NCBI RefSeq assembly: GCF_004341365.1
Contig: NZ_SLXH01000028.1
Coordinates: forward strand, 1 to 61,965
Direction: 5' to 3'
Length of the DNA: 61,965 nt
Source of the DNA: Simplicispira metamorpha
Lineage (GTDB): Bacteria; Pseudomonadota; Gammaproteobacteria; Burkholderiales; Burkholderiaceae_C
Made by a program: the position numbers and the translations under genes. The notes beneath the pieces are model-generated. The model had not been told where the DNA came from. It did not search any database and saw only the letters and a program-made list of their open reading frames with translations. This document shows, piece by piece, positions 1 through 61,965 of the stretch; position 1 is the first letter of the stretch, and every line of letters begins with the position of its first letter.

Positions 1-95
1 CGCCCAGTCATACAGCCGCTCGCCCTTGGCACCCGCGCCTGCTGAGAGGCGCTGCCAAGCGCTTGCTGGTTGCGCTTGTGCGATGGTCTGGGCGC
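1..95. repeat. Terminal inverted repeat, left copy (transposase internal sequence)
   Basis: Positions 1-95 are the reverse complement of 61871-61965, by direct reading. The repeat lies inside the IS701-family transposase gene and is not an element end, so it reflects two element copies in opposite orientation and probably also where an assembly stopped at a repeat. Confidence 0.95.
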
Positions 96-807
96 TGCTG
101 TAGTTGGGCCCTTGCCACCACAGGGGCTCATTGCAGGCAACCGCCAGCACAAAGGACTGCTCGCGCGATTCCAGCCACGCGCGCAGGCGCCGGTCGCCGC
201 CATACACTGCATCGCCTGTGACCCAGCCACAAGGCACCCCGGCATCGAGCGCGCGCTCGATCATGCGCTGGGCCAGTTGGGGCTTGGTCTGAAACTCTAC
301 CGAGGACGGTATCCCTGCCGCCTGGCAGCGTGCCCTGTCCTCGATCCACTCCCGGGGCAGGTACAGCTGGCGGTCGATGAAGGCGCCGCCTCCACAGCCG
401 GCGTAGTGCAAAAAGACGCCGACCTGGCTGTTCTCAATGCGACCAGCCGTGCCGCTGTACTGGCGCTTGACGCCTGCCGAATGTCGCCCCTTCTTGATAA
501 AGCCGGTCTCATCGACGATCAGCACTGCCTCTGCATCGCCCAGGTGCTCTGTCACGTAGTCACGCAGAATGTCCCGCGCCAGATCTGCATCCCAATGCGC
601 ACGCTCGAGCAGGTGCTGCACGCCGTCGGGCGTGGTATCACCGATGAACTCTGCCAGCTGCCAGCTGTTCTTGCGCTCGACGTTGCTCAGCAGCCCTTGC
701 AGATAGCCCAGCACGCGGGCCCTGGGCTCGGGCCGCTTGAACAACGGCGCCAGGCGGCTGTGAACGCTGAGCAATTCCTGTAGCCACGGCTGCACCTCTA
801 CCGTCAT
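1..807 (-). CDS. IS701-family transposase, 5' part (runs off the window)
   Basis: DDE transposase whose N-terminal 269 residues are present; the reading frame is open to the window edge. Visible landmarks are the first catalytic aspartate in a VDETGF motif followed by a KKG...[14 protein letters not shown] segment typical of IS701 transposases, and a second aspartate in VTGDAVYG. The catalytic glutamate would lie beyond the edge. ATG at 805-807 starts the frame. A 7-bp-stem hairpin (815-839) lies just upstream. The last 95 bp recur inverted at the other window end, so at least two copies of this element flank the region. Family assignment is by motif recall. Confidence 0.85.
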
Positions 808-814
808 CTTGACT

Positions 815-839
815 TGCCACGTTGTTTTGACGCGTGGCA
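815..839. repeat. Hairpin upstream of transposase start
   Basis: TGCCACG at 815-821 pairs with CGTGGCA at 833-839 across an 11-nt loop, directly before the transposase ATG. It could limit read-through into the transposase or belong to the element's terminal region. The exact element end cannot be placed. Confidence 0.5.
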
Positions 840-850
840 CTTTACATCAA

Positions 851-868
851 GTACTACGGCTGTAGTAC
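851..868. repeat. Perfect 7-bp inverted repeat at the SDR stop / IS boundary
   Basis: GTACTAC (851-857) and GTAGTAC (862-868) are separated by 4 nt and touch the TAG stop of the neighbouring SDR gene. It may be the IS end, a target hairpin, or a weak terminator without a T-run. Confidence 0.5.
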
Positions 869-1647
869 TAGATCAGGCCTTCATAGCTGCCGCCGTCGAC
901 CTGCAGATTCTGGCCACTGATGTAGCCCGCCTGGGCCGAGCACAGGAAAGCGCAAGCATCCGCGAATTCTTCAGGTCGCCCAAACCGCCTGGCAGCGACC
1001 GGTTTGAGCAACTCCGCGCGGGCTTGCTCTTGGGAAATCTGCCTGCGCTGGGCCAGTTGCCCAGCCATGTATGCGATGCGGTCGGTCTCGATGCGTTCGG
1101 GCAGCAGGTTGTTGATGGTGACATTGTCTCGCACCACCTCGTTGGACATGGCCTTCGAAAAGGCGGTAAGGCCCGCTCGCGAGGCCGTCGAAAGTCCGAG
1201 CATCAGCTTCGGCGATTTCACCATGGCCGACGTGATGTTGACGATGCGCCCGAAGCGGCGCTCCCGCATCCCGGGCACCACCGCCTGGATCAGCAAAATG
1301 CCGCTGAGCATGTTGCTCTCGACGGCCGCGATCCACGTTGCGTGGTCCCATTGCCCGGCTTCGCCTGGCGCTGGCCCGCCGTTGTTGGTCACCAAGATGT
1401 CAGGGGACGGACAGGCGGCCAGCAGCGCGGCGCGCCCCGCATCGGTGCCGACATCCCCCATGACGGCGACCGGAGGCTGGCCCGACACCGCCGCGATCTC
1501 CGCAGCGGCTGCATGCAGCGCCTGCGCATTGCGGCCATTGATGACCACCATGCAGCCTTCCCGCGCGAGCGCCAAGGCGCATGCCTTCCCGAGTCCTCTC
1601 GAAGAAGCGCAAATGATGGCCTTGCGGCCAGCGATGCCCAGATCCAT
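868..1647 (-). CDS. SDR-family protein lacking the catalytic Tyr and Lys
   Basis: Short-chain dehydrogenase/reductase fold of 259 aa. The dinucleotide-binding motif is ASSRGLG (residues 14-20), the NNAG-like motif is NNGG (88-91), and the C-terminal GQNLQVDGG is typical. Where the YxxxK signature should be, the sequence is S153-T-A-S-R157, so both catalytic Tyr and Lys are replaced although Ser140 is present. A recognisable SDR branch annotated as 3-oxoacyl-ACP reductase shares this kind of change. A good Shine-Dalgarno (AGGAAG) precedes ATG 1647. It follows the Bug-protein gene by 10 bp and is probably the last gene of the P450-1 operon. Substrate unknown; it may be a binding or atypical enzyme. 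Confidence 0.85.
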   Translation of the reverse strand: MDLGIAGRKAIICASSRGLGKACALALAREGCMVVINGRNAQALHAAAAEIAAVSGQPPVAVMGDVGTDAGRAALLAACPSPDILVTNNGGPAPGEAGQWDHATWIAAVESNMLSGILLIQAVVPGMRERRFGRIVNITSAMVKSPKLMLGLSTASRAGLTAFSKAMSNEVVRDNVTINNLLPERIETDRIAYMAGQLAQRRQISQEQARAELLKPVAARRFGRPEEFADACAFLCSAQAGYISGQNLQVDGGSYEGLI

Positions 1648-1657
1648 CGGTCACTTC

Positions 1658-2644
1658 CTATTCGAGCTTGCCCATGCGCCGAACCGCCTGGTTCATGCGT
1701 GCAGCGTCCTGACTCCAGAATGCCCGGAACTCGTCCGCGTCGAGGTAGGCGGGAGTTCCCTCTGCCTTGAGCAACGCTTGCTTGAATTCGGGATTCTCGG
1801 CGGCGATGCGAAACGCCGACTGCAACCGCTCCATCACGGTCGGTGACACGTCAAACGGTACGAAAGCCCCCGTCCACGGCAGCACGCCCACGTTCAGTCC
1901 CGAGGCCTCGGTGCTTGGAGCGGACGGGAACTGTGGCCACGCCTCCGCCCCCACGGTGGCCAGGACGCGCAGCTTACCCGCCCGGACATGGGAAGCGATC
2001 AAGGAACGCGGCAACATCGTGAAATCGACCTGGCCGCCAAGCAGCCCCACCATCAGGGGCGCGCCTCCCGCATAGGGGATGTGGTTGAGCTTGAGCCCGG
2101 CCTCATGGGCAAAGATCTCCACCGGAATGTGCACGGTGCCATAGTTCCCTGACGAGCCATAGCTCATCTCGCCGGGCCGCGAACGCGCACGGACCATCAG
2201 GTCGCTCAAGGTTTGCAGAGGGCTATCGGCCCTCACCACGATAGCGAGCGGATCGGTGCTGATGCGCGCCACCGGCTTGAGCTGGCTCAGCAGGAATGCC
2301 GGCTTTTGCTGGTTGACTTGGGCTTGCTCAGGCAAGGTTGACAAGCTCGACAGCGTGAAGAGGATCGAATAGCCGTCAGGCTTGGCGCTGGCGACGGCGG
2401 CCGCGCCGATCGCACCGGCCGCGCCCGCGCGGTTCTGAACCACCACGGGCTGGCCAAGCACCCGCTCCAGCGACGGTGCGAACTGCCGCGCCACGCTGTC
2501 GGCAAGGCCTCCAGGCGGAAAAGGTACCACCAGGTTCACGGGCCGGCGAGGAAAGGCATCCTGGGCAGCAAGCGGATTGGAAGCAATGCCGGCCGCACTC
2601 ACGAGCAGCCAACGGCGACGAGACATCTGGAACGGGTTCTTCAT
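1658..2644 (-). CDS. Bug-family tripartite tricarboxylate transporter binding protein
   Basis: Periplasmic solute-binding protein of 328 aa. It has an N-terminal twin-arginine-like basic segment (SRRRW) and hydrophobic signal ending near AAQ (about residue 28), then PRRPVNLVVPFPPGG, the hallmark start of Bug proteins, and the NRAGAAG motif. The start at 2644 gives the signal peptide; frame extension upstream would overlap the P450 gene. No TctA/TctB membrane partners lie in the window, which is usual for orphan Bug genes in Burkholderiales. Located between P450-1 and an SDR in one operon, so it may capture the pathway substrate or an organic acid product; the ligand is not predictable. Confidence 0.9.
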   Translation of the reverse strand: MKNPFQMSRRRWLLVSAAGIASNPLAAQDAFPRRPVNLVVPFPPGGLADSVARQFAPSLERVLGQPVVVQNRAGAAGAIGAAAVASAKPDGYSILFTLSSLSTLPEQAQVNQQKPAFLLSQLKPVARISTDPLAIVVRADSPLQTLSDLMVRARSRPGEMSYGSSGNYGTVHIPVEIFAHEAGLKLNHIPYAGGAPLMVGLLGGQVDFTMLPRSLIASHVRAGKLRVLATVGAEAWPQFPSAPSTEASGLNVGVLPWTGAFVPFDVSPTVMERLQSAFRIAAENPEFKQALLKAEGTPAYLDADEFRAFWSQDAARMNQAVRRMGKLE

Positions 2645-2654
2645 GGGAACTCCT

Positions 2655-3926
2655 TCAGTCCCACACCACGTGCACTTCATGGGGGCCACGCAACTGGGCC
2701 CCGGAGATCCGGGGAGCGGGCCTCGCAGGGTCCAGCCGCAGGTTGGGCAATAGATCCAGCACGGCATTGAGCGCCACCTGCATCTCGGTCTTGGCGATGA
2801 ACTGGCCGATGCACATGTGCGGACCGAAGCCAAAGCCGAACGAGGGCTTGGGCTTGCGGTCGATGTCGAACCGATCGGCCTGCTCGAAGGCCTCCTCATC
2901 ACGATTGGCCGACATCACGATCGCCTGCACCATCGCGCCCTTCGGGATCTGCGCGCCACCGATCTCCAGATCCTCAGCCGCCTGGCGCACCTTGAATGTC
3001 GCGACGGGCTCGAACCGAACCGCTTCGTCGATCGCCTTGCCGACCAGCGCGCGATCATTCCGCACACGCTCGAGCAGTTCCGGCCGCTCCAGCAGCAATA
3101 CCAGCAGCGACCCGAAGGTGCGCGTGGTGGTCTCACCGGCGGCCGGCAGCAGCGAGCGCACGAAGGTCGAGATCTCATGGTCGTCCAACTGGCGGCCCTC
3201 GTACTCAGCGCGAATCAGCCTGCTGATCAAATCCTCCCCCGTCGCGCCTTCGGCCCGCACCTGAACCACCGCTTCCTTGACTGCGTCATAGAGCATCTTG
3301 GCGGCCTCCATGGCCGCTCCGCGCGCCCGGGCTGCCTTTTCCGGGTCGACCTGGGGTCCCGCGAGGATGGCCAGGGCCCAGGCGGCGACCTGGTGGATGC
3401 GCTCTGGATCATTTTCCGGAAAACCGATCAGCGAATAGATCAGTCGGATGGGAAAGTGCAGCGCGAAGTCCATCAGGTCAGCGCGCTTGCAGGCTACCAG
3501 CGGCAGCAGGTATTCATCGCGAATGATGGCGTCCATCTTAGGCTTCCACCGGGTGACCACGTCGGGCATGAAGACCGGTTGCAGCAGTGCCCGTGCCCGG
3601 CGGTGCTCCTCTCCGTCCATCCCTGTCAGGATCAAGCCGTCAAAAAAAGCGCCCAGGCCTTCCGCGATGAAGCCACTGGTAAAGCGGGTCGGATCCCGAA
3701 GCACCGCCATCACGTCACGGTACTTGAAGACCGTGAACGTCGGACGGTTCGCATCTTGGCCCGCGATATTGGGCACACCGAGCCCGGCCATGAAGTTTTC
3801 CGCCACCACGGGGGAATTCCGGCGCATGGCGGCGTAGACCGCATGGAGATCGACGTCGGATCCGCGGTAGTTGTCCGCGACCCCCGCAAATGCCCGTTCG
3901 AGGGATGAAGTTCTGGTGCTGGTCAT
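2655..3926 (-). CDS. Cytochrome P450 (P450-1)
   Basis: Soluble bacterial P450 of 423 aa. The I-helix segment is AAGETT (262-267, acid-alcohol pair E265-T266), the K-helix ExxR is E301-R304, and the heme loop FGFGPHMCIG (365-374) places the cysteine ligand at 372. The ATG at 3926 has an AGGA site 8 nt upstream and matches the start of two paralogs in this window, so I prefer it to an ATG 27 nt earlier. It heads an operon with the Bug protein and the SDR. Electron delivery would need a ferredoxin not seen here. It is closely related to P450-2 and P450-3; substrate hydroxylation of a hydrophobic compound is inferred. Confidence 0.95.
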   Translation of the reverse strand: MTSTRTSSLERAFAGVADNYRGSDVDLHAVYAAMRRNSPVVAENFMAGLGVPNIAGQDANRPTFTVFKYRDVMAVLRDPTRFTSGFIAEGLGAFFDGLILTGMDGEEHRRARALLQPVFMPDVVTRWKPKMDAIIRDEYLLPLVACKRADLMDFALHFPIRLIYSLIGFPENDPERIHQVAAWALAILAGPQVDPEKAARARGAAMEAAKMLYDAVKEAVVQVRAEGATGEDLISRLIRAEYEGRQLDDHEISTFVRSLLPAAGETTTRTFGSLLVLLLERPELLERVRNDRALVGKAIDEAVRFEPVATFKVRQAAEDLEIGGAQIPKGAMVQAIVMSANRDEEAFEQADRFDIDRKPKPSFGFGFGPHMCIGQFIAKTEMQVALNAVLDLLPNLRLDPARPAPRISGAQLRGPHEVHVVWD

Positions 3927-3965
3927 CGCAGGTTTCCTTCGCAAACTTTGCATCGCGCTCGGTGA

Positions 3966-3990
3966 TTTATAGACATTTTTTCGAATTGTG
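3966..3990 (-). promoter_or_regulatory. Putative promoter of P450-1, shared with Rieske pair 2
   Basis: The stretch from TTTATAGACATT to ATTGTG is almost the same as 33831-33854 upstream of the second Rieske alpha gene: the central ACATTTTTTC is identical and the flanks match. Read on the minus strand it offers TATAAA (3971-3966) as a -10, about 40 nt before the P450-1 ATG. The conserved block could be an activator or repressor site. Prediction only. Confidence 0.5.
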
Positions 3991-4101
3991 CATCATTTAA
4001 CACATATCAAATAACTCGTAAACCCGTGAAGGCACATAGTAAACACCTATGTCACTTCGATGAACATATGATCACAATCAAAAAAAGTGTTCAATTATTC
4101 C

Positions 4102-4989
4102 ATGAGCAACCATTCCTCAAGCCCGCCTCTCTCTGAGGCTCGCCGTCCAAAGGCCCAAGGAGTCGGCGAAAGCACTGGCCGTGTGGCCGGAGCGGCGAGG
4201 CAGGTTGACAAAACCCTCTCGGATGGCCAATACCTCGATGAATGCGCTGTAGGCCGCCCGATCATGGACGCGCATCTGCCTCCGATCGACCCCATAAAGG
4301 ATCAACATCCCTTGGGTGATCACCGCCGCCGGGTGGCGCGGGAGCGGCGCGAGCGCATGCGCGAACGCCTGATTGCGGCCACCATGGACGCCTACCGCAA
4401 GAGCGCGGGAAAACGCCGCCCCGTGATCGATGACGTGATCCGTGCGGCCAATGTCTCCCGCGGCACTTTCTATAAATACTTCGACACGCTGGACGAAGTT
4501 CTTGCGGAGATCGGCCGCACCACAGCGAGCGAAATGCTGCAGAGTTTCGAACGCCTGTTCGAGCCCCTGGATGACGGCGCAGTGATGCTCGCCACGGGCC
4601 CGTTGATGGCGCTGGCCCGTGCGGCGATGGATCCTGCCCACGGCGCCATTGTTTCTCATGCGGACTTGGTCGATCGCATCAACGGCGACGATCCGCGCCG
4701 CCAATTGGCTTTCCGCAGCCTGAACTATGGACACGAGCAAGGCGTCTTCCAGTTCGACTCGATCGAGGCCGCCTTCGATCTGGTGATAGGCACCAGTGTC
4801 GAAGGGGCTCGGCGCATCTCCCGTACGGGACAGCTCAATGGGGCCTGCATCCGCGAGACCGTGGTCATGATCCTGCTCGGCCTGGGCATGAAGCTCCCGG
4901 CGGCCAGGATCGCCGTGGCCATCGCCTGGCAGAGGCTCCAGGATGCGTCCGAACACTTGCATTGGTGGAAGCCAGTCGCGCCCGCCTAA
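4102..4989 (+). CDS. TetR-family transcriptional regulator
   Basis: TetR-type repressor of about 295 aa. The helix-turn-helix is in the segment VIDDVIRAANVSRGTFYKYF (about residues 114-133) and the C-terminal part is an unassigned ligand domain. The N-terminal ~85 residues are an unusually long, proline- and arginine-rich extension; the ATG at 4264 would give a shorter, more normal protein and has no clear ribosome site either, so the start is uncertain. It is divergent from P450-1 and reads into the FAD oxidoreductase gene 29 bp downstream, so it probably controls one or both operons. Confidence 0.85.
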   Translation: MSNHSSSPPLSEARRPKAQGVGESTGRVAGAARQVDKTLSDGQYLDECAVGRPIMDAHLPPIDPIKDQHPLGDHRRRVARERRERMRERLIAATMDAYRKSAGKRRPVIDDVIRAANVSRGTFYKYFDTLDEVLAEIGRTTASEMLQSFERLFEPLDDGAVMLATGPLMALARAAMDPAHGAIVSHADLVDRINGDDPRRQLAFRSLNYGHEQGVFQFDSIEAAFDLVIGTSVEGARRISRTGQLNGACIRETVVMILLGLGMKLPAARIAVAIAWQRLQDASEHLHWWKPVAPA

Positions 4990-5018
4990 GCCCGCCCTCT
5001 TCTTTTCCAGGAATCTGT

Positions 5019-6596
5019 ATGAGCACTACACCTCTCTATGACGCCATCGTCATCGGCGCAGGCCACAACGGGCTGGCCAGCGCCTGCTATCTCGCCGCCG
5101 AGGGCCGCAAGGTCATCGTCGTCGAATCCCTCGGCAAGGTCGGTGGCATGGCCTCCTCCGGCTATCTGATACCCGAAGCCCCAAATCATCTGGTGCACCC
5201 CTGCGCCCTCGATCTGATGTCTCTGCGCGTGCATCCCATGATGCCGCAGGAGCTCCAGCTGGAGCGCCACGGCTTTCGTCAGACCGAAATGGAGCCTGGC
5301 TATGTCTATCTGCATCCGGATGGCAACTCACTCGTATTCGGCCGCAGCGCGGAGCAGACCGCCGCTGAGATCCGCCGTTTCAGCACGGCAGACGCCACGG
5401 AGTTCCTGGCCCTGATGCAACTGGTAAACACCTTCATCGACTTGGCGATCCCCATGATGCGGGTCGATCCCGCGCAGATGAATCTAGGAGCGAAATGGCA
5501 GGCGCTCAAGGTGCTGATCAAGAACCGGCACCTCAGGCCGGAACTCATGGGCTTGATGAAAAGCCCCGCCTACACCTCCATCATGGAACGGTTCGAGCAC
5601 CCGGTCACGCAATCCGCCCTGTGCTGCCTGCTGGGTGCCGCCGGCCCTATCACAGGCGAGGGTACCGGGGTCTATTTCGCGCTGCTGGGTTTCATCCAGC
5701 GCTTCGGCCTGGGCCGCGCCGTGGGAGGCATGCAGACTCTGTCTGACGCCCTGGCGGCCCGCCTGACGGAACTGGGGGGCGAGATTCGGCTCCATGCTCC
5801 TGCTGCCGAGATCGTGGCCCGTGGCGGTCAAACCCAGGGCGTCCGGCTTGCCAGCGGCGAAGTGCTCGAGTCACGCAGCGTTGTCGCGGCGGTGCACCCC
5901 AAGATTGCCATGAATATGGTGACACCTGGCGCCATAGAACGCCGCTACCTGACGCGGGTCGATCTGGCGCCAGCCAATGCCCACGGCGGCTCGCCCATGA
6001 AGATCGACGTCGCACTTCGCGGCCAGGTTCGCGCCAGCCGCCACGAAGCCTTGCGCGCCGACGGACTGAGTCTTCGCAAGAGCGTGCTGCTGATCGGCAC
6101 CGTGGAAGCGGTGCTCGACAACTTCAAATGCGCAGCGCGTGGCGATGTCTCCCGACTGCCCTATCTGTGGGCCACGGCACCGAGTGCCGTGGACCCCACG
6201 CAGGCCCCCGAAGGCCAGGACATCGCCTACCTGTATCCGATCGCCATGCCCCTCGAACCACGCGAAGGATGGGATGCCATCCGTGCCGCGGTGACACAAA
6301 TGGTCATCGACCAAACGGACGCGTACCTGCCAGGGTTCAAGTCACAGGAGATTGGCCGCCGCGCCGAAGCGGCACCCGACTTCGCCAGTCGGCTGAATGT
6401 TCCCAACGGCTGCGTGGTGCACATCGACACCGGTGCCTCGCGTACAGGGCTCATGCGGCCGGCCTTCGGGCTCGGCGGCGACACGTTGCCGGTGAAGGGG
6501 CTGTTCTTCGGCGGCGCCGGCATCCATCCCGGCGGTGGCATCAATGGGCTGCCGGGCCGCATAGCCGCTGGCCGCGTGAAACGCTATCTGAAGTAA
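5019..6596 (+). CDS. FAD-dependent oxidoreductase, phytoene-desaturase/PYROXD2-like
   Basis: Flavoprotein of 525 aa. It has an N-terminal FAD-binding motif GAGHNG (13-18) with the ribose-binding Glu at about 36, a GGM(A) motif near 42, and the C-terminal GGAGIHPGGGINGLPG signature that closes the FAD site in phytoene dehydrogenase-like enzymes. The start at 5019 has an AGGAA site and follows the TetR gene; an in-frame upstream extension would overlap TetR. It is followed after 47 bp by P450-2. Desaturation or alcohol oxidation of a lipophilic intermediate is inferred; amine-oxidase-type chemistry is an alternative. Confidence 0.85.
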   Translation: MSTTPLYDAIVIGAGHNGLASACYLAAEGRKVIVVESLGKVGGMASSGYLIPEAPNHLVHPCALDLMSLRVHPMMPQELQLERHGFRQTEMEPGYVYLHPDGNSLVFGRSAEQTAAEIRRFSTADATEFLALMQLVNTFIDLAIPMMRVDPAQMNLGAKWQALKVLIKNRHLRPELMGLMKSPAYTSIMERFEHPVTQSALCCLLGAAGPITGEGTGVYFALLGFIQRFGLGRAVGGMQTLSDALAARLTELGGEIRLHAPAAEIVARGGQTQGVRLASGEVLESRSVVAAVHPKIAMNMVTPGAIERRYLTRVDLAPANAHGGSPMKIDVALRGQVRASRHEALRADGLSLRKSVLLIGTVEAVLDNFKCAARGDVSRLPYLWATAPSAVDPTQAPEGQDIAYLYPIAMPLEPREGWDAIRAAVTQMVIDQTDAYLPGFKSQEIGRRAEAAPDFASRLNVPNGCVVHIDTGASRTGLMRPAFGLGGDTLPVKGLFFGGAGIHPGGGINGLPGRIAAGRVKRYLK

Positions 6597-6643
6597 GTCC
6601 GTTATCCCCACTTTCCCATATCCATCCCTAAAGGAGACGCTCC

Positions 6644-7933
6644 ATGAATACCACGACCAAAACCACCACCGAGAACGCCCAGAAGCTCGAAGCGGCCTAT
6701 GCCAGCGTGTCCGACCTCTATCGCGGCAAAACGGACGACCTGTATGCCGCCTGCCGCGAGATGCGCAAGACCACACGCGTCTACGAAGGCGACTTCATTG
6801 CCAAGTTCCTCGGGGTTCCGACCAACGCCGGGTTGCAGACCCGGCCGACCTACGCCGTGTTCCAGTATCAGGACGTGATGAATGTGCTCAAAGACGCCAA
6901 CACCTTCACCAGCGGATTCATCCTCGAAGGCATGGGCAAGGTGTGGGATGGCCTGATGATCCTGGGCATGGACGGCGAGGCCCACCGCAAGGTGCGCGCC
7001 CTGCTGCAGCCGGCGTTCATGCCGGAAAACGTGAACAAGTGGCGCCCGAAGATCGACCGCGTCGCGCGCGAGGATTTCATCATGCCTCTGCTGCCCGACA
7101 AGAAAGCCGACCTCATGGAAATGGGCCTGAACTTTCCGGTGCGTGCCATGTACGCCCTCGTAGGCTTCCCGGAAGACAACCCCGATCAGTACAACCAATA
7201 TGCAGTCTGGGCGCTATCGATGCTGGCGGCCAACCAGCTTGACAAAGCCAAGGCCGAGGAAGGCCGCCGGGTCGCCGCCATTGCGGTCAAGAGCCTGTAC
7301 GACGCGCTCATGGAGCAGGTCCAGCGGCGCCGCGCCGAAGGCGCAACGGGCGATGACCTCATTACCCGCCTGATGAACGCCGAATACGAGGGCCACAAGC
7401 TCGACGACCACGAGGTCGCGACCTTCGCCCGCTCGCTGCTGCCCGCTGCCGGTGAGACCACCACACGAACCTTCAGTGCGGCGATGACGTTCCTGCTGAC
7501 CATCCCCGGCCTGCTCGACCGCGTGCGCAACGACCGCAATCTGGTGCCCAAGCTGATCGACGAAGCCGTGCGTTTCGAGCCCTCCTCCACGTTCAAGGTG
7601 CGCGAGACCTCCGCCGACGTACAGATCGGTGACGTGACGATCCCCAAGGGCTCCTTCGTCCAGTGCATGGTCGCCTCGGCCAACCGCGACGAAAGCGCCT
7701 TCGAGAATCCCGACGTGTTCGACATCGATCGCCGCCAGAAGCCGTCGTTCGGCTTCGGCTTTGGCCCGCACATGTGCATTGGCCAGTTCGTGGCCAAGCT
7801 CGAACTGAACTGCGCGATCAACGGGATTCTGGACCTCATGCCCAACGTGCGGCTCGACCCCGAGCAACCCGCGCCCAAAATCGAAGGCGCCCATCTGCGC
7901 GGGGCCAAGAGCGTGCACGTCATCTGGGATTGA
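6644..7933 (+). CDS. Cytochrome P450 (P450-2)
   Basis: P450 of 429 aa with I-helix AAGETT (268-273), ExxR E307-R310 and heme loop FGFGPHMCIG (371-380, Cys378). The ATG follows AAGGAG at ideal spacing. Long stretches match P450-1 and P450-3, including the GATGDDL and RNDR segments, so the three are paralogs of one subfamily. It sits between a flavoprotein and an unrecognised protein in an operon led by TetR. The flavoprotein is not of P450-reductase type, so an external ferredoxin system is expected. Confidence 0.95.
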   Translation: MNTTTKTTTENAQKLEAAYASVSDLYRGKTDDLYAACREMRKTTRVYEGDFIAKFLGVPTNAGLQTRPTYAVFQYQDVMNVLKDANTFTSGFILEGMGKVWDGLMILGMDGEAHRKVRALLQPAFMPENVNKWRPKIDRVAREDFIMPLLPDKKADLMEMGLNFPVRAMYALVGFPEDNPDQYNQYAVWALSMLAANQLDKAKAEEGRRVAAIAVKSLYDALMEQVQRRRAEGATGDDLITRLMNAEYEGHKLDDHEVATFARSLLPAAGETTTRTFSAAMTFLLTIPGLLDRVRNDRNLVPKLIDEAVRFEPSSTFKVRETSADVQIGDVTIPKGSFVQCMVASANRDESAFENPDVFDIDRRQKPSFGFGFGPHMCIGQFVAKLELNCAINGILDLMPNVRLDPEQPAPKIEGAHLRGAKSVHVIWD

Positions 7934-7953
7934 TCAGGAAGGCCCCTCCGATC

Positions 7954-8985
7954 ATGCGAACCTTCGACACGATCCCCGAGCGCTCCGACTTCGCCTACCA
8001 ATGCCTGGTCGGCCCGCAAAAGGTCAGCGGCGCCAGGCTGGCCGATCTGCGCGACCACTTCGGCCTCAAGCTCACCAAGCACATGCCGTTTGGCAGCGTG
8101 CGCGACGATGAAGGCCACATCTACTCGGTGGTGCGCGCTCTCAACGCGCCGGACAGCACGCCCAACCCCACCAAGTTCATCTACCAGAGCACCCGCCTGG
8201 ATGGCCAGAACATCCGCATCGACAAGGAAAAGATCGCCTCCAGAGCGCTCACCCTGTTTCCCGCACGCGGGCTCGATGGCGACACCGCCTGGTGGTCCAG
8301 CCATCCAGAGGATCCCGGTCAGCCCTGGCGGCTGACCGCCTCTGGCACCGGGTTCAGTTGGCGGGAAGAGGGCTTGCTCGACCTCACCGGCCAACTCATC
8401 GGCAATGGCATGCAGTGGTATTTGCCTGGGGTGGACTGGGGCACCTTCTACGTCGCACAGCTCTACGACGTGCAGGGCACCTGCGAGGGCAGAAAGGTCA
8501 AGGGCATGATTTCCCTGGACCAGGCCTGGATGGCGGAAGGCGGCGCCATCCACATGCACAAGGACCTGGTCGTCAACAACAAGATGCACGTCATCTGGTG
8601 GAACTTTGCCACGATCTACAAGGACGGGAGCTGGGATGTCGGCTCCTTCCTGGTCGGCCACGACAAACTGGGCTACGCCATTCTCCAGAACGAAAAGGGC
8701 GAAGTTCGCTGCACCACGGATATCGAAGGCACGGTGCGCCATGAAAAGGACGGCTGGTTCGCCGAGGACGCGCGCATCATCCTGGAAGGCAAAGAGGAAT
8801 GGGAGTTCCTGCCCGACCCCAAAGGCCGAATGCTCGACTTCGTGGGCGGTTTTCCCATCACAGCCCAGCAGGAAGGACGATGGCGCCGAGTAGGCGATAC
8901 GCGCGAGCCCGACCGCTGGATGGCCTGGGGCGAAAGCGACAAGCGCAATGGCACGGCACGTAACGTCCGTGGCACCGAAATCTGA
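7954..8985 (+). CDS. Unrecognised 343-aa beta-rich protein (lipocalin-like?)
   Basis: No confident family assignment. The ATG at 7954 has AGGAAGG about 12 nt upstream and follows P450-2 by 20 bp; an NTF2-like gene follows by 15 bp. The sequence has no signal peptide or membrane segment, is rich in Trp, Tyr and Gly with alternating hydrophobic residues, and reads like beta-sheet (for example MHVIWWNFATIYKDGSWDVG). This recalls the AttH/CrtC or other lipocalin-like hydratase folds and some recently named DUFs found beside terpenoid and steroid genes, but I cannot confirm it. Possible roles are hydration/dehydration of the oxidised substrate or binding. Confidence 0.75.
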   Translation: MRTFDTIPERSDFAYQCLVGPQKVSGARLADLRDHFGLKLTKHMPFGSVRDDEGHIYSVVRALNAPDSTPNPTKFIYQSTRLDGQNIRIDKEKIASRALTLFPARGLDGDTAWWSSHPEDPGQPWRLTASGTGFSWREEGLLDLTGQLIGNGMQWYLPGVDWGTFYVAQLYDVQGTCEGRKVKGMISLDQAWMAEGGAIHMHKDLVVNNKMHVIWWNFATIYKDGSWDVGSFLVGHDKLGYAILQNEKGEVRCTTDIEGTVRHEKDGWFAEDARIILEGKEEWEFLPDPKGRMLDFVGGFPITAQQEGRWRRVGDTREPDRWMAWGESDKRNGTARNVRGTEI

Positions 8986-9000
8986 ACTGGAGACCATGTC

Positions 9001-9351
9001 ATGGACAAAAACACCATCGAACATTTCCTGCACGCTCAGGTGCGGGCTTGGAACGCCGGCGACAAGGAAGGCTTCTTCGCTGCCTACCGCTCCGTAGCGC
9101 CCGAGAGCCTACAAATCGAGTATGTCGGTCGAGGTCCTGCGGCCGAAGGCTGGACGATCCTGGAGGGCATGTGGACGCAGCAAAATTCCAAGATCGAGAT
9201 CGAAGAAGTGGCCCTGATCATCAATGGGAGCGAGGTCGCATGCCACAACCGGAACAAGGTGCGGGGCAATTCGCTGACCATCGAGACCATCGAGCTATAC
9301 CACTTCGACAATGGCAGGCTGACCGTGCGCTATTTCATTCACCAGCCCTGA
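9001..9351 (+). CDS. NTF2-like / SnoaL-type small protein 1
   Basis: Protein of 116 aa with the NTF2 cone-fold pattern: N-terminal helix with WNAGDKEGFFAAY, then YVGRGP and a C-terminal IETIELYHFDNGRLTVRYF strand pair. Family members include ketosteroid isomerase, SnoaL cyclases, limonene-epoxide hydrolase and small dehydratases. A GGAG site lies about 9 nt before ATG 9001. It is clearly paralogous to the next gene (shared YVGR, ING, IE-IE-Y and VRYF segments). An isomerase or hydratase role on a P450 product is plausible but inferred. Confidence 0.8.
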   Translation: MDKNTIEHFLHAQVRAWNAGDKEGFFAAYRSVAPESLQIEYVGRGPAAEGWTILEGMWTQQNSKIEIEEVALIINGSEVACHNRNKVRGNSLTIETIELYHFDNGRLTVRYFIHQP

Positions 9352-9610
9352 AGCAGTGAAAGATGCCCTGCACCCGACCCGAAAGCCTTGGCAAGCGCGC
9401 TCCGCAGCTCTGCCACCATCGCTGAACGAGCAACTCCACGGCCGGTGCTTGAGCCCCTGCGAGGCAGACCGTTAGCCGCGCGTGACGGTTGCCCGCTGGG
9501 CCTATAGCGAAAGTGCTCTGCCGAAACTGCAGATCCCGGAACTCATTGCGATCTCATCCCGTTTCCATGGGCTGCCGACATGAGTGCTGCCTCCACAGAG
9601 ATAAATCACC
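9352..9610. other. Intergenic region between the two NTF2-like genes
   Basis: About 260 bp of GC-rich sequence without a convincing frame, ribosome site or terminator on either strand. It separates two paralogous genes and may hold an internal promoter or the remnant of a duplicated segment; nothing specific can be supported. Confidence 0.4.
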
Positions 9611-10036
9611 ATGCATCAGATCCCTTCAGAACAGATCAAGCGCTTCATGAGCGGCCAGGTCCGCTGCTGGAACAACCACGACAAGGCCGGCCTGCTAGCC
9701 CTGTACCGCGAAGTGGCCCCAGACCTCCTGGACATCGAATACGTGGGCCGCGCGCAGCAGGCCGATGGCTGGCTCGTCATCGAAGAGATGTACGACAAGC
9801 ACAACCACCAGTTCCGCCTCGAGGTCGTGAGCACCATCATCAACGGCAACGAGGCCGCTGTGCACCACCGCAACTGCATCGTCGGCACGAACCAGGTGAT
9901 CGAGAGCATCGAGACCTACCGGTTCGGTCTCGGCAGCCTGCACGTGCGCTACTTCCTCAAGCATCCAGAGGATGCCGCCGTGAACCTGGAACAGTTCCGC
10001 GGCTTCGCCGCCACCCCGTCGAAGGAAGTCCCATGA
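9611..10036 (+). CDS. NTF2-like / SnoaL-type small protein 2
   Basis: Protein of 141 aa, paralog of the preceding NTF2-like protein with matching YVGRAQQADGW, INGNEAAVHHRN and VIESIETYRF segments, plus a C-terminal extension of about 25 residues. Its stop overlaps the start of the SDR (ATGA), implying translational coupling. The ribosome site is weak (AGAG). Same possible roles: isomerase, hydratase or dehydratase. Two diverged copies could form a heterodimer. Confidence 0.8.
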   Translation: MHQIPSEQIKRFMSGQVRCWNNHDKAGLLALYREVAPDLLDIEYVGRAQQADGWLVIEEMYDKHNHQFRLEVVSTIINGNEAAVHHRNCIVGTNQVIESIETYRFGLGSLHVRYFLKHPEDAAVNLEQFRGFAATPSKEVP

Positions 10037-10869
10037 GCAAGCCCGCGCTTCCCGGCCCGCACGTGGGCCGCTTCAAGGACCAGGTTGCCATCGTCACGGG
10101 CGGCGCTTCCGGCATCGGCGAGGCCACCTGCCGTCGCCTCGTCGCCGAAGGCGCCACCGTGGTCGTGGCCGACGTCAACGCCGAACGGGCCGCAGCGCTG
10201 GCTTCGGAGCTGGGCCCACGTGCCAGCGCGCAGGTCTTCGACGCCGCAGACGTGCGAAGCATCGAGCGACTCGTTCAGGGCACGGTCGAGCGCTTCGGGC
10301 GACTGGACGTGCTGCATAACAATGCCGCATTGAGTTCTCCGGTCATCCATGCCAAGGACAAGAACGCCATCGACATCGAATTCGAGGTCTGGGATCAGGT
10401 CATGGCCGTGAACCTGCGCGGCTACCTGGCGGGTTGCAAGTACGCGCTGCCGACCATGATCGCCCAAGGCGGTGGCACGATCGTGAACACCGCGTCGACC
10501 GGCGGGTTCTCGGGCGACATCACGCGCATGGCCTACAGCGTGTCGAAGGCAGCCATCATCGGCCTGACCCGCCAGATTGCCACCCACCATGGCGCCCAGG
10601 GCGTGCGCTGCAATGCCGTCGCGCCCGGCCTGGTGCTCACTCCCGGCACGCGTGGCGCGGCCGCGAGCGTGATCGACGTAATGCAGCGCCACCTGCTGGT
10701 GCCCGAGTTCGGCGAGCCCGAGGACATCGCAGCGCTGGTGTGTTTCCTGGCCTCAGGCGAGGCGCGCTACATCAACGGGCAGACGTACATCGCCGACGGC
10801 GGCATGCTGGCGCACAACCCGACCATGGCCGACCTCGTCGACATGGCCAAGTCCAGGAAGAGCAGTTGA
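10033..10869 (+). CDS. SDR-family NAD(P)-dependent oxidoreductase
   Basis: Classical SDR of 278 aa: TGGASGIG (22-29), NNA (96-98), Ser155, Tyr168 and Lys172 (YSVSK) are all present, so it should be an active dehydrogenase. ATG 10033 overlaps the stop of the NTF2 gene and has GAAGGAAG upstream. A closely similar SDR with the same long C-terminal tail after GGxxxxNP/HSP is at 51814-52644. It probably oxidises an alcohol made by P450-2. Confidence 0.92.
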   Translation: MSKPALPGPHVGRFKDQVAIVTGGASGIGEATCRRLVAEGATVVVADVNAERAAALASELGPRASAQVFDAADVRSIERLVQGTVERFGRLDVLHNNAALSSPVIHAKDKNAIDIEFEVWDQVMAVNLRGYLAGCKYALPTMIAQGGGTIVNTASTGGFSGDITRMAYSVSKAAIIGLTRQIATHHGAQGVRCNAVAPGLVLTPGTRGAAASVIDVMQRHLLVPEFGEPEDIAALVCFLASGEARYINGQTYIADGGMLAHNPTMADLVDMAKSRKSS

Positions 10870-10924
10870 ACCACGTGAACCTCTTCCATAGCGGCTGGCG
10901 CAAGGCGTTGGACAAATCGGCCTG

Positions 10925-12145
10925 ATGCCACACACCCCCGCCGACTCGCTGCTCGCCCCGTTCCGAGGGTCGGGCTTCCGTTACCTGTGGCTGGCCTGGC
11001 TGTCCGGCAACATGACCATGTGGATGCACGAGGTAACCGCCGCCTGGCGCATGGCCCAGCTCACCGACAGTCCCGCGTGGGTGGCCTGGGTACAGGCGGC
11101 CGGCACCTTGCCGCTGTTCGTGCTGGGCCTGGCCAGCGGCGCGCTGGCCGACCTGCTCAACCGCAGGCGTTTCCTCGCCGTGGCGCAAGCCTGGATCGCC
11201 GTTGTGGCGGCCGTGCTGGCGGTGCTCGCAGGCATCGATGCCCTGACCCCAGGAACGCTGTTGCTGCTGTGCCTGCTCAATGGCGTTGGACTGGCGTTGC
11301 GGTTTCCGGTGTTCTCGGCCCTAGTGCCGGACCTGGTGGAGCGGCGCCTGCTTGCCTCTGCCCTGACCCTCAACGCCCTGGCCATCAACCTGACGCGGGT
11401 GCTGGGCCCTATCGTCGCGGGCATCGTCCTGGCCTGGCAGGGAACGGCGATGGTGTTCGCACTCAACGCCGTGCTGTCCATATTGGCCGGCGTACTGATC
11501 TGGCGCGCTCCCATTGCCCCCCATGTTCCCCCCGCCGAACGCCCGCGCCTGCTGCAGGCCATGCGCGATGGCGTGAGCCATGCCCGGACCTCTCCCATAC
11601 TGCGGGCGGTGCTGTTCCGCGCTTTCATCTTCTTCACCCAGGCCGTAGCGCTGGTGGCCTTGCTGCCCCTGGTCGCCAAGGACATCGGCGCCAACGAAAC
11701 CACCTACACCACCCTGCTGGCCTCCATGGGCGCGGGGGCCGTGCTCGCCGCCATGGCCCTGCCCCGCCTCCCGGCACTGGCGGCGCGCAACCGGATCATC
11801 GATGGGGGCGTGTGGCTGCACGCGCTGGCCACGCTGGGCGCAGTTTGGGCGCCCAGCGCGTGGACGCTCGCGCCAGCGCTCGCCCTGTCCGGTGCGGTCT
11901 GGCTGTGTGTGGCCAACACGCTCACCATGTGCGCGCAATTGGCATTGCCGGCCACCTTGCGCGCAAGGGGCATGGCGATCTACCAGATGAGCATCATGGG
12001 CGGCAGCGCGGCGGGGGCCATTCTGTGGGGCACCATCGCGGAACGCACCTCGGTGGGTGCATCCCTGGCGGCATCGGCGATTGCCAGCCTGCTGCTACTG
12101 CTGTGGACCCGTGGCACCAGCCTAGAAGAACGCGCCCGTCACTAA
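10925..12145 (+). CDS. MFS transporter (Bcr/enterobactin-exporter type)
   Basis: Major facilitator protein of 406 aa with about 12 hydrophobic segments. The second half of helix 1 begins near residue 15 (RYLWLAWLSGNM), and the loop after helix 2 reads SGALADLLNRRRFL, the MFS motif A region. This type (EntS/MFS_3-like) often exports hydrophobic compounds. It ends the plus-strand operon and its stop overlaps the convergent FolB-like gene by 4 bp. No strong ribosome site precedes ATG 10925. Confidence 0.85.
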   Translation: MPHTPADSLLAPFRGSGFRYLWLAWLSGNMTMWMHEVTAAWRMAQLTDSPAWVAWVQAAGTLPLFVLGLASGALADLLNRRRFLAVAQAWIAVVAAVLAVLAGIDALTPGTLLLLCLLNGVGLALRFPVFSALVPDLVERRLLASALTLNALAINLTRVLGPIVAGIVLAWQGTAMVFALNAVLSILAGVLIWRAPIAPHVPPAERPRLLQAMRDGVSHARTSPILRAVLFRAFIFFTQAVALVALLPLVAKDIGANETTYTTLLASMGAGAVLAAMALPRLPALAARNRIIDGGVWLHALATLGAVWAPSAWTLAPALALSGAVWLCVANTLTMCAQLALPATLRARGMAIYQMSIMGGSAAGAILWGTIAERTSVGASLAASAIASLLLLLWTRGTSLEERARH

Positions 12146-12567
12146 GCTTGCGGCCCCAGGGCGCCAGCAGTCACGCCGTCCTTGAATGCAAACACTTCGA
12201 CGCCGACCGCTTCGCAGTCGGGGTAGACATCGGGTTTCTCGGTCGAGACGCGTGCTGCCAGTACCTGGGGATGGGCGAGCAGCGCGCGCAGCAGATCATC
12301 CGCCAGCGTCTCCTGCAATTGGATATGCCCGCGCCCCACGCGCTCCCGAACCGCCTCACGCACGAAATCGTAGTCCACGACCTCCCCCAGATGGTCATCC
12401 ACCGGTGTGCTGCACGCCAGGGGAACGTACAGATCCACATTGATGCGCACACGCTGCGGATGCCCCTGCTCAAAGGCATGCGCCCCGATGTTGATGTCTA
12501 CCACATGGTTGCGCAGGAAAAGGCGGCGACACCGCGCCAATGCAGGAGTCAGAAGGGTGTTGGACAT
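12142..12567 (-). CDS. Dihydroneopterin aldolase-like protein (FolB family)
   Basis: Protein of 141 aa resembling FolB/FolX: an N-terminal segment with RNHVVDINIGAHAFEQGHPQRVRINVDL, a VDYDFVREAV segment, and ETLADDLLRALLAHPQV, which match the tunnelling-fold pattern and conserved Glu. The reaction would be retro-aldol cleavage or epimerisation of dihydroneopterin in folate or pterin synthesis. It is 1 bp downstream of a pteridine-reductase-like SDR, a pairing common in Burkholderiales chromosomes. Its presence in a catabolic island is odd. Confidence 0.8.
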   Translation of the reverse strand: MSNTLLTPALARCRRLFLRNHVVDINIGAHAFEQGHPQRVRINVDLYVPLACSTPVDDHLGEVVDYDFVREAVRERVGRGHIQLQETLADDLLRALLAHPQVLAARVSTEKPDVYPDCEAVGVEVFAFKDGVTAGALGPQA

Positions 12568-12568
12568 T

Positions 12569-13345
12569 TCAGCGGGCTCCCATCTCGCGAGCCAGGAACA
12601 TCACGTCGCGCGGCTGGCGGGTCAGGTGCTGGCCTCCATCGACAAGGATGGTGGAGCCTGTCGAAGCCGGGAATGTCAGCAGGAAGCGGACCGCGTCGGC
12701 GATATCCTCCGGCGGGGAGCTTCGCCCCAGCGGATTGAGCAGTTGGCCCAACTCGAACTCCCGCTCGTTCATCGGCCCGGACAGCAGGGCGAGCCCCGGA
12801 GCCACACCTCCTACACGCAAGCGCGGCGCCATGGCCATGGCCAACATTTTTGTGGCTGCTTCCAGCGCCGCCTTGGACAGGGTGTAGGAAAAATAGTCAG
12901 GGTTCGGGTTCCACAGCTTCTGATCGAGCAGATTCACCACGCACCCTGTCCTCCCGGTATCCATCAGATGCTGGTACAAGGCCTGCGCCAGCAAGATGGC
13001 GGGCGCGGTGTTGGCCTTCCAGTGAAGCTCCATCGCCGCCAATCCGCAGGTCTCGGCGTTGTCGTACTCGAAAACGGACGCATTGTTCACTACGGCATCA
13101 ATGCGGCCGAATCGCCTCACCACCTCAGGCACCAGCGCTCGGCAACCGGCCTCATCGCTCAAGTCGGCGTAGAGCGCTTCCGCTTGTCCTTCACCGCGGC
13201 GCAGCTCCCTGAGCGTGTCCTGCGCTTCCTCCGACGAGTGCCGATAGGTGATCGCCACGTTCCATCCAGCCGCAGCCAGATCAAGCGCGATCACGCGTCC
13301 AATGCGGCGAGCACCGCCGGTAACAAGCACGACAGAACGGGACAT
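12569..13345 (-). CDS. Pteridine-reductase-like SDR (FolM/PTR1 type)
   Basis: SDR of 258 aa with the modified nucleotide motif TGGARRIGR (9-17), where arginines replace the usual glycine positions, as in FolM and PTR1 enzymes that reduce dihydro- to tetrahydropterins. NNAS is at 87-90 and Tyr154-Lys158 (YTLSK) is intact. It is coupled to the FolB-like gene. An NADPH-dependent pterin reductase role is likely from the motif; a broad-specificity carbonyl reductase is the alternative. Confidence 0.82.
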   Translation of the reverse strand: MSRSVVLVTGGARRIGRVIALDLAAAGWNVAITYRHSSEEAQDTLRELRRGEGQAEALYADLSDEAGCRALVPEVVRRFGRIDAVVNNASVFEYDNAETCGLAAMELHWKANTAPAILLAQALYQHLMDTGRTGCVVNLLDQKLWNPNPDYFSYTLSKAALEAATKMLAMAMAPRLRVGGVAPGLALLSGPMNEREFELGQLLNPLGRSSPPEDIADAVRFLLTFPASTGSTILVDGGQHLTRQPRDVMFLAREMGAR

Positions 13346-13405
13346 CGGTTCAGGCTCTCGATAAAAAATACTAGGCAGAAAAGCGGCGGGCTGCCGTACC
13401 GCGGC

Positions 13406-13987
13406 TCAGCGATCTAGCGCCAAGGCCCGGCGCCGCGCAGGGCGATCGGCGCGGGCCAGATAGGCGTCGATGACCGGGCAGCCGCCCAGCAGCGGGCGCG
13501 CAGTGTCGAACAAGCTCATGAACAGGATGTCCGCAGCGGTGAAACGCTGCCCGAGCAGGTAGGGGCCGCGTGACAGCGTGTGCCGGATGCGCTGCATCAT
13601 TGATTGACTCAGGCCGCGCATCGCCGGATCCTGCACCAGCAGGCCCTTCTCCTCCATGTAGACCAGGGGTTCGGTCAAACCCACCTGATAGAAGAGCCAG
13701 GTGAGATAGGCTCCACGCAACGCATGCCCCGCCGGCACGCCGACCTCGGCCTCGGGATGCAGATCGGTCAGGTAAAGCGCAATGGCAGCCGTCTCGGATA
13801 CCAAGTGGCCATCGTGCTCCAGCGCGGGCGTGAACCCATGCGGGTGCGGATTGCGCGGATCGGCTTCACTGCCATCGTTGCGCGGGTATTTCACCACCAC
13901 GACCTCCCGTTCCATGCCCAATTCCTCCAGCAGCCACAGAATGCGCGCCGAATTGGAGCCGGGTGCGTGATACAGCTTCAGCATCAT
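13406..13987 (-). CDS. Glutathione S-transferase family protein
   Basis: Protein of 193 aa, slightly short for a GST. The N-terminal thioredoxin-like domain reads LYHAPGSNSARILWLLEEL with Ser as probable glutathione-activating residue, followed by TPALEHDG and SETAAIALYL (glutathione contact ES/SE motif). The C-terminal helical domain contains YLLGQRFTAADI. Start is MM at 13987/13984. In this setting it may conjugate or detoxify epoxides or quinones, or serve as an isomerase. Confidence 0.9.
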   Translation of the reverse strand: MMLKLYHAPGSNSARILWLLEELGMEREVVVVKYPRNDGSEADPRNPHPHGFTPALEHDGHLVSETAAIALYLTDLHPEAEVGVPAGHALRGAYLTWLFYQVGLTEPLVYMEEKGLLVQDPAMRGLSQSMMQRIRHTLSRGPYLLGQRFTAADILFMSLFDTARPLLGGCPVIDAYLARADRPARRRALALDR

Positions 13988-14051
13988 GTGTCCTTGTAGC
14001 GAGATAGGCGATGTGATCGACGCCCGTGCAAAACCGCGTCATCGTTCTTTA

Positions 14052-15248
14052 TCAGTCGTGCCTGGCCTGGGTCGGCAACCCAAAAGCAGCCCAGGCACCC
14101 GCGGAGAGCGCCGCACCGGTCATCCAGAACACCGGGGCAACACCCAGCGCGGCGCCGGCGGCGCCAAAACCCAAGGGCATCACCAAGGTGGAGAAATGGA
14201 TGACGGTGGACCGCAGGCCAAGGGCCTCGCCTTGGCGCTCCGGCGGTGCAAAGGTGTGCAGGCTGGACATGACAGCGGGCTGGATGGCCCCCAGTCCCAG
14301 GCCTATGGTGCCGGCGCAAGCCGCCATGGCCCACGTGCTGTCCAACCAGGGATAGAGCAGGAAAACCGATGCCGTCAAGGTCAGCGCACCGGTCATCACC
14401 CACCGGGGCTGGAGACGCTCCGCCAAAAAGGGGATCGCCAGCCGCACGGCCGCTGAGGTGACGGCGTAGCTGGCCAGCACCGTGCCGATGGCCGATGCGC
14501 TCAAGCCCCGCTCGTGACCCAGGATCGGCAACGCAAAAGCGTGTGCATCCCAGCAGGCGGCAATCAGCCAATTGATGAAGAACAGTCGCCGAAGATCGCG
14601 GTCGCCCAGCAGGTCCCAAGCCTTCGGGGGAGTATCGGTCCGTTTCGCGGGCGCCCGAGGCGCCTCGGCAGGGACTCGGGTGGTGGCGAGCAGCGTCCCC
14701 AGAGGCAGCAGAGCCAGTCCGACGAAAGCCGCGCGATAGCTCACATGGTCGATCAGCATGCCCGCCAGGACCGGGCCGATGAAAGTCGCGATGGACGGCG
14801 CGAGTGCCACCCAGCTGAAGATCCGCAGGCGTTCCGCCTCGCCCCGGGCCAGCCGGCCTGCCGTGCGCTGCAGTGAAATCATGCCCACCGCAGAGCCCGC
14901 CCCCACCAGGGCCGCGGCGCCTCCCAGAGCCCAGACATGGGACGCCGAAGCGGCAAGAGCGGCCCCCGCCAGCGCCAGCAAGGCACCAATGCGCGTTCCC
15001 AGGTGGTACCCCCGACGATCCACCAGGCGCCCGGCAGGAATGGCGAGCACAAAGGGGAAGGCGGCAAACAGCGCCATCAACAACCCGATCACGGCAGGGC
15101 CCCGCGATTCGCTCACCGCCAACAAGGGGACGGTCATGCGCATGCCGTTGAGGCAGCCATGCAATCCGACCTGCGCGGCGACCAGCGTCAGCAGCGTCCA
15201 TCCGAAACTGAAACGCCCGCTGCGCGCCATGGAATCAACCGAGGGCAT
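14052..15248 (-). CDS. MFS transporter
   Basis: Twelve-helix MFS protein of 398 aa; motif A appears as GRLVDRRGYHLGTR after helix 2, and a central cytosolic loop rich in Arg/Lys/Pro separates the halves. Its start overlaps the glutathione-peroxidase gene by 14 bp, so it is in that operon. Substrate cannot be predicted; efflux or uptake of a pathway compound is inferred from context. Confidence 0.88.
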   Translation of the reverse strand: MPSVDSMARSGRFSFGWTLLTLVAAQVGLHGCLNGMRMTVPLLAVSESRGPAVIGLLMALFAAFPFVLAIPAGRLVDRRGYHLGTRIGALLALAGAALAASASHVWALGGAAALVGAGSAVGMISLQRTAGRLARGEAERLRIFSWVALAPSIATFIGPVLAGMLIDHVSYRAAFVGLALLPLGTLLATTRVPAEAPRAPAKRTDTPPKAWDLLGDRDLRRLFFINWLIAACWDAHAFALPILGHERGLSASAIGTVLASYAVTSAAVRLAIPFLAERLQPRWVMTGALTLTASVFLLYPWLDSTWAMAACAGTIGLGLGAIQPAVMSSLHTFAPPERQGEALGLRSTVIHFSTLVMPLGFGAAGAALGVAPVFWMTGAALSAGAWAAFGLPTQARHD

Positions 15249-15783
15249 CCTCGATGGCCGCGATCAGCCTTGCATCATCGGGTGCCACGTCGGGAGCGAA
15301 ACGGGCCACCACGGCCCCATCACGGCCAATCAGGAATTTCTCGAAGTTCCACATCACATCGGTATCTGCCTTGGGCAGCAGTTGATGCTTGGACAAGGTG
15401 TCGCGCAGCCGTGGATCGCCGGACGCGACGGCATGAGGCTGCGCAGCGATCAGGGTGGCATAGAGCGGGTGTCTGGGCTCACTGTTGATCCGCAATTTGG
15501 TGAAAAGCGGAAAGCTCACGCGGTAGTTGGTGTCGCAGAAGTCGCGGATCTCGTCCTCGCTTCCCGGCTCCTGGCCCGCAAAATCGTTGCAGGGAAATCC
15601 CAGCACGTGCAGGCCACGGTCGCGAAAGCGGTCGTACAGGGACTGCAGGCCGGCGTACTGCGGGGTCAGCCCGCATTGGGAAGCCACGTTGACAACCAGC
15701 ATCACCTGTCCCTTGAAGGGGGCAAGGCTCGTATCGGAGCCGTTCAGGGCCTGAAGGGGAATGTCGAAGATCGATGTGCTCAC
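15235..15783 (-). CDS. Glutathione peroxidase (thiol peroxidase)
   Basis: Protein of 182 aa with all family signatures: NVASQCGLTPQY (peroxidatic Cys37), LGFPCNDFAGQEPG (resolving Cys and catalytic Gln), and WNFEKFLIGRDG. A Cys enzyme rather than a selenoprotein. Its start overlaps the stop of the CMD-family gene (4 bp). It may deal with lipid or organic hydroperoxides produced by uncoupled oxygenases. Confidence 0.95.
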   Translation of the reverse strand: MSTSIFDIPLQALNGSDTSLAPFKGQVMLVVNVASQCGLTPQYAGLQSLYDRFRDRGLHVLGFPCNDFAGQEPGSEDEIRDFCDTNYRVSFPLFTKLRINSEPRHPLYATLIAAQPHAVASGDPRLRDTLSKHQLLPKADTDVMWNFEKFLIGRDGAVVARFAPDVAPDDARLIAAIEDALG

Positions 15784-16313
15784 GGTGATACCTCCTGGTA
15801 GGCTTGTTGAACCAAAGTCATGCGGCCGCCCGCCAGCATCAAAGCGCAGAACATCTGCAGTTCAACGCTCTCGGCGGTCGAAAAGTGCTCGGCCAACGCT
15901 GTGAAATGCCCTTCTCCAATGGCATGCGCATCGGCTGCGAACAGCTCGGCATACGCCAGCGCGGCCCGCTCGGCGGGCGAAAAGTGGGCGCTGCCGATCT
16001 GCTGGCAATTGAGGGCTTCCAGGTCTTGCGCGTCCACGCGGTCGCTCTTGCGCGCCAGCTGGCAGGCTTGGCACTGCGTGATGCTGGCGATGCGCAGCCG
16101 CACCAGTTCCCGCAGCCGCCCGTCCAGCACGCCGTGGCTGTGGAACTGGTCCAGCAGCGCCAGCCATGCCAGCGCGGCCTGCGGCCGGTGGGCCCAGACC
16201 TGCACCGGCACGGTGGAACTGAGCATGCGTGTCTCGACGCCCCGCCGCACGGCCTCGCGCAGTTGCGCCGGAAAATCGGCCAGCGGCACCAGCGGCAGGC
16301 GCGCCACGGTCAC
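15780..16313 (-). CDS. Carboxymuconolactone decarboxylase (CMD/AhpD)-family protein
   Basis: All-helical protein of 177 aa with the CxxC redox pair (C81-Q-A-C84) in SITQCQACQLARK, typical of AhpD-like peroxidase-related proteins. I start it at GTG 16313, whose GTGA overlaps the thiolase stop; upstream frame extension would lie inside the thiolase gene. It is part of a tightly coupled series of six genes. Likely a peroxidase-related or dehydrating enzyme; the family name does not prove decarboxylation. Confidence 0.82.
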   Translation of the reverse strand: MTVARLPLVPLADFPAQLREAVRRGVETRMLSSTVPVQVWAHRPQAALAWLALLDQFHSHGVLDGRLRELVRLRIASITQCQACQLARKSDRVDAQDLEALNCQQIGSAHFSPAERAALAYAELFAADAHAIGEGHFTALAEHFSTAESVELQMFCALMLAGGRMTLVQQAYQEVSP

Positions 16314-17485
16314 AGCCGCTCGATGAGGGTGGCGGTCCCCATGCCGCCGGCGCAGCAGATCGCCTGCAGCGCATAACGTCCGCCCCGACGCTCCAGCTCG
16401 TGCAGCATCGACGTCATGATGCGCGCTCCGCTCGCCCCCAAGGGGTGCCCCAGCGCGATGGCGCCGCCGTTGACGTTCAAACGCTCGGAAGACACGCCCA
16501 GCTCTTTCATCCAGACCAGGGGAACCGAGGCAAACGCCTCGTTGATCTCGAAGAGGTCGATGTCGTCCAGTGTGAGCCCCGCCTGCGCCAGCACTTTGCG
16601 GGTGGCCGCGACCGGCCCGGTCAGCATCAGCGTGGGATCGGAGCCCACCGTGGTCATGCCGAGAATGCGCGCGCGGGGCTTGAGGCCCAGCGATCGGGCC
16701 TTGACCGAAGACATCAGCAGCAAACCCGCCGCCCCATCCGAGATCTGCGAAGAGTTCCCGGCAGTCAGGCGACCGTCCGCGCGGAAGCTGGTTTTGAGGG
16801 TCGCCAGCTTCTCGACGGCCGTACCGGGACGGATCGTTTCGTCTGCGGAGAACAAGTGCGCCTCGCCCTCTGCGCCCTTCTCGCGCACCTGCATCACGGG
16901 CACCGGCACGATTTCTTTCTCGAAATGGCCGGCAGAGGCAGCCGCGCAAGCGCGCCGATGGCTTTCCGCGGCGAACGCATCGAGGTCTTCCCGGCCCAGC
17001 TCCCACTGGTCGCACAAGCGCTCGGCCGCTTCACCCTGGCTCGTCATTTCGTAGCGCTCGGCGACCATCCAGCCAAAGGCCTCCCCATGGATGCTGCGGT
17101 TGCTGCCCATGGGCACCCGGCTCATGTTCTCGGCACCGCCGGCCACGACCACCTCGGCCGACCCGAACGCAATCAGGCCCGCAGCCACGTGCACGGCCTC
17201 TTCACCCGAACCGCATTTGCGGTCGATCGTCAGGCCAGGAATCGTGCAGGGCCAGCCGGCCCCCAGCAGTGAAGTGCGCGCGATATTGGCCGACTGCTCA
17301 CCGACCTGGGTGACGCAGCCGAAGATGACATCGTCCACCAATTCCGGCTCAAGCCCCGAACGGGTAATGAGCTCGTCCAGGACGACGGCACCCAGGTGAT
17401 CGGCGCGCACGGGCGCCAGGCTGCCTTTGAATTTTCCGACGGGCGTGCGAACCGCCCCGACGATCACCACATCCGGGCGGCTCAC
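16310..17485 (-). CDS. Acetyl-CoA acyltransferase (thiolase)
   Basis: Thiolase of 391 aa. Nucleophilic Cys91 lies in DRKCGSG, His347 in GAIALGHPLG and Cys378 in CCAGGMG, so the degradative thiolase triad is complete. The GTG start at 17485 overlaps the stop of the dehydrogenase gene (GTGA), which fixes it well. It should cleave a 3-oxoacyl-CoA made by the upstream dehydrogenase, releasing acetyl- or propionyl-CoA. It is related to FadA rather than to the SCP-x type at 45214. Confidence 0.95.
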   Translation of the reverse strand: MSRPDVVIVGAVRTPVGKFKGSLAPVRADHLGAVVLDELITRSGLEPELVDDVIFGCVTQVGEQSANIARTSLLGAGWPCTIPGLTIDRKCGSGEEAVHVAAGLIAFGSAEVVVAGGAENMSRVPMGSNRSIHGEAFGWMVAERYEMTSQGEAAERLCDQWELGREDLDAFAAESHRRACAAASAGHFEKEIVPVPVMQVREKGAEGEAHLFSADETIRPGTAVEKLATLKTSFRADGRLTAGNSSQISDGAAGLLLMSSVKARSLGLKPRARILGMTTVGSDPTLMLTGPVAATRKVLAQAGLTLDDIDLFEINEAFASVPLVWMKELGVSSERLNVNGGAIALGHPLGASGARIMTSMLHELERRGGRYALQAICCAGGMGTATLIERL

Positions 17486-18387
17486 AGAACGCTCGCTTTC
17501 AGGCCGGAGCCAGGAATGCGCTGGCCTTTTTCGTCGTACTGGTACACGCCCGCGCCGGTCTTGCGCCCATGGCGGCCGGAGGCCACCATCTTGATGATCA
17601 GAGGGCAGGGACGGAACTTGTCGCCCAGCGTCGAGTGCAGGTAACGAAGCACCGACAGCCGGGTATCCCATCCGGTCAGGTCTCCGAGTTCGAGGGGCCC
17701 CATCGGATGGTTGAAGCCCATGCGCAGCGCCGTGTCGATGTCCTCGGCAGTGGCCACGCCTTCCTGCAGCATCCACATCGCTTCGTTGCCCAGCATGGCC
17801 GACATCCGGCTGGTGGTCAGGCCCGGGGACTCGTTGACGATGATCGACGTCTTGCCCAGCGCGTCGCTGTATTCGCGGGTTCTGGCCACGGTCTCGTCGC
17901 TGGTGGCGATGCCGCGCACCAGCTCGACCAGCTTCATCTTGTGCACCGGATTGAAGAAGTGCATGCCCACCACCCGTTCAGGCTGGGGCACGGCCGTGGC
18001 GATCTCGGTCACGCTCAGCGCGGAGGTGTTCGTGGCGATGATGGCGTCGGGCAGCATGTGGGCGGCGGCCGTGGCCACCACCTGCTTCTTCACCGCGATG
18101 TTCTCGGTGACGGTCTCGACCAGCAGTGCGGCCCCCGCGGATGCGGCAGCGAGATCGGCTTGCGTCGTGAGCCTGGATTTCGCCGCCTCGGCCACCGCCG
18201 CATCGAGCTTGCCGAGGCGAACCCCGTCGTCCAGGATCTTGGCCACGGCGGAGAGTGCCTTGGCGGCCGCAGCCTCGTTGCTGTCCACCAGCACGGTGAC
18301 GAAGCCGGAGCTGGCGAAGGCATGGGCGATGCCGGTTCCCATCAGGCCGCCACCGGCGACGACCACCTTGTTTTGCGTAATGCTCAT
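17482..18387 (-). CDS. 3-hydroxyacyl-CoA dehydrogenase
   Basis: Monofunctional HAD of 301 aa: NAD-binding AGGGLMGTGIA (residues 11-21), then SALSVTEIA and the catalytic-His region GMHFFNPVHKMKLVE, and a C-terminal domain with NEAMWMLQEGVAT and NHPMGPLELGD. ATG 18387 has GGGAGA upstream. It oxidises 3-hydroxyacyl-CoA to the substrate of the coupled thiolase. An enoyl-CoA hydratase partner is not in this operon but one is at 52675. Confidence 0.95.
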   Translation of the reverse strand: MSITQNKVVVAGGGLMGTGIAHAFASSGFVTVLVDSNEAAAAKALSAVAKILDDGVRLGKLDAAVAEAAKSRLTTQADLAAASAGAALLVETVTENIAVKKQVVATAAAHMLPDAIIATNTSALSVTEIATAVPQPERVVGMHFFNPVHKMKLVELVRGIATSDETVARTREYSDALGKTSIIVNESPGLTTSRMSAMLGNEAMWMLQEGVATAEDIDTALRMGFNHPMGPLELGDLTGWDTRLSVLRYLHSTLGDKFRPCPLIIKMVASGRHGRKTGAGVYQYDEKGQRIPGSGLKASVL

Positions 18388-18406
18388 GTACTGTCTCCCT
18401 GATTGC

Positions 18407-19252
18407 TTATTGGGCTGTCGTGACGATGTTGCGCAACAGACCGATGCCGGGAATCTCGGCCTCGACCACGTCACCGGGCTTGAGAAACTTGCCGGAACCC
18501 TGCCCCGTGCCGGCCGGCGAGCCGGTGAACATGACATCGCCGCTCTCGAAACGCGAGCGCTCGTCCACGAACTTCACCAGTTCCGCGACATCCCAGGTCA
18601 TCTCAGCCGTGTCGCCGTCCTGGCGAATTTCCCCATTCACGCGCAGCAGCAGGCGCAGCGACAGCTTTCCCTCGCGCGCAAACTCATCGCGCGTCACGAT
18701 CCACGGGCCGAGGCCCGTGGTCTGGTCACCGCTCTTGGCCGCAAATAGATCCATTCCGACACCGGGCGGTCCGCTGCGCTGCAGATCGCGCGAGCTCACG
18801 TCGTTGCCCACGGTGTATCCCAGCACGCTGGAGATGGGGTCATCGCGGTTGACCGTGTCGCCGATCACGGCCACCAGTTCCACCTCGTGATCCAGCTCCT
18901 GCGTCAGGGGCGGGTAGCGCAATGCGTCGTTCGCCCCGATGAGCGCGCCATGGGCCTTCAGGAAGGCGATAGGCTGGCTGTGGCTCTTGATGCCGAAGTC
19001 GGCCGCGAGGTGCTTGGCGTAGTTGGCCCCAGCGACCACCACCCGGTTGGTCTTCTCGATGGGTGGCAGAAGCCGCACCGAGTCGAGCGCGCGCACGGCG
19101 CCACGGAAGCGCAGCGCAGCCTCCCCCTCGCCGCGCGTGATAGCCGGGCCCCAATCGGAGACCCCGCCCTCGATCGGGCGCAGTTCGTCGCGTTCGGTAT
19201 CGACCAGCGCCCAGAACGGGGCACCGCCATCGGTGCAGCGTGCGAGCTTCAT
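18407..19252 (-). CDS. Fumarylacetoacetate hydrolase (FAH)-family protein 1
   Basis: FAH-fold protein of 281 aa. The metal-binding acidic residues are in ELDHEVELVAVIG and the GYTVGNDVSSRDLQ motif, followed by SSRDLQ...KSGDQTTGLGPWIV and the C-terminal MFTGSPAGTG. Its ATG overlaps the amidohydrolase stop (ATGA). Family members hydrolyse C-C bonds of 1,3-diketo acids, decarboxylate or hydrate ring-fission products. It is only distantly similar to the second FAH gene at 42408. Confidence 0.9.
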   Translation of the reverse strand: MKLARCTDGGAPFWALVDTERDELRPIEGGVSDWGPAITRGEGEAALRFRGAVRALDSVRLLPPIEKTNRVVVAGANYAKHLAADFGIKSHSQPIAFLKAHGALIGANDALRYPPLTQELDHEVELVAVIGDTVNRDDPISSVLGYTVGNDVSSRDLQRSGPPGVGMDLFAAKSGDQTTGLGPWIVTRDEFAREGKLSLRLLLRVNGEIRQDGDTAEMTWDVAELVKFVDERSRFESGDVMFTGSPAGTGQGSGKFLKPGDVVEAEIPGIGLLRNIVTTAQ

Positions 19253-20337
19253 GCGGCGACTCTGGCAGCAGGTTGGACGGCGGGCTTGCCCAGCTTGGCA
19301 GGATCCAGGTGCAGCAGCTCGCACGCATTCTTCCAGCGAATCTTCTGCAGATCGTCGTCCGACAGGCGCAGGCCATCGGTCAGGTCGTGGCGAACGGCAT
19401 CGCTGCCGCCGAAGTTGCTGCCATACAGAACGCGATCGGCACCAATGATGTCAACCAGTGCCTGGCGCATCGGCACCTCGTGCAATTCGACGTCGAACCA
19501 GAAGTTCTTCAGATACTCCTCGACCGGCTTCTTGTTGAACGCCACGTCGAGATTGCGGTTGGTCTGGGCCAGACGGCCGAGCTGGTACGGGATGTACCCG
19601 CCGCCATGGGTGATGTAGACCTTGAGATTGGGGAAGCGATCCAGAACGCCGCCATTGATAAGGTACCAGAAGAATCGCGTCTCGTCGTAGTTCATGCCGA
19701 CGATGGCCGTGGTTTCGTACTGGTCATGGTCGGCCTGCATGCCCCAGGTGACCGATTGGTTGTAGCCGTGGATGAAGATCGGCAGATCGAGGTCGCACAT
19801 CGTTTTCCAGACGACGTCGAGCTGCGGCGAATCCGCCTCCAACCCGCCGAAGTTCGCGCCGCCAGCCACCAGGCCCTTCGCGCCGAGTTCGGTGCAGGCG
19901 CGGCGGATTTCCTTGGCTGCGTCGTGCGGCGCATTCAGCGGCGCATGGGCCCAGAACATCAGGCGATCCGGCGCGGCCGAGCAGTAGTCGGCAAGGATAT
20001 CGTTGACCTTGGTGGCGAAGCGCACCGAGAACTCGGGGTCGGCCCAGTACATGTAGCAGTGCGAAGGCACCGACAGCACCTGCGCATTCTGCCCTGCGGC
20101 ATCCATGCCATTGAGGCGGTTCTTCGGATCCGCCCAACGGGCCATGTATTCCTCGACGCTCGGTCCCTTCCCGGCACGAACCGCTGCCTTGCGTTCGGGC
20201 GAGCCCAGGCGCAGCACCCAATGGCCAACGCGAAGCTTGACGTCGCCATCCGGGTGCCGCTCAAAGAACGGCCCCCAAAACGGATGCTGGTTGTAGTACC
20301 CCGGTAGCGGGGCATGGGCGTGGAGGTCGATCAGCAT
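19249..20337 (-). CDS. Amidohydrolase-family protein (ACMSD-like) 1
   Basis: TIM-barrel metal hydrolase or decarboxylase of 362 aa starting with the HxH metal motif (H6, H8 in DLHAHA), with the third metal His likely in HGYNQSV and the catalytic Asp late in LYGSNFGG (unusual, where many have D-Y/H-P). I chose ATG 20337 because the paralog at 34835 starts at the same point. Members of this family (PF04909) include ACMS and gamma-resorcylate decarboxylases. Coupled with an FAH hydrolase, it probably acts on a dearomatised or ring-cleaved acid. Confidence 0.88.
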   Translation of the reverse strand: MLIDLHAHAPLPGYYNQHPFWGPFFERHPDGDVKLRVGHWVLRLGSPERKAAVRAGKGPSVEEYMARWADPKNRLNGMDAAGQNAQVLSVPSHCYMYWADPEFSVRFATKVNDILADYCSAAPDRLMFWAHAPLNAPHDAAKEIRRACTELGAKGLVAGGANFGGLEADSPQLDVVWKTMCDLDLPIFIHGYNQSVTWGMQADHDQYETTAIVGMNYDETRFFWYLINGGVLDRFPNLKVYITHGGGYIPYQLGRLAQTNRNLDVAFNKKPVEEYLKNFWFDVELHEVPMRQALVDIIGADRVLYGSNFGGSDAVRHDLTDGLRLSDDDLQKIRWKNACELLHLDPAKLGKPAVQPAARVAA

Positions 20338-20434
20338 GGTGATTCTTTCAGGTTCGGGCACGGCCCCAAGGGCCGGTGCAGATGTCGTTCGCGTGCTACT
20401 GAAGCAGTGACAGCCGCCAGAAATCCGGCATGCG

Positions 20435-20490
20435 TTTACACTGCGTCAATGCGATATTAATCAAAAACAGAGATTTTGTTCAAGTTATCG
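20435..20490. promoter_or_regulatory. Divergent promoter region before the Usp-hemerythrin gene
   Basis: AT-rich stretch in a 218-bp gap between the amidohydrolase start and the Usp-hemerythrin gene. On the plus strand TTTACA (20435-20440) and TAATCA (20458-20463) are 17 nt apart. On the minus strand TTGAAC (within 20477-20482) and TTAATA are also 17 nt apart. The TTGTTCAA block recurs in other gaps of the island. Prediction only. Confidence 0.4.
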
Positions 20491-20555
20491 CAAACACTGA
20501 GGCGACGACACAGCCGCTACAGGCACCCTGAAGACTGTCTTGCATGGAGCTCTTT

Positions 20556-21575
20556 ATGTACAAACACCTACTCGTCGCCCTGGACGACACCCCGCTGGGA
20601 ATGGCAACCGTCACCCATTCGGTCAGCTTTGCGCGGGCACTGGGGGCCCGGATCACCTTTTTCCACGCGGCCCCCGATCTGGCCGCCACCGGCGAAGGCT
20701 CCATGCTGCATTCGCTCGACCGCCAAGCCTTCACCGCCGAAAGCGACATGCCCCGACATGCGGTGCTGCTCAAGGCGGCCACGGCCGCGAGGATCGGCGG
20801 CGTCGAATGCTCGACGGATGCGCTCGTCAGCGACCATCCGGCCCAGGCCATTCTCGAAGCGGCGCAACGGCACGCCTGCGATCTGCTCTTCGTGAGTTCC
20901 CACGGCCGCGTGCCTGGCTTGCGGGGTTGGCTGCACAGCAGCGTGACCCGCCAGCTGCTGCAAATCGCCAACCTTCCCGTGCATGTGGCCAGCATCGAGT
21001 CGAATGACGAGCAGGCCGACGCGAACCGCGCGCTCGCCATCGTGGCGGGAGAACATCGTTCCATCGCTGCGGTACTCACCGGTCTGCAGCAATTGGATCG
21101 CGCAGGGCGTATCGATGGCACGATTCCCGACGTGGCGCTGATGCGGCAAATGGCCGACTACCTGCGCCAGTTTCCGGCGAGGCTGCACCACCCCAAGGAA
21201 GAGGCCTTCATCTTCCGCCTGCTCCGGCAGCGCACGAGCGAACACAACGCAATGCTGGACGAACTGGAACGGCAGCATGTGCTGGAAAATACCTTGATCG
21301 ATGCCTTGTTCACCGCCCTCGCCCGTCACGGGCATGGAGATGCAGACGCCGCGGAAGCAGTCACCGCCGCCGTCCAGCGCCTCAGCGGCGCGGTCTGGGA
21401 GCACATGTCCCTGGAGGAGACCGTCATTTTCCCGGCTGCACGCCGGCATCTGACCAGCACCGACTGGTCAGCTGTCTACAAAGCCTTTTCCGCGCACCAC
21501 GACCCCCTTTTCAGCCACTCCCCCGAGATGCCAATGAGGCAATTGTTCGCACGCATCGCTACCGCCCTGCAATAG
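20556..21575 (+). CDS. Universal stress protein - hemerythrin HHE fusion
   Basis: Protein of 339 aa. Residues 1-145 are a UspA domain (YKHLLVALDD start; ATP-loop-like SSHGRVPGLRG...SSVTRQLL, 114-135). Residues about 160-339 are a hemerythrin-like HHE domain with candidate iron ligands H167, H211/H212-E215, H230 or H241 and H283-E287. ATG 20556 has GGAG seven nt upstream; an ATG 12 nt earlier is possible. It stands alone between divergent operons. A sensor or scavenger of oxygen, NO or iron stress is inferred. Confidence 0.88.
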   Translation: MYKHLLVALDDTPLGMATVTHSVSFARALGARITFFHAAPDLAATGEGSMLHSLDRQAFTAESDMPRHAVLLKAATAARIGGVECSTDALVSDHPAQAILEAAQRHACDLLFVSSHGRVPGLRGWLHSSVTRQLLQIANLPVHVASIESNDEQADANRALAIVAGEHRSIAAVLTGLQQLDRAGRIDGTIPDVALMRQMADYLRQFPARLHHPKEEAFIFRLLRQRTSEHNAMLDELERQHVLENTLIDALFTALARHGHGDADAAEAVTAAVQRLSGAVWEHMSLEETVIFPAARRHLTSTDWSAVYKAFSAHHDPLFSHSPEMPMRQLFARIATALQ

Positions 21576-21610
21576 GGTGACGGGTGCATGCCACTGCCGC
21601 AGGAGACAAT

Positions 21611-22384
21611 TCACCGCCTGGCGCGGGGGGGCGCACCTGTGGCCAGGGCCTCCACCATTCGGCCAATGCGCCGGGGCAACGTCTTGCGATCAGCATCCCC
21701 CGGCACCAGTTGCTCGCTCAACACATAGCGGATCAGGAGTTCGCATACCAGTTCCCGATCCACCTTGACGCCAAAACGAACCTCCCAGGCATCGAAAACA
21801 GAGCCGAGAACGTCCTGGAACCGGACCACCGAGTCGTGGAAGATGCGGCGAAAGAAACCAAGGGCGTATTCCGGTGCGGCGACCAGCAACCGGCGCGCGC
21901 GGCCATGCTCCAGGTAGTGGTCCAGGTAGCGAATCAACGCGTCGAAGCGCTCGTCGGGGTCCTGGTAGGGTTGGACGGCCTCTGCCAAGGTGACATGGAA
22001 CTGCTCGCGTTTGTGACGGGCAAACGCATCCAGCAGTTCATCCTGAGACGCGAAATAGCGATAGAACGTGCCGCGGGAAATACCCGCCTCGCGGCAGACA
22101 TCGAGTATCGAGATCCGCTCGGCGCCAGATTTCAGCACGATGTTCTCGGTGACCATCAGGATGTTCGCAATCGTTTGCTCGGAACGCCGGTTGCTGCGCC
22201 CACGGCGTACGCCAACCGGCCCTGTCTCTGCGGCCACCGGGCTCTTCTTCTCCACCATGGCGACAGCCGCCGCAGATTTCTGCACAACAGGCGCCGCAAC
22301 GCCACGATCCACCACCCTGCGACGGGGCTTGCCAACCGCTTTCGATGCGACTGCGGCTTGCTTGTTCGTACTCTTGAGGGTCAT
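21611..22384 (-). CDS. TetR-family regulator with basic N-terminal tail
   Basis: Regulator of about 257 aa. The first ~65 residues are Lys/Arg/Ala/Val-rich and low in complexity, resembling an extra DNA-binding tail; the HTH follows in ISILDVCREAGISRGTFYRYF and the C-terminal ligand domain has many Arg. It is divergent from the CoA-ligase gene at 22534, with a 150-bp AT-rich gap containing an AGAATTCT palindrome and a TAGAATT direct repeat, so control of that gene and itself is likely. ATG 22390 is an alternative start. Confidence 0.88.
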   Translation of the reverse strand: MTLKSTNKQAAVASKAVGKPRRRVVDRGVAAPVVQKSAAAVAMVEKKSPVAAETGPVGVRRGRSNRRSEQTIANILMVTENIVLKSGAERISILDVCREAGISRGTFYRYFASQDELLDAFARHKREQFHVTLAEAVQPYQDPDERFDALIRYLDHYLEHGRARRLLVAAPEYALGFFRRIFHDSVVRFQDVLGSVFDAWEVRFGVKVDRELVCELLIRYVLSEQLVPGDADRKTLPRRIGRMVEALATGAPPRARR

Positions 22385-22472
22385 TTCCATGCTTTCTGAG
22401 GTTCAGTGAGAGATTCGGCGCTTGGCGATGCGGCCAAGGGTTTACCAGCACGCGCGGTGAAAAATCTAAATA

Positions 22473-22500
22473 TAGAATTCTCATCTTTATCTAGAATTTT
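22473..22500. promoter_or_regulatory. Putative TetR operator: repeated TAGAATTYT
   Basis: TAGAATTCT (22473-22481, containing the palindrome AGAATTCT) and TAGAATTTT (22492-22500) are direct repeats 19 nt apart between the divergent TetR and CoA-ligase genes. AGAATTCT recurs at 25004-25011. Likely regulator-binding sites; inference. Confidence 0.45.
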
Positions 22501-22533
22501 TTGCATCCTTGGGTGTGGCTTGGAGCGTTTTGC

Positions 22534-24165
22534 ATGGCAGGAATCGGCAATCCCGACACGTGGTCCCTCGGTCAACAAGATACGGTCATTGCGGCGCTCG
22601 AACGCGCGGTAGCCAAACATTCCGACCGGGTGTTGCTCGACTTCTCGGGTGAACTCCATACCTACGGCGAAGTGGATCGCCAGTCGACCCGTTTGGCCCA
22701 TGCGTTCGCGGCGCTGGGCGTGCAACCCGGCCAGACGGTCGTGACGATGCTCGACAACAACATCGATGCCGTGCTGTGCTGGTTCGCCATCAATAAGCTC
22801 TGCGCCGTCAGCGTACCCATCAATACCGCGCTCAAGGGTGAATTCCTGCGCCACCAGATTGCCGATGCCGGCGCGGCGCTCGTGGTCTGCGAGGCCGCGT
22901 ATGCCGAACGCATCGCGGCGGTTTCGGACGGGTTGCCGGACGTGCAGCAGGTCCTGACCCGGGGCACGCCCGGCGACAGGCAGTGCGGCACCCTGCCCCT
23001 GGCCTCGCTCGACGAACACCGCGGCAGCGATGACAGCGCGTTCGAGCGCAAACCCCAGCCCTGGGAACTGGCCTGCCTCATCTACACCTCGGGCACGACC
23101 GGACCGTCCAAGGGCTGCATGATCAGCTACAACTACATGTGCAATCTGGCGCGTCTGCAACTGCGCGCTGGGCCGGCCAACGAAAACGACGTCACGATCA
23201 CGCCCCTGCCGCTGTTCCACATGAACGCCATGTGCGTGGGCGTGCTGGCATCGATTCTGGTCGGCGCCCGCGTCGCTTTCGTTCCGCGTTTTTCGGTGTC
23301 GAACTTCTGGCCCGAAGTGGAGCGCAGCGGTGCCACCATCGCCTCCATCTTGGGCAGCATGGGGGCGATGCTGGCCAACGCGCCGGATACCGAGGCCGGG
23401 CGGCGCTGCAAGGGGCAAATCCATACAGTGCGGGGCAATCCGTTCACGGAGGAAGTCAAATCCATCTGGCGCGAACGCTTCGGCGCGAAACAGGTGGGCG
23501 GCAACGGCTATGGCCTCACCGAAGCGGCAGTGATCACTTCGCTGGCCGGTGGCGAATATGCCGCCCCCGGTTCGTCTGGAAAGCGTATTCCCGATTTCGA
23601 CGTGCGCATCGTGGACGACCTCGACCGGGAAGTGCCGACCGGGACTTCTGGCGAAATCGTGGTGCGGCCGCTGCGCCCGGACATCATGTTCATGGGCTAC
23701 TGGCGCAGGCCGGAAGACACGCTGAAGATCATGCGCAACCTCTGGCTGCACACCGGGGATATTGGCAAGTTCGACGAGCAAGGCTTTTTCTATTTCGTTG
23801 ATCGCAAGAAAGACTACCTGCGCAGACGCGGCGAAAACATCTCCAGCTTCGAGATGGAAGCCGCCTTCGCCCGCCACCCGGCCCTGGCCGAAGTCGCCGT
23901 TCACGCCGTCTCGTCCGACAAGGGGGAAGACGACGTCAAGGTGACCGCCATGCTGCGCCCCGGCATGGCGCTGGCGCCCGAGGATCTTTTCAGGTGGGCC
24001 ATCGACGCCGTCCCCTACTACGCCCTGCCGCGTTACATCGAATTCCGCGACAGCCTTCCCAAGAACCCCCAGGGGCGGGTTCTGAAGTATGAACTGCGCG
24101 ACCAAGGTTGCACACCGGCCACCTGGGACCAGGAAACCAGCGGCATTCAGGTCACCAAGCGCTGA
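22534..24165 (+). CDS. Acyl-CoA ligase (AMP-dependent), copy 1
   Basis: ANL-superfamily enzyme of 543 aa: AMP motif YTSGTTGPSKGC (about 184-195), GYGLTEA adenylation motif, hinge region HTGDIGKFDEQGFFYFVDRKKDYLRR and the C-terminal catalytic Lys near NPQGRVLKYELR. ATG 22534 has GGAG at 8 nt; a TTG farther upstream is less likely. It is the same length as, and highly similar to, the ligase at 40651. It would activate a carboxylic acid substrate or intermediate to its CoA thioester. Confidence 0.93.
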   Translation: MAGIGNPDTWSLGQQDTVIAALERAVAKHSDRVLLDFSGELHTYGEVDRQSTRLAHAFAALGVQPGQTVVTMLDNNIDAVLCWFAINKLCAVSVPINTALKGEFLRHQIADAGAALVVCEAAYAERIAAVSDGLPDVQQVLTRGTPGDRQCGTLPLASLDEHRGSDDSAFERKPQPWELACLIYTSGTTGPSKGCMISYNYMCNLARLQLRAGPANENDVTITPLPLFHMNAMCVGVLASILVGARVAFVPRFSVSNFWPEVERSGATIASILGSMGAMLANAPDTEAGRRCKGQIHTVRGNPFTEEVKSIWRERFGAKQVGGNGYGLTEAAVITSLAGGEYAAPGSSGKRIPDFDVRIVDDLDREVPTGTSGEIVVRPLRPDIMFMGYWRRPEDTLKIMRNLWLHTGDIGKFDEQGFFYFVDRKKDYLRRRGENISSFEMEAAFARHPALAEVAVHAVSSDKGEDDVKVTAMLRPGMALAPEDLFRWAIDAVPYYALPRYIEFRDSLPKNPQGRVLKYELRDQGCTPATWDQETSGIQVTKR

Positions 24166-24182
24166 AGCCAGTCTCCGGTGCA

Positions 24183-24983
24183 TCAGTATTCGCGCACCGG
24201 CACATGGGCCGGGCGCGAGTTGTAGCCTGGCAAATGCAGCCCGCCATCCACGTGCATGGTGATTCCGGTCACGAACCGCGCCATCTCCGAGCCCAGAAAG
24301 ACGGCCACAGGCCCAATATCCAGTTCCGGATCACCCGAGCGACCCATGGGCCGGGCGGCGGCCGAGCGCTCGGCGAAACCGGGGATTTCGGCGGCCAGCT
24401 TATGGAATGTCGCCCCCATGGCGGTCGGTGCAATGGCGTTGCAAGTGATGTTGAACCGGCCCCATTCGGCCGCCGCGCTGCGCGTCAGTCCGATGACACC
24501 GGATTTGCCCGTGTTGTAGTCGGCATGCTGCCAGGCTCCGATGTCCACGTCGATCGACGTGAAATTGATGATGCGCCCACCACCACGCGCACGCATGTGC
24601 GGCAAGGCAGCGCGCATGGCCCACCAGGACGCCCAGACGGTAGATGTCAGCGTACGCTCCAGCATCGCATCCGTCTTGTCCTCCAGCAACACGTTCTCAG
24701 ATGGGACGAAGGCATTGTTGATGAGAATGTCGAGCCCGCCAAAGCTATCCACCGCGGCCTGAATGGCGGCTTCCACGCTGTCCTTGCGGAGCACGTTGGT
24801 AGGCACGAACAGGGCGCGCGCGCCCATCTGCTGGAGTTCGGCCTCGGCCTCGGCGCCGGTCACGGGATCGAGCTCGGCAATCAGTACCGCAGCGCCTTCT
24901 CGCGCATAGCAGCGTGCAATGCCGCGTCCGATACCACCGCCCGCTCCGGTGATCAGCGCCACCTTGTCTTTTAGCAAGCCCAT
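24183..24983 (-). CDS. SDR-family oxidoreductase
   Basis: Classical SDR of 266 aa: TGAGGGIG (12-19), NNA (89-91), Tyr156 and Lys160 (YNTGK), all intact. The C-terminal tail of about 20 residues after the substrate loop is unusual and Pro/Arg-rich. It converges with CoA ligase 1 (17-bp gap) and diverges from the DUF2889 gene across a gap with an AGAATTCT palindrome. It could reduce or oxidise a CoA-activated intermediate. Confidence 0.9.
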   Translation of the reverse strand: MGLLKDKVALITGAGGGIGRGIARCYAREGAAVLIAELDPVTGAEAEAELQQMGARALFVPTNVLRKDSVEAAIQAAVDSFGGLDILINNAFVPSENVLLEDKTDAMLERTLTSTVWASWWAMRAALPHMRARGGGRIINFTSIDVDIGAWQHADYNTGKSGVIGLTRSAAAEWGRFNITCNAIAPTAMGATFHKLAAEIPGFAERSAAARPMGRSGDPELDIGPVAVFLGSEMARFVTGITMHVDGGLHLPGYNSRPAHVPVREY

Positions 24984-25003
24984 TGAATCTCCTTATATTA
25001 GAC

Positions 25004-25011
25004 AGAATTCT
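25004..25011. promoter_or_regulatory. AGAATTCT palindrome, putative operator
   Basis: Perfect 8-bp palindrome in the divergent gap between an SDR and the DUF2889 gene, matching the palindrome at 22474-22481 beside the TetR gene. Short, so chance occurrence is possible. Confidence 0.35.
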
Positions 25012-25105
25012 TTTTATCGTACACTTTAAGACACTTCGTGTCAGCCGGAAAAATCAGGCTTCGCGCGTTGCCAGCCGACGGCAGAGGCCCCGAAAGAAAG
25101 TTCCC

Positions 25106-25846
25106 ATGCCTGTATTCCGACGCCGCATTCTGATCGCAACCGATCCCGTGGAAGCCGGCTTTCGCTGCCGGGCCGCGCTGGAGGATGACTTCCATCATTT
25201 CCGGGTCGAACTCGTCGTCCGGGATGGGCTCATCGCCTTCGTGCGTGGCGAAGCTCCTCGCCACCCTTACAGCCTGTGTCCTTCGGCGGCTGGCCAACTC
25301 CAACAGCTGGTCGGCACTCCCCCTGCGACAAGCGCCCACGGCGTGATGCGCCAAGTCGATCCCAGCGAGCAATGCACCCACATGCTGGAACTCAGCGGCC
25401 TGGCCGCGGCCGCCGCGTCCCGGGCCCTGCCGCGACGCCGTTATGACATCGAGGTGCCACTGAGAATCGAAGGACGCACATACGCGACCCTCGATCGCGA
25501 CGGCATCCGGCTGCTGGCCTGGGATATCCAGGACCTGGACATCGTAGGGCCTCCCCCTTACGAAGGCATCGGGTTGCGCCAGGGCATGGCGCGCTGGGCG
25601 TTTGCCCACCTGACCGAAGACATGGCCGAAGCAGCACTGGTATTGCGGCGATGTGCCGTGATTTCCATGGGGAAGAATCGTCCCCTCGATGCACAGCGCC
25701 ATGCCAGAACGACCGGGGCCTGCTATGCGCAGCAGCCTGGAAGAGCCCCTCTGGCTTTGCGCCAAGTGGGCTCGACCTGGAATTTCACGTGGCAGCCCGG
25801 CCAGCTATGCCGCGATGACCAGGAATGGCTCGCGTTCAAGGCTTGA
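25106..25846 (+). CDS. DUF2889-family protein
   Basis: Protein of 246 aa without signal peptide. It matches my recall of DUF2889: a beta-rich N-terminal part, RHPYSLCPSA, then the conserved CTHMLELSGLAA segment, and a late second Cys. No enzymatic function is established. The family often occurs in oxygenase and acyl-CoA gene clusters. ATG 25106 has a GAAAGAAAG site. It stands alone between an SDR and Rieske pair 1, converging with the latter. Confidence 0.72.
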   Translation: MPVFRRRILIATDPVEAGFRCRAALEDDFHHFRVELVVRDGLIAFVRGEAPRHPYSLCPSAAGQLQQLVGTPPATSAHGVMRQVDPSEQCTHMLELSGLAAAAASRALPRRRYDIEVPLRIEGRTYATLDRDGIRLLAWDIQDLDIVGPPPYEGIGLRQGMARWAFAHLTEDMAEAALVLRRCAVISMGKNRPLDAQRHARTTGACYAQQPGRAPLALRQVGSTWNFTWQPGQLCRDDQEWLAFKA

Positions 25847-25860
25847 AGGCAAGCGCGAGG

Positions 25861-26397
25861 TCAAAGGAAGATGGCCAGATTCGGCGTACCCAGCACGGCC
25901 TGGTCCAGCAGGATCTCGCGCTTGGCCAGCTTGAACCCCTCGCCATCAGCCCGCAGGATGTCCCTGCGTTCCGCGCTGATCAGGTCGTATTCATCGAAGT
26001 TGAACCGGCTGCGCGTCACTAGCAGATAGCTGCGCACACTGTATTCCTGGGGCTTGTCCGTCTCTTCGACCAGAACGTTGGTCACGAGTCGGCGCGTGCG
26101 CGATGGTGGATCTTCCGCCCAGGCGCTCTTGGTGCCGGTAAGGCGCACGATGCGCCCCATCACGGAGCGCCAATCGTCGTGGTAGTGCTGCATGGTGCGC
26201 ACCACCGATGCCGCCTGCTGGTTGACCGGCCGTGTTTCCCTCAAGGGAGCGGAGTAGATCAGGTCTTGCGCGAGCAGGGCGCCCCATTCCTTGAGGCGGA
26301 TTTCGTCAAGCAGGCGCGCCTCGACGTACAGAAATTGAAGGATCTGGTTGTAAACCGGCGATCCGATAGGCACCAGGGCGCCTTGGGCTTCACTCAT
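25861..26397 (-). CDS. Aromatic-ring-hydroxylating dioxygenase beta subunit 1
   Basis: Protein of 178 aa with the NTF2-like fold of Rieske-oxygenase small subunits: FLYVEARLLDEIRLKEWGALLAQD, RTMQHYHDDW, EDPPSRTRRLVTNV and FDEYDLISAERRDILR. It lies 42 bp downstream of its alpha subunit. It is structural in the hexamer. About 32% shorter N-terminal region than none; it aligns along its whole length with the beta subunit at 31778. Confidence 0.95.
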   Translation of the reverse strand: MSEAQGALVPIGSPVYNQILQFLYVEARLLDEIRLKEWGALLAQDLIYSAPLRETRPVNQQAASVVRTMQHYHDDWRSVMGRIVRLTGTKSAWAEDPPSRTRRLVTNVLVEETDKPQEYSVRSYLLVTRSRFNFDEYDLISAERRDILRADGEGFKLAKREILLDQAVLGTPNLAIFL

Positions 26398-26439
26398 GGG
26401 AGTCTCCGAGATTGGATGGTATCGAGTTGCAAGGAAGGA

Positions 26440-27840
26440 TCAGACCGCGTCGCCCATGAGCTGGCGCCAGTACAACCACCAGTGCCACTGCGTGTCGTCC
26501 TTGGTGAAGCCTTCGTTGACGATGCCCGGGCCGGGCCAGCCTTTGGGCGCCCCGGTTTCATAGACAGCCTGGTACTTCAGGGTCATCTTCTTGCCCTGCG
26601 CGCCCTTGGCGGCCAGGGTCATGTGCGGCCAGGTGTCGGAGTCGTCCTGCTCCACCATGCCTGATGTGCCAAACAGCTGGATGGTCTGCCTGAGCATCTT
26701 GTCGCGCAACTCCTGCGGGGCGTCCTTTTCCGCAAAGATCCAGTTCACGAACTCCAGCTTGTCGGGCCCCTTCGGGACGTAGGCATGCATGGTCATCGAG
26801 CCGACCACCGAGCCATCGGCCTGTGGGATGTAGACGAAGCCAAACAGCACGTTCGGGAAGATGCCGCCGACCTGCGGCGGCATGCTGGTCTGCACATGCA
26901 GCTGTTCGGGCGTGAGGTTGCGCTTGAGCTGCTCGACCATCTCCTTCGTCATGCCGGCTGGCGGGAGCGCATTGAGCTTTTCGTCCACGCTCAGCACGTC
27001 GGGATCGAGCCCGGTCATGCGGCGAATCTTCCGCCCCAGGTCGATGCATCGCAACGCGTGCCCGTGCGGCGAACTGACTTCCACCCCGTACATCTCTGGG
27101 CTCAGGTCGCCACCGCTGCCCTCCCCTTCGCCCTTCTTGGAATAGTTGCCGACCTCGCCAAGCCAGCGGTGCAGGGTCAGCGTGTGGTAGCCGTCGGCGG
27201 CAGACTGCTCCCCTGCTGCCTTCCAGTTGGCACGCACCGTGAAGCGCTGCGGCGGCCCCAGCACTTCCATGCCTTTGTCGGTGCGCTTGAAAAGGATGTC
27301 GTAGTACCACTTGGCGTCGCCAAGGAATTCCTCGAACGAGGGGCCATCGATGTTCCAGGTTGCAAAGATCAGCCCGCCATACAAGGTGACCCGGGCCTTC
27401 TTCAACCCCAGTTCCTCCTTGCTCATCATCTTGCCGTGCATCGTCTCCTTCTCGACCGGCGCGCCGAGAAAGGCTCCGTTCGGACGGAAAGCCCAGCCAT
27501 GGTAGATGCAGGTGTGGATCTGCGTGTTGCCCGCATCCAGGGTCGAAACCCGCATGCCCCGGTGCGTGCACAGGTTGAGAAGCACGTGAACCTCGCCCGA
27601 CTTATCGCGCGTGACCAGCACCGAGTCGGAACCCATGTCGCGAGTGACGAAGTCCCCCGAGTTGGGAATCTCGGACTCATGGCCGAGGAAAACCCAGATC
27701 TTGCCGAAGATCCGCTCCATCTCCAGCTCGTAGAGCTCGGGGTCCGAGAGCGCGCGCATCTGCACCTCCCGTGTGTTCACATTGACCAGATCAACGACCT
27801 TGGTTCCATCGGAAAGCGTGGGGGGGGTGGGGCTTAGCAT
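26440..27840 (-). CDS. Rieske dioxygenase alpha subunit 1
   Basis: Catalytic subunit of 466 aa. The Rieske [2Fe-2S] ligands are C91, H93, C111 and H114 (CTHRGM ... CIYHGWAF). The mononuclear iron site has H219 and H224 in DGYHTLTLHRW with bridging Asp216, and the third ligand is probably in EQDDSDTW. ATG 27840 has AAGGAG upstream and fits the start of the paralog. The protein has the same length as the alpha subunit at 32385 and well over half the residues match by eye. Substrate is likely a bulky aromatic, perhaps as acid or CoA thioester. Confidence 0.96.
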   Translation of the reverse strand: MLSPTPPTLSDGTKVVDLVNVNTREVQMRALSDPELYELEMERIFGKIWVFLGHESEIPNSGDFVTRDMGSDSVLVTRDKSGEVHVLLNLCTHRGMRVSTLDAGNTQIHTCIYHGWAFRPNGAFLGAPVEKETMHGKMMSKEELGLKKARVTLYGGLIFATWNIDGPSFEEFLGDAKWYYDILFKRTDKGMEVLGPPQRFTVRANWKAAGEQSAADGYHTLTLHRWLGEVGNYSKKGEGEGSGGDLSPEMYGVEVSSPHGHALRCIDLGRKIRRMTGLDPDVLSVDEKLNALPPAGMTKEMVEQLKRNLTPEQLHVQTSMPPQVGGIFPNVLFGFVYIPQADGSVVGSMTMHAYVPKGPDKLEFVNWIFAEKDAPQELRDKMLRQTIQLFGTSGMVEQDDSDTWPHMTLAAKGAQGKKMTLKYQAVYETGAPKGWPGPGIVNEGFTKDDTQWHWWLYWRQLMGDAV

Positions 27841-28024
27841 GCGCGTCTCCTTCATCTGTTTGGGCAGCTGTGGGGACGAAATATAAACAACCTAGCAAAG
27901 TCTGTACATATAAAGCCCGTTCCAGTGGCCCAAATGCGGCCAAAAACCAGGGTTAACACTAGGTTCGCGCATACCCTCCCAGCCTGGCATCCGCGCCATC
28001 CTTCTGGTTCGTGCCGAATTCCGA

Positions 28025-28954
28025 TCAGGCCTTGAGAGAAGCGGTGATCTTGGCATGTGGCCCCGCCACCTGGCTTGCCCAGGCGTCCGGCATCTGGTCG
28101 AAGCGATACCCGACATGGTCAAAGGTGATGCGATGCTCGTGCGCCATCCGCAGGAGCCGGCGCCAGGTGGCCTCGCGATCGCTGGCCGAGCGCTGCCCCG
28201 TACCCACGCAACTGAGCGTGCGGAACAGCAGGTCGGCGATATCGAGCTTCACTTCGCGCCCGCCCCCCGTGCCGACGGTGAGGATGCGCGCGCCCCAGCG
28301 CGTGGCCTTCAGCGCCGCGAGCATGGGCGCACCGCATACGCCGTCGAGAACCACGTCGAACCCCTCGCCCGCCACGGCCTTCAGGGCCACGGCATCGTCG
28401 GTGCCGCCCAGGGCCACCACCGCGTCGGCCAGGCCCCGCGCGCGCAAGCGCTCCAGGGCGGCCGCATCGCGGGCCGCCCCCACCACACGGCCAGCGCCCA
28501 GAATGCGCGCGAGCTGCAGGGCGAGCTGCCCGAGCGTTCCCGTGGCCCCCAAGATCAGCACGGTTTCGCCAGGCTGGATGCGGGCCTGTTCCAGCGGCAG
28601 CAGTGCGCCGGTGCCCGCGATGCCCATGGTGATGGCCAGCGCATCGTCGACATCGTCGGGAACGTCCCACACCTCTTCGGTAGGTACCAAGGTGCGTTCG
28701 GCCCAGGCCCCGAAGGGCGCCACCGAGCGCTCGCCGAAATAGACCCGGCGCCCGTCCGGGGCGTGGCCTACCCCCTCGCCCCGAATCACGCACGGGAATT
28801 GCACGCCCAGGCGGTAGGCCCCCAGAACATCCCAGCCTCCCAGCCCCGCGGTATCGACCTTGATCAAGGTCGCGCCCTCGCGGGCCTGTGGTTCGGGAAA
28901 GTCCTGCAGAACCGGCGGCAGTCCGCGCTCGGCAATCACGGCCGCCCGCATCAT
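28025..28954 (-). CDS. MDR-superfamily (quinone oxidoreductase-like) reductase
   Basis: Protein of 309 aa with the GroES-like N-terminal part and Rossmann motif LGATGTLGQLA (about 148-158). Zinc-binding Cys/His of alcohol dehydrogenases are absent, so it is a QOR/crotonyl-CoA-reductase-type NADPH enzyme. Start at MM 28954/28951 is inferred from the family N-terminus. It is between the amidohydrolase and Rieske pair 1. Likely reduces an enone or quinone. Confidence 0.88.
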   Translation of the reverse strand: MMRAAVIAERGLPPVLQDFPEPQAREGATLIKVDTAGLGGWDVLGAYRLGVQFPCVIRGEGVGHAPDGRRVYFGERSVAPFGAWAERTLVPTEEVWDVPDDVDDALAITMGIAGTGALLPLEQARIQPGETVLILGATGTLGQLALQLARILGAGRVVGAARDAAALERLRARGLADAVVALGGTDDAVALKAVAGEGFDVVLDGVCGAPMLAALKATRWGARILTVGTGGGREVKLDIADLLFRTLSCVGTGQRSASDREATWRRLLRMAHEHRITFDHVGYRFDQMPDAWASQVAGPHAKITASLKA

Positions 28955-28999
28955 GCAGCCCCCAGATCGTAGAGATGGCTCATCTGATGCTCCCAAAGG

Positions 29000-30310
29000 C
29001 TACAGCGCGGTCTCTGCGTCCGCATCAGCGAACATCTTGTTGATGTCGCCCGAGGTCACCGGCTTGCCCGTCTGCCGCACCGGCTTGGCCCCCCCCATGC
29101 CCAGCATCGGTTCGACACTCACGTGCTTGGCCTGCGCCCGCAGCGCTCCCACGGTGCAGTTCTCGCGTCCCAGGATGGAGAACGGGTCGTAGGAGAACTC
29201 GCGCATGGCGTTGAGGTGGCCGATCTTGTCGATCTGCGCGTCTGTCAGGTGCCGGGTCTGCGCATGGAAGATCTCCGGCGAACCCGGCCAGGTGCAGTCG
29301 GAGTGCGGGTAGTCGCACTCCCAGGTCACCTTGTCTTCGCCGATGTCGGCCAGATTGCGCAAGCCGAACTCGTCTTCGATGAAGCAGGTGATGATGTGCT
29401 GCCTGAAGACGTCGCTGGGCTTGCCGCCGCCGAAGTCCGTCATGGTCCACTCGTGATGGTGCCGGTAGGTGAAGTCGGCACGCTCCAGCAGGTATGGAAT
29501 CCATCCGATGCTGCCCTCGGAGAGGGCCATGCGCAGATTGGGGTACTTCTTCCACATGGGGGCCCATATCCAGTCGGCGGCCGAGTTGGCGATCGAGATC
29601 GGCATCGAGGTGATCCAGGCATCGATCGGCGTGAGGTCCGAGGCATGCTCGGCCTTGACGCCGGTGCCGATGTGGCAGCAGATCACCACGTCATTGTCCG
29701 CGCAAGCCTTCCACACCGGATCCCAATGGTCGGAGTGGATCGAGGGGAACCCATGCAGCGCGGGGTTGTCCGAGAGGGAGATCGCGTGAACCCCCAGCTT
29801 GGCCATGCGGCGGATCTCCTGGGCAGCCAGTTCACCATCCCACCATGGAATCAGGCTCAGCGGAATGAACCGCCCCGGCGCTGCATTGCACCAGTCGTGC
29901 AGGTGCCAGTCGTTGTAGGCCTGGATGGCGGCGAACGAAACCTCCCGCGCATCCCTGTACTGCTGGAAGCGCTGCCCCGCGAAACCGGGAAAGGTCGGGA
30001 AGCAGATGGAGCCCAGCACACCATTGGCGTTCATATCGTCCACCCGGGCCTTGATGTCCCACGTCCCGCGGCGCATGTGCTCGTAGCCCAAAGGCTCCAT
30101 GCCGTATTCGTCCTTGGGGCGCCCCACCACGGAGTTCAGGCCCATGTAGCCTGTCGCGCGGTCTTCGAAGACCCAGACGTCACGGCCCCTGCTTTGAACC
30201 ACCTTGGGCTGGCGGCCCTTGAATTTGGCTGGCATGTGGCGATCAAAAGCCCCGCGCGGCTCGATCGCGTGGTCGTCAACGCTGACAAGAATGAGGTCGT
30301 CGAGTTTCAT
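29000..30310 (-). CDS. Amidohydrolase-family protein 2
   Basis: PF04909-type metal-dependent hydrolase of 436 aa. It begins with the SVDDHAIEP motif (D12-D13-H14), used by a subgroup instead of HxH, followed by the metal/active-site region ICCHIGTG and the late ECDYPHSDCTWPGS, where the catalytic Asp lies. It is longer than, and only distantly related to, the amidohydrolases at 19249 and 34835. Proteins of this subgroup are common in hydrophobic-compound clusters, but the reaction is undefined. Confidence 0.88.
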   Translation of the reverse strand: MKLDDLILVSVDDHAIEPRGAFDRHMPAKFKGRQPKVVQSRGRDVWVFEDRATGYMGLNSVVGRPKDEYGMEPLGYEHMRRGTWDIKARVDDMNANGVLGSICFPTFPGFAGQRFQQYRDAREVSFAAIQAYNDWHLHDWCNAAPGRFIPLSLIPWWDGELAAQEIRRMAKLGVHAISLSDNPALHGFPSIHSDHWDPVWKACADNDVVICCHIGTGVKAEHASDLTPIDAWITSMPISIANSAADWIWAPMWKKYPNLRMALSEGSIGWIPYLLERADFTYRHHHEWTMTDFGGGKPSDVFRQHIITCFIEDEFGLRNLADIGEDKVTWECDYPHSDCTWPGSPEIFHAQTRHLTDAQIDKIGHLNAMREFSYDPFSILGRENCTVGALRAQAKHVSVEPMLGMGGAKPVRQTGKPVTSGDINKMFADADAETAL

Positions 30311-30352
30311 GATGGACTCCAGATAAAGGAATATGCAAACAAAAGATGAAAC

Positions 30353-30377
30353 CCCGATCGCGCCTGGAACGATCGGG
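30353..30377 (-). terminator. Probable terminator after P450-3
   Basis: CCCGATCG and CGATCGGG form a perfect 8-bp stem with a 9-nt loop; on the minus strand it is followed by GTTTCATCTTTTGTTT, a broken T-rich tract. It lies between the P450-3 stop and the amidohydrolase start. Confidence 0.6.
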
Positions 30378-30463
30378 AATCTGCGCCGCGCCGGCCGCGC
30401 CGCACATCGCGGCGGGCACGTCCGGCGGGGAATACCGTGCGGCTGATTTGACGGCCTGGGGCT

Positions 30464-31744
30464 TCAGTCCCAGATCACGGGCACAGAGGACGCGCCGCGC
30501 AGCATGCTGCCGGCGATCACGGGCGCGGGGCGATCCGGATCGAGCCGGATGTTGGGGAACAGGTCGAGCACCGCGTTGATGGCGATGGAAAGCTCCATCT
30601 TCGCCAGGTACTGGCCGATGCACATGTGCGGGCCGAAGCCGAAGGTGAAGGACGGCTTCTGGCGGCGGTCGATGTCGAAGGTGTCGCTGTTATCGAAGAT
30701 CTCTTCGTCGCGGTTGGCGGAGGCGACCACGCACTGCACCATCGCATCCCTGGGGATCTGCACGCCCCGGATCTCGACATCGCGAACGGCCTGGCGCACC
30801 TTGACGGTGGACACGGGCTCGAAGCGCACCCCCTCGTCGATCAGCTTGGACACCAGGCTGCGATCGTTGCGGACCCGTTCGACCAGGGCGGGACGCTGCA
30901 GCAGCAGCGTCATGATCGAGCTGAAGGTCCGGGTGGTGGTTTCGCCGCCGGCGGCCACCATCGAACGCGCGAAGGTCGTGATTTCGTGGTCGTCGAGCTT
31001 GCGCCCCTCGAATTCGGCGCGCAGCAGGCGGCACACCAGGTCGTCTCCGGGAGCTCCTTCGGCGCGGCGGCGCTTGACCAGCGCCATCACGGTCTCATAC
31101 AAGGTGTTGGTGGCCTTCATCGCGCGCTCGCGGGACGCGGCCTCCTCGGCCGGGTCGATCTTCGGGCCAGCCAGCACGGTCAGGCCCATCGCCGCGTACT
31201 CGTAGAAATTGCCCAGTTCCTCGTCGGGAAAGCCGATCAATCCGTAGATGACGCGGATCGGGAAGTACAGGCCGAAGTCCAGCAGGTCGGCGCGCTTGTC
31301 GGGCACCAGGGGCAGGATGAACTCGTCGCGGATCTGGTGCTCTATCGCGGCGCGCCAGGGCAGCACGGCATCGGGTGCAAACACCGGCTGCAGCAGCCCG
31401 CGGGCCTTGCGGTGCGCCTCGCCATCCATGGCCGTGATGACCAGTCCGTCGGCACTGAAAAAGCTGCCGAAGCCCTTGGCCATGAAGCGGCTGTTGAAGG
31501 TGGCGGAGTCCTGCAGCACGTTCTTGACGTCGTTGTACTTGAACAGGGTGAAGGTCGGGTGGCCGTGGTTGGCACCGGCATGCGTGGGCACGCCGATGCT
31601 GTTCATGAAGTCGCCGGTCGCGACCGGCGACGTCGCGCGCCTGTCGCGGCACACCGCGTACAGGTCGATGTCGGTCCCTCGGTAGTTGGCCGAAAGTGCA
31701 GCGAAAGCCTCTTCGAGCTTCTCGGAACGATAGGTGGTTTTCAT
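30464..31744 (-). CDS. Cytochrome P450 (P450-3)
   Basis: P450 of 426 aa with I-helix region AAGGETT (264-270), ExxR E304-R307 and heme loop FGFGPHMCIG (368-377, Cys375). ATG 31744 has AGGAAAA upstream and matches the starts of P450-1 and P450-2. It lies 33 bp downstream of the beta subunit of Rieske pair 2, so it is likely cotranscribed with it. A terminator-like hairpin follows. Confidence 0.95.
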   Translation of the reverse strand: MKTTYRSEKLEEAFAALSANYRGTDIDLYAVCRDRRATSPVATGDFMNSIGVPTHAGANHGHPTFTLFKYNDVKNVLQDSATFNSRFMAKGFGSFFSADGLVITAMDGEAHRKARGLLQPVFAPDAVLPWRAAIEHQIRDEFILPLVPDKRADLLDFGLYFPIRVIYGLIGFPDEELGNFYEYAAMGLTVLAGPKIDPAEEAASRERAMKATNTLYETVMALVKRRRAEGAPGDDLVCRLLRAEFEGRKLDDHEITTFARSMVAAGGETTTRTFSSIMTLLLQRPALVERVRNDRSLVSKLIDEGVRFEPVSTVKVRQAVRDVEIRGVQIPRDAMVQCVVASANRDEEIFDNSDTFDIDRRQKPSFTFGFGPHMCIGQYLAKMELSIAINAVLDLFPNIRLDPDRPAPVIAGSMLRGASSVPVIWD

Positions 31745-31777
31745 TTTTTCCTCAAAGGTGGAAGGCGACACCGCAGG

Positions 31778-32347
31778 TCACAGAAAAATGCCGAGGTTGG
31801 GCGTGCCGAGCACGGATTGGTCAATCAGGACCTCGCGCCGCGCCAGTTGCAAGGCGCCGCCCTCCTTGCGCAACACGTCATGGCGGTCGCAGGGGATCAG
31901 GTCAAAATAGTCAAAATCGAATCGGTTCCGGGTGAGAAGCATGTAGCTCTGCACCTTGAATTCATTCGGCTTGTCGGTCTTGTAGACGCGCACGTTGCTG
32001 ACCATCCGGCGCGTGCGCGAGGGAGGGTCTTCGCACCAGGCGCTGCGGGTTTCCGTGATACGGCGCACGCGCAGCATCAACGAGGCATAGTTGTCGTGCA
32101 TGTGCTGAACGGTTCGAATGGTCGTGCCGTCCTGCATGCGCACAGGGCGTGTCAAGCGCTGCGGGACGTTGTATTCGATGTCCTGCGCCAGCAGCGCGCG
32201 CCATTCGTCAAAGCGCAGTTCATCGAGCATCTCCGCCTCGTCAATGAGGAATTCGACGCATTCGTTGTAAAGGGGACTGCCGACAGGCATGCGGTTGCCG
32301 CGCACGGTGGATGGCAGAGGTGTGGGTTCGAGCAGGTTGGCAAGCAT
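31778..32347 (-). CDS. Aromatic-ring-hydroxylating dioxygenase beta subunit 2
   Basis: Small subunit of 189 aa, paralog of the one at 25861; segments EDPPSRTRRMVSNV and FDLIPCDRHDVLRK are conserved, and both end in TPNLxIFL. ATG 32347 has CAGGAGA at good spacing; the frame opens upstream but that start has no site. It pairs with the alpha subunit 37 bp upstream. Confidence 0.95.
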   Translation of the reverse strand: MLANLLEPTPLPSTVRGNRMPVGSPLYNECVEFLIDEAEMLDELRFDEWRALLAQDIEYNVPQRLTRPVRMQDGTTIRTVQHMHDNYASLMLRVRRITETRSAWCEDPPSRTRRMVSNVRVYKTDKPNEFKVQSYMLLTRNRFDFDYFDLIPCDRHDVLRKEGGALQLARREVLIDQSVLGTPNLGIFL

Positions 32348-32384
32348 GGTGATCTCCTGGTGGTGAAGGGTTGGCATCGGCGGC

Positions 32385-33785
32385 TCAAGACTCGCGAGTC
32401 ATCAGCTCGTGCCAGTACTGCCAGAAGCTCCAGTTGGTGTCGTCCTTGGTGAAGCCGCTGCCAACATGACCGGGACCCGGCCAGCCGTCAGGCTTGCCGG
32501 TCTCATACTTGGCTTGGTATTTGAGCGTGATGTTCTTGCTCATCGCCCCTTTGGAGACGATGGTCTGGTGCGGCCAGGTGTCCGAGTCGTCCTGCTCCAC
32601 CATGCCGGAAGTGCCCAGGAACTGGCAGGAAATGCGCAGCATCGCGGCCTTCTGCTCGGGCGGCGTATCCTTTTCTGCCAGGATCCAGTTCATGAACATG
32701 AACTTATCCGGCCCCATGGGCACATAGGTGTGCAGGGCCATCGCGCCCGTCACCTTGCCATCGGCCGTCGGCAGGTAGATGAACTCGAACAGTCCGTTGG
32801 GAAAGAAGTTGCCCACTTGCGGCGGGTTGGAGCTCATGATCTCGATCTGCTCAGGCGAGAGGCGGCTCACCACATCGGGGATCATCTCGGCCGTCAAGCC
32901 CGGGGGGGGCAGGACAGTGAGCTTTTCCTGGGCCGAAAGCTCGGCTGGATCCCTGCCTGTGATCCGGTGAACCTTACGGCCCAGATCGATACAACGCATG
33001 GTGTGGCCATGGTCAGTCCAGACTTCAACGCCATACATTTCCGGTGTCAGGTCCGCCCCACCTCCTTCGGCATTGGGCTTCTTCGCATAGGGGCCGATCT
33101 CACCCAGCCAGCGGTGCAGGGTCAGCGTGTGATAGCCATCGCATGCCCCCTGCTCGGCAGCTGTCTTCCAATTGGCCTTGATGATGAAGCGCTGCGGTGG
33201 CCCCAAAACCTCCATGCCACTGGTGGTACGGCACCACATGGTGTCGTAGTAGAACTTTGCGTCTCCCAGGAACTCGTCGAAGGAAGGGCCGTCGAGGTTC
33301 CAGGTGGCGAAAATCATGCCGCCGTAGACCGCCACGCGGGCCTTGGTGAGCGAGAGTTGCTCTTTGCTCATCATCTTCCCGTGCATGCACTCCTTGTCGA
33401 CGGGGGCGCCGATGAAGTCCCCATTGGGCTTGAATGCCCAGCCGTGGTAGATGCACATGTGGGCCTGGGTGTTGCCCACGTCCAGCGTGGAGACCTTCAT
33501 GCCCCGGTGGGTGCAGACGTTGAGCACCACGTGCACCTGGCCCTCGCGGTCACGCGTGACGAGGACCGAATCCGAACCCATATCCCGCTGGACGAAATCT
33601 CCCGAGTTGGGTATTTCCGTTTCATGGGCCAGGAAGACCCAGGTCTTGGCGAAGATCTTTTCCATCTCGAGCTGGTACAGCTCGGCATCGGACAAGACCC
33701 GCATCTTCACTTCACGGGTGTCCAGATTGATGAGGTCCGAGATCCTGGTTCCGTCGGACAACACCGGATTGCTACGCGTCAACAT
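32385..33785 (-). CDS. Rieske dioxygenase alpha subunit 2
   Basis: Catalytic subunit of 466 aa, with C91/H93/C111/H114 as Rieske ligands, H219/H224 as iron ligands (CDGYHTLTLHRW) and VEQDDSDTWPH near the third ligand. Same length and residue numbering as alpha subunit 1. ATG 33785 has AAGGAGA upstream. Its promoter region contains the element shared with P450-1. The first gene of an operon that also carries beta 2 and P450-3. Confidence 0.96.
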   Translation of the reverse strand: MLTRSNPVLSDGTRISDLINLDTREVKMRVLSDAELYQLEMEKIFAKTWVFLAHETEIPNSGDFVQRDMGSDSVLVTRDREGQVHVVLNVCTHRGMKVSTLDVGNTQAHMCIYHGWAFKPNGDFIGAPVDKECMHGKMMSKEQLSLTKARVAVYGGMIFATWNLDGPSFDEFLGDAKFYYDTMWCRTTSGMEVLGPPQRFIIKANWKTAAEQGACDGYHTLTLHRWLGEIGPYAKKPNAEGGGADLTPEMYGVEVWTDHGHTMRCIDLGRKVHRITGRDPAELSAQEKLTVLPPPGLTAEMIPDVVSRLSPEQIEIMSSNPPQVGNFFPNGLFEFIYLPTADGKVTGAMALHTYVPMGPDKFMFMNWILAEKDTPPEQKAAMLRISCQFLGTSGMVEQDDSDTWPHQTIVSKGAMSKNITLKYQAKYETGKPDGWPGPGHVGSGFTKDDTNWSFWQYWHELMTRES

Positions 33786-33828
33786 TTCATCGTCTCCTTG
33801 GGACCGGCACGATTGCCGGCATGGAGAC

Positions 33829-33859
33829 AATTTAGGACATTTTTTCTATTTGTGTTCAA
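33829..33859 (-). promoter_or_regulatory. Putative promoter of Rieske pair 2, shared element
   Basis: Minus strand: TTGAAC (33859-33854), then CAAATAGAAAAAATGTCC and CTAAA/TAAATT as possible -10, giving spacing of 17 to 19 nt. The block 33831-33854 nearly repeats 3966-3990 before P450-1. Transcription would start some 40 nt before the ATG. Co-regulation of P450-1 with this operon is inferred. Confidence 0.55.
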
Positions 33860-33944
33860 CTTCTAGAGGTTTACCCGAAGCCGAAACGCCTGCCCTGTTG
33901 ATCTATCGCAAATTACCAGGGGGGGATGGCCGTGAAAGGCGCCT

Positions 33945-34838
33945 TCAAGAAGTCTCCGTTCCCGCCGGATGCAAGGCAACGCCAATCGCCAGCATGATCA
34001 AGAGCACCGCGGCCCCGTCTTGCCAATGCAGCGCCTCGTTCAGCCACAGCGCGCCCGACAGCAGCCCGAGCACGGGGATCAGGGAAATGCTGACACTCGC
34101 TGCGACTGGCGGCAAGGCGCGGGCCAGGGCGAACCACGCCACGTGGCAAAACCCAAAAATCAACAGTGCGTTGTAGGCGATCGCTGCCCAGACCCGTGGC
34201 GAAGGCTGGTTCGCGGGCAGGCCATCGGTGCTCCCCACATACAGCAGAACCGCGACTGTCGTGATCGCCGTCATCCAGAACCCGATCGCGAGCACAGGCA
34301 CATCCATGGCGCTGCGCCGCAGTTGCTGGGTTCCCAGGGCCCACACCGCGGTTCCGGCCAGCAGGGTGAGCCCGGCCAAGGGAACCCCGCTGAGGCGCGA
34401 GAATTCATGCCACAGCAGCAACACCACGCCTACAGTAGCGCTTCCCACGCCCACCCATTGCGGCCGGGACAGGCGCTGGCGATACAGCAACATGCCCCAG
34501 AGCGCCGAAAACACGGGCATGGTGTAGCCGATGATCGCCGCCCGGCCGGAACTCAGGCCCGGCAAAGCCCACATCAGACACAGGTGCCAGGCCACCATGT
34601 TGGTGGTTGCCAGCAGCAGCAACTCGCCCCAGTACCGTCGTGGCACCTGCAGGGGCACCCGCAGCAGCTTCAGTCCCACCCACAGGCACGGCAGGCCCAA
34701 TACCATGGACCAGGCCCGGAACGCCATCGCGGGATAGGCGCCGACGGCTGATTTCATGATGGGCCAATTCACCCCCCAGAACAGGGTGACGAACACGAGC
34801 AGCCAGACCTGGCGTCGGCTCAGGACAAAACCCGTCAT
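33945..34838 (-). CDS. EamA/DMT-family transporter
   Basis: Integral membrane protein of 297 aa with about ten hydrophobic helices in two EamA repeats, typical of drug/metabolite transporters (RhaT/YdcZ type). Its start overlaps the stop of the amidohydrolase (ATGA). Substrate unknown. Confidence 0.88.
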   Translation of the reverse strand: MTGFVLSRRQVWLLVFVTLFWGVNWPIMKSAVGAYPAMAFRAWSMVLGLPCLWVGLKLLRVPLQVPRRYWGELLLLATTNMVAWHLCLMWALPGLSSGRAAIIGYTMPVFSALWGMLLYRQRLSRPQWVGVGSATVGVVLLLWHEFSRLSGVPLAGLTLLAGTAVWALGTQQLRRSAMDVPVLAIGFWMTAITTVAVLLYVGSTDGLPANQPSPRVWAAIAYNALLIFGFCHVAWFALARALPPVAASVSISLIPVLGLLSGALWLNEALHWQDGAAVLLIMLAIGVALHPAGTETS

Positions 34839-35854
34839 GCCGCGACGGAGGTATCGAGCTTCAGCAGGCGGCGCGCATTCCCGCTGCGGATCTTGGCCAC
34901 GTCGGCGTCGGAAAGGCCCAGTCCGGCGGTCAGGTCGCCATTGTCGTAGGCCCCCCCGAAGTTGGTGCCGTAGAGGATCTGATCGGCACCCACCACCTCC
35001 ACCACGGCGCGGCGCAGCGCCGGATGGTGCACGTCCAGGTCGAACCAGAAGTTGGACAGGTAGTCCATGAACGGGCGCTTGTTGCGTGCGTCGGGCGCCA
35101 TCGACTTGTTCAGCTCGGCCAGGCGCCCGAGCTGGAACACAGCCATGCCACCGGCGTGGTTGATGTAGGTTTTCAGCGTGGGGAACACGTCCAGCGCGCC
35201 GCCGCAGATCAGGTACCAGAAGAATAGGGTTTCATCGACGCAATCGCCCACGATCGAGGTGGTCTCGAAACGGTCTTCCGCATGCTTGTCGCCCCACCAT
35301 ACGGACTGGTTGTAACCATGCACCATCAGTGGCACATCCAGCCGCGTGACAGCCTCCCAAACGGGGAACAATTCCTCGCTATAGGCCTGCAGGCCCTTGA
35401 AATTGGCGCCCCCCACGCAGACCCCCTTGGCCCCGAGTTGCGTGACGGCGCGCTCGATCTCGCGTGCAGCCGCGACCGGATCGGCCAGGTTGGCGTGTGC
35501 CCAGAAAGCAAAGTGCGCCGGGTCCTGGGCGCAGTAGGCGGACATCTCGTCGTTGCAGATGCGCGCGTATTCGCTTCCGAAGTCGTCCGCCCAGTACATG
35601 AATGCATGCGAGGGCGTGGACACCACTATCTGGTCCACGCCGCGCTGGGCCATCAGTTCGCGGCGCGCGGCATGCGTCATCTTTGCCAGCAGGTTCGCCT
35701 CCGCCTGCTGGTCCGAGGCGGCCTTCGATTTTTGCTTGGTTCCCAGCGCGAAGTGCCCGACGGTGAACCCCTGCATCTTCATGAAAGGCCCCCAGAAATC
35801 GTGGCGGTTGAGCATTCCAGGAGTCAGCAGGTGTGCGTGGGCGTCGATCAGCAT
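34835..35854 (-). CDS. Amidohydrolase-family protein (ACMSD-like) 3
   Basis: Protein of 339 aa, clear paralog of the one at 19249: both begin with MLID-HAH (H6, H8) and NxHxFWGPF, share SHxxMYWAD, GGANFxGL, MVHGYNQSV-like and LYG(T/S)NFGG. ATG 35854 lies downstream of a strong-looking promoter. Coupled to the EamA gene. A decarboxylase or hydrolase acting on a related intermediate is likely. Confidence 0.88.
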   Translation of the reverse strand: MLIDAHAHLLTPGMLNRHDFWGPFMKMQGFTVGHFALGTKQKSKAASDQQAEANLLAKMTHAARRELMAQRGVDQIVVSTPSHAFMYWADDFGSEYARICNDEMSAYCAQDPAHFAFWAHANLADPVAAAREIERAVTQLGAKGVCVGGANFKGLQAYSEELFPVWEAVTRLDVPLMVHGYNQSVWWGDKHAEDRFETTSIVGDCVDETLFFWYLICGGALDVFPTLKTYINHAGGMAVFQLGRLAELNKSMAPDARNKRPFMDYLSNFWFDLDVHHPALRRAVVEVVGADQILYGTNFGGAYDNGDLTAGLGLSDADVAKIRSGNARRLLKLDTSVAA

Positions 35855-35927
35855 AGGTCGTCAGGGTGATGGGACGGGGAATGGCCCCCGGGACAGCCGC
35901 CCGGACTTGACATCAGCCGAGCCAGCA

Positions 35928-35967
35928 CAGTCTAATGTTTGAACACTTATTGTCAATGTGTTTCAAT
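35928..35967. promoter_or_regulatory. Divergent promoters with inverted TTGAACAC repeat
   Basis: Minus strand: TTGACA (35956-35951) and TAGACT with a 16-nt spacer, for the amidohydrolase. Plus strand: TTGAAC (35939-35944) and TTCAAT (35962-35967) with a 17-nt spacer, for the aldo/keto reductase. TTGAACAC and GTGTTTCAA form an imperfect inverted repeat over both, a candidate operator. Confidence 0.5.
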
Positions 35968-35991
35968 TTCAGCAAGAACCTGAGAGACCCG

Positions 35992-37104
35992 ATGCAACCC
36001 ACCACATACCACCTGCTTGGCCGTACCGGTTTGCGCGTCTCGCGCCTGTCCCTGGGTACCATGACCTTTGGCACCGAGAACGGTTGGGGCTGCGACCGGG
36101 AGACCGCACGCGCGATGTTCGACACCTACCTGGCATCCGGGGGGAATTTCATCGATTCGGCGGACATCTACACGCAAGGCACCGCCGAGACCTGGCTGGG
36201 CGAATTTATGTCGGAAACGGGTATGCGCGATCGCGTCGTTCTGGCCACCAAGTACAGCTTCAATCACCAGAACCCGCAAGGCAACCCGAACGCCGCGGGC
36301 AACGGCCGCAAGAATCTGATCCGTTCCCTGGATGCCTCGCTGGCGCGGCTGAAGACGGACTATGTGGATCTCTACTACCTCCATGCATGGGATGGCATCA
36401 CGCCGGCGGAGGAGGTTCTGCGCAGCATGGATCAGTTGGTGCGCGCCGGCAAGATCCGCCACTGGGCGCTCTCGGACGTGCCCGCCTGGTATGCCGCGCG
36501 CATCACCACCCTGGCGCAGTACCATGGCCTCGAAGGTCCTTGCGCGGTGCAGCTCGAGTATTCGCTGGTGCAGCGCGGCATCGAGTACGAGTTTCCCGCC
36601 ATGTGCCAGGAAGTGGGCCTCGGGCTGGTGGCCTGGAGTCCTTTGGGCGGCGGCCTGCTGTCCGGCAAGTACCAGCCCAATGTGGAGGCACAAGCACAGC
36701 AGGCTGGGCGCATCAGGGCCACCGCCGCGGTGGCGACACCCGCGCTGAACAAGCTGACGCCGCGCAACTGGGAGATCGTCGCGGCGCTCGAATCCGTCGC
36801 CAATGAATTGGGGCAGCCCATGGCCAGGGTGGCCATCAACTGGCTGTCGGGCCGCCCGGCGCTCAGTTCGGTGATCCTGGGCGCCACCCGGCTCGAACAG
36901 CTGCAGGACAGCTTGGGCGCGCTGGACTTCGAGTTGCCTTCCGAACTCCGTACCCGGCTTGATCAGGTGAGCGCGTTGCCACCGCTGTTTCCCTACAACT
37001 TTCTGAGCGCCATTCAGCCGCGCATGCACGGGGGAGCCAGCGTGTCGCCCCATCCTCCCCACTTTGACGAACCTCCTGCGGCTCGCAGTGGCGGCTGGCG
37101 CTGA
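35992..37104 (+). CDS. Aldo/keto reductase
   Basis: AKR of 370 aa with the catalytic tetrad Asp/Tyr/Lys/His in FIDSADIYTQG, ATKYS and YYLHAWD. The N-terminal 19 residues of the upstream frame are unlikely; ATG 35992 has a GAGAGA site. C-terminal extension of about 40 residues is low in structure. NADPH-dependent reduction of an aldehyde or ketone intermediate is likely. First gene of a plus-strand operon with a Bug protein and a CoA ligase. Confidence 0.93.
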   Translation: MQPTTYHLLGRTGLRVSRLSLGTMTFGTENGWGCDRETARAMFDTYLASGGNFIDSADIYTQGTAETWLGEFMSETGMRDRVVLATKYSFNHQNPQGNPNAAGNGRKNLIRSLDASLARLKTDYVDLYYLHAWDGITPAEEVLRSMDQLVRAGKIRHWALSDVPAWYAARITTLAQYHGLEGPCAVQLEYSLVQRGIEYEFPAMCQEVGLGLVAWSPLGGGLLSGKYQPNVEAQAQQAGRIRATAAVATPALNKLTPRNWEIVAALESVANELGQPMARVAINWLSGRPALSSVILGATRLEQLQDSLGALDFELPSELRTRLDQVSALPPLFPYNFLSAIQPRMHGGASVSPHPPHFDEPPAARSGGWR

Positions 37105-37237
37105 GCGACAGAACAGCGCCCCTGGAGAACCCGCCCATCCTTGGCAAATGTCCGGGGAACTCGCACGAAAGAGCCTCGGAGGAACCCGTGAAAATGGCAG
37201 GCATGGCCTCCCGGCCAATCGAAACGGAGACATCCAC

Positions 37238-38221
37238 ATGATTTGCTGGACCCGGCGTCGGATGCTTGGCCTCGCGGCCAGTGCACTCCCGACATGGGCA
37301 GCTCCTGGCTACGCCCAAACCACCTGGCCCACCAAGCCAGTCTCGATCACGGTGGCATACGCCGGTGGCGGTGCCATCGACGGGCTGATTCGCTACTGCA
37401 CCGAGCAGATCCAAAAGCGCCATCCCGAGATCGTGTTCGTCATCGAGTACAAGCCTGGCGCAGGCGGCAACATTGCGGCGGACGCTGTCGCCCGCATGAA
37501 AGGCGATGGGCACCAGTTCCTGATGACAGGATCCTCGACCCAGGCGGCCAACGTCAGCTTGTACAAAACCCTCCCATTCGATCCGGAAAAGGATTGCGCG
37601 CCGATCGCCTCCATGGCCACCGTGCCTTACATCCTGGTGGTCAACCCCGCGCGCGTGCCGGTCAGCACGTTCCAGGAGTTCGTCGCCTTCGTCAAATCCA
37701 GGCCGGGCCAGTTGAGCTACGCCAGTTCGGCGATCACCGGAAGGCTCGCTGGCGAGATTCTCAAGCAGCGCACGGGATTGCAGGCGACCTTCGTGCCGTA
37801 CAAGACCTTGGCCCAGGTGGTTTCCGACATCATCGGCGGCCATCTTGACTACGCCTTTGGCGACCCCCAGGGCTACCTGCCACATGTGCGCTCCGGCCGC
37901 CTGCGTGCAATTGCCGTGACGACGCGCGCGCGCATCGCAGCCGCCAGCGACATTCCTACCCTCGCGGAGTCGGGCGTCGCTGATTTCGACGTCTCCGCGT
38001 GGCTGGCTCTCTACGGGAAGGCCGGGATGCCAGCCTTCGCAATCCAACGCTTCAACCAGTTGATCAACGAGGTGCTGGAAGCGCCCGAGGGCCAGGCATT
38101 CCTTACCAGCATCGGGCTGCAGCCACTGCTTGGCAAGCCCGACCAGCTTGCCGCCCTGCAAAAGCGCGATACGCTGGCCTGGGCACAGGCCATCCGGGCG
38201 GCAGGCATCACGATCGAATAG
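37238..38221 (+). CDS. Bug-family tripartite tricarboxylate transporter binding protein 2
   Basis: Periplasmic binding protein of 327 aa: twin-arginine-like TRRRML signal ending at about residue 27 (GYAQ), then PTKPVSITVAYAGGGAIDG and YKPGAGGNIAAD. ATG 37238 has CGGAGA upstream. It is quite divergent from the first Bug protein. Followed after 3 bp by the CoA-ligase gene; likely captures an acidic substrate. Confidence 0.9.
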   Translation: MICWTRRRMLGLAASALPTWAAPGYAQTTWPTKPVSITVAYAGGGAIDGLIRYCTEQIQKRHPEIVFVIEYKPGAGGNIAADAVARMKGDGHQFLMTGSSTQAANVSLYKTLPFDPEKDCAPIASMATVPYILVVNPARVPVSTFQEFVAFVKSRPGQLSYASSAITGRLAGEILKQRTGLQATFVPYKTLAQVVSDIIGGHLDYAFGDPQGYLPHVRSGRLRAIAVTTRARIAAASDIPTLAESGVADFDVSAWLALYGKAGMPAFAIQRFNQLINEVLEAPEGQAFLTSIGLQPLLGKPDQLAALQKRDTLAWAQAIRAAGITIE

Positions 38222-38224
38222 TCC

Positions 38225-39862
38225 ATGCCTGAAATCAGGTCCCCCGCCAACGCCAACCCTATGCCTGCGGTCGATCCCGTTTACCTTTGCGAGGGTGCGT
38301 TGGGCTTCTGGCAAATTGCCGAGCGGCAGCCCAGCCGCATCGCGATCACGGAATCCAATGGCGGCTGCAGCACGTTCGGCGAGCTGCGCGACCGCGTCGA
38401 TCGCATGTCCCATGCGCTGCGCGGCTGCGGTGCGAAGACCGGCGACGCCGTCGCGGTCTTGTTGCCGAACTCCAGCGACTGGCTGGCGAGCGCGCTCGCC
38501 ATCTCGCAAATAGGCGCCTACCTGGTGCCTTTGAATTGGCACCTGACGGCCGAAGAATTGGCCTACCTGTTGTCCAACAGCATGAGCCGCGTGCTGATTG
38601 CCGATCATCGCTTTGCCTCCACGGCCAGCCAGGCGGCCCGACAGGCGGCGCTCCCCGAGCAAGGGCGCCTGGCGGTTGCCGGAGACATACCGGGTTTTCG
38701 CGATCTGCAATCCTTGCTGGGCGCGCAGCCCGATGACCCTCTTGGCGACCGGCTGGCAGGCAGCACCATGTTCTATTCCTCCGGCACCACGGGACGCCCC
38801 AAGGGAATTCGGCGGCCGCTGACAGGATTGCCCCCCGAAGGGGCATTGGCGCGCACCCTTCCGCTCTATTCGGGCATGTTCGGCCTGCGCGCGGGCAATG
38901 GTGCGCACTTGGTCTGCACACCGCTCTACCACGCGGCTCCCGGCTCCCGCGCCATCCAGATGCTGCATCTCGGGCATCGGATCGTGCTGCTGGAAAAATG
39001 GGACAGCGAACGCGTGCTCGCCCTGATCGAAAGCGAACGCATCGACAGCGTGCAGCTGGTGCCGATCCTGTTCCACCGCCTGCTGCAACTTCCGCAGGCT
39101 ATCCGGCAGCGCTACGACCTTTCGAGCCTCAGAACCGTCATTCACGCGGCTGCCCCATGCCCGCCGGAGACCAAGCGCCGGATGATCGACTGGCTTGGCC
39201 CTGTTCTGCACGAGTACTACGCGTGCAGCGAGGGAGGGGGCACCTATGTCGGCAGCGACGACTGGCTGCGGCGCCCCGGGACAGTGGGCCGCCGGTATCC
39301 GTTCAGCAAGCTCGCCATCCTGGATGAGGGCGGAGCCGAGCTTCCTGCCGGCGAGCCCGGGTTGATCTACATGAATGATGGCTTCGATTTCGAGTATTTC
39401 AACGATCCGCAGAAGACCCGTTCCGTCAAGCGCGGTGACCTGTTCACCGCGGGAGACTATGGATACCTCGATGAGGAAGGCTGGCTCTACCTCTGCGACC
39501 GCCGCTCCGATCTCATTCTTTCCGGCGGCGTCAACATCTACCCTGCCGAGATCGAGGCCGTTCTGATGCAGCATCCTGCGGTATCCGACGCAGTCGTCGT
39601 GGGACTGCCGGATCCCGAATGGGGCCAGAGTGTCTGCGCATTGGTCCAACCCCGCGAGCCGGCCCCATCGCACGCGCTGGAGGCGTTGCGTGCCGAGCTG
39701 ATGGCGTACTGCGGGCAGCACCTGGCTTCCTTCAAGCGGCCCAGGCACCTCCTCCTCGCGCACGTCCCGCGCACCGATGCCGGCAAAGTCGGCCGCGCTG
39801 CTGTCCGGCAAGCGCTGCTGGCGGGAGAACTGCGTCCGCTGGCAGGTGCCGCTCCTGCCTGA
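38225..39862 (+). CDS. Acyl-CoA synthetase (FadD-like), third CoA ligase
   Basis: ANL enzyme of 545 aa with AMP motif SSGTTGRPKGI (about 181-191), YACSEGGG adenylation region (YxxTE variant YACSE), TAGDYGYLDEEGWLYLCDRRSDLILSGGVNIYP and the C-terminal Lys in TDAGKVGR. It is much more distant from the other two ligases, so probably has a different acid substrate. It overlaps its Bug neighbour in operon logic and converges with an SDR gene (8-bp gap). Confidence 0.93.
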   Translation: MPEIRSPANANPMPAVDPVYLCEGALGFWQIAERQPSRIAITESNGGCSTFGELRDRVDRMSHALRGCGAKTGDAVAVLLPNSSDWLASALAISQIGAYLVPLNWHLTAEELAYLLSNSMSRVLIADHRFASTASQAARQAALPEQGRLAVAGDIPGFRDLQSLLGAQPDDPLGDRLAGSTMFYSSGTTGRPKGIRRPLTGLPPEGALARTLPLYSGMFGLRAGNGAHLVCTPLYHAAPGSRAIQMLHLGHRIVLLEKWDSERVLALIESERIDSVQLVPILFHRLLQLPQAIRQRYDLSSLRTVIHAAAPCPPETKRRMIDWLGPVLHEYYACSEGGGTYVGSDDWLRRPGTVGRRYPFSKLAILDEGGAELPAGEPGLIYMNDGFDFEYFNDPQKTRSVKRGDLFTAGDYGYLDEEGWLYLCDRRSDLILSGGVNIYPAEIEAVLMQHPAVSDAVVVGLPDPEWGQSVCALVQPREPAPSHALEALRAELMAYCGQHLASFKRPRHLLLAHVPRTDAGKVGRAAVRQALLAGELRPLAGAAPA

Positions 39863-39870
39863 CCACAGGC

Positions 39871-40638
39871 TCAGCGCACCATCAGCGTCCCGCCATCGAC
39901 GGCAAAGATCTGGCCGGTCATGAAGCGCGCCCCGGGAGATGCCAGGAAGGCGAGCACCGGCACCAGATCCTGCGCCAGGTCGCCCAGCTTGCCGCCCAGC
40001 GGGATCACCCTGGCCATCAGCGCATCGTGCGCGCTCAGTTGCTCCGGGCTCATTTCGGAACGGGTCTGGTCATACATGGGCGTCCAGATGGCCGGGGCGA
40101 TCGCATTCACGCGGATGTTGTAGGGCCCCCATTCCTGGGCCACGGTGCGGGTCCAGGCCAGGACAGCCCCTTTGGCGGCCGAATAGGCAGACTTGTTGGG
40201 AAGCCCCAGCGCGCCAGCTGCGGAAGCGAAGTTGATGATGCTGCCGCCCTGCTCCCTCAGATGGGGAAACACCGCCCGGTTCATCAGGAAGGTACCAGTG
40301 GCATTGACAGCAAAGATCTTTTCCCACAACGCCAAACTGGTCCCCTGCGCCGGCGAAGACGGCGCGATGCCCGCAGCGTGGATCAGCACATCCAGGCCGC
40401 CCAGGCGGGTGCAGGCGGCATCGACCGCGCGCGCAACCGAGCCCTCGTCGGCCACATCGACCTCCACAAAGCCCCCTGCTCCCGCCGCCGTGGCAACGGC
40501 TTCGCCGCGTTCGCGGTTCAGGTCCATGGACACGACCAGCGCCCCCATGCCCGTCAGCGAGCGCACAAGGCCCTCGCCCATGCCACTGGCCCCTCCGGTG
40601 ATGAGGATGCGACGGCCGGCCAACTCTGAAACGGACAT
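39871..40638 (-). CDS. SDR-family oxidoreductase
   Basis: SDR of 255 aa: TGGASGMG (14-21), HAAG (87-90, in place of NNAG), Tyr152-Lys156 (YSAAK), with Asp39 after beta-2 suggesting NAD preference. It precedes CoA ligase 2 by a 12-bp gap in the transcription direction (downstream gene). Likely an alcohol or hydroxyacyl dehydrogenase. Confidence 0.92.
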   Translation of the reverse strand: MSVSELAGRRILITGGASGMGEGLVRSLTGMGALVVSMDLNRERGEAVATAAGAGGFVEVDVADEGSVARAVDAACTRLGGLDVLIHAAGIAPSSPAQGTSLALWEKIFAVNATGTFLMNRAVFPHLREQGGSIINFASAAGALGLPNKSAYSAAKGAVLAWTRTVAQEWGPYNIRVNAIAPAIWTPMYDQTRSEMSPEQLSAHDALMARVIPLGGKLGDLAQDLVPVLAFLASPGARFMTGQIFAVDGGTLMVR

Positions 40639-40650
40639 GGTGGCGCTCCT

Positions 40651-42282
40651 CTAGCGCTGCACTTTGATGGTGGAGGACTCGATGTCCCAGGTAGCAGGCG
40701 TCACACCTTCATCGCGCAGCTGGTACTTCAGAACCCGCCCCTGCGGATTGACCGGCAGTTCGGCCCGGAACTCGATGTAACGGGGCACGGCGTAATATGG
40801 CACCCGATCCACCATCCAGCGGCACAGGGCCTCTTCGGTGAGTTGAGCACCCGCCACCCGCTTGGCTGTGACCTTCAGGTCGTCCTCGCCCAGGTTCGAC
40901 CGCACGGCATGAACCGCGACCTGCTCGATGTCGGGATGCTGCAGGATCGCCGATTCCATCTCGAAGCTGGAGATATTCTCCCCCCGCCGACGCAGATAGT
41001 CCTTCTTGCGATCCACGAAGTAGAAGAACCCGGCCTCGTCGAACTTGCCAATGTCTCCCGTGTGGAACCACATGTTCCCCATCACCTTCTGCGTGTCCTC
41101 GGCCCGGCGCCAGTAGCCCTTGAACATGATGTCGGGATGCAGGGGCCGACACACGACCTCGCCGGCCTGCCCGGGCGGCAGCGGATTATCCTGGTCGTCG
41201 AAAATGCGCACGTCGAACTCGGGAGCGCACCGCCCCGACGAGCCTGGAGGAACCGGCTCGCCGGCTGGCACCGACGTGATCAGCGCCTCCGTCAGGCCGT
41301 AGGCGTTGGAGCCGATGTGGCGCGAGCCGAAGCGGGTGCGCCAGATCGCCTTGATGTCTTCCGTGAACGGATTGCCCTTGACCGTGTGGATCTGGCCGAA
41401 GCAGCGCCTCATCGCGTCATTGTCCGGGGCCTGGGCCAACAGCGTACCCAGGGCGCCCAGGATGGACACCACGGTGGCCCCGGATGCCTCCACGGCAGGC
41501 CAGAAGCCGCTGACCGAGAACCGTGGAGCGATCGAGATCGTTCCACCCACCAGCAGCGTGGACACCACGCCGGTCGCGATCGCGTTCATGTGGAACAGCG
41601 GCAACGGGGTCCACAGCACATCGTTCGGGCCGAACGGCGCAGCCCGCAGGAGCAGGCGCGCCACATGGCACATCTGGTTGCCGCTGATCATGCAGCCCTT
41701 AGAAGGCCCTGTTGTCCCGGACGTGTAGATCAGGGCGTTGAGCGCGGCCGGGTCGGGCAGCTCGGCCAGGGGCGTGGTGTCGTGCCCCCGGTGATCGTCA
41801 AGGCTTTCTATGGCAAAACCAACGTCTGGACAGCCATTCTCAACAACCCCGCGCACCAACAGACGCCTAATGCCTTGAAGGTGCCCGGCCACCTCGAATA
41901 GGCGCGGAGCGTAGGCCGCATCGCACACCACGATCTCGGCCCCCGAGTCGGCCACCTGGTGGCGCAGGAACTCGCCCTTGAGCGCCGTGTTCAACGGAAC
42001 GCTCACGGCCGACAGCTTGTTGAGCGCGATCCAGAGAACCACGGCGTCGAGGTGGTTGTCGAACAGAGAAGTGACGGTGGCGCCGGCCTTCACCCCCAAT
42101 GCCTGCAGCGCATGGGCCATGCGGTTGCTGAGAGCGTCGAACTCGGCGTAGGTGGTTTTCTCGCCACTGAAATCGAACAGGATTTTGTCCGGATGCGCGA
42201 GAACCGCGCGGGCCAAGGACGCCACGGGAGTGTCACGCAGTCCTGGCGTCCAGCCAGGTGCGCTATCAATGTCTTTGCTCAT
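40651..42282 (-). CDS. Acyl-CoA ligase (AMP-dependent), copy 2
   Basis: 543 aa, the same length as copy 1, with YTSGTTGPSKGC, AYGLTEA, HTGDIGKFDEAGFF and NPQGRVLKYQLR. Even the motif spacing is conserved. ATG 42282 has a weak AGGG site; upstream in-frame ATG codons lack one and give an Arg-rich leader. Next to an FAH hydrolase. Two near-copies suggest activation of two related acids or gene-dose benefits. Confidence 0.93.
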   Translation of the reverse strand: MSKDIDSAPGWTPGLRDTPVASLARAVLAHPDKILFDFSGEKTTYAEFDALSNRMAHALQALGVKAGATVTSLFDNHLDAVVLWIALNKLSAVSVPLNTALKGEFLRHQVADSGAEIVVCDAAYAPRLFEVAGHLQGIRRLLVRGVVENGCPDVGFAIESLDDHRGHDTTPLAELPDPAALNALIYTSGTTGPSKGCMISGNQMCHVARLLLRAAPFGPNDVLWTPLPLFHMNAIATGVVSTLLVGGTISIAPRFSVSGFWPAVEASGATVVSILGALGTLLAQAPDNDAMRRCFGQIHTVKGNPFTEDIKAIWRTRFGSRHIGSNAYGLTEALITSVPAGEPVPPGSSGRCAPEFDVRIFDDQDNPLPPGQAGEVVCRPLHPDIMFKGYWRRAEDTQKVMGNMWFHTGDIGKFDEAGFFYFVDRKKDYLRRRGENISSFEMESAILQHPDIEQVAVHAVRSNLGEDDLKVTAKRVAGAQLTEEALCRWMVDRVPYYAVPRYIEFRAELPVNPQGRVLKYQLRDEGVTPATWDIESSTIKVQR

Positions 42283-42407
42283 TCGATGTGCCCTGCCGCG
42301 ACCGGCGGCAGATTTTTTTGCGTTGTGTGAAGGCGCCGATCGGAAGCATGCTGCATGCCACCGCGGCAACGGAACCCGGGCGCCCGCCCGTGGGTGGAGA
42401 ACGCCCA

Positions 42408-43394
42408 TCAAGGCTGCGTGATGCGCGTACGCAGCAGGCCGATGCCCTCCACCTCCAGTTCCACGACGTCATCAGGCTTGAGGTAGCGCATATGCTCCAG
42501 GCCACAGCCATTGCCCACCGTTCCCGACCCGATGAACTCACCGGGATGCAGGGTTTCGGAGCGCGAGACATGCGCGATCACATCCTCGAACTTCCAATAC
42601 ATGTCGCGCGAATTGCCGCGCCCCCATTCCTCGCCATTGACACGGGCGACCATGTTCAGGTTGTAGGGATCGGGGAGCTCATCGGCAGTGACCAGGCAGG
42701 GCCCCATCACGTTGCTGGTATCGAAGTCCTTGCCCTTGGCCGGCCCCAGCATGCCGCCCATTTCCACGGACTGGGCATCACGCGCGCTGATGTCATTGAA
42801 GATCGTGTAGCCAAAGATGTACTCGCGCGCCTTCTCTTTGGGCACGTCCTTGGCCCGCGCGCCCAGATAGAAGCCGAACTCGAGTTCAAAATCGAGCGCC
42901 TTGCTGTAGCCGGGCCACACGACATCGTCGTCCACGCCGATGGTCGCAAAACGGTTGCATTTGTAATAGATGGGCTGGCGCAGGAAGGTCTCGATCGCGC
43001 GCTCGTCTGAGCGGGTGTTCATGGCCTTCAGTGTGGCTTCAGGGTCCGGCGTGCGCGCTGCGCGTGCCCGCCGCGCTGCCGCATAGCTCTGGCGCAGATG
43101 CAGCTCGAAGCAAGAGGCATCGCGCATTTGCGGTGGCGGTTGGATGGGCGCCAGGATTCTGACCGCGCTGCGCTCCCGGACGGCCGCACGGGGCGCGCGC
43201 GCGATCAGGTCGCGCGCAAGCTCGGAGGCCGAGGGCCCCGCTTCGATCAGCGCGAGGATGCTCGCCAGCGCGTCCGCGCTGCCGCCATGGACGGTCTGCG
43301 CCGCCTGCCGCAAGTCAAGCACCGCCTGGTCACCCTCGATGAATGCGCCTGCGCGGGCGGCTTCGCCTGCGGCCTGAAATGTCACCAGTCTCAT
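42408..43394 (-). CDS. FAH-family protein 2
   Basis: Protein of 328 aa with an N-terminal extra domain and the FAH core; metal-binding acidic residues in KALDFELEFGFYLG and the YTIFNDISARDAQ motif. The insert between these motifs resembles FAH proteins annotated as 2-keto-4-pentenoate hydratase/2-oxohepta-3-ene-1,7-dioate hydratase. Divergent from FAH 1, probably other substrate. Confidence 0.9.
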   Translation of the reverse strand: MRLVTFQAAGEAARAGAFIEGDQAVLDLRQAAQTVHGGSADALASILALIEAGPSASELARDLIARAPRAAVRERSAVRILAPIQPPPQMRDASCFELHLRQSYAAARRARAARTPDPEATLKAMNTRSDERAIETFLRQPIYYKCNRFATIGVDDDVVWPGYSKALDFELEFGFYLGARAKDVPKEKAREYIFGYTIFNDISARDAQSVEMGGMLGPAKGKDFDTSNVMGPCLVTADELPDPYNLNMVARVNGEEWGRGNSRDMYWKFEDVIAHVSRSETLHPGEFIGSGTVGNGCGLEHMRYLKPDDVVELEVEGIGLLRTRITQP

Positions 43395-43460
43395 ATTGAA
43401 CGTTTCTCTTGTGGGAGGATTGAAAACCAGGGGCGAAGCGCCTCTGGCGGGAACGAAGAC

Positions 43461-43982
43461 TCAACTGGCCGACGGCAGAGGCGGCGCGTCGGCGGATTCC
43501 AGCCGACGGCGAAGCACCACCGGCGCTCCACCATGGCTGCGCTTGACCAACCATTGGGCAAGCGAAGCATCCATGTAGTCGGCGTGACCTGGGAACCAGT
43601 TCGCGAGCGCATGGGCGAGATCGCGGGCTATCTGCCCTGGACCGCCATTGCGCAGAATCTCCTGCACCTCGTGCACGGAACGCAGAACCGCCGTATGTTC
43701 GTCCACATGGCACTGTGCGGCAGGAAACCCGGTGGAGTCCATCCAGCGCCGCTCCTGCTCGAAATGTTCGACGGCATGTGCCTCGAAAGCGGCAAGGCAC
43801 CCCGCCAGATCGGCATCTTTCGCTGTTTGAAGGGCCGCCACGCACGCGACAAATTCGCGATGGGTGCCATCCATGTCACCGTGCCCAAGCAAGTAGCGAT
43901 CGGACCAAGCCATGGCATTGCCGCCGCTCTCTCCAACGGCCCCGGATGGCGAGTGCTCCTGGGACAAGCGCATGTCTTCCAT
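43461..43982 (-). CDS. Bacteriohemerythrin
   Basis: Protein of 173 aa with the diiron site: H41, H73, E77, H92, H96, H133 and D138, all seven in canonical order. The ATG at 43982 follows the SDR stop by 2 bp. A soluble O2 carrier or sensor. In this island it could feed O2 to the P450 and Rieske oxygenases or buffer it; the partner is unknown. Confidence 0.92.
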   Translation of the reverse strand: MEDMRLSQEHSPSGAVGESGGNAMAWSDRYLLGHGDMDGTHREFVACVAALQTAKDADLAGCLAAFEAHAVEHFEQERRWMDSTGFPAAQCHVDEHTAVLRSVHEVQEILRNGGPGQIARDLAHALANWFPGHADYMDASLAQWLVKRSHGGAPVVLRRRLESADAPPLPSAS

Positions 43983-43984
43983 GA

Positions 43985-44680
43985 TCACACCCGACCGGCC
44001 ACTGGAATGCACGCGCCTGTGATGGCGCTGGCATCATTCGACAGCAGAAACGCGATGACGGCGGCCAGCGAGCGCGGGGACACCCAGCGCGCGGTGTCGG
44101 CATCGGGCATATCGGCCCTGTTGGCAGGTGTATCCAGAATGCTGGGGCACACAGCGTTCACACGCACGCCACGATCCTTGACCTCCTCGGCAAGCGCTTC
44201 GGTCAGCCGCGCGACGCCAGCCTTAGACGCCGCATAAGCCCCCATTCCCATACCGGCCTTCTGTGCAGCCAGCGCTCCCACGTTGACGATGCCTGAGCCA
44301 TCGGCCGCCAACAGCCGTGGCAGAGCCTCCCGGCACGCCACCACGGTACTGCGCAGATTCATCGCATAGAGCGCATCCCACGACTCCAGGGTTCCGCTCT
44401 CCAGCGTTTCCCATCGGAAACCCCCGGCGGCGTTCACCAGGCCATCGAAGCCCTGGAGCCGCTCGCTTGCCTGCTGGAATGCGGGCCGTGTGGCATCCGG
44501 GTCGGTCAGGTCAATGCCACCGATCACCGCCGTGATCCCAGGCACATCCTGGGCCGCAACACGATCGAGCAGGACAACGCGGGCTCCCTGTTCGACCAGC
44601 ACGGCTCCCACGGCACGGCCCAGCACGCCCAGGCCGCCGGTCACAACGATATGGCGGTTCGCCAAAGAATGTTCACTCAT
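43985..44680 (-). CDS. SDR-family protein with Ser-to-Ala in the active site
   Basis: SDR of 231 aa: TGGLGVLG (14-21), NAAG (83-86), Tyr149-Lys153 (YAASK). The residue 13 before Tyr, usually the catalytic Ser, is Ala136 (NVGAL), which would weaken catalysis. Smaller than the other SDRs. The ATG at 44680 gives the normal start. Divergent from the DUF35/thiolase operon across a 138-bp gap. Confidence 0.88.
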   Translation of the reverse strand: MSEHSLANRHIVVTGGLGVLGRAVGAVLVEQGARVVLLDRVAAQDVPGITAVIGGIDLTDPDATRPAFQQASERLQGFDGLVNAAGGFRWETLESGTLESWDALYAMNLRSTVVACREALPRLLAADGSGIVNVGALAAQKAGMGMGAYAASKAGVARLTEALAEEVKDRGVRVNAVCPSILDTPANRADMPDADTARWVSPRSLAAVIAFLLSNDASAITGACIPVAGRV

Positions 44681-44718
44681 AGATGCAGATGGTTGGTAGA
44701 AACCATTAGTTAGACACA

Positions 44719-44746
44719 TTGACGCAATTTGTTCAGATATTAAACT
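44719..44746 (+). promoter_or_regulatory. Putative sigma70 promoter of the DUF35-thiolase operon
   Basis: TTGACG (44719-44724) and TAAACT (44741-44746) with a 16-nt spacer, the latter containing TTTGTTCAGAT, related to the recurring TTGTTCAA. Start would be about 65 nt before ATG 44819. Confidence 0.5.
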
Positions 44747-44818
44747 CTCTCAACCCGCCGACGTCAATTCGTAGCGGCCCTGACCCAACCCTATGCCAGC
44801 TCGACATACCCCGCGTTC

Positions 44819-45217
44819 ATGCCACGAAAACTGCCCCAGATCACCAGCGACTCATCGGCCTTTTGGCAGGGAGGGGAATCGGGCCGACTGATGATCCATC
44901 GCTGCGGCACCTGCCGACGATTCTTTCATCCACCCGCTCCGATCTGCCCATCCTGCGGTTCGCTGGATGTGGAGCCCCAGGCCACGAGCGGCCGCGGCCG
45001 CATCGCCACCTACACCATCAACCACCAGACGTGGAAGCCCGAGCTGGTCGCTCCCTACGTCGTGGCCATCGTCGAGCTCGACGATCAGCCCGGCCTGCGC
45101 CTGCTCAGCAACGTCGTGGAATTAGCGCCCGATCAGGTGCGAATCGGCATGCCGGTACATGTCACTTTCGAGCAACACGAAGACGTCTGGCTCCCTCTGT
45201 TCAAGAAAGCCGAATGA
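44819..45217 (+). CDS. DUF35 OB-fold/zinc-ribbon protein
   Basis: Protein of 132 aa: zinc-ribbon cysteines C29, C32, C43 and C46, followed by an OB-fold (RGRIATYTINHQTW, APYVVAIVELDD). In steroid and ibuprofen pathways such proteins form a complex with an SCP-x-like thiolase that cleaves a side-chain C-C bond in a retro-aldol manner. Its stop overlaps the next gene's start (ATGA), which fits complex formation. Confidence 0.92.
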   Translation: MPRKLPQITSDSSAFWQGGESGRLMIHRCGTCRRFFHPPAPICPSCGSLDVEPQATSGRGRIATYTINHQTWKPELVAPYVVAIVELDDQPGLRLLSNVVELAPDQVRIGMPVHVTFEQHEDVWLPLFKKAE

Positions 45218-46407
45218 TGTTCGACCATCTGTACGAAAAAAACGTGGCGATCGCCGGCGTAGGCCAATCCGAAGTGGCCCGCCCATCCGACAAGTCCGCC
45301 ATGCGCCTGACCCTGGACGCATGCCTGGAGGCCATTGCCGATGCGGGGCTCACGCGAAAGGACATCGATGGCGTGGCTTGCTGGCCAGGCGACAACAACA
45401 ATGGCAACAGCTTTTCCCCGGTGGGCCCCAATGCGCTGATCGGCACGATGGGGCTTCACGTCAACTGGTATGGCGGCGGCTACGAAGGGCCGGGGCCACT
45501 GGCCGGCGTGATCAACGGCGCGATGGCCATCGCCGCGGGCCTGTGCCGCCATGTGCTGGTGTTCCGCACGATCACCGAAGCGAGCGCGCGGCGGCTCGAC
45601 AAGAATGCCAACGCCTTGAGCAACAAGACCGCCGGGCGCGACAGCAGCTTCTTCTGGCAGTGGTACACCCCTTATGAAGTGCACTCGGCCATCAACCTGA
45701 TGGCCATGTACGCGCAGCGGCACTTCCACGAATACGGGACCACCCCCGAGCAGTTGGCGCAAATCGCCCTGACCTGCCGTGCTAACGCCGTGCTCAACCC
45801 AAAGGCTGTGTACCGCACGCCCATGACCATGGACGACTACTTGGCCTCCCGCATGATCTCGACGCCCCTGCGCATGTTCGATTGCGACGTGCACTGCGAC
45901 GGGGCGACGGCCATCGTGCTCTCGCGCATGGATGCGGCGCGCCATGGACCGAATCCCCCCATCCGCCTAGAGGCCATCGGTTCGGCCCTGCACCAGCCCT
46001 GGTCCTGGGATCAGGTTTCCCTGACCGGCGGGGCCAGTATCGACGCGGCACGCATGATGTGGCAGCGAACCGATCTCAAGCCAGCTGATGTCCGCAGTGC
46101 CCAGTTGTACGACGGCTTTTCCATCCTGACCCTGCTCTGGCTGGAGGCCTTGGGCCTGTGCCCAGTGGGCGAAAGCGGCCGCTTCGTCGAAGGCGGCACG
46201 CGGATCGCCCGCGACGGCGCCCTGCCGGTGAATACCAATGGCGGCCAGCTCTCGGGAGGAAGAACCCACGGCCTTGGGTATGTGCACGAGGCTTGCACCC
46301 AACTCTGGGAGCGCGCCGGACAGCGCCAGATCGCGCCGCACCAGGTAGCGGTCGCGGCGGCCGGCGGAGGCCCGCTGGCCGGCTCGCTTCTGCTCGTGCG
46401 CGAGTGA
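45214..46407 (+). CDS. SCP-x/Ltp2-type thiolase (lipid-transfer protein, aldolase)
   Basis: Thiolase-fold protein of 397 aa that lacks the usual N-terminal cysteine context and has the late YDGFS, NTNGGQLSGGRTHGLG segments of non-decarboxylating SCP-x/Ltp2 proteins. MM at 45214/45217 is coupled to DUF35. The catalytic Cys/His pattern differs from FadA-type enzyme at 16310. Likely retro-aldol cleavage of a hydroxyacyl-CoA; related proteins are IpfD and DitF. Distinguishing aldolase from thiolase needs structural comparison. Confidence 0.88.
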   Translation: MMFDHLYEKNVAIAGVGQSEVARPSDKSAMRLTLDACLEAIADAGLTRKDIDGVACWPGDNNNGNSFSPVGPNALIGTMGLHVNWYGGGYEGPGPLAGVINGAMAIAAGLCRHVLVFRTITEASARRLDKNANALSNKTAGRDSSFFWQWYTPYEVHSAINLMAMYAQRHFHEYGTTPEQLAQIALTCRANAVLNPKAVYRTPMTMDDYLASRMISTPLRMFDCDVHCDGATAIVLSRMDAARHGPNPPIRLEAIGSALHQPWSWDQVSLTGGASIDAARMMWQRTDLKPADVRSAQLYDGFSILTLLWLEALGLCPVGESGRFVEGGTRIARDGALPVNTNGGQLSGGRTHGLGYVHEACTQLWERAGQRQIAPHQVAVAAAGGGPLAGSLLLVRE

Positions 46408-46455
46408 ACTGGCCCCGGCCCCACGTGCTCTTCCCTTCCCCATTGCCGGCACCCT

Positions 46456-47757
46456 ATGACACAACCTCTCCCCACCTCTTCACATACCGCGCATGGCCTG
46501 GGCATCGATCTGACCGAGTTCAAGAGCGCGTGGCGCATCGTGATTCTGGCCACGCTGGGACTGGCGATCAACTCCAACTCATCCATGCTGTATGCCTACG
46601 GCGCGATGATGGTTCCGCTGCAGCAGACCTTTGACTGGGACCGCGCGGATCTTCAGTCCGCAGTGAGCTTCATGTTTTTGGGATCGGTGGTCGCATCCCA
46701 GATCGTGGGCTGGCTCAATCTGCGCTTTGGCATGAAGCGCGTCACGGTGATCTCGCTGTGCATGCTTTCCCTGGCCTTCATCGCCATGACGCGCTTGGGG
46801 CCTTCGATCGTAACGCTCTACCTGGGATTTTTCCTGATGTCCATGGCCAGCATGGGCACCATGCACGTCACCTGGACCCATCTGGTGAACCTGTGGTTCG
46901 AGCGCAACCGCGGCCTGGCTCTCGCGCTGGTTCTTTCCGGCACCGGTCTGGCCGCCATGCTCATTCCCTCGGCGGTGAACGCCGTGATCTCGCAATGGAA
47001 CTGGCAGGCGGCCTTCTGGCTTCTGGCGACTCTGCCAATGATCCTGGTGCTGCCCCTGGTGCTGGCCTGGATGAAAGAGCCTGCCCGCCCCCCGGCCCGC
47101 AAGCACAGCGAGTCAGCATCGTCAGCAGGTGCCGTGGTCACGGGTGCCTCGCTGCGCGAAGGCGTGCGCAATCCCCGCTTCTGGCTTCTGAACATCGCCT
47201 TGTCCATGATCGTGGCCTGCGTGGTGACGCTGGTCACGAATGGTGTCCCCCTGTTGCGCGACAAAGGCCTGGAGGCAGGGGATGCAGCGCGCATCTTCGG
47301 CAGCTTTGGCTTATCGCTGATATTGGGGCGGGTCGTCGTGGGCTACCTGGTGGACCGCCTCTGGGCGCCTGGCGTGGCCGCCGTCGCCCTGGGGCTACCG
47401 GCCCTGGGATGCCTGCTCCTGGGTATCAGCGACGCGAACGATAGCGGCTGGCTCGTGCTGGGTGTCATGCTGGTGGGCATCGGCGCGGGTGCCGAGTTCG
47501 ACCTGGCGGCCTTTCTCGTCTCGCGGTATTTCGGCATGCGCGACTACGGCCGCCTCTTCGGCATCCACCTCGGGCTGATCACGCTGGCTTCCACGCTGGC
47601 CCCATGGCTCTTCGGGCAACTCTACCGGAGCACCGGCTCTTACCAGACGACGCTGTGGGTCTGCGGGCCCATGTTTCTCTTTGGTGGCCTCGCTTTGCTC
47701 TCGTTGGGCCGTTATCCGATCTTCGAGCGCAAGACCGCCCCTGACCAAACTCTTTGA
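46456..47757 (+). CDS. MFS transporter (monocarboxylate type)
   Basis: Twelve-helix MFS protein of 433 aa. It begins with an N-terminal tail and then helix 1; the loop 2-3 has NLRFGMKRVT, and the helix 4-5 region has TWTHLVNLWFERNRGLALAL, typical of MCT/oxalate-formate antiporter types. Located between the SCP-x thiolase and the ferredoxin reductase. Likely takes up the acidic substrate. Confidence 0.9.
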   Translation: MTQPLPTSSHTAHGLGIDLTEFKSAWRIVILATLGLAINSNSSMLYAYGAMMVPLQQTFDWDRADLQSAVSFMFLGSVVASQIVGWLNLRFGMKRVTVISLCMLSLAFIAMTRLGPSIVTLYLGFFLMSMASMGTMHVTWTHLVNLWFERNRGLALALVLSGTGLAAMLIPSAVNAVISQWNWQAAFWLLATLPMILVLPLVLAWMKEPARPPARKHSESASSAGAVVTGASLREGVRNPRFWLLNIALSMIVACVVTLVTNGVPLLRDKGLEAGDAARIFGSFGLSLILGRVVVGYLVDRLWAPGVAAVALGLPALGCLLLGISDANDSGWLVLGVMLVGIGAGAEFDLAAFLVSRYFGMRDYGRLFGIHLGLITLASTLAPWLFGQLYRSTGSYQTTLWVCGPMFLFGGLALLSLGRYPIFERKTAPDQTL

Positions 47758-47768
47758 AGCAGAACTCT

Positions 47769-49007
47769 ATGTCCCACAATTCCATCGTCATCGTCGGTGC
47801 CGGCCAAGCCGGCTATCAGGTTGCAGCATCGCTGCGGCAAGAAGGATTTGAAGGCGCGATCACGCTCGTCGGCGACGAACCTGGCGTTCCCTACCAGCGT
47901 CCACCACTGTCCAAGGCCTATCTGCTGGGGAAAGTGGGCGTGGCGGCACTGCGCTTTCGCCCCCCCGAGTACTTTGACGAGCACCGCATCACGCGCATAC
48001 AGGGCAGTGCCACTGCCATCGACCGGGAACGCCGCGAGCTTGTCCTCGCCAGCGGCGAAAGACTCGCCTACGAGCACCTGGTGCTGGCAACCGGCGCGCG
48101 CAACCGTGTGCCGGCGGTCGCGGGCATCGAGCTCGGCGGCGTATTCGGCTTGCGCAACCTGGCAGATGCCGACGGGCTGTCACAGCGCCTGGGCAGCGCG
48201 AAGCGCGCAGTGGTCATTGGCGCGGGCTTCATCGGCCTGGAGTTCGCGGCCGTCGCAGCCGCACGCGGCATCGCGGTGGACGTGCTGGAGCTGGGCACGC
48301 GGCCAATGGCCCGAGCCCTCTCTGCGGTCACGTCCCAGGTATTCGATCACGCCCACGCCCGGTGGGGTGTGCGAATCCACTATGGCCAGAGCCTCGCCGC
48401 AATCCACGGCGATGGCGGCCAGGTGCGCAGCGTGGAGCTGGCCAGCGGCGAAGTCCTGCCGGCGGATCTGGTGGTCTATGGCATCGGCGTGCTGCCCAAC
48501 GCGGAACTCGCTGCTCAGGCACAGTTGACCGTCAACAACGGCATCGTTGTCGACGCCCATCTGCTCACCAGCGACCCGGCCATTTCCGCCATCGGCGACG
48601 TGGTCAGCTTTCCCAGCCCCTGGTCACCACAGGCCATCCGGCTCGAGTCGGTTCAGAATGCCGTGGACCAGGCCAAGGCCGTGGCGGCCCGGCTCATGGG
48701 CAAGCCCGCCGGCTATGCCGCCCTGCCCTGGTTCTGGACCGACCAGGGAGAACTCAAGCTGCAAATCGCCGGCCTCGCCGACGGGCACGATGAAACCGTC
48801 GTGCTCGGCTCCGTCGAGCAGCACCAGATCAGCGTCCTTTGCTTCCGCGCCGGCCGTTTGGTGGCAGTGGAATCATGCAATCGGCCAGCCGACCACATGG
48901 CGGCGCGCAAGCTCATTGCACGCAACACGCCGCTCAGTCCTGCCGAGGCGGCCGCTCCAGGCTTCGATCTCAAGGCGTTCGAAGTCTCGACACGCGAGAC
49001 CGCCTGA
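47769..49007 (+). CDS. Ferredoxin reductase (FAD/NAD) of P450 or Rieske systems
   Basis: 412-aa flavoprotein with FAD motif GAGQAG (10-15), NAD motif GAGFIG (151-156), the PYQRPPLSK segment and the late SAIGDV FAD motif, as in putidaredoxin reductase/BphA4. ATG 47769 is 11 bp after the MFS stop. It should reduce a ferredoxin serving the P450s or the dioxygenases; none is seen in the window. Confidence 0.93.
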   Translation: MSHNSIVIVGAGQAGYQVAASLRQEGFEGAITLVGDEPGVPYQRPPLSKAYLLGKVGVAALRFRPPEYFDEHRITRIQGSATAIDRERRELVLASGERLAYEHLVLATGARNRVPAVAGIELGGVFGLRNLADADGLSQRLGSAKRAVVIGAGFIGLEFAAVAAARGIAVDVLELGTRPMARALSAVTSQVFDHAHARWGVRIHYGQSLAAIHGDGGQVRSVELASGEVLPADLVVYGIGVLPNAELAAQAQLTVNNGIVVDAHLLTSDPAISAIGDVVSFPSPWSPQAIRLESVQNAVDQAKAVAARLMGKPAGYAALPWFWTDQGELKLQIAGLADGHDETVVLGSVEQHQISVLCFRAGRLVAVESCNRPADHMAARKLIARNTPLSPAEAAAPGFDLKAFEVSTRETA

Positions 49008-49103
49008 AAACGCGCCGATCCAGCGGCTTCCGCCGGGCTTTCAGCGGCCCTGCGCGGCGACCCCACCCACGCCCACGCCCGCCACTGCCAACTACCCCGC
49101 GCC

Positions 49104-50738
49104 ATGAATCGCTTAAAAATCTCCACCCGGCTTGCCATTTCGTTCTCCACCATGGTGCTGCTGCTGGTCGCGCAGGGCGCAATGGTGCTGTTCCTGTCCG
49201 CCGCGCAGCGTGAGGCGATGGAGGACATCGTTCAAAGGAGCACCCCCATCACCAAGGCATTGAGTGCGGTGATCGACGGGTCGAACATGGAAACCATCCA
49301 GTTCCGCAATCTGGCCTTGTTCTCGTCCCCGGACATTCAGCAGGCGGCGCTGGCCCAGATCAAGGTCGAACGCAGCAACATCGCCGCACAGACGCAAATT
49401 CTGGATCAGCTGATCGAATCCGAGGAAGGTAAGGCCTTGCACCAGAGCATCAAGCCTCTGCGCGCCAAGGACCTTGCATTGGGCAATCAGTTTCTTGAAC
49501 TGTTTGCCAAGGAACAATGGGTGGAGGCGCTGGCCTTGCTGGAGAGCAAACAGCGCCCCGCGCAGATCGAATACCAGAACGCGATCCGCAAGCAAGCGGA
49601 ACTCCAGGCGCAGGTCATGGCCGAAGCCGGCCATCGGGCCGAGGCGGCCACCCACAATTTGACGCGGGGGCTCCTGGTCGCGAGCGCCGTGACCATTGCT
49701 CTGGCCCTGTTCCTCGCTATCACCATCATCCGCTCAATCACTCGCCCACTGATGCAGGCCGTTTCAGTGGCCGACCGCGTCGCCAGCGGCGATCTGAGCG
49801 GGCACATCACCGTGCAGTCCCAGGACGAAATGGGCCACCTGCTGGAGACGCTGCAGCGCATGCAGCACAGCCTGGCGCAGACTGTCACGGCGGTGCGCAG
49901 CAATGCGCAGGGTGTCGCCTCGGCCAGCACCGAGATCGCGGCGGGCAACCATGACCTGTCGGGTCGCACCGAAGAGCAGGCCAGCGCACTGCAGCAAACT
50001 GCCGCGTCGATAGAACAACTGGGCTCCACGGTGAAGCAGAACGCCGACAACGCGCGCCAGGCCAACCAGCTCGCCCTGAGTGCCTCCACCGTGGCCACCC
50101 AAGGCGGCGAAGTGGTCGCCGAAGTGGTCAAAACCATGAAGGGCATCGACGACAGCAGCAACAAGATTGCCGACATCATCAGTGTGATCGACGGCATCGC
50201 TTTCCAGACCAACATTCTGGCCCTGAACGCTGCAGTGGAAGCCGCCCGCGCGGGCGAGCAAGGCCGCGGCTTTGCCGTGGTAGCCAGCGAGGTGCGCAGC
50301 CTCGCAGGCCGCAGCGCCGAAGCAGCCAAGGAAATCAAGCGGCTCATCACCGACAGCGTGGAACGCGTGGAGCAGGGGTCGCAGCTCGTGGGCAAGGCCG
50401 GTGCCACGATGACGGAGGTCGTCACCGCCATCCGCCGCGTAACGGACATCATGGGCGAAATCAGCGTCGCGAGCAGCGAGCAGAGCCAGGACATGGGACA
50501 GATCGGCGAAGCGGTCGCGCAGATGGACCAGACCACGCAGCGGAATGCCGCGCTGGTCGAAGAAATGGCCGCGGCTGCCAGCAGCCTAAGCAGCCAGTCC
50601 CAGGCGCTGGTGGAAGCCGTGGCGGTGTTCAAGCTGTCGGACGAAGAGGTCGTGCGCACCATCAGTGCCGTGCCCCTGCCTCGCACGCTCCACGCAAGCG
50701 CGCCGATAAAAACTATCATGCTAGCCAGGGAGCACTAG
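49104..50738 (+). CDS. Methyl-accepting chemotaxis protein
   Basis: Chemoreceptor of 544 aa: TM1 about 10-31, a four-helix-bundle periplasmic sensor of about 155 residues, TM2 about 189-209, HAMP, methylation helices and the conserved tip [21 protein letters not shown]. The C-terminal end MLAREH is not the NWETF pentapeptide. Located downstream of the transporter and reductase genes, so it could sense the substrate or a metabolite. No strong ribosome site. Confidence 0.95.
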
Positions 50739-50943
50739 GGCCGCAAGCATCAAAGCGGCAAGGCCCAGCCGCCATTGCCGCGCCCGTCTCACACGAAAGC
50801 GCGCCGCCCGCCATGGGCAGTGAGGGCGATTGGAAGCGCATCTGAGTTTCCGGCGGTCTGGACTGTTCGGCGGGAAATCAGCACGCGAGTGAATGCCCCG
50901 TTCATTGGCGCGGGATCTGCCTGAGCGGTGAACACGCGTCCTC

Positions 50944-51001
50944 TTTGAAGTTTTGATAGCTGCTTGCGCTTTCTGGATGGGCGCTTGAGGCCAATTTGGC
51001 C
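50944..51001. repeat. Intergenic repeat resembling Comamonadaceae repeats
   Basis: The sequence from TTTGAAGTTTTGATAGC onward, with TGCTTGCGCTTTCTGGATGGG and GAGGCCAATTTGGCC, resembles a short intergenic repeat I recall from Acidovorax and relatives. Recalled, not computed; supports a Comamonadaceae background. Confidence 0.4.
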
Positions 51002-51142
51002 TGTATCTTCCGTGCACGCATCCGGGCCCCTGCAAGGGTATTGCCCTGCACTGAAGATGAGACCAGCCCCGCCACAGCGCCAACCTGGACCGCTGGTGAC
51101 GAACGCGCCACGCGCACTCGGAGCGCGTGGACATCCACCCGC

Positions 51143-51186
51143 AAAAAAACACCCCCTGGTACAAGCCGTGAAGGTCTGCCAGGGGG
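51143..51186 (-). terminator. Rho-independent terminator after the DUF1993 gene
   Basis: CCCCCTGG (51152-51159) pairs with CCAGGGGG (51179-51186) with a 19-nt loop. On the minus strand the stem is followed by seven T (51149-51143). It lies 93 bp downstream of the DUF1993 stop. Confidence 0.8.
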
Positions 51187-51278
51187 TTCAAAACCCCGGA
51201 TTCCACGGGGTACTGTGTCAATCACCGGCCTTGCCTCCGGTACTTGCACCTTGGAGAACGTGTCCAGGTCCGGCCCGG

Positions 51279-51791
51279 TCAGGCCATGGCTCCCAGAAAG
51301 TCAGCCTTGCCCAGCTCCACGCCTGCCTGGCGGAGCAACGCATAGGCCGTGGTCACATGAAAGAAGAAATTCGGCAGCGACCACTGCTGTAAGAAGGTCT
51401 GCCCCGTGAAGTGCAGCGGATCGCCTTGCCGCTGCGGCACGACCAGGGGCCGCTCGGCGCTCCCGGCCAATTGCTGCGGCGAAACGCCTTCCACGAAGCC
51501 GATGGCGTCCCGGACGCGGACACGCAACCCTTCGAAGCTCTCGTCGGAGCCTTGAGCGGCAGGCAGTTCCACGGCACCCAGGCGCGCGACGGCGAGCCGC
51601 GCCACCTCGCTGGCAATGGCAACTTGCTTGCCAAAGGTCAGCATGTCGGGCGACAGCTTCGTATTCAGGAAGGCCGCGCTGTCAAAACTTCTGGCCTGGG
51701 CATGGCCTTCGGCTTTGTCAAGCCAGGTCAGCAGGTTGCGCAGCATGCGGGCATAGATTTCCGCGCTGGCGGCATGCATGGATAAAGACAT
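51279..51791 (-). CDS. DUF1993-family protein
   Basis: Protein of 170 aa with the DUF1993 pattern: MHAASAEIYARMLRNLLTWLDKAEGHAQAR, SPDMLTFGKQVAIASE and NFFFHVTTAYALLRQAGVELGK (DinB-like helical fold). No defined function. ATG 51791 is chosen from the family N-terminus. Last gene before the terminator in the minus-strand operon. Confidence 0.85.
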   Translation of the reverse strand: MSLSMHAASAEIYARMLRNLLTWLDKAEGHAQARSFDSAAFLNTKLSPDMLTFGKQVAIASEVARLAVARLGAVELPAAQGSDESFEGLRVRVRDAIGFVEGVSPQQLAGSAERPLVVPQRQGDPLHFTGQTFLQQWSLPNFFFHVTTAYALLRQAGVELGKADFLGAMA

Positions 51792-51813
51792 GGTCGGATA
51801 TGGTTGGTTGGGT

Positions 51814-52644
51814 TCAGAGTTTGTTGGATCCCATGCGTGCGAAGAACTCGCGCATGGGCACCATGGACGGGGAGTGGCTGGTGAAGCCGCCATCCACTGG
51901 AATCACCGCCCCCGTGATGAATGAGGACTCGTCGCTGGCCAGGAAGCTCACCACGTCGGCAATCTGCTTTGGCGAACCGAGCTGGGGCGTCAGGTGCTGA
52001 TCCAGGAGGATCTGCTTGATCTCCTGCGGAACGCCCTTCTGCGCGTGCTCGTTGAGCACAAAGCCAATCATGATGGCATTGGATCGGATACCCTCCTTGC
52101 CGTACTGAGCGGCCACGGAACGTGCCAGCGCCATCAGCGCCGCCTTGGAAGCGGCATAGGCGGTCAGCGTTGCATCACCCAGCAGCCCGAAGCCCGACGT
52201 CGCAAAGATGATCGATCCACCGCCGACCTTGAGCATGTGCGGAATGGCGTGCTTGCAGCACAGCATGGCGCCGCGCGCATTGACGTTCATGGCCCTGTCC
52301 CATGCGGAAAGGTCCACGTTGCAGACATCGCGGTCACCGGCACGCTGCGCCGGATCCAACGCGGCCGCATTGTTGTGCAGGACATCGATCCGCCCAAAGT
52401 GGTCGAGCACGGCGGAAACCATCGCCGCAACCCCCTCCTCGGAAGTCAGGTCGGTTTGGATGGCCAGAGCCTTGCCACCCCCCGCCTTGATTTCGGCGGC
52501 CACCGACTGGGCTCCCTCCAGGTTGATGTCCACCACCGCGACACGGGCTCCATGCCGGGCCAGCGAACGCGCACATTCAGCCCCAAGACCCGCCCCCGCA
52601 CCGGTCACGATGGCGACCTTTCCATCCAGTTTGCGTTCGCTCAT
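51814..52644 (-). CDS. SDR-family NAD(P)-dependent oxidoreductase
   Basis: SDR of 276 aa: TGAGAGLG (14-21), NNAA (91-94), Tyr163-Lys167 (YAASK), Ser150. It is similar to the SDR at 10033, both with AQGVR/KEGIR, and a C-terminal tail after the SPSM/NPTM segment. Likely a dehydrogenase acting on the same kind of alcohol. It follows the crotonase by 30 bp. Confidence 0.93.
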   Translation of the reverse strand: MSERKLDGKVAIVTGAGAGLGAECARSLARHGARVAVVDINLEGAQSVAAEIKAGGGKALAIQTDLTSEEGVAAMVSAVLDHFGRIDVLHNNAAALDPAQRAGDRDVCNVDLSAWDRAMNVNARGAMLCCKHAIPHMLKVGGGSIIFATSGFGLLGDATLTAYAASKAALMALARSVAAQYGKEGIRSNAIMIGFVLNEHAQKGVPQEIKQILLDQHLTPQLGSPKQIADVVSFLASDESSFITGAVIPVDGGFTSHSPSMVPMREFFARMGSNKL

Positions 52645-52674
52645 TGCATCTCCAGAAAAGCGATGTTTTGAAAT

Positions 52675-53514
52675 TCATTCACCAGAAAAACAGGGCGCCC
52701 GTTTCTCGCGAAACGCCAGCGCGGCTTCCTTGACGTCGTTCATCGGAACCAGCATGGCGAACAGATCCAATTCCAGGTCCAGGCCGCTCTTGAGGTCAAG
52801 GTGGCAGGCCGCGCGTGCAGCCTGCTTGGCGAACAGCGTTGCCGTGGGCGGCTTCTGGGCAATGCGTTCGGCCAGGGCAGTGACCTCCGCGAGCAGCGAG
52901 TCCGCGCTGTCGGCCATGCGGGTGATCAGGCCGATGTCAAATGCCCGGCGTGCGTCAACGCGATCACCGGTCAGGAGCAAGTCCAGAGCACGCCCCGGGC
53001 CGACCACGGCTCCAAGGCGCTGGGTTCCTCCCCCTCCGGGGATCAGGCCCAGCCCCGTTTCGGGAAGGGCAAACACGGCGTCCGGGGCCGCGAAACGCAG
53101 ATCGCAAGCCAAGGCCAGTTCCATGCCCCCGCCCATGCAATAGCCATGAATGGCGGCGATCACAGGTTTCTCGGTGCGATCCAGCGCCTCGATCCAACGC
53201 GACTTCTGCATGCGCCGACGCACCTGCACCGATGTTTCCGCCGCCCGCCGTTCCTTGATGTCGGCTCCGGCGCAAAACCCGCGCGCGCCCGCGCCGCGTA
53301 TCACGATCACCCGAACGGACGGATCGCTATCGAGCTCGGCCAGCGCCGCAGGTACACCACGGCGAATGTCGTCGTTGATCGCATTGATCTGGTCCGGGCG
53401 ATTGAGCACGATCCAGCCAACGCCTCCCCGGCGCTCCACCTCGACGGCATTCCCGGGGTTCGCAGCTTCGTCACGCGTCGGGGTGGCCGGTTTGTGAAAG
53501 GAGGTTTCCATCAT
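52675..53514 (-). CDS. Enoyl-CoA hydratase (crotonase)
   Basis: 279 aa with oxyanion-hole residues in ARGFCAGADIKE and GYCMGGG, and both catalytic glutamates: E142 (MELA) and E162 (PETG). So a genuine hydratase is likely. Start at 53514 (MM) with a GGAG site overlapping the end of the VOC gene. Supplies the missing step between an acyl-CoA dehydrogenase (not in the window) and the hydroxyacyl-CoA dehydrogenase at 17482. Confidence 0.93.
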   Translation of the reverse strand: MMETSFHKPATPTRDEAANPGNAVEVERRGGVGWIVLNRPDQINAINDDIRRGVPAALAELDSDPSVRVIVIRGAGARGFCAGADIKERRAAETSVQVRRRMQKSRWIEALDRTEKPVIAAIHGYCMGGGMELALACDLRFAAPDAVFALPETGLGLIPGGGGTQRLGAVVGPGRALDLLLTGDRVDARRAFDIGLITRMADSADSLLAEVTALAERIAQKPPTATLFAKQAARAACHLDLKSGLDLELDLFAMLVPMNDVKEAALAFREKRAPCFSGE

Positions 53515-53518
53515 CGCT

Positions 53519-54484
53519 TCAATACTCCTCGAACTCAAACAGTTGCCCCCGCAGGTCGGCCGGATCGACCCGGATCAGCGGCTTCCCACCCACGGCCTCG
53601 CATTCGTCGATCCAGGTGAAACGGGTACCGCGTGCCTTCAGGTCCTCGGCCTTGGCCTGGAGACCGTTCACCGCGATGCGGATGTAGTAGGGGCCGGGCC
53701 CCCAGGAATTCAGGTAGACGCCGGCATCACCGTTCCAGCGGGTCGCCTCGATCACGTCCAGCGAAGCGCTGTGCGGCACCGTGAATTCCATGCGGGCGCG
53801 ACGGTACCCCTCCTTGTCCAGAGACTCCACAGGGCTGCCAGGCTCCCAATCGAGGTTGGCCGATACCGTGCGCAGGGTTTCGTCCAGATTGCGGACGATG
53901 TAGCCGCGCGAGGTGACTCGCACCATGTCGCCCGGCTTGGGATCGCGCGGCTCGGGCGGGGGCACGCTGAAGGTGTCGGCCGGCATCTGCAGCGGCTCCA
54001 GGGGCATGACCTCGATGCACAGACCGCCGTCCACCGATGGGTGGTAGCGGGGATCCTCGGGCGTCGCGCCCAGCCAGAGCCGGTCGAACGGCATGTCGGG
54101 GGTGCGTTGTGCCATGCGGAACCGCAGGCGCCGGCGCATGAGCTTCTCGACCAGCAGGTCGAACTTGTCGCCGCGCGCGGCCAGCACGATCGAGTGGGTC
54201 ACCATGGGCCGGTGCGCGCCCTGGTAAGCCTTGAGGCTCTCCAGGAAGTCGTGGAACATCGGATCGCCCGGGTTTGGTTGGTCCAAGTGGCACTGCGGCT
54301 CGATGCGGGTGGGGGCGACCGCCAACGATTTGTGAACCCGCAGGAAATGGGCAATGTAGGGATGGCCATCGAACGCTTGGCGCCAGTTGGGATGGCCGTG
54401 GAGGCCCAGCTTCGTCACCAACAGTTGCGCCATGCCGTCCGGGTCGGACAGCATCATGTCGGCACTCATCAACAGATCAAACAC
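53519..54484 (-). CDS. Two-domain VOC/glyoxalase-like protein (possible extradiol dioxygenase)
   Basis: 321 aa. The C-terminal half matches a VOC beta-alpha-beta module: MVRVTSRGYIVRNLDETLRTVSANL, GVYLNSWGPGPYYIRIAVNGL and QLFEFEEY, with Glu at the last strand as the metal ligand. The N-terminal half has a second weaker unit with IVLAARGDKFDLLVEKL. GTG 54484 (GGAG at 9 nt) or ATG 54469 could be the start. It might be a ring-cleaving dioxygenase, an isomerase or a binding protein; His ligands are not clear. Confidence 0.78.
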   Translation of the reverse strand: MFDLLMSADMMLSDPDGMAQLLVTKLGLHGHPNWRQAFDGHPYIAHFLRVHKSLAVAPTRIEPQCHLDQPNPGDPMFHDFLESLKAYQGAHRPMVTHSIVLAARGDKFDLLVEKLMRRRLRFRMAQRTPDMPFDRLWLGATPEDPRYHPSVDGGLCIEVMPLEPLQMPADTFSVPPPEPRDPKPGDMVRVTSRGYIVRNLDETLRTVSANLDWEPGSPVESLDKEGYRRARMEFTVPHSASLDVIEATRWNGDAGVYLNSWGPGPYYIRIAVNGLQAKAEDLKARGTRFTWIDECEAVGGKPLIRVDPADLRGQLFEFEEY

Positions 54485-54511
54485 AGGCGTTGCTCCAAGA
54501 GAAGGAAAAAG

Positions 54512-56950
54512 TCAAAGAGGAAGTGCGCCATCCGCGGGCAGTGCAGACTTGGTCTGCCGTGGATTGAGCAGGAAATGGGACAAGGCGGGAATCAGCACCA
54601 GGGCACCCACCATGTTCCACAGGAACATGAAGGTCAGCAAAATGCCCATGTCCGCCTGGAACTTGATCGGCGAAAACGCCCAGGTGATCACGCCCGCGGC
54701 CATGGTCAGCCCCACCAGCGCCACCACGCGTCCCGTGAAGTCGAGCGACCTCCGGTATGCCTCGGCGAGCGTCGAGCCACGGCGCTGCATCGCAATCTGC
54801 ACACTCAGCAGGTACAGGGCGTAGTCCACCCCGACGCCGACACCCACCGCGATCACTGGCAACGTGGCCACCTTGAGCCCGATGCCCATCCACACCATCA
54901 AGGCCTTGCAGATGATGGTGGTGATCACCAAGGGAACCATCGCCACGATGGTGGCGCGCAGGCTGCGGAAGGTCAGCAGGCACAGCAGCGCCGTGGCGCC
55001 ATACACGGCCAGGTACATCAGCAAGATGCCGCGCTCGACCTCAATGTTGGTCGCCGCCTCGATACCCGCGGAACCCGCCGCGAGCAAAAAGCGCGGCCCG
55101 CCGTCGGCAGAAGCACTGTTGTGCTCCGCGGCAAAGGCCTCACTCACCTGAAGCACGCGCTTGAGCGTGTCCGCCTTGTGATCGGCCAGGTAGGCAATCA
55201 GTGGCGAGACGGAACACGAGGTATTGGTGATGTCCGGACTCGCAATCATGGCGGCCCCCACCGCCGCATTCGTGATGCCCTGGTCCCGGCTGATGGTGAG
55301 CCACTTGCCACTGCCCTCATTCAAGGCTGCAGTGATGAAGCGCGTGGACTCCGCCAGCGAACTGGTGGCCTGCACGCCCTCGGTCTGGCGCAGTGCCTGG
55401 GCCAGTTGGTCCATCAACTGCAAGGTGCCGTACAGCCGGCAGCCATCGTCAGGATTGGTCATGATGACCACGAACTGATCATTCGACAGCCCGTAGTGGG
55501 CCGTGATATAGGCACTGTCGCGGTTGTAGCGCGAGTCCTGCCTCAATTCGGGCGCCCCCGGATCCAGGTCGCCGATGCGCAGGTCGAACATCACGACCGT
55601 GCAGACCGCGGTCATCACGGCGGCAAGCGCCACCGTCACCGTGGCCGCGCGACGCTCCGTCAGGCGATCCAGCGCACTCCAGGTGCGTCCGAGCCATCCT
55701 TGCTTGCGCGTCGTGTCCTCGGCGAGGGCGCGGCGCGCCGCAGCCTCGCTCACGCCGATGTAGGACAAGGTCACCGGGATCAGCACGAGCTTGGTGAAGA
55801 CCAGCACCGTGATCCCGATGCTGGTGGTCAGGGCCAGATCGCGAATAACCGGGATATCGATGATCACCAGCACGGCGAAGCCGACAATGTTCGTCAAAAG
55901 CGCCGTCAGGCCCGCCATGAAGAGGCGCCGGAAGGTGTAGCGCGCGGCAACGTATTTGTGCGTCCCACGGCCCACGTCCTGCAGGATGCCGTTCATCTTC
56001 TGGGCACCGTGCGAGAGCCCAATCGCGAAAATCAGGAATGGGACCAGGATCGAGTAGGGGTCCAGCTCGTAGCCCAGCAGGTTCATCAACCCCAGCAGCC
56101 ACACCACCCCGGCAACGGCCACGCTCACCAGCAGCACGGTGCTGCGGATGCACCGGGTATAGAGGTAGACAAACAGCGCGGCGACCGCCACCGAGAGTCC
56201 GAAAAAGAGCATCACCTCATGGAGCCCTGCGATCAGATCGCCGACGATCTTTGCAAACCCGACCATGTAAATGCCGGTGCTCTCGTCCTCGAACGACCGG
56301 ATCTCCTTCTCCAGGATGCGGGAGAACTCGCCATAGTTCAACGGCTCGCCCGTCTTGGGATGCCGGTCCAGCAACGGCACGATGATCATCGTAGAGCGCG
56401 CGTCATTGGCCACCAGGCTTCCAACAATGCCTGACCGCCCAACGTTTTCCTTGAGCTTGCCGATCGATTCCTGGCTGCCGCTGTAGTCCGGCGGCATGAC
56501 AGGCCCCCCCACCACGCCCTCCTCCGTCACCTGCCGCCAGCGCACGATGGGCATCCAGAGCGATTTCATCCACGAGCGGTCGACCCCTGGAATCAGGTAG
56601 AGAGCGTCATTGACCTTGCGCAGTTTTTCCAGGTAGGCTGCGTCGTAGACATCACCGCTCTTGTTCTCCACGACGACCCGCACCGTGTTTCCCAACCCGG
56701 GGAGTTCCTCCCGATAGGCAAAGTAGGTCTGAATGTACGGGCTGGAGGATGGGATCATCCGCTCAAAGCTGGCATTGACTTCCAGCTTCAGAGCGAAGTA
56801 TCCCAGCACTGCGGTAGCGACAAGGCACAGCAGCAACACTAGCAACCGGTTGTTAAAAACCAGTTGCTCCAGGCGGCTTCCTGACTTGCGGTCGAACTGT
56901 GCCGGATCGCGAACGACCGGCATGGCGGGTTGCTGGGAATGAGCAGACAT
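54512..56950 (-). CDS. RND/MMPL-family transporter
   Basis: About 812 aa with two repeats of a TM helix, a large periplasmic domain and five more TM helices (12 in total). Membrane segments near 30-52 and in VEVMLFFGLSVAVAALFVYL; the later GVGVGVDYALYLLSVQ carries the Asp used for proton coupling. It belongs to the RND-superfamily hydrophobic exporter type. Followed by VOC, preceded by a YCF48-like gene. Likely moves the substrate or a lipid between membranes. Start 56950 vs 56962 (GTG) is not settled. Confidence 0.9.
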   Translation of the reverse strand: MSAHSQQPAMPVVRDPAQFDRKSGSRLEQLVFNNRLLVLLLCLVATAVLGYFALKLEVNASFERMIPSSSPYIQTYFAYREELPGLGNTVRVVVENKSGDVYDAAYLEKLRKVNDALYLIPGVDRSWMKSLWMPIVRWRQVTEEGVVGGPVMPPDYSGSQESIGKLKENVGRSGIVGSLVANDARSTMIIVPLLDRHPKTGEPLNYGEFSRILEKEIRSFEDESTGIYMVGFAKIVGDLIAGLHEVMLFFGLSVAVAALFVYLYTRCIRSTVLLVSVAVAGVVWLLGLMNLLGYELDPYSILVPFLIFAIGLSHGAQKMNGILQDVGRGTHKYVAARYTFRRLFMAGLTALLTNIVGFAVLVIIDIPVIRDLALTTSIGITVLVFTKLVLIPVTLSYIGVSEAAARRALAEDTTRKQGWLGRTWSALDRLTERRAATVTVALAAVMTAVCTVVMFDLRIGDLDPGAPELRQDSRYNRDSAYITAHYGLSNDQFVVIMTNPDDGCRLYGTLQLMDQLAQALRQTEGVQATSSLAESTRFITAALNEGSGKWLTISRDQGITNAAVGAAMIASPDITNTSCSVSPLIAYLADHKADTLKRVLQVSEAFAAEHNSASADGGPRFLLAAGSAGIEAATNIEVERGILLMYLAVYGATALLCLLTFRSLRATIVAMVPLVITTIICKALMVWMGIGLKVATLPVIAVGVGVGVDYALYLLSVQIAMQRRGSTLAEAYRRSLDFTGRVVALVGLTMAAGVITWAFSPIKFQADMGILLTFMFLWNMVGALVLIPALSHFLLNPRQTKSALPADGALPL

Positions 56951-56989
56951 CAGAACTTTCACGAAGCAGATCTAAAGGATCTGCGGCCT

Positions 56990-58087
56990 TCATTTACCTT
57001 GCGCGGGCAACGCGATGACTCCGACACCGTTCATGCGCGCCAGAGCCAAACGATGGGTGTTGGTCATCGCGGCGTCATAGACCTCGGCACCTGGCGCTTG
57101 GTCATATAGGGTGGCGCGGGCAGCAGCAAAATCCACGGCAAGCACATTCCCATGCTGCGACACCAGAAAAGCGGAATCCCCATGGGCGATCGCACTCACA
57201 AGATTGGCATCGAGACCAGTCTCGATCTTTTTCCACGCACGCCCGGCGTCCTCGCTGACAAAGGCATTGCCACGCAGACCGTAGGCCAGCAAGCGGGGGC
57301 CAAACTGGGCAATGCCGAAGAAGCTGCCGTTGTAAGGCGTCAGCACCCGCTTGAAGCGCTGGGTCGTTGCATCGAGATGCATCACAAGGCCCTGCTCACC
57401 TGCGACGAAGACGCCCCCGTCCCCACCTGCCAGTGCATAGAGGTGGTACCGCTGGTCATTGTCGGTTTTCCAGAGCCAGGGTTGCCACGTGTTGCCGGCA
57501 TCGCTGGTTTTCAGGATCAAGCCGAAACCGCCCACGGCAAAGCCGGTGAGGCCATCGGGAGCGAACCAAATGTCGAGCAACGGCGCGGGCCAGACGTCCG
57601 CCGTGGCCGATTGCCCAACTGTCCGCTGGATCTCCGCCTCCCTCTCTTCGGAGCCTTTGGCGGAATCGCGCAGCAGCGTCAATACCGCACGCCCGTCCAG
57701 CACCCGCGTCCACGAGGCGCCGCCATCGGGCGACCTCAGGGCCACGGCATCGTGCCCCACGGCCCACGCCACGCCGGAACTGGCGAAGCGCACCGTGGTG
57801 AGGTCGGTGGAGACCGGGCTGCCGACCTGGCGCCACGATACCCCACCATCTTCGGACAGCAGGATCAAACCGCGCGGACCCACCGCAATGGTGCGCCCAC
57901 CTTGGCTCGCCACTCCGCTGGCCGTCGCCCGCTGCGCCGACACCAGAGTTCGCGATGGTGCATCGATCAGATCCGGGCGGGCTGCGCTTTGCGCTGCGAT
58001 CACCCATGGCACCGTCAGCAGCACACACCCGCCAGCGAGCGCGGCGCAAGCCCAACGCGAACGAAAGAAAGAACGCAGGAAAGTCAT
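56990..58087 (-). CDS. YCF48/BNR-repeat protein, exported
   Basis: 365 aa with an N-terminal signal/anchor (about residues 8-30) and a beta-propeller with SEDGGVSW, SPDGGASW, TSDAGNTW and SEDAGRAW Asp-box repeats (S/T-x-D-x-G-x-x-W), typical of BNR/YCF48-like photosystem-stability proteins. Commonly encoded next to RND and DUF1329/DUF1302 genes in hydrophobic-compound clusters. Likely a periplasmic partner of the transporter. Confidence 0.9.
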   Translation of the reverse strand: MTFLRSFFRSRWACAALAGGCVLLTVPWVIAAQSAARPDLIDAPSRTLVSAQRATASGVASQGGRTIAVGPRGLILLSEDGGVSWRQVGSPVSTDLTTVRFASSGVAWAVGHDAVALRSPDGGASWTRVLDGRAVLTLLRDSAKGSEEREAEIQRTVGQSATADVWPAPLLDIWFAPDGLTGFAVGGFGLILKTSDAGNTWQPWLWKTDNDQRYHLYALAGGDGGVFVAGEQGLVMHLDATTQRFKRVLTPYNGSFFGIAQFGPRLLAYGLRGNAFVSEDAGRAWKKIETGLDANLVSAIAHGDSAFLVSQHGNVLAVDFAAARATLYDQAPGAEVYDAAMTNTHRLALARMNGVGVIALPAQGK

Positions 58088-58125
58088 GGCCGGGGGATCC
58101 AATCGAGGTTGGTCATGCACGAGGC

Positions 58126-59490
58126 TCAGCGAGCCGATTCCCGCGATACGATGGCTTCAGGATTCATCTCGCGCTCGCTGCGCGCGGATGGAAGCACCTT
58201 GTAGCCTCCCACCATCACATCGTTGACATAGACGTACATGCCCTTGTTGAAGTCGTACACCACATTCTTCGCAGCAAAGGGGATCTGCTTGTCGTACATC
58301 GGCGAAGCGGCCTGAAACAGGCTACGGTACAACTGACCATTCTGGTCAAAGGCATCGTAGTTGGCGGCGCCGGTCAAATCTTCATCAAAGTAGTAGATGC
58401 GCTTGGAATACGCATGACGCTGGCCCGGCTTGAGCGTGGCTTCCACGGCCCAGACACGGTGCTTTTCCCAGCGCTCGCACTCCGGATTGACGTGGTTCGG
58501 CAGCAAAGCCTTTTCGGCCGTCGGGCAATCGTACAGATTCTTGTAGGCGTTGTACTGGATGTACATCTCCTTCTTGCCGATGAGCTTGAAGTCGAAGCGA
58601 TCCATGATGCCGGAGAATACGAACAGCTCATCGAACAAAGTAACGCCGCCCATGCTGGCTACGGGAGTGTCATAGGCGAACTCAGGTGAGAGCTTCACAC
58701 GGCGCAGGCCCGGGGTATAGCTCCAAGCCTTGCGCGGACGAGCCACCGGATCGAGATAGTCTGCCAAGCCTGTCATTTCGCCTGCACGCCGTGCCGGCAC
58801 CTTGCTGATCGAATACACCCGCCACGCCATGTCCGGATCGCGATCTGCCACGTCGGTCTGGTAGTACACAAAGTCCTGGAACGTCGCTTGCTCCGCCGTC
58901 ACCACGGCCTTGCCCGAAGTATCAATCACCCAGGAGCGGGAGGCCGCAGTGGTGATCGCGGTCTCTCCCTGGTAACGCAGGATTTGGTTCCACATCACCT
59001 CGTATCCGGTCTTCGGAATGGGGAACGGGATGCCACCGCGGCAGGCGTTTTCAATGGCAAGGCCCTCTTTGGTTGCCTTGCACGTGGTCGCATTGCGGAC
59101 GGTCGCATCCAGAATCTTCTTGGGATAGGCCGCCGTTCTGTGCGTGGGATACACATTGAGGTAGTACCCTGGGTACTTGGACAGCAGGTGCTTCTGCCCT
59201 TCGCTCAGCAAGGCTGCGTGCTGTGCCATGTTCTTGCTGTCGATGCGCAGCACGGGCTTTTCGTCTTTGAACGGATCGGTCCAGAAGCCGCTATCCGGCT
59301 TGAAGCCCTCAGGAGCCTTGGTCAACCCCCCGGTGTAGGCCGGGATGCTGCCATCGGCATTGGCTGCCTTGACCGCTCCGAACGGGGTCAGGGTGGTGCC
59401 CAGTTGCTTGGCCTCCTCCGCTGTCACGGCCGCGAAAGCTGGCGTGGCAAGGCCAATGGCAACCAGCGAAAGGATGTTGTGGAATTTCAT
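58126..59490 (-). CDS. DUF1329-family protein (LolB/outer-membrane lipoprotein-like)
   Basis: 454 aa with a cleavable signal (about 1-20, ATPAFAA). The body has EAKQLGTTLTPFGAVKAANADGSIPAYTGGL, RRVKLSPEF and KRIYYFDEDL, which fit DUF1329. The family is seen beside DUF1302 in steroid and alkane clusters. Function unknown; outer-membrane or periplasmic transport of hydrophobic substrate proposed. Confidence 0.9.
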   Translation of the reverse strand: MKFHNILSLVAIGLATPAFAAVTAEEAKQLGTTLTPFGAVKAANADGSIPAYTGGLTKAPEGFKPDSGFWTDPFKDEKPVLRIDSKNMAQHAALLSEGQKHLLSKYPGYYLNVYPTHRTAAYPKKILDATVRNATTCKATKEGLAIENACRGGIPFPIPKTGYEVMWNQILRYQGETAITTAASRSWVIDTSGKAVVTAEQATFQDFVYYQTDVADRDPDMAWRVYSISKVPARRAGEMTGLADYLDPVARPRKAWSYTPGLRRVKLSPEFAYDTPVASMGGVTLFDELFVFSGIMDRFDFKLIGKKEMYIQYNAYKNLYDCPTAEKALLPNHVNPECERWEKHRVWAVEATLKPGQRHAYSKRIYYFDEDLTGAANYDAFDQNGQLYRSLFQAASPMYDKQIPFAAKNVVYDFNKGMYVYVNDVMVGGYKVLPSARSEREMNPEAIVSRESAR

Positions 59491-59508
59491 GATTGCAGCT
59501 CCAGGGAA

Positions 59509-61254
59509 TCAGAAAGAGGTCTTATAGGTGAAAAACAGGCGACCACGATCGGTTGCGCCCACGCTGCTGTTGAGTGCGTTGCCACCAATGGCGGCCGTAC
59601 CGGCAGCGTTGTATTTGGTCGGCACGGACATGTCCGCATAGGTCAGGCTGAATTCATGCTTGCTTGCGTAGGTTGCAGCAATGCCGATTGACCACTTGAG
59701 GAGGCCTTCAAACCCGCCACCGCCGGTGGCGGCCGAGCCCTTAATGCCGTAGCTCACTGTCATCGGGACGGACACATCCAGGGACGGCAGCACGCCCAGG
59801 TACTGGGGCGTGAAGCGCATGGCAAGCTCCCAATAGTTCTTGGTCGAGCAGGTATCGGTCACATCCCCCGGCTGGGCGGTGGCACCGCTCGTTCCGAGCC
59901 GCACGCAACCGGCATACCCGACACCGCGATACAACTGCTCGTTACCCGTGACCTTCAGCAGGCGGCTGTACGCAAGTTCGCCGATCAGCGTACCGGTATC
60001 CCAGAGGGGTGTCTTGGGCAGTCCGTACGTGCCGTTCACCACGGCATGGAAAGTGTCGCCCGTCGCACCCGTGCTGGTAGCGGTATAGCTGGCAACCGAA
60101 TTGAGGTGCGCGTTCTTGCGCCAGGACACTTCGGAGCCAACGCTCACCGGGCCCACAGACTTGGAGAGACTCAGGCCCCAGAGCTTGGTAGCGGCCGGAT
60201 AGACAAACCTGAAGGTACTCGGCAACGCAGGCCCCAAGATAGCGTTGTAGGGTGCCGACACCGGAGCGAAACTGGTGAGTTGAATGCCCGTTTCCGGATT
60301 GGTATCGTTGAACTGCCGGTAGTAGGCACCCAGTGTGGAATCGATGGCATCCACATCCAGACGCGCGGAAAGCCCCCAATTCTTGTCGCCCGAGGTCTTG
60401 ACTGCCGTGTTGGCCATGGCCAGGCAGGAATAAGGACCCAGTGCCGGGTTGCAGGGCGTCAGGGCAAAACGATCGACCCCGGGCGTGTTGTCGGCGCCCA
60501 TCAGATACGTACCGGCATACGGTGCGCGCGTCGCCTTCCAGTCCAGCGCATATTGGCCTGCAAGAGACAGCTTGTCGGTCACCTGCGCCTTGAAGGTCAA
60601 CTGGTTGATGGGCAAGAAAGTTTCCTTGGTCTCAATGCCCGGGCTGGAAACAGCCTTCATGCCATCCACGGGCGACTGGCCATAGGAAATGGCATGGGCG
60701 CCGATGAACATGCCTTCACCCCAAACCACCGTGTGGCGGCCCAACTTCACGTTGACGGGAACAGAACCGAGATCGAAGTTGGACCAGACGAACGCATCCA
60801 GGATTTCACCGGACGGGCCATGTACAAAGCGGTTGACCTCGTCGTTGAACCGGTTGTTGTTGTACGACGTCGCGGAACCAGCAGGCGAAGACACCGACCT
60901 ATCGCGATACGCATGGTCGTACCAGCTTGCGGCACTGATCCGCGCACCAAAGATCCCTTTGTAGTTGAGGTCAAGTTCCCCCAAAAGATCGAGCCGGTTG
61001 GACACGATATCTCCACGGCCGAACTTGGCGTTGCCTTCGTCGGTGGTGGCAAAATTCAACAGTCGTTGGTCTTGTGCCTCGGTACGAACCCCCAAGTTGT
61101 ATCGAACCGTCGCATCGGCACGCACCTTGAAGTCGGGATTGCCAGTGTCAAGCTCCAGTGCGTGTGCACCACTGGTTGCGACCAATGCCGCTGCAGCGGC
61201 AATCATGTGCACTGCGGCCTGGGAGGGAGCCGTCCTCGTTTGTCGATTTTTCAT
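59509..61254 (-). CDS. DUF1302-family outer-membrane protein
   Basis: 581 aa with signal peptide to about residue 33 (SGAHA). Many alternating aromatic/hydrophobic strands and a C-terminal Phe (LFFTYKTSF) indicate a beta-barrel. ATG 61254 has a GGAGA site. First gene of the operon with DUF1329, YCF48 and RND. Probable outer-membrane channel for a hydrophobic compound. Confidence 0.92.
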   Translation of the reverse strand: MKNRQTRTAPSQAAVHMIAAAAALVATSGAHALELDTGNPDFKVRADATVRYNLGVRTEAQDQRLLNFATTDEGNAKFGRGDIVSNRLDLLGELDLNYKGIFGARISAASWYDHAYRDRSVSSPAGSATSYNNNRFNDEVNRFVHGPSGEILDAFVWSNFDLGSVPVNVKLGRHTVVWGEGMFIGAHAISYGQSPVDGMKAVSSPGIETKETFLPINQLTFKAQVTDKLSLAGQYALDWKATRAPYAGTYLMGADNTPGVDRFALTPCNPALGPYSCLAMANTAVKTSGDKNWGLSARLDVDAIDSTLGAYYRQFNDTNPETGIQLTSFAPVSAPYNAILGPALPSTFRFVYPAATKLWGLSLSKSVGPVSVGSEVSWRKNAHLNSVASYTATSTGATGDTFHAVVNGTYGLPKTPLWDTGTLIGELAYSRLLKVTGNEQLYRGVGYAGCVRLGTSGATAQPGDVTDTCSTKNYWELAMRFTPQYLGVLPSLDVSVPMTVSYGIKGSAATGGGGFEGLLKWSIGIAATYASKHEFSLTYADMSVPTKYNAAGTAAIGGNALNSSVGATDRGRLFFTYKTSF

Positions 61255-61428
61255 GAGTTTGTCTCCATCAGTTGGGGATTTACCTGCTACTTGGCACAAG
61301 CTTCAGTCAGCCCTCCCATGCGTCCCCCTGAGGTGTCAGGGCTGGCCAGCGCAGCTCGCCTTCATTCTGTATGCTGCCTGCGATTCTGCATTTAGAATTT
61401 TCTTCCCGATTCCGGGTTTTCACCTAAT

Positions 61429-61458
61429 TTGAACAAATTTATCCATAGCGTCTAAAAT
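61429..61458 (+). promoter_or_regulatory. Putative promoter of the truncated TetR gene
   Basis: TTGAAC (61429-61434) and TAAAAT (61453-61458), 18-nt spacer. Transcription would start very close to ATG 61466, giving a leaderless mRNA or pointing to a later start. TTGAACAAA also matches the recurring island motif and may act on the divergent DUF1302 operon. Confidence 0.45.
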
Positions 61459-61465
61459 AAGACCG

Positions 61466-61825
61466 ATGGAGGCGGTGCAGTCGGCATCCAGCGTGGCGGC
61501 GAAGCCGCTATCCAGCGTCGAGCATCAGGGATGGAGTCCGCTGCGGTCGCCGGTCCACGAAACGCACCCTTTGATGCAGATAGAAGCTCAGCCACGTCCA
61601 CGAACGAAACCGCCGGAAGCACGGCGAGAAGAACTCATGAATGCCGCCCAGGCGTTGTTCCTGAAGAAGGGGGTGGGCGCTACCGTGATCAGGGAGATCA
61701 CTGATAGCACGGAAGTGGCGAAGGGCTCGTTCTACCTGTACTTCTCATCCAAGGAAGACATTCATATCGCACTGGCCGAGCGGTTCCACAGAGGTGGCCC
61801 CGTTTGTTTGAACACAAATCGCTAA
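61466..61825 (+). pseudogene. TetR-family regulator, truncated
   Basis: 119 aa: only the N-terminal HTH domain remains (ATVIREITDSTEVAKGSFYLYF, then SSKEDIHIALAERF), after which sequence of IS-like origin takes over and a stop soon follows. The ligand domain is lost. ATG 61466 or a later one at 61574 could be the start. It is divergent from the DUF1302 operon and was probably its regulator; loss may make the operon constitutive. Confidence 0.8.
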
Positions 61826-61870
61826 ACGATAAGTGGAACCGGTCCGCTCAAGCTGCCTGTTGAATCGCCC
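61790..61870 (+). mobile_element. Insertion-sequence remnant within the TetR gene
   Basis: The sequence from GAGGTGGCCCCGTTTG to the transposase piece has no relation to the TetR frame; GAGGTGGCCCC...AACACAAATCGCTAAACGATAAGTGG resembles the ends of IS3-type elements by recall. An IS3-like end followed by an IS701 fragment suggests nested insertions. Confidence 0.45.
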
Positions 61871-61965
61871 GCGCCCAGACCATCGCACAAGCGCAACCAG
61901 CAAGCGCTTGGCAGCGCCTCTCAGCAGGCGCGGGTGCCAAGGGCGAGCGGCTGTATGACTGGGCG
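61871..61965 (+). mobile_element. IS701-family transposase, internal fragment (right copy)
   Basis: Identical, inverted, to 1-95, in the plus direction, continuing the transposase frame (residue about 238 onward). The upstream part of the transposase is absent, replaced by other IS-like sequence, so this copy is 5'-truncated. It runs off the window. Confidence 0.9.

Follow-up and report, generated by a model that had tools for sequence, protein, structure and literature searches.

Judged by orthology, the window (the whole stretch of DNA that was analysed, 61,965 nucleotides of Simplicispira metamorpha) in all likelihood carries the dit cluster, which serves the breakdown of abietane diterpenoid resin acids and has here gained a second Rieske oxygenase (RHO) module. 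The host is a soil or water bacterium and the window is the known conifer resin-acid gene cluster, split by an insertion; the genes are real, and the core of the pathway is not new. Because 30 of the 55 script-called genes of the window have a reciprocal best match in the dit region of P. abietaniphila or of Paraburkholderia xenovorans LB400 (NC_007953.1), 29 of them at an identity of at least 50% (range 50-85%), the gene set is far beyond chance. Within positions 22534-46407, the span to which the first-pass annotation referred, one-to-one orthologues were found of ditJ, ditI, ditA1, ditA2, ditH, ditG, the DUF35 gene and ditF (DitJ, DitI, DitH, DitG, DUF35 and DitF being reciprocal best matches at 59-78% identity), and outside this span of the genes that we take to be ditK-ditQ, letters that were assigned by gene order. 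Besides this order, the dit letters follow product lists in the passages covered of PMC12628601 and PMC13063091; in those of the former ditL is an AB hydrolase, and the window gene concerned (19249..20337) is an amidohydrolase by Pfam.

The core thus has close one-to-one orthology with a characterised cluster, and the possible new pathway of the first-pass annotation has to be given up for this part. What is new here is the inserted second RHO module, together with the specific role proposed for DUF35-DitF, on which no statement was found in the passages covered. The enzyme-class logic (CoA ligase, RHO and DUF35-SCPx aldolase acting on a bulky acid), for which dit had been named as a comparator, holds, as do the two acyl-CoA ligases of equal length (543 aa each from ATG), the two RHO alpha/beta pairs and the coupling of DUF35 to the SCP-x thiolase (Table 1). 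The ligase count was incomplete, there being a third one of 545 aa, while the three P450s, the multiple amidohydrolases (three) and the two FAH proteins are all present in the window, with only one, two and one of them, respectively, inside the span.

Table 1. Features of the window. Paired identities (x% / y%) are matches to the P. abietaniphila and LB400 dit regions; RBM, reciprocal best match.
Feature	Position	Strand	Basis
Cytochrome P450, DitQ orthologue	2655..3926	-	75% to P. abietaniphila and LB400 region P450s, RBM; letter Q inferred from order
Second dit-region cytochrome P450	6644..7933	+	71% to second P. abietaniphila region P450; 68% in P. resinovorans
Carboxymuconolactone-decarboxylase-like, ditP by order	15780..16313	-	Pfam; 60% / 66%, RBM
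Thiolase, ditO by order	16310..17485	-	71% / 80%, RBM; 71% to Massilia plasmid gene annotated thiolase family
3-Hydroxyacyl-CoA dehydrogenase, ditN by order	17482..18387	-	Pfam; 73% / 76%, RBM
FAH-family hydrolase/isomerase, ditM by order	18407..19252	-	Pfam; 67% / 75%, RBM
Amidohydrolase, ditL by order	19249..20337	-	Pfam; 79% / 85%, RBM
TetR regulator, ditK by order	21611..22390	-	Pfam; 55% / 61%, RBM
Acyl-CoA ligase DitJ, 543 aa	22534..24165	+	77% / 77%, RBM; 25% to IpfF
Short-chain dehydrogenase DitI	24183..24983	-	71% / 70%, RBM
DUF2889 protein, conserved in dit clusters	25106..25846	+	Pfam; 50% / 55%, RBM
RHO beta subunit DitA2 (beta2)	25861..26397	-	68% / 72%
RHO alpha subunit DitA1 (alpha2)	26440..27855	-	81% / 77%
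Zinc-binding dehydrogenase, in insertion, linked with type II RHO	28025..28954	-	Pfam; flanks
Amidohydrolase paralogue of type II module	29000..30310	-	Flanks of type II loci
Third cytochrome P450, in insertion	30464..31744	-	Pfam; on flank of 5/34 type II loci
Type II RHO beta subunit (beta1)	31778..32377	-	55% to P. abietaniphila DitA2; 69% to P. resinovorans second beta
Type II RHO alpha subunit (alpha1)	32385..33830	-	67% to own DitA1; 76% to P. resinovorans second alpha
Amidohydrolase, in insertion	34835..35854	-	75% to P. resinovorans and Caulobacter FWC26 genes
Third CoA ligase, FadD4-like, not DitJ-like, 545 aa	38225..39862	+	22-27% to DitJ-type ligases of dit regions
DitJ paralogue, 543 aa	40651..42282	-	62-64% to DitJ; 71% to Caulobacter FWC26 plasmid ligase
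FAH-family DitH	42408..43394	-	71% / 75%, RBM
Short-chain dehydrogenase DitG	43985..44665	-	63% / 68%, RBM
DUF35 (ChsH2-like) partner of DitF	44819..45217	+	Pfam zf-ChsH2 and OB_ChsH2_C; 62% / 60%
SCP-x thiolase-fold DitF, proposed retro-aldolase	45214..46407	+	78% / 78%
MFS transporter of dit cluster	46456..47757	+	50% / 55%, RBM
Ferredoxin reductase	47769..49007	+	Pfam; 64% / 69%, RBM
SDR, enoyl-CoA hydratase, 321-aa glyoxalase/VOC-like protein	51814..54484	-	Linked with type II loci by flanks
MMPL, YCF48-like, DUF1329, DUF1302 cassette	54512..61299	-	Pfam; orthologues in P. resinovorans and four type-II-only clusters

Three of the dit members looked for, the extradiol dioxygenase DitC (73%), the ferredoxin DitA3 (42%) and the IclR regulator DitR (59%), are not in the window but elsewhere in this genome, on contig C35, together with an acyl-CoA dehydrogenase (82%). 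In Acidovorax temperans the two contigs adjoin: the window matches positions 39905-100825 of contig 5 (98.7% over 60.9 kb) and C35 matches 100821-122108. The cluster of P. abietaniphila BKME-9 (we take the genome strain ATCC 700689 to be this strain) thereby has its ditA1, ditA2 and ditF-ditQ represented in the window and its ditA3, ditC and ditR on C35. It differs in that the window has an extra 14.55-kb insertion, and in that neither the window nor C35 yielded an orthologue of ditB or ditD (best matches 32-33% and 42%, to other genes), while ditE has only a 36% reciprocal best match there, the MFS gene at 10925. The MMPL-YCF48-DUF1329-DUF1302 cassette of the window, in turn, has no orthologue in the 60-kb regions examined of P. 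abietaniphila and LB400. The LB400 cluster shares the core, its listed ditA1-ditQ genes being 61-85% identical, but it has no type II RHO (E up to 1e-120) and no insertion, with 92 bp between the ditA1 and ditH matches.

The first-pass annotation had likened the island to ibuprofen degradation. A new pathway of this kind for another aryl-alkanoic acid, with a ligase, dioxygenation beside the side chain and side-chain removal by DUF35-SCPx, would fit the co-occurrence of the same enzyme classes in the ipf cluster of Rhizorhabdus wittichii MPO218 (plasmid pIBU218), and the ibuprofen upper pathway is described, in the part covered of PMC9195938, as ending with a retro-aldolase. However, the ibuprofen enzymes are only distant relatives of the island proteins, at 25-41% identity versus 60-81% to Dit proteins, and this reading was therefore rejected as very improbable. 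No one-to-one orthology was found with IpfA, IpfB, IpfD, IpfE or IpfF: the ligase, RHO subunits, DUF35 and SCPx of pIBU218 are at 25-30% (alphas 26-27% to IpfA, ligase 25% to IpfF, DUF35 27% to its best pIBU218 relative), the SCPx protein is at 41% over 223 aa to IpfD, and in the alpha tree the branch of IpfA is very long and lies outside all 77 remaining rows. A steroid or bile-acid cluster could be suspected from the steroid aldolase structures that best match DUF35 and DitF, and from ligase models for steroids and bile acids, which are among the weak matches of the ligases. These models stay far under their cut-offs (CasI 162/900 bits, CasG 236/750 and BaiB 259/650, among the matches listed), though, and the orthology is to dit genes, so that this reading, too, was rejected, its probability being minimal. 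NCBIfam gave no above-cut-off name for the ligases (best 25 of 83-90 matches listed for each), for the RHOs, P450s or SCPx among the matches listed, or for DUF35. Three further genomes of this genus lack the RHO, so that the lineage offers no argument for the substrate.

The insertion that enlarges the dit cluster lies between ditA1 and ditH and carries a type II DitA-like RHO, a third P450 and a DitJ paralogue. In 40 loci (many of them near-identical Pseudomonas) with DitA1 (at least 72%) and DitH both on the fetched stretch, the gap measured between the two matches is 92-211 bp in 34, 457-1181 bp in three and 14.55-14.99 kb in three. The enlarged arrangement was also found in A. temperans DSM 7270 and in two MAGs, one of Aquabacterium and one of Hydrogenophaga (14.99 kb in the latter). 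An assembly artefact, to which a genome in 68 contigs might give rise, has next to no chance of being the explanation, and was rejected because the arrangement is repeated in these three other genomes; the long A. temperans match argues against it as well. In Pseudomonas resinovorans DSM 21078, which likewise has DitA1 (83%), a type II alpha (76%), P450s and the MMPL/DUF1302 cassette, the type II module is instead located ~16 kb from ditA1, beyond ditF and with a second DitC-like gene, and in the 80 kb examined nothing matches the DitJ paralogue of the window more closely than DitJ itself does. The Massilia putida plasmid NZ_CP019037 shares the type II RHO, ditJ, ditF, a DitQ-like P450 and other dit genes, but here the type II RHO is the sole DitA-like oxygenase found on the plasmid.

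The type I and type II alphas are 67% identical and have their metal ligands in common, the expected Rieske and iron ligands being invariant in 74 alpha sequences. Eight positions, each with a conservation of 93% or more inside a group, set the two apart but give no pointer to the substrate. In the alpha tree (identical rows merged from 90 to 79, IpfA present twice under two names, and row L025 left out because its extracted match contains a stop), alpha2 falls within a 42-row DitA1 clade (support 97/93) that includes the genes of LB400 and P. abietaniphila. The type II rows are what is left outside this clade, where three plasmid forms and IpfA are found too, and form no supported clade. The neighbourhoods differ as well, at least within the flanks viewed (at most 10 kb on each side, some contigs being shorter). 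The zinc-binding dehydrogenase was found on the flank of 20/34 type II loci versus 2/44 type I loci, and the amidohydrolase at 29000 on that of 21/34 versus 0/44, the latter being partly an effect of the view, as over 10 kb separate ditA1 from the dit-type amidohydrolase next to ditQ; a closer dit orthologue of this family is on C35. SDR, enoyl-CoA hydratase and the glyoxalase/VOC-like protein flank 16, 16 and 12 of the 29 loci showing only a type II alpha (i.e. no DitA1 on the fetched stretch), compared to 2, 1 and 1 of the 44 type I loci.

In 53 genomes or records, drawn from 82 loci (L005-L086) of plasmids and named genomes with same-genome second copies and many close relatives omitted (the window's own genome is outside this set), both RHO types occur in 23, type II alone in 12, DitA1 alone in 15 and intermediates in three; four are plasmid records without chromosomes and several are MAGs, in which the absence of a type is not certain. 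The 12 with only type II, where a DitA1 may have been missed in some MAGs and one plasmid record, keep ditJ (12/12, 66-79%), a DitQ-like P450 (12/12, best match 75-78% in 11 and 62% in one) and ditF (11/12, 74-82%). An interim idea had been that the type-II-only Massilia clusters, whose ~60-kb stretches showed no ditJ, lack ditJ and the DitQ-type P450 and hence serve a non-acid diterpenoid; it was dropped because searches of whole genomes or records recovered both genes throughout.

These counts bear on what the type II RHO does. That it is a separate pathway (for another terpenoid, a steroid or an aromatic acid) which landed in the dit cluster by chance could be read from the discrete insertion, which has an amidohydrolase and a dehydrogenase of its own as well as linked genes further away, and from the third P450 and extra ligase that come along. 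This seems rather improbable, as the 12 genomes or records retain their dit genes as if type II were replacing DitA1, and the two alphas remain close, with the same metal ligands. Full redundancy with DitA, i.e. a mere backup copy with the same substrate and product, is unlikely too, if a serious contender: one type does replace the other across genomes, but both are kept in 23 of the 53, and group-specific alpha positions and differing neighbourhoods also speak against it. Most likely, the second RHO (alpha1/beta1) acts at the same ring-C step as DitA: it would either take different resin acids or intermediates as substrates, or be exchangeable with DitA.

For BKME-9, the passages covered of PMC13063091 report that the reactions of DitQ and DitA have been shown and that ditC, ditF, ditH and ditI are needed, most dit genes being without a proven reaction. 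In the order proposed here, which combines known steps with those that we infer (what DUF35-DitF catalyses and what type II does) and to which this analysis adds orthology, gene order and distribution, a P450 and a dehydrogenase would lead to the 7-oxo acid, after which DitA (alpha2/beta2, with ferredoxin and reductase) would dihydroxylate ring C and DitC, encoded on C35, would cleave it. DitJ would make the CoA thioester, DUF35-DitF would act as a retro-aldolase on a beta-hydroxyacyl-CoA, DitN, DitO and relatives would carry out steps resembling beta-oxidation, and FAH-family proteins would cleave or isomerise the fragments.

As to the proposed aldolase step, the DUF35 gene encodes Pfam ChsH2 domains and overlaps the gene of its SCPx-fold partner by 4 bp. 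The best solved relatives are the two chains of 6ok1 (TcLtp2-ChsH2), chain B for DUF35 and chain A, the lipid-transfer protein Ltp2, for DitF. Tyr299 of DitF (YDGF) aligns with TcLtp2 Tyr294, so that the catalytic-base Tyr of this aldolase and of CtSal-CtShy is kept, and LYDGF is present in 38/38 DitF matches at 60% identity or more, which are not mutually independent. The motif differs from YDHF in TcLtp2 and YDCY in CtSal, and the second catalytic residue is not matched: Arg and Gly stand where TcLtp2 has Tyr344 (its equivalent counted by hand on the printed alignment) and CtSal has Cys304. DitF may therefore work like Ltp2 or Sal, yet because of these residues it is not filed as either. The nucleophile and second catalytic Cys of SCP2 thiolases were not found in the DitF of the window, in which, for the blocks examined, the sole Cys of the N-terminal block is the second-last residue (LCR) and the C-terminal block has none.

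It is tentatively proposed, as a plausible reading somewhat short of probable, that DUF35-DitF is a ring-opening retro-aldolase with a third type of active site (YDGF, beside Ltp2 and Sal), and that its substrate is 5-hydroxy-(7-oxo)-abietanoyl-CoA. In this compound the C18 thioester, the quaternary C4 and the tertiary C5-OH would make up a beta-hydroxyacyl-CoA, and cleavage of C4-C5 would therefore open ring A and leave a ketone at C5. With the 7-oxo group this would give a 5,7-diketone, suited to FAH-family DitH, DitM or DitD, and the missing C5 hydroxylase would be one of the P450s of the cluster. If true, this would explain the appearance of 5-hydroxy-DHAA in BKME-9 and of 5-hydroxy-7-oxo-DHA in strains with a modified ditA1, as well as how the recalcitrant A/B rings are opened.

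Resin acids are toxic compounds of pulp mills and conifers. The second lineage of DitA-like dioxygenases, alone in 12 and beside DitA1 in 23 of the 53 genomes or records examined, is relevant to surveys in which ditA1 serves as the marker gene, and the type I and type II enzymes are a clean pair for comparing substrate range. For DUF35-DitF a concrete step is now proposed, and hence for the opening of rings A and B.

According to Pfam and NCBIfam scans, most of the 62-kb window consists of catabolic genes. It corresponds to contig 28 of a genome of 3.78 Mb, and Acidovorax temperans DSM 7270 matches it on contig 5, at 98.7% over 60.9 kb. The first-pass annotation had described a possible new oxidation pathway between positions 22534 and 46407, and much of its inventory holds: both Rieske oxygenase (RHO) alpha/beta pairs are present in this span, two of its three CoA ligases are of equal length (exactly 543 aa), and the DUF35 gene overlaps the SCP-x thiolase-fold gene to which it was said to be coupled. 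The three P450s do occur in the window, but only one lies inside the span, while the amidohydrolases (two inside, one more outside) and the FAH proteins (one inside, the other outside) are likewise divided.

When named genomes were scanned with an RHO alpha alignment to find relatives, near-identical copies were found in A. temperans and relatives, and proteins 64-67% identical to alpha1, of the second RHO pair, in Pseudomonas abietaniphila ATCC 700689, Paraburkholderia xenovorans LB400 and Pseudomonas vancouverensis Dha-51; these hits point to the diterpenoid dioxygenase DitA1. In a gene-by-gene comparison with the 60 kb around the RHO gene of P. abietaniphila ATCC 700689 and of LB400, 30 of the 55 called window genes had a reciprocal best match in either region, 29 of them at at least 50% identity. 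Outside the span these include a TetR gene, amidohydrolase 19249, FAH 18407, a 3-hydroxyacyl-CoA dehydrogenase, a thiolase, a CMD-like gene and P450 2655. The dit product lists in the consulted parts of PMC12628601 and PMC13063091 agree with the kinds of genes in the window (the letters K-Q being assigned here by gene order), save for ditL, an AB hydrolase according to PMC12628601.

Features of the dit cluster and its surroundings (window positions unless stated; x% / y%, identity to the P. abietaniphila / LB400 dit regions)
Feature	Position	Identity or remark
Ligase	22534-24165	77% / 77%, reciprocal best
SDR	24183	71% / 70%, reciprocal best
beta2	25861-26397	68% / 72%
alpha2 (DitA1)	26440-27855	81% / 77% to DitA1
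beta1 (type II)	31778-32377
alpha1 (type II)	32385-33830
FAH	42408	71% / 75%, reciprocal best
SDR	43985	63% / 68%, reciprocal best
DUF2889 gene		50% / 55%, reciprocal best
SCPx gene		78% / 78%, reciprocal best
DUF35 gene		62% / 60%, reciprocal best
Rest of dit cluster	C35 2547-14957	ferredoxin, acyl-CoA dehydrogenases, enoyl-CoA hydratase, amidohydrolase, IclR regulator, DitC
TctC-type receptor genes	1658-2644; 37262-38221
USP-hemerythrin fusion	20544-21575	within cluster
Chemotaxis protein	49104-50738	adjoining cluster
321-aa protein	53519-54484	76% conserved in P. abietaniphila
Cassette	54512-61299	MMPL, YCF48-like, DUF1329, DUF1302
Second DitC-like gene	P. resinovorans region (L094-L097) 24726-25640	70% to DitC
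Second DitJ-like gene	Massilia putida plasmid NZ_CP019037, 59671-61275	55%
Second DitF-like gene	Massilia putida plasmid NZ_CP019037, 85140-86306	50%

The cluster is not an ibuprofen one. On plasmid pIBU218, which carries the ipf cluster (accession taken from PMC9195938), the best matches to the window's ligase, its RHO subunits and its DUF35 and SCPx proteins reach 25-30%; IpfD aligns with the window SCPx protein at 41% over 223 residues, and IpfA falls far outside the other 77 rows of the RHO alpha tree. One-to-one orthology with a characterised pathway, which the first-pass annotation had itself named as refuting its proposal, holds for the core, the pathway being dit. The genes observed are thus real, but they form a known pathway in a new variant form, not a new pathway.

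Missing within the window are ditC, ditA3, ditR and a four-gene acyl-CoA dehydrogenase group. A search of the same genome found, on a second contig (C35), matches to DitC (73%), the ferredoxin (42%), the acyl-CoA dehydrogenase (82%) and the IclR regulator (59%). Since the window and C35 match adjacent stretches of a single A. temperans contig (39905-100825 and 100821-122108), they very likely belong to a single cluster of ~80 kb. In window and C35 together no ditB or ditD orthologue was seen, and for ditE nothing closer than a 36% reciprocal best match.

The variant form lies between ditA1 and ditH. The gap between their matches is 92-211 bp in 34 of 40 measured loci and 457-1181 bp in three, compared to 14.55 kb in the window, A. 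temperans and an Aquabacterium MAG, and 14.99 kb in a Hydrogenophaga MAG. The insertion holds alpha1/beta1, P450 30464, two amidohydrolases, a zinc dehydrogenase, an aldo/keto reductase, a TctC-type receptor, an EamA transporter, a FadD4-like ligase, an SDR and a DitJ paralogue. In Azohydromonas australica, too, type II genes directly adjoin ditA1, though the stretch fetched there showed no ditH.

Alpha1 shares 67% identity with alpha2 and is not part of the supported DitA1 clade (type I; 42 rows, support 97/93). Of 53 genomes or records, 23 carry both types, 12 type II alone and 15 type I alone; the other three are plasmids with intermediate forms. The type II beta subunit flanks 34/34 type II versus 0/44 type I loci, the zinc dehydrogenase 20/34 versus 2/44, and amidohydrolase 29000 21/34 versus 0/44, the last zero being partly due to the dit paralogue falling outside the flank view; ditJ, ditI and DUF2889 occur near type I in 42-43 of 44 loci. 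Type-II-only genomes or records nevertheless have ditJ and a DitQ-like P450 (12/12 each) and ditF (11/12, the exception being a MAG). Most simply, type II would take over from DitA in organisms that have no other type, and would broaden or back up the step where both occur. The second DitC-like gene of P. resinovorans lies near its type II RHO, which suggests a paired ring-cleavage enzyme; the Massilia putida plasmid has second DitJ- and DitF-like genes.

DitA-type alpha subunits (E up to 1e-150) occur in five of 299 sampled genomes of the family, this one included, and are absent from three other genomes of the genus. Related clusters are plasmid-borne in Massilia, where the plasmid is typed as mobilizable, and in Caulobacter, where it is typed as conjugative; this fits horizontal spread.

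Several other genes accompany the cluster. The MMPL cassette is common to P. resinovorans and type-II-only clusters, is absent from the 60 kb compared in P. abietaniphila and in LB400, and possibly serves envelope transport of hydrophobic substrates. The 321-aa protein has no Pfam match, its relatives being annotated as lactoylglutathione lyase or VOC, and is a candidate second extradiol dioxygenase. The chemotaxis protein may be a resin-acid chemoreceptor; partially matching relatives (51-54%) lie close to the clusters of LB400 and of the Massilia plasmid. The fusion of universal-stress-protein and hemerythrin domains is matched only in A. temperans among eight regions compared, and neither TctA nor TctB is among the called neighbours of the two TctC-type genes.

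The best solved relatives of DitF and its DUF35 partner are two chains of complex 6ok1, the lipid-transfer protein Ltp2 and ChsH2(DUF35). DitF shares the base Tyr (Tyr299) with TcLtp2, but reads YDGF where TcLtp2 has YDHF, CtSal YDCY (catalytic motifs from the consulted part of PMC12329534) and IpfD YDAF, and it has Arg at the position of the catalytic Tyr344 of TcLtp2. LYDGF and NTNGGQLSGGRTHGL are invariant in all 38 DitF matches at at least 60% identity, which include several near-identical Pseudomonas sequences. Judged by YDGF and this Arg, DitF is a distinct type, apart from the TcLtp2 and CtSal motifs, which speaks against simply carrying the aldolase mechanism over to it. Among the papers listed by literature searches, with the primary dit papers outside their scope, none dealt with an aldolase role in resin-acid catabolism. 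In the parts of these sources consulted, ditF insertion mutants no longer grew on several resin acids and 5-hydroxy-DHAA was found in P. abietaniphila BKME-9, its responsible enzyme being given as unknown (PMC13063091), while 5-hydroxy-7-oxo-DHA is reported in strains with modified ditA1 (PMC6891630). Since a hydroxyl at C5 is in the beta position to the C18 carboxyl, we infer that DitJ would first form the thioester and DUF35-DitF would then cut C4-C5, by which ring A would be opened. The interest of the cluster lies in its second dioxygenase lineage and in the DUF35-DitF step, which is testable.
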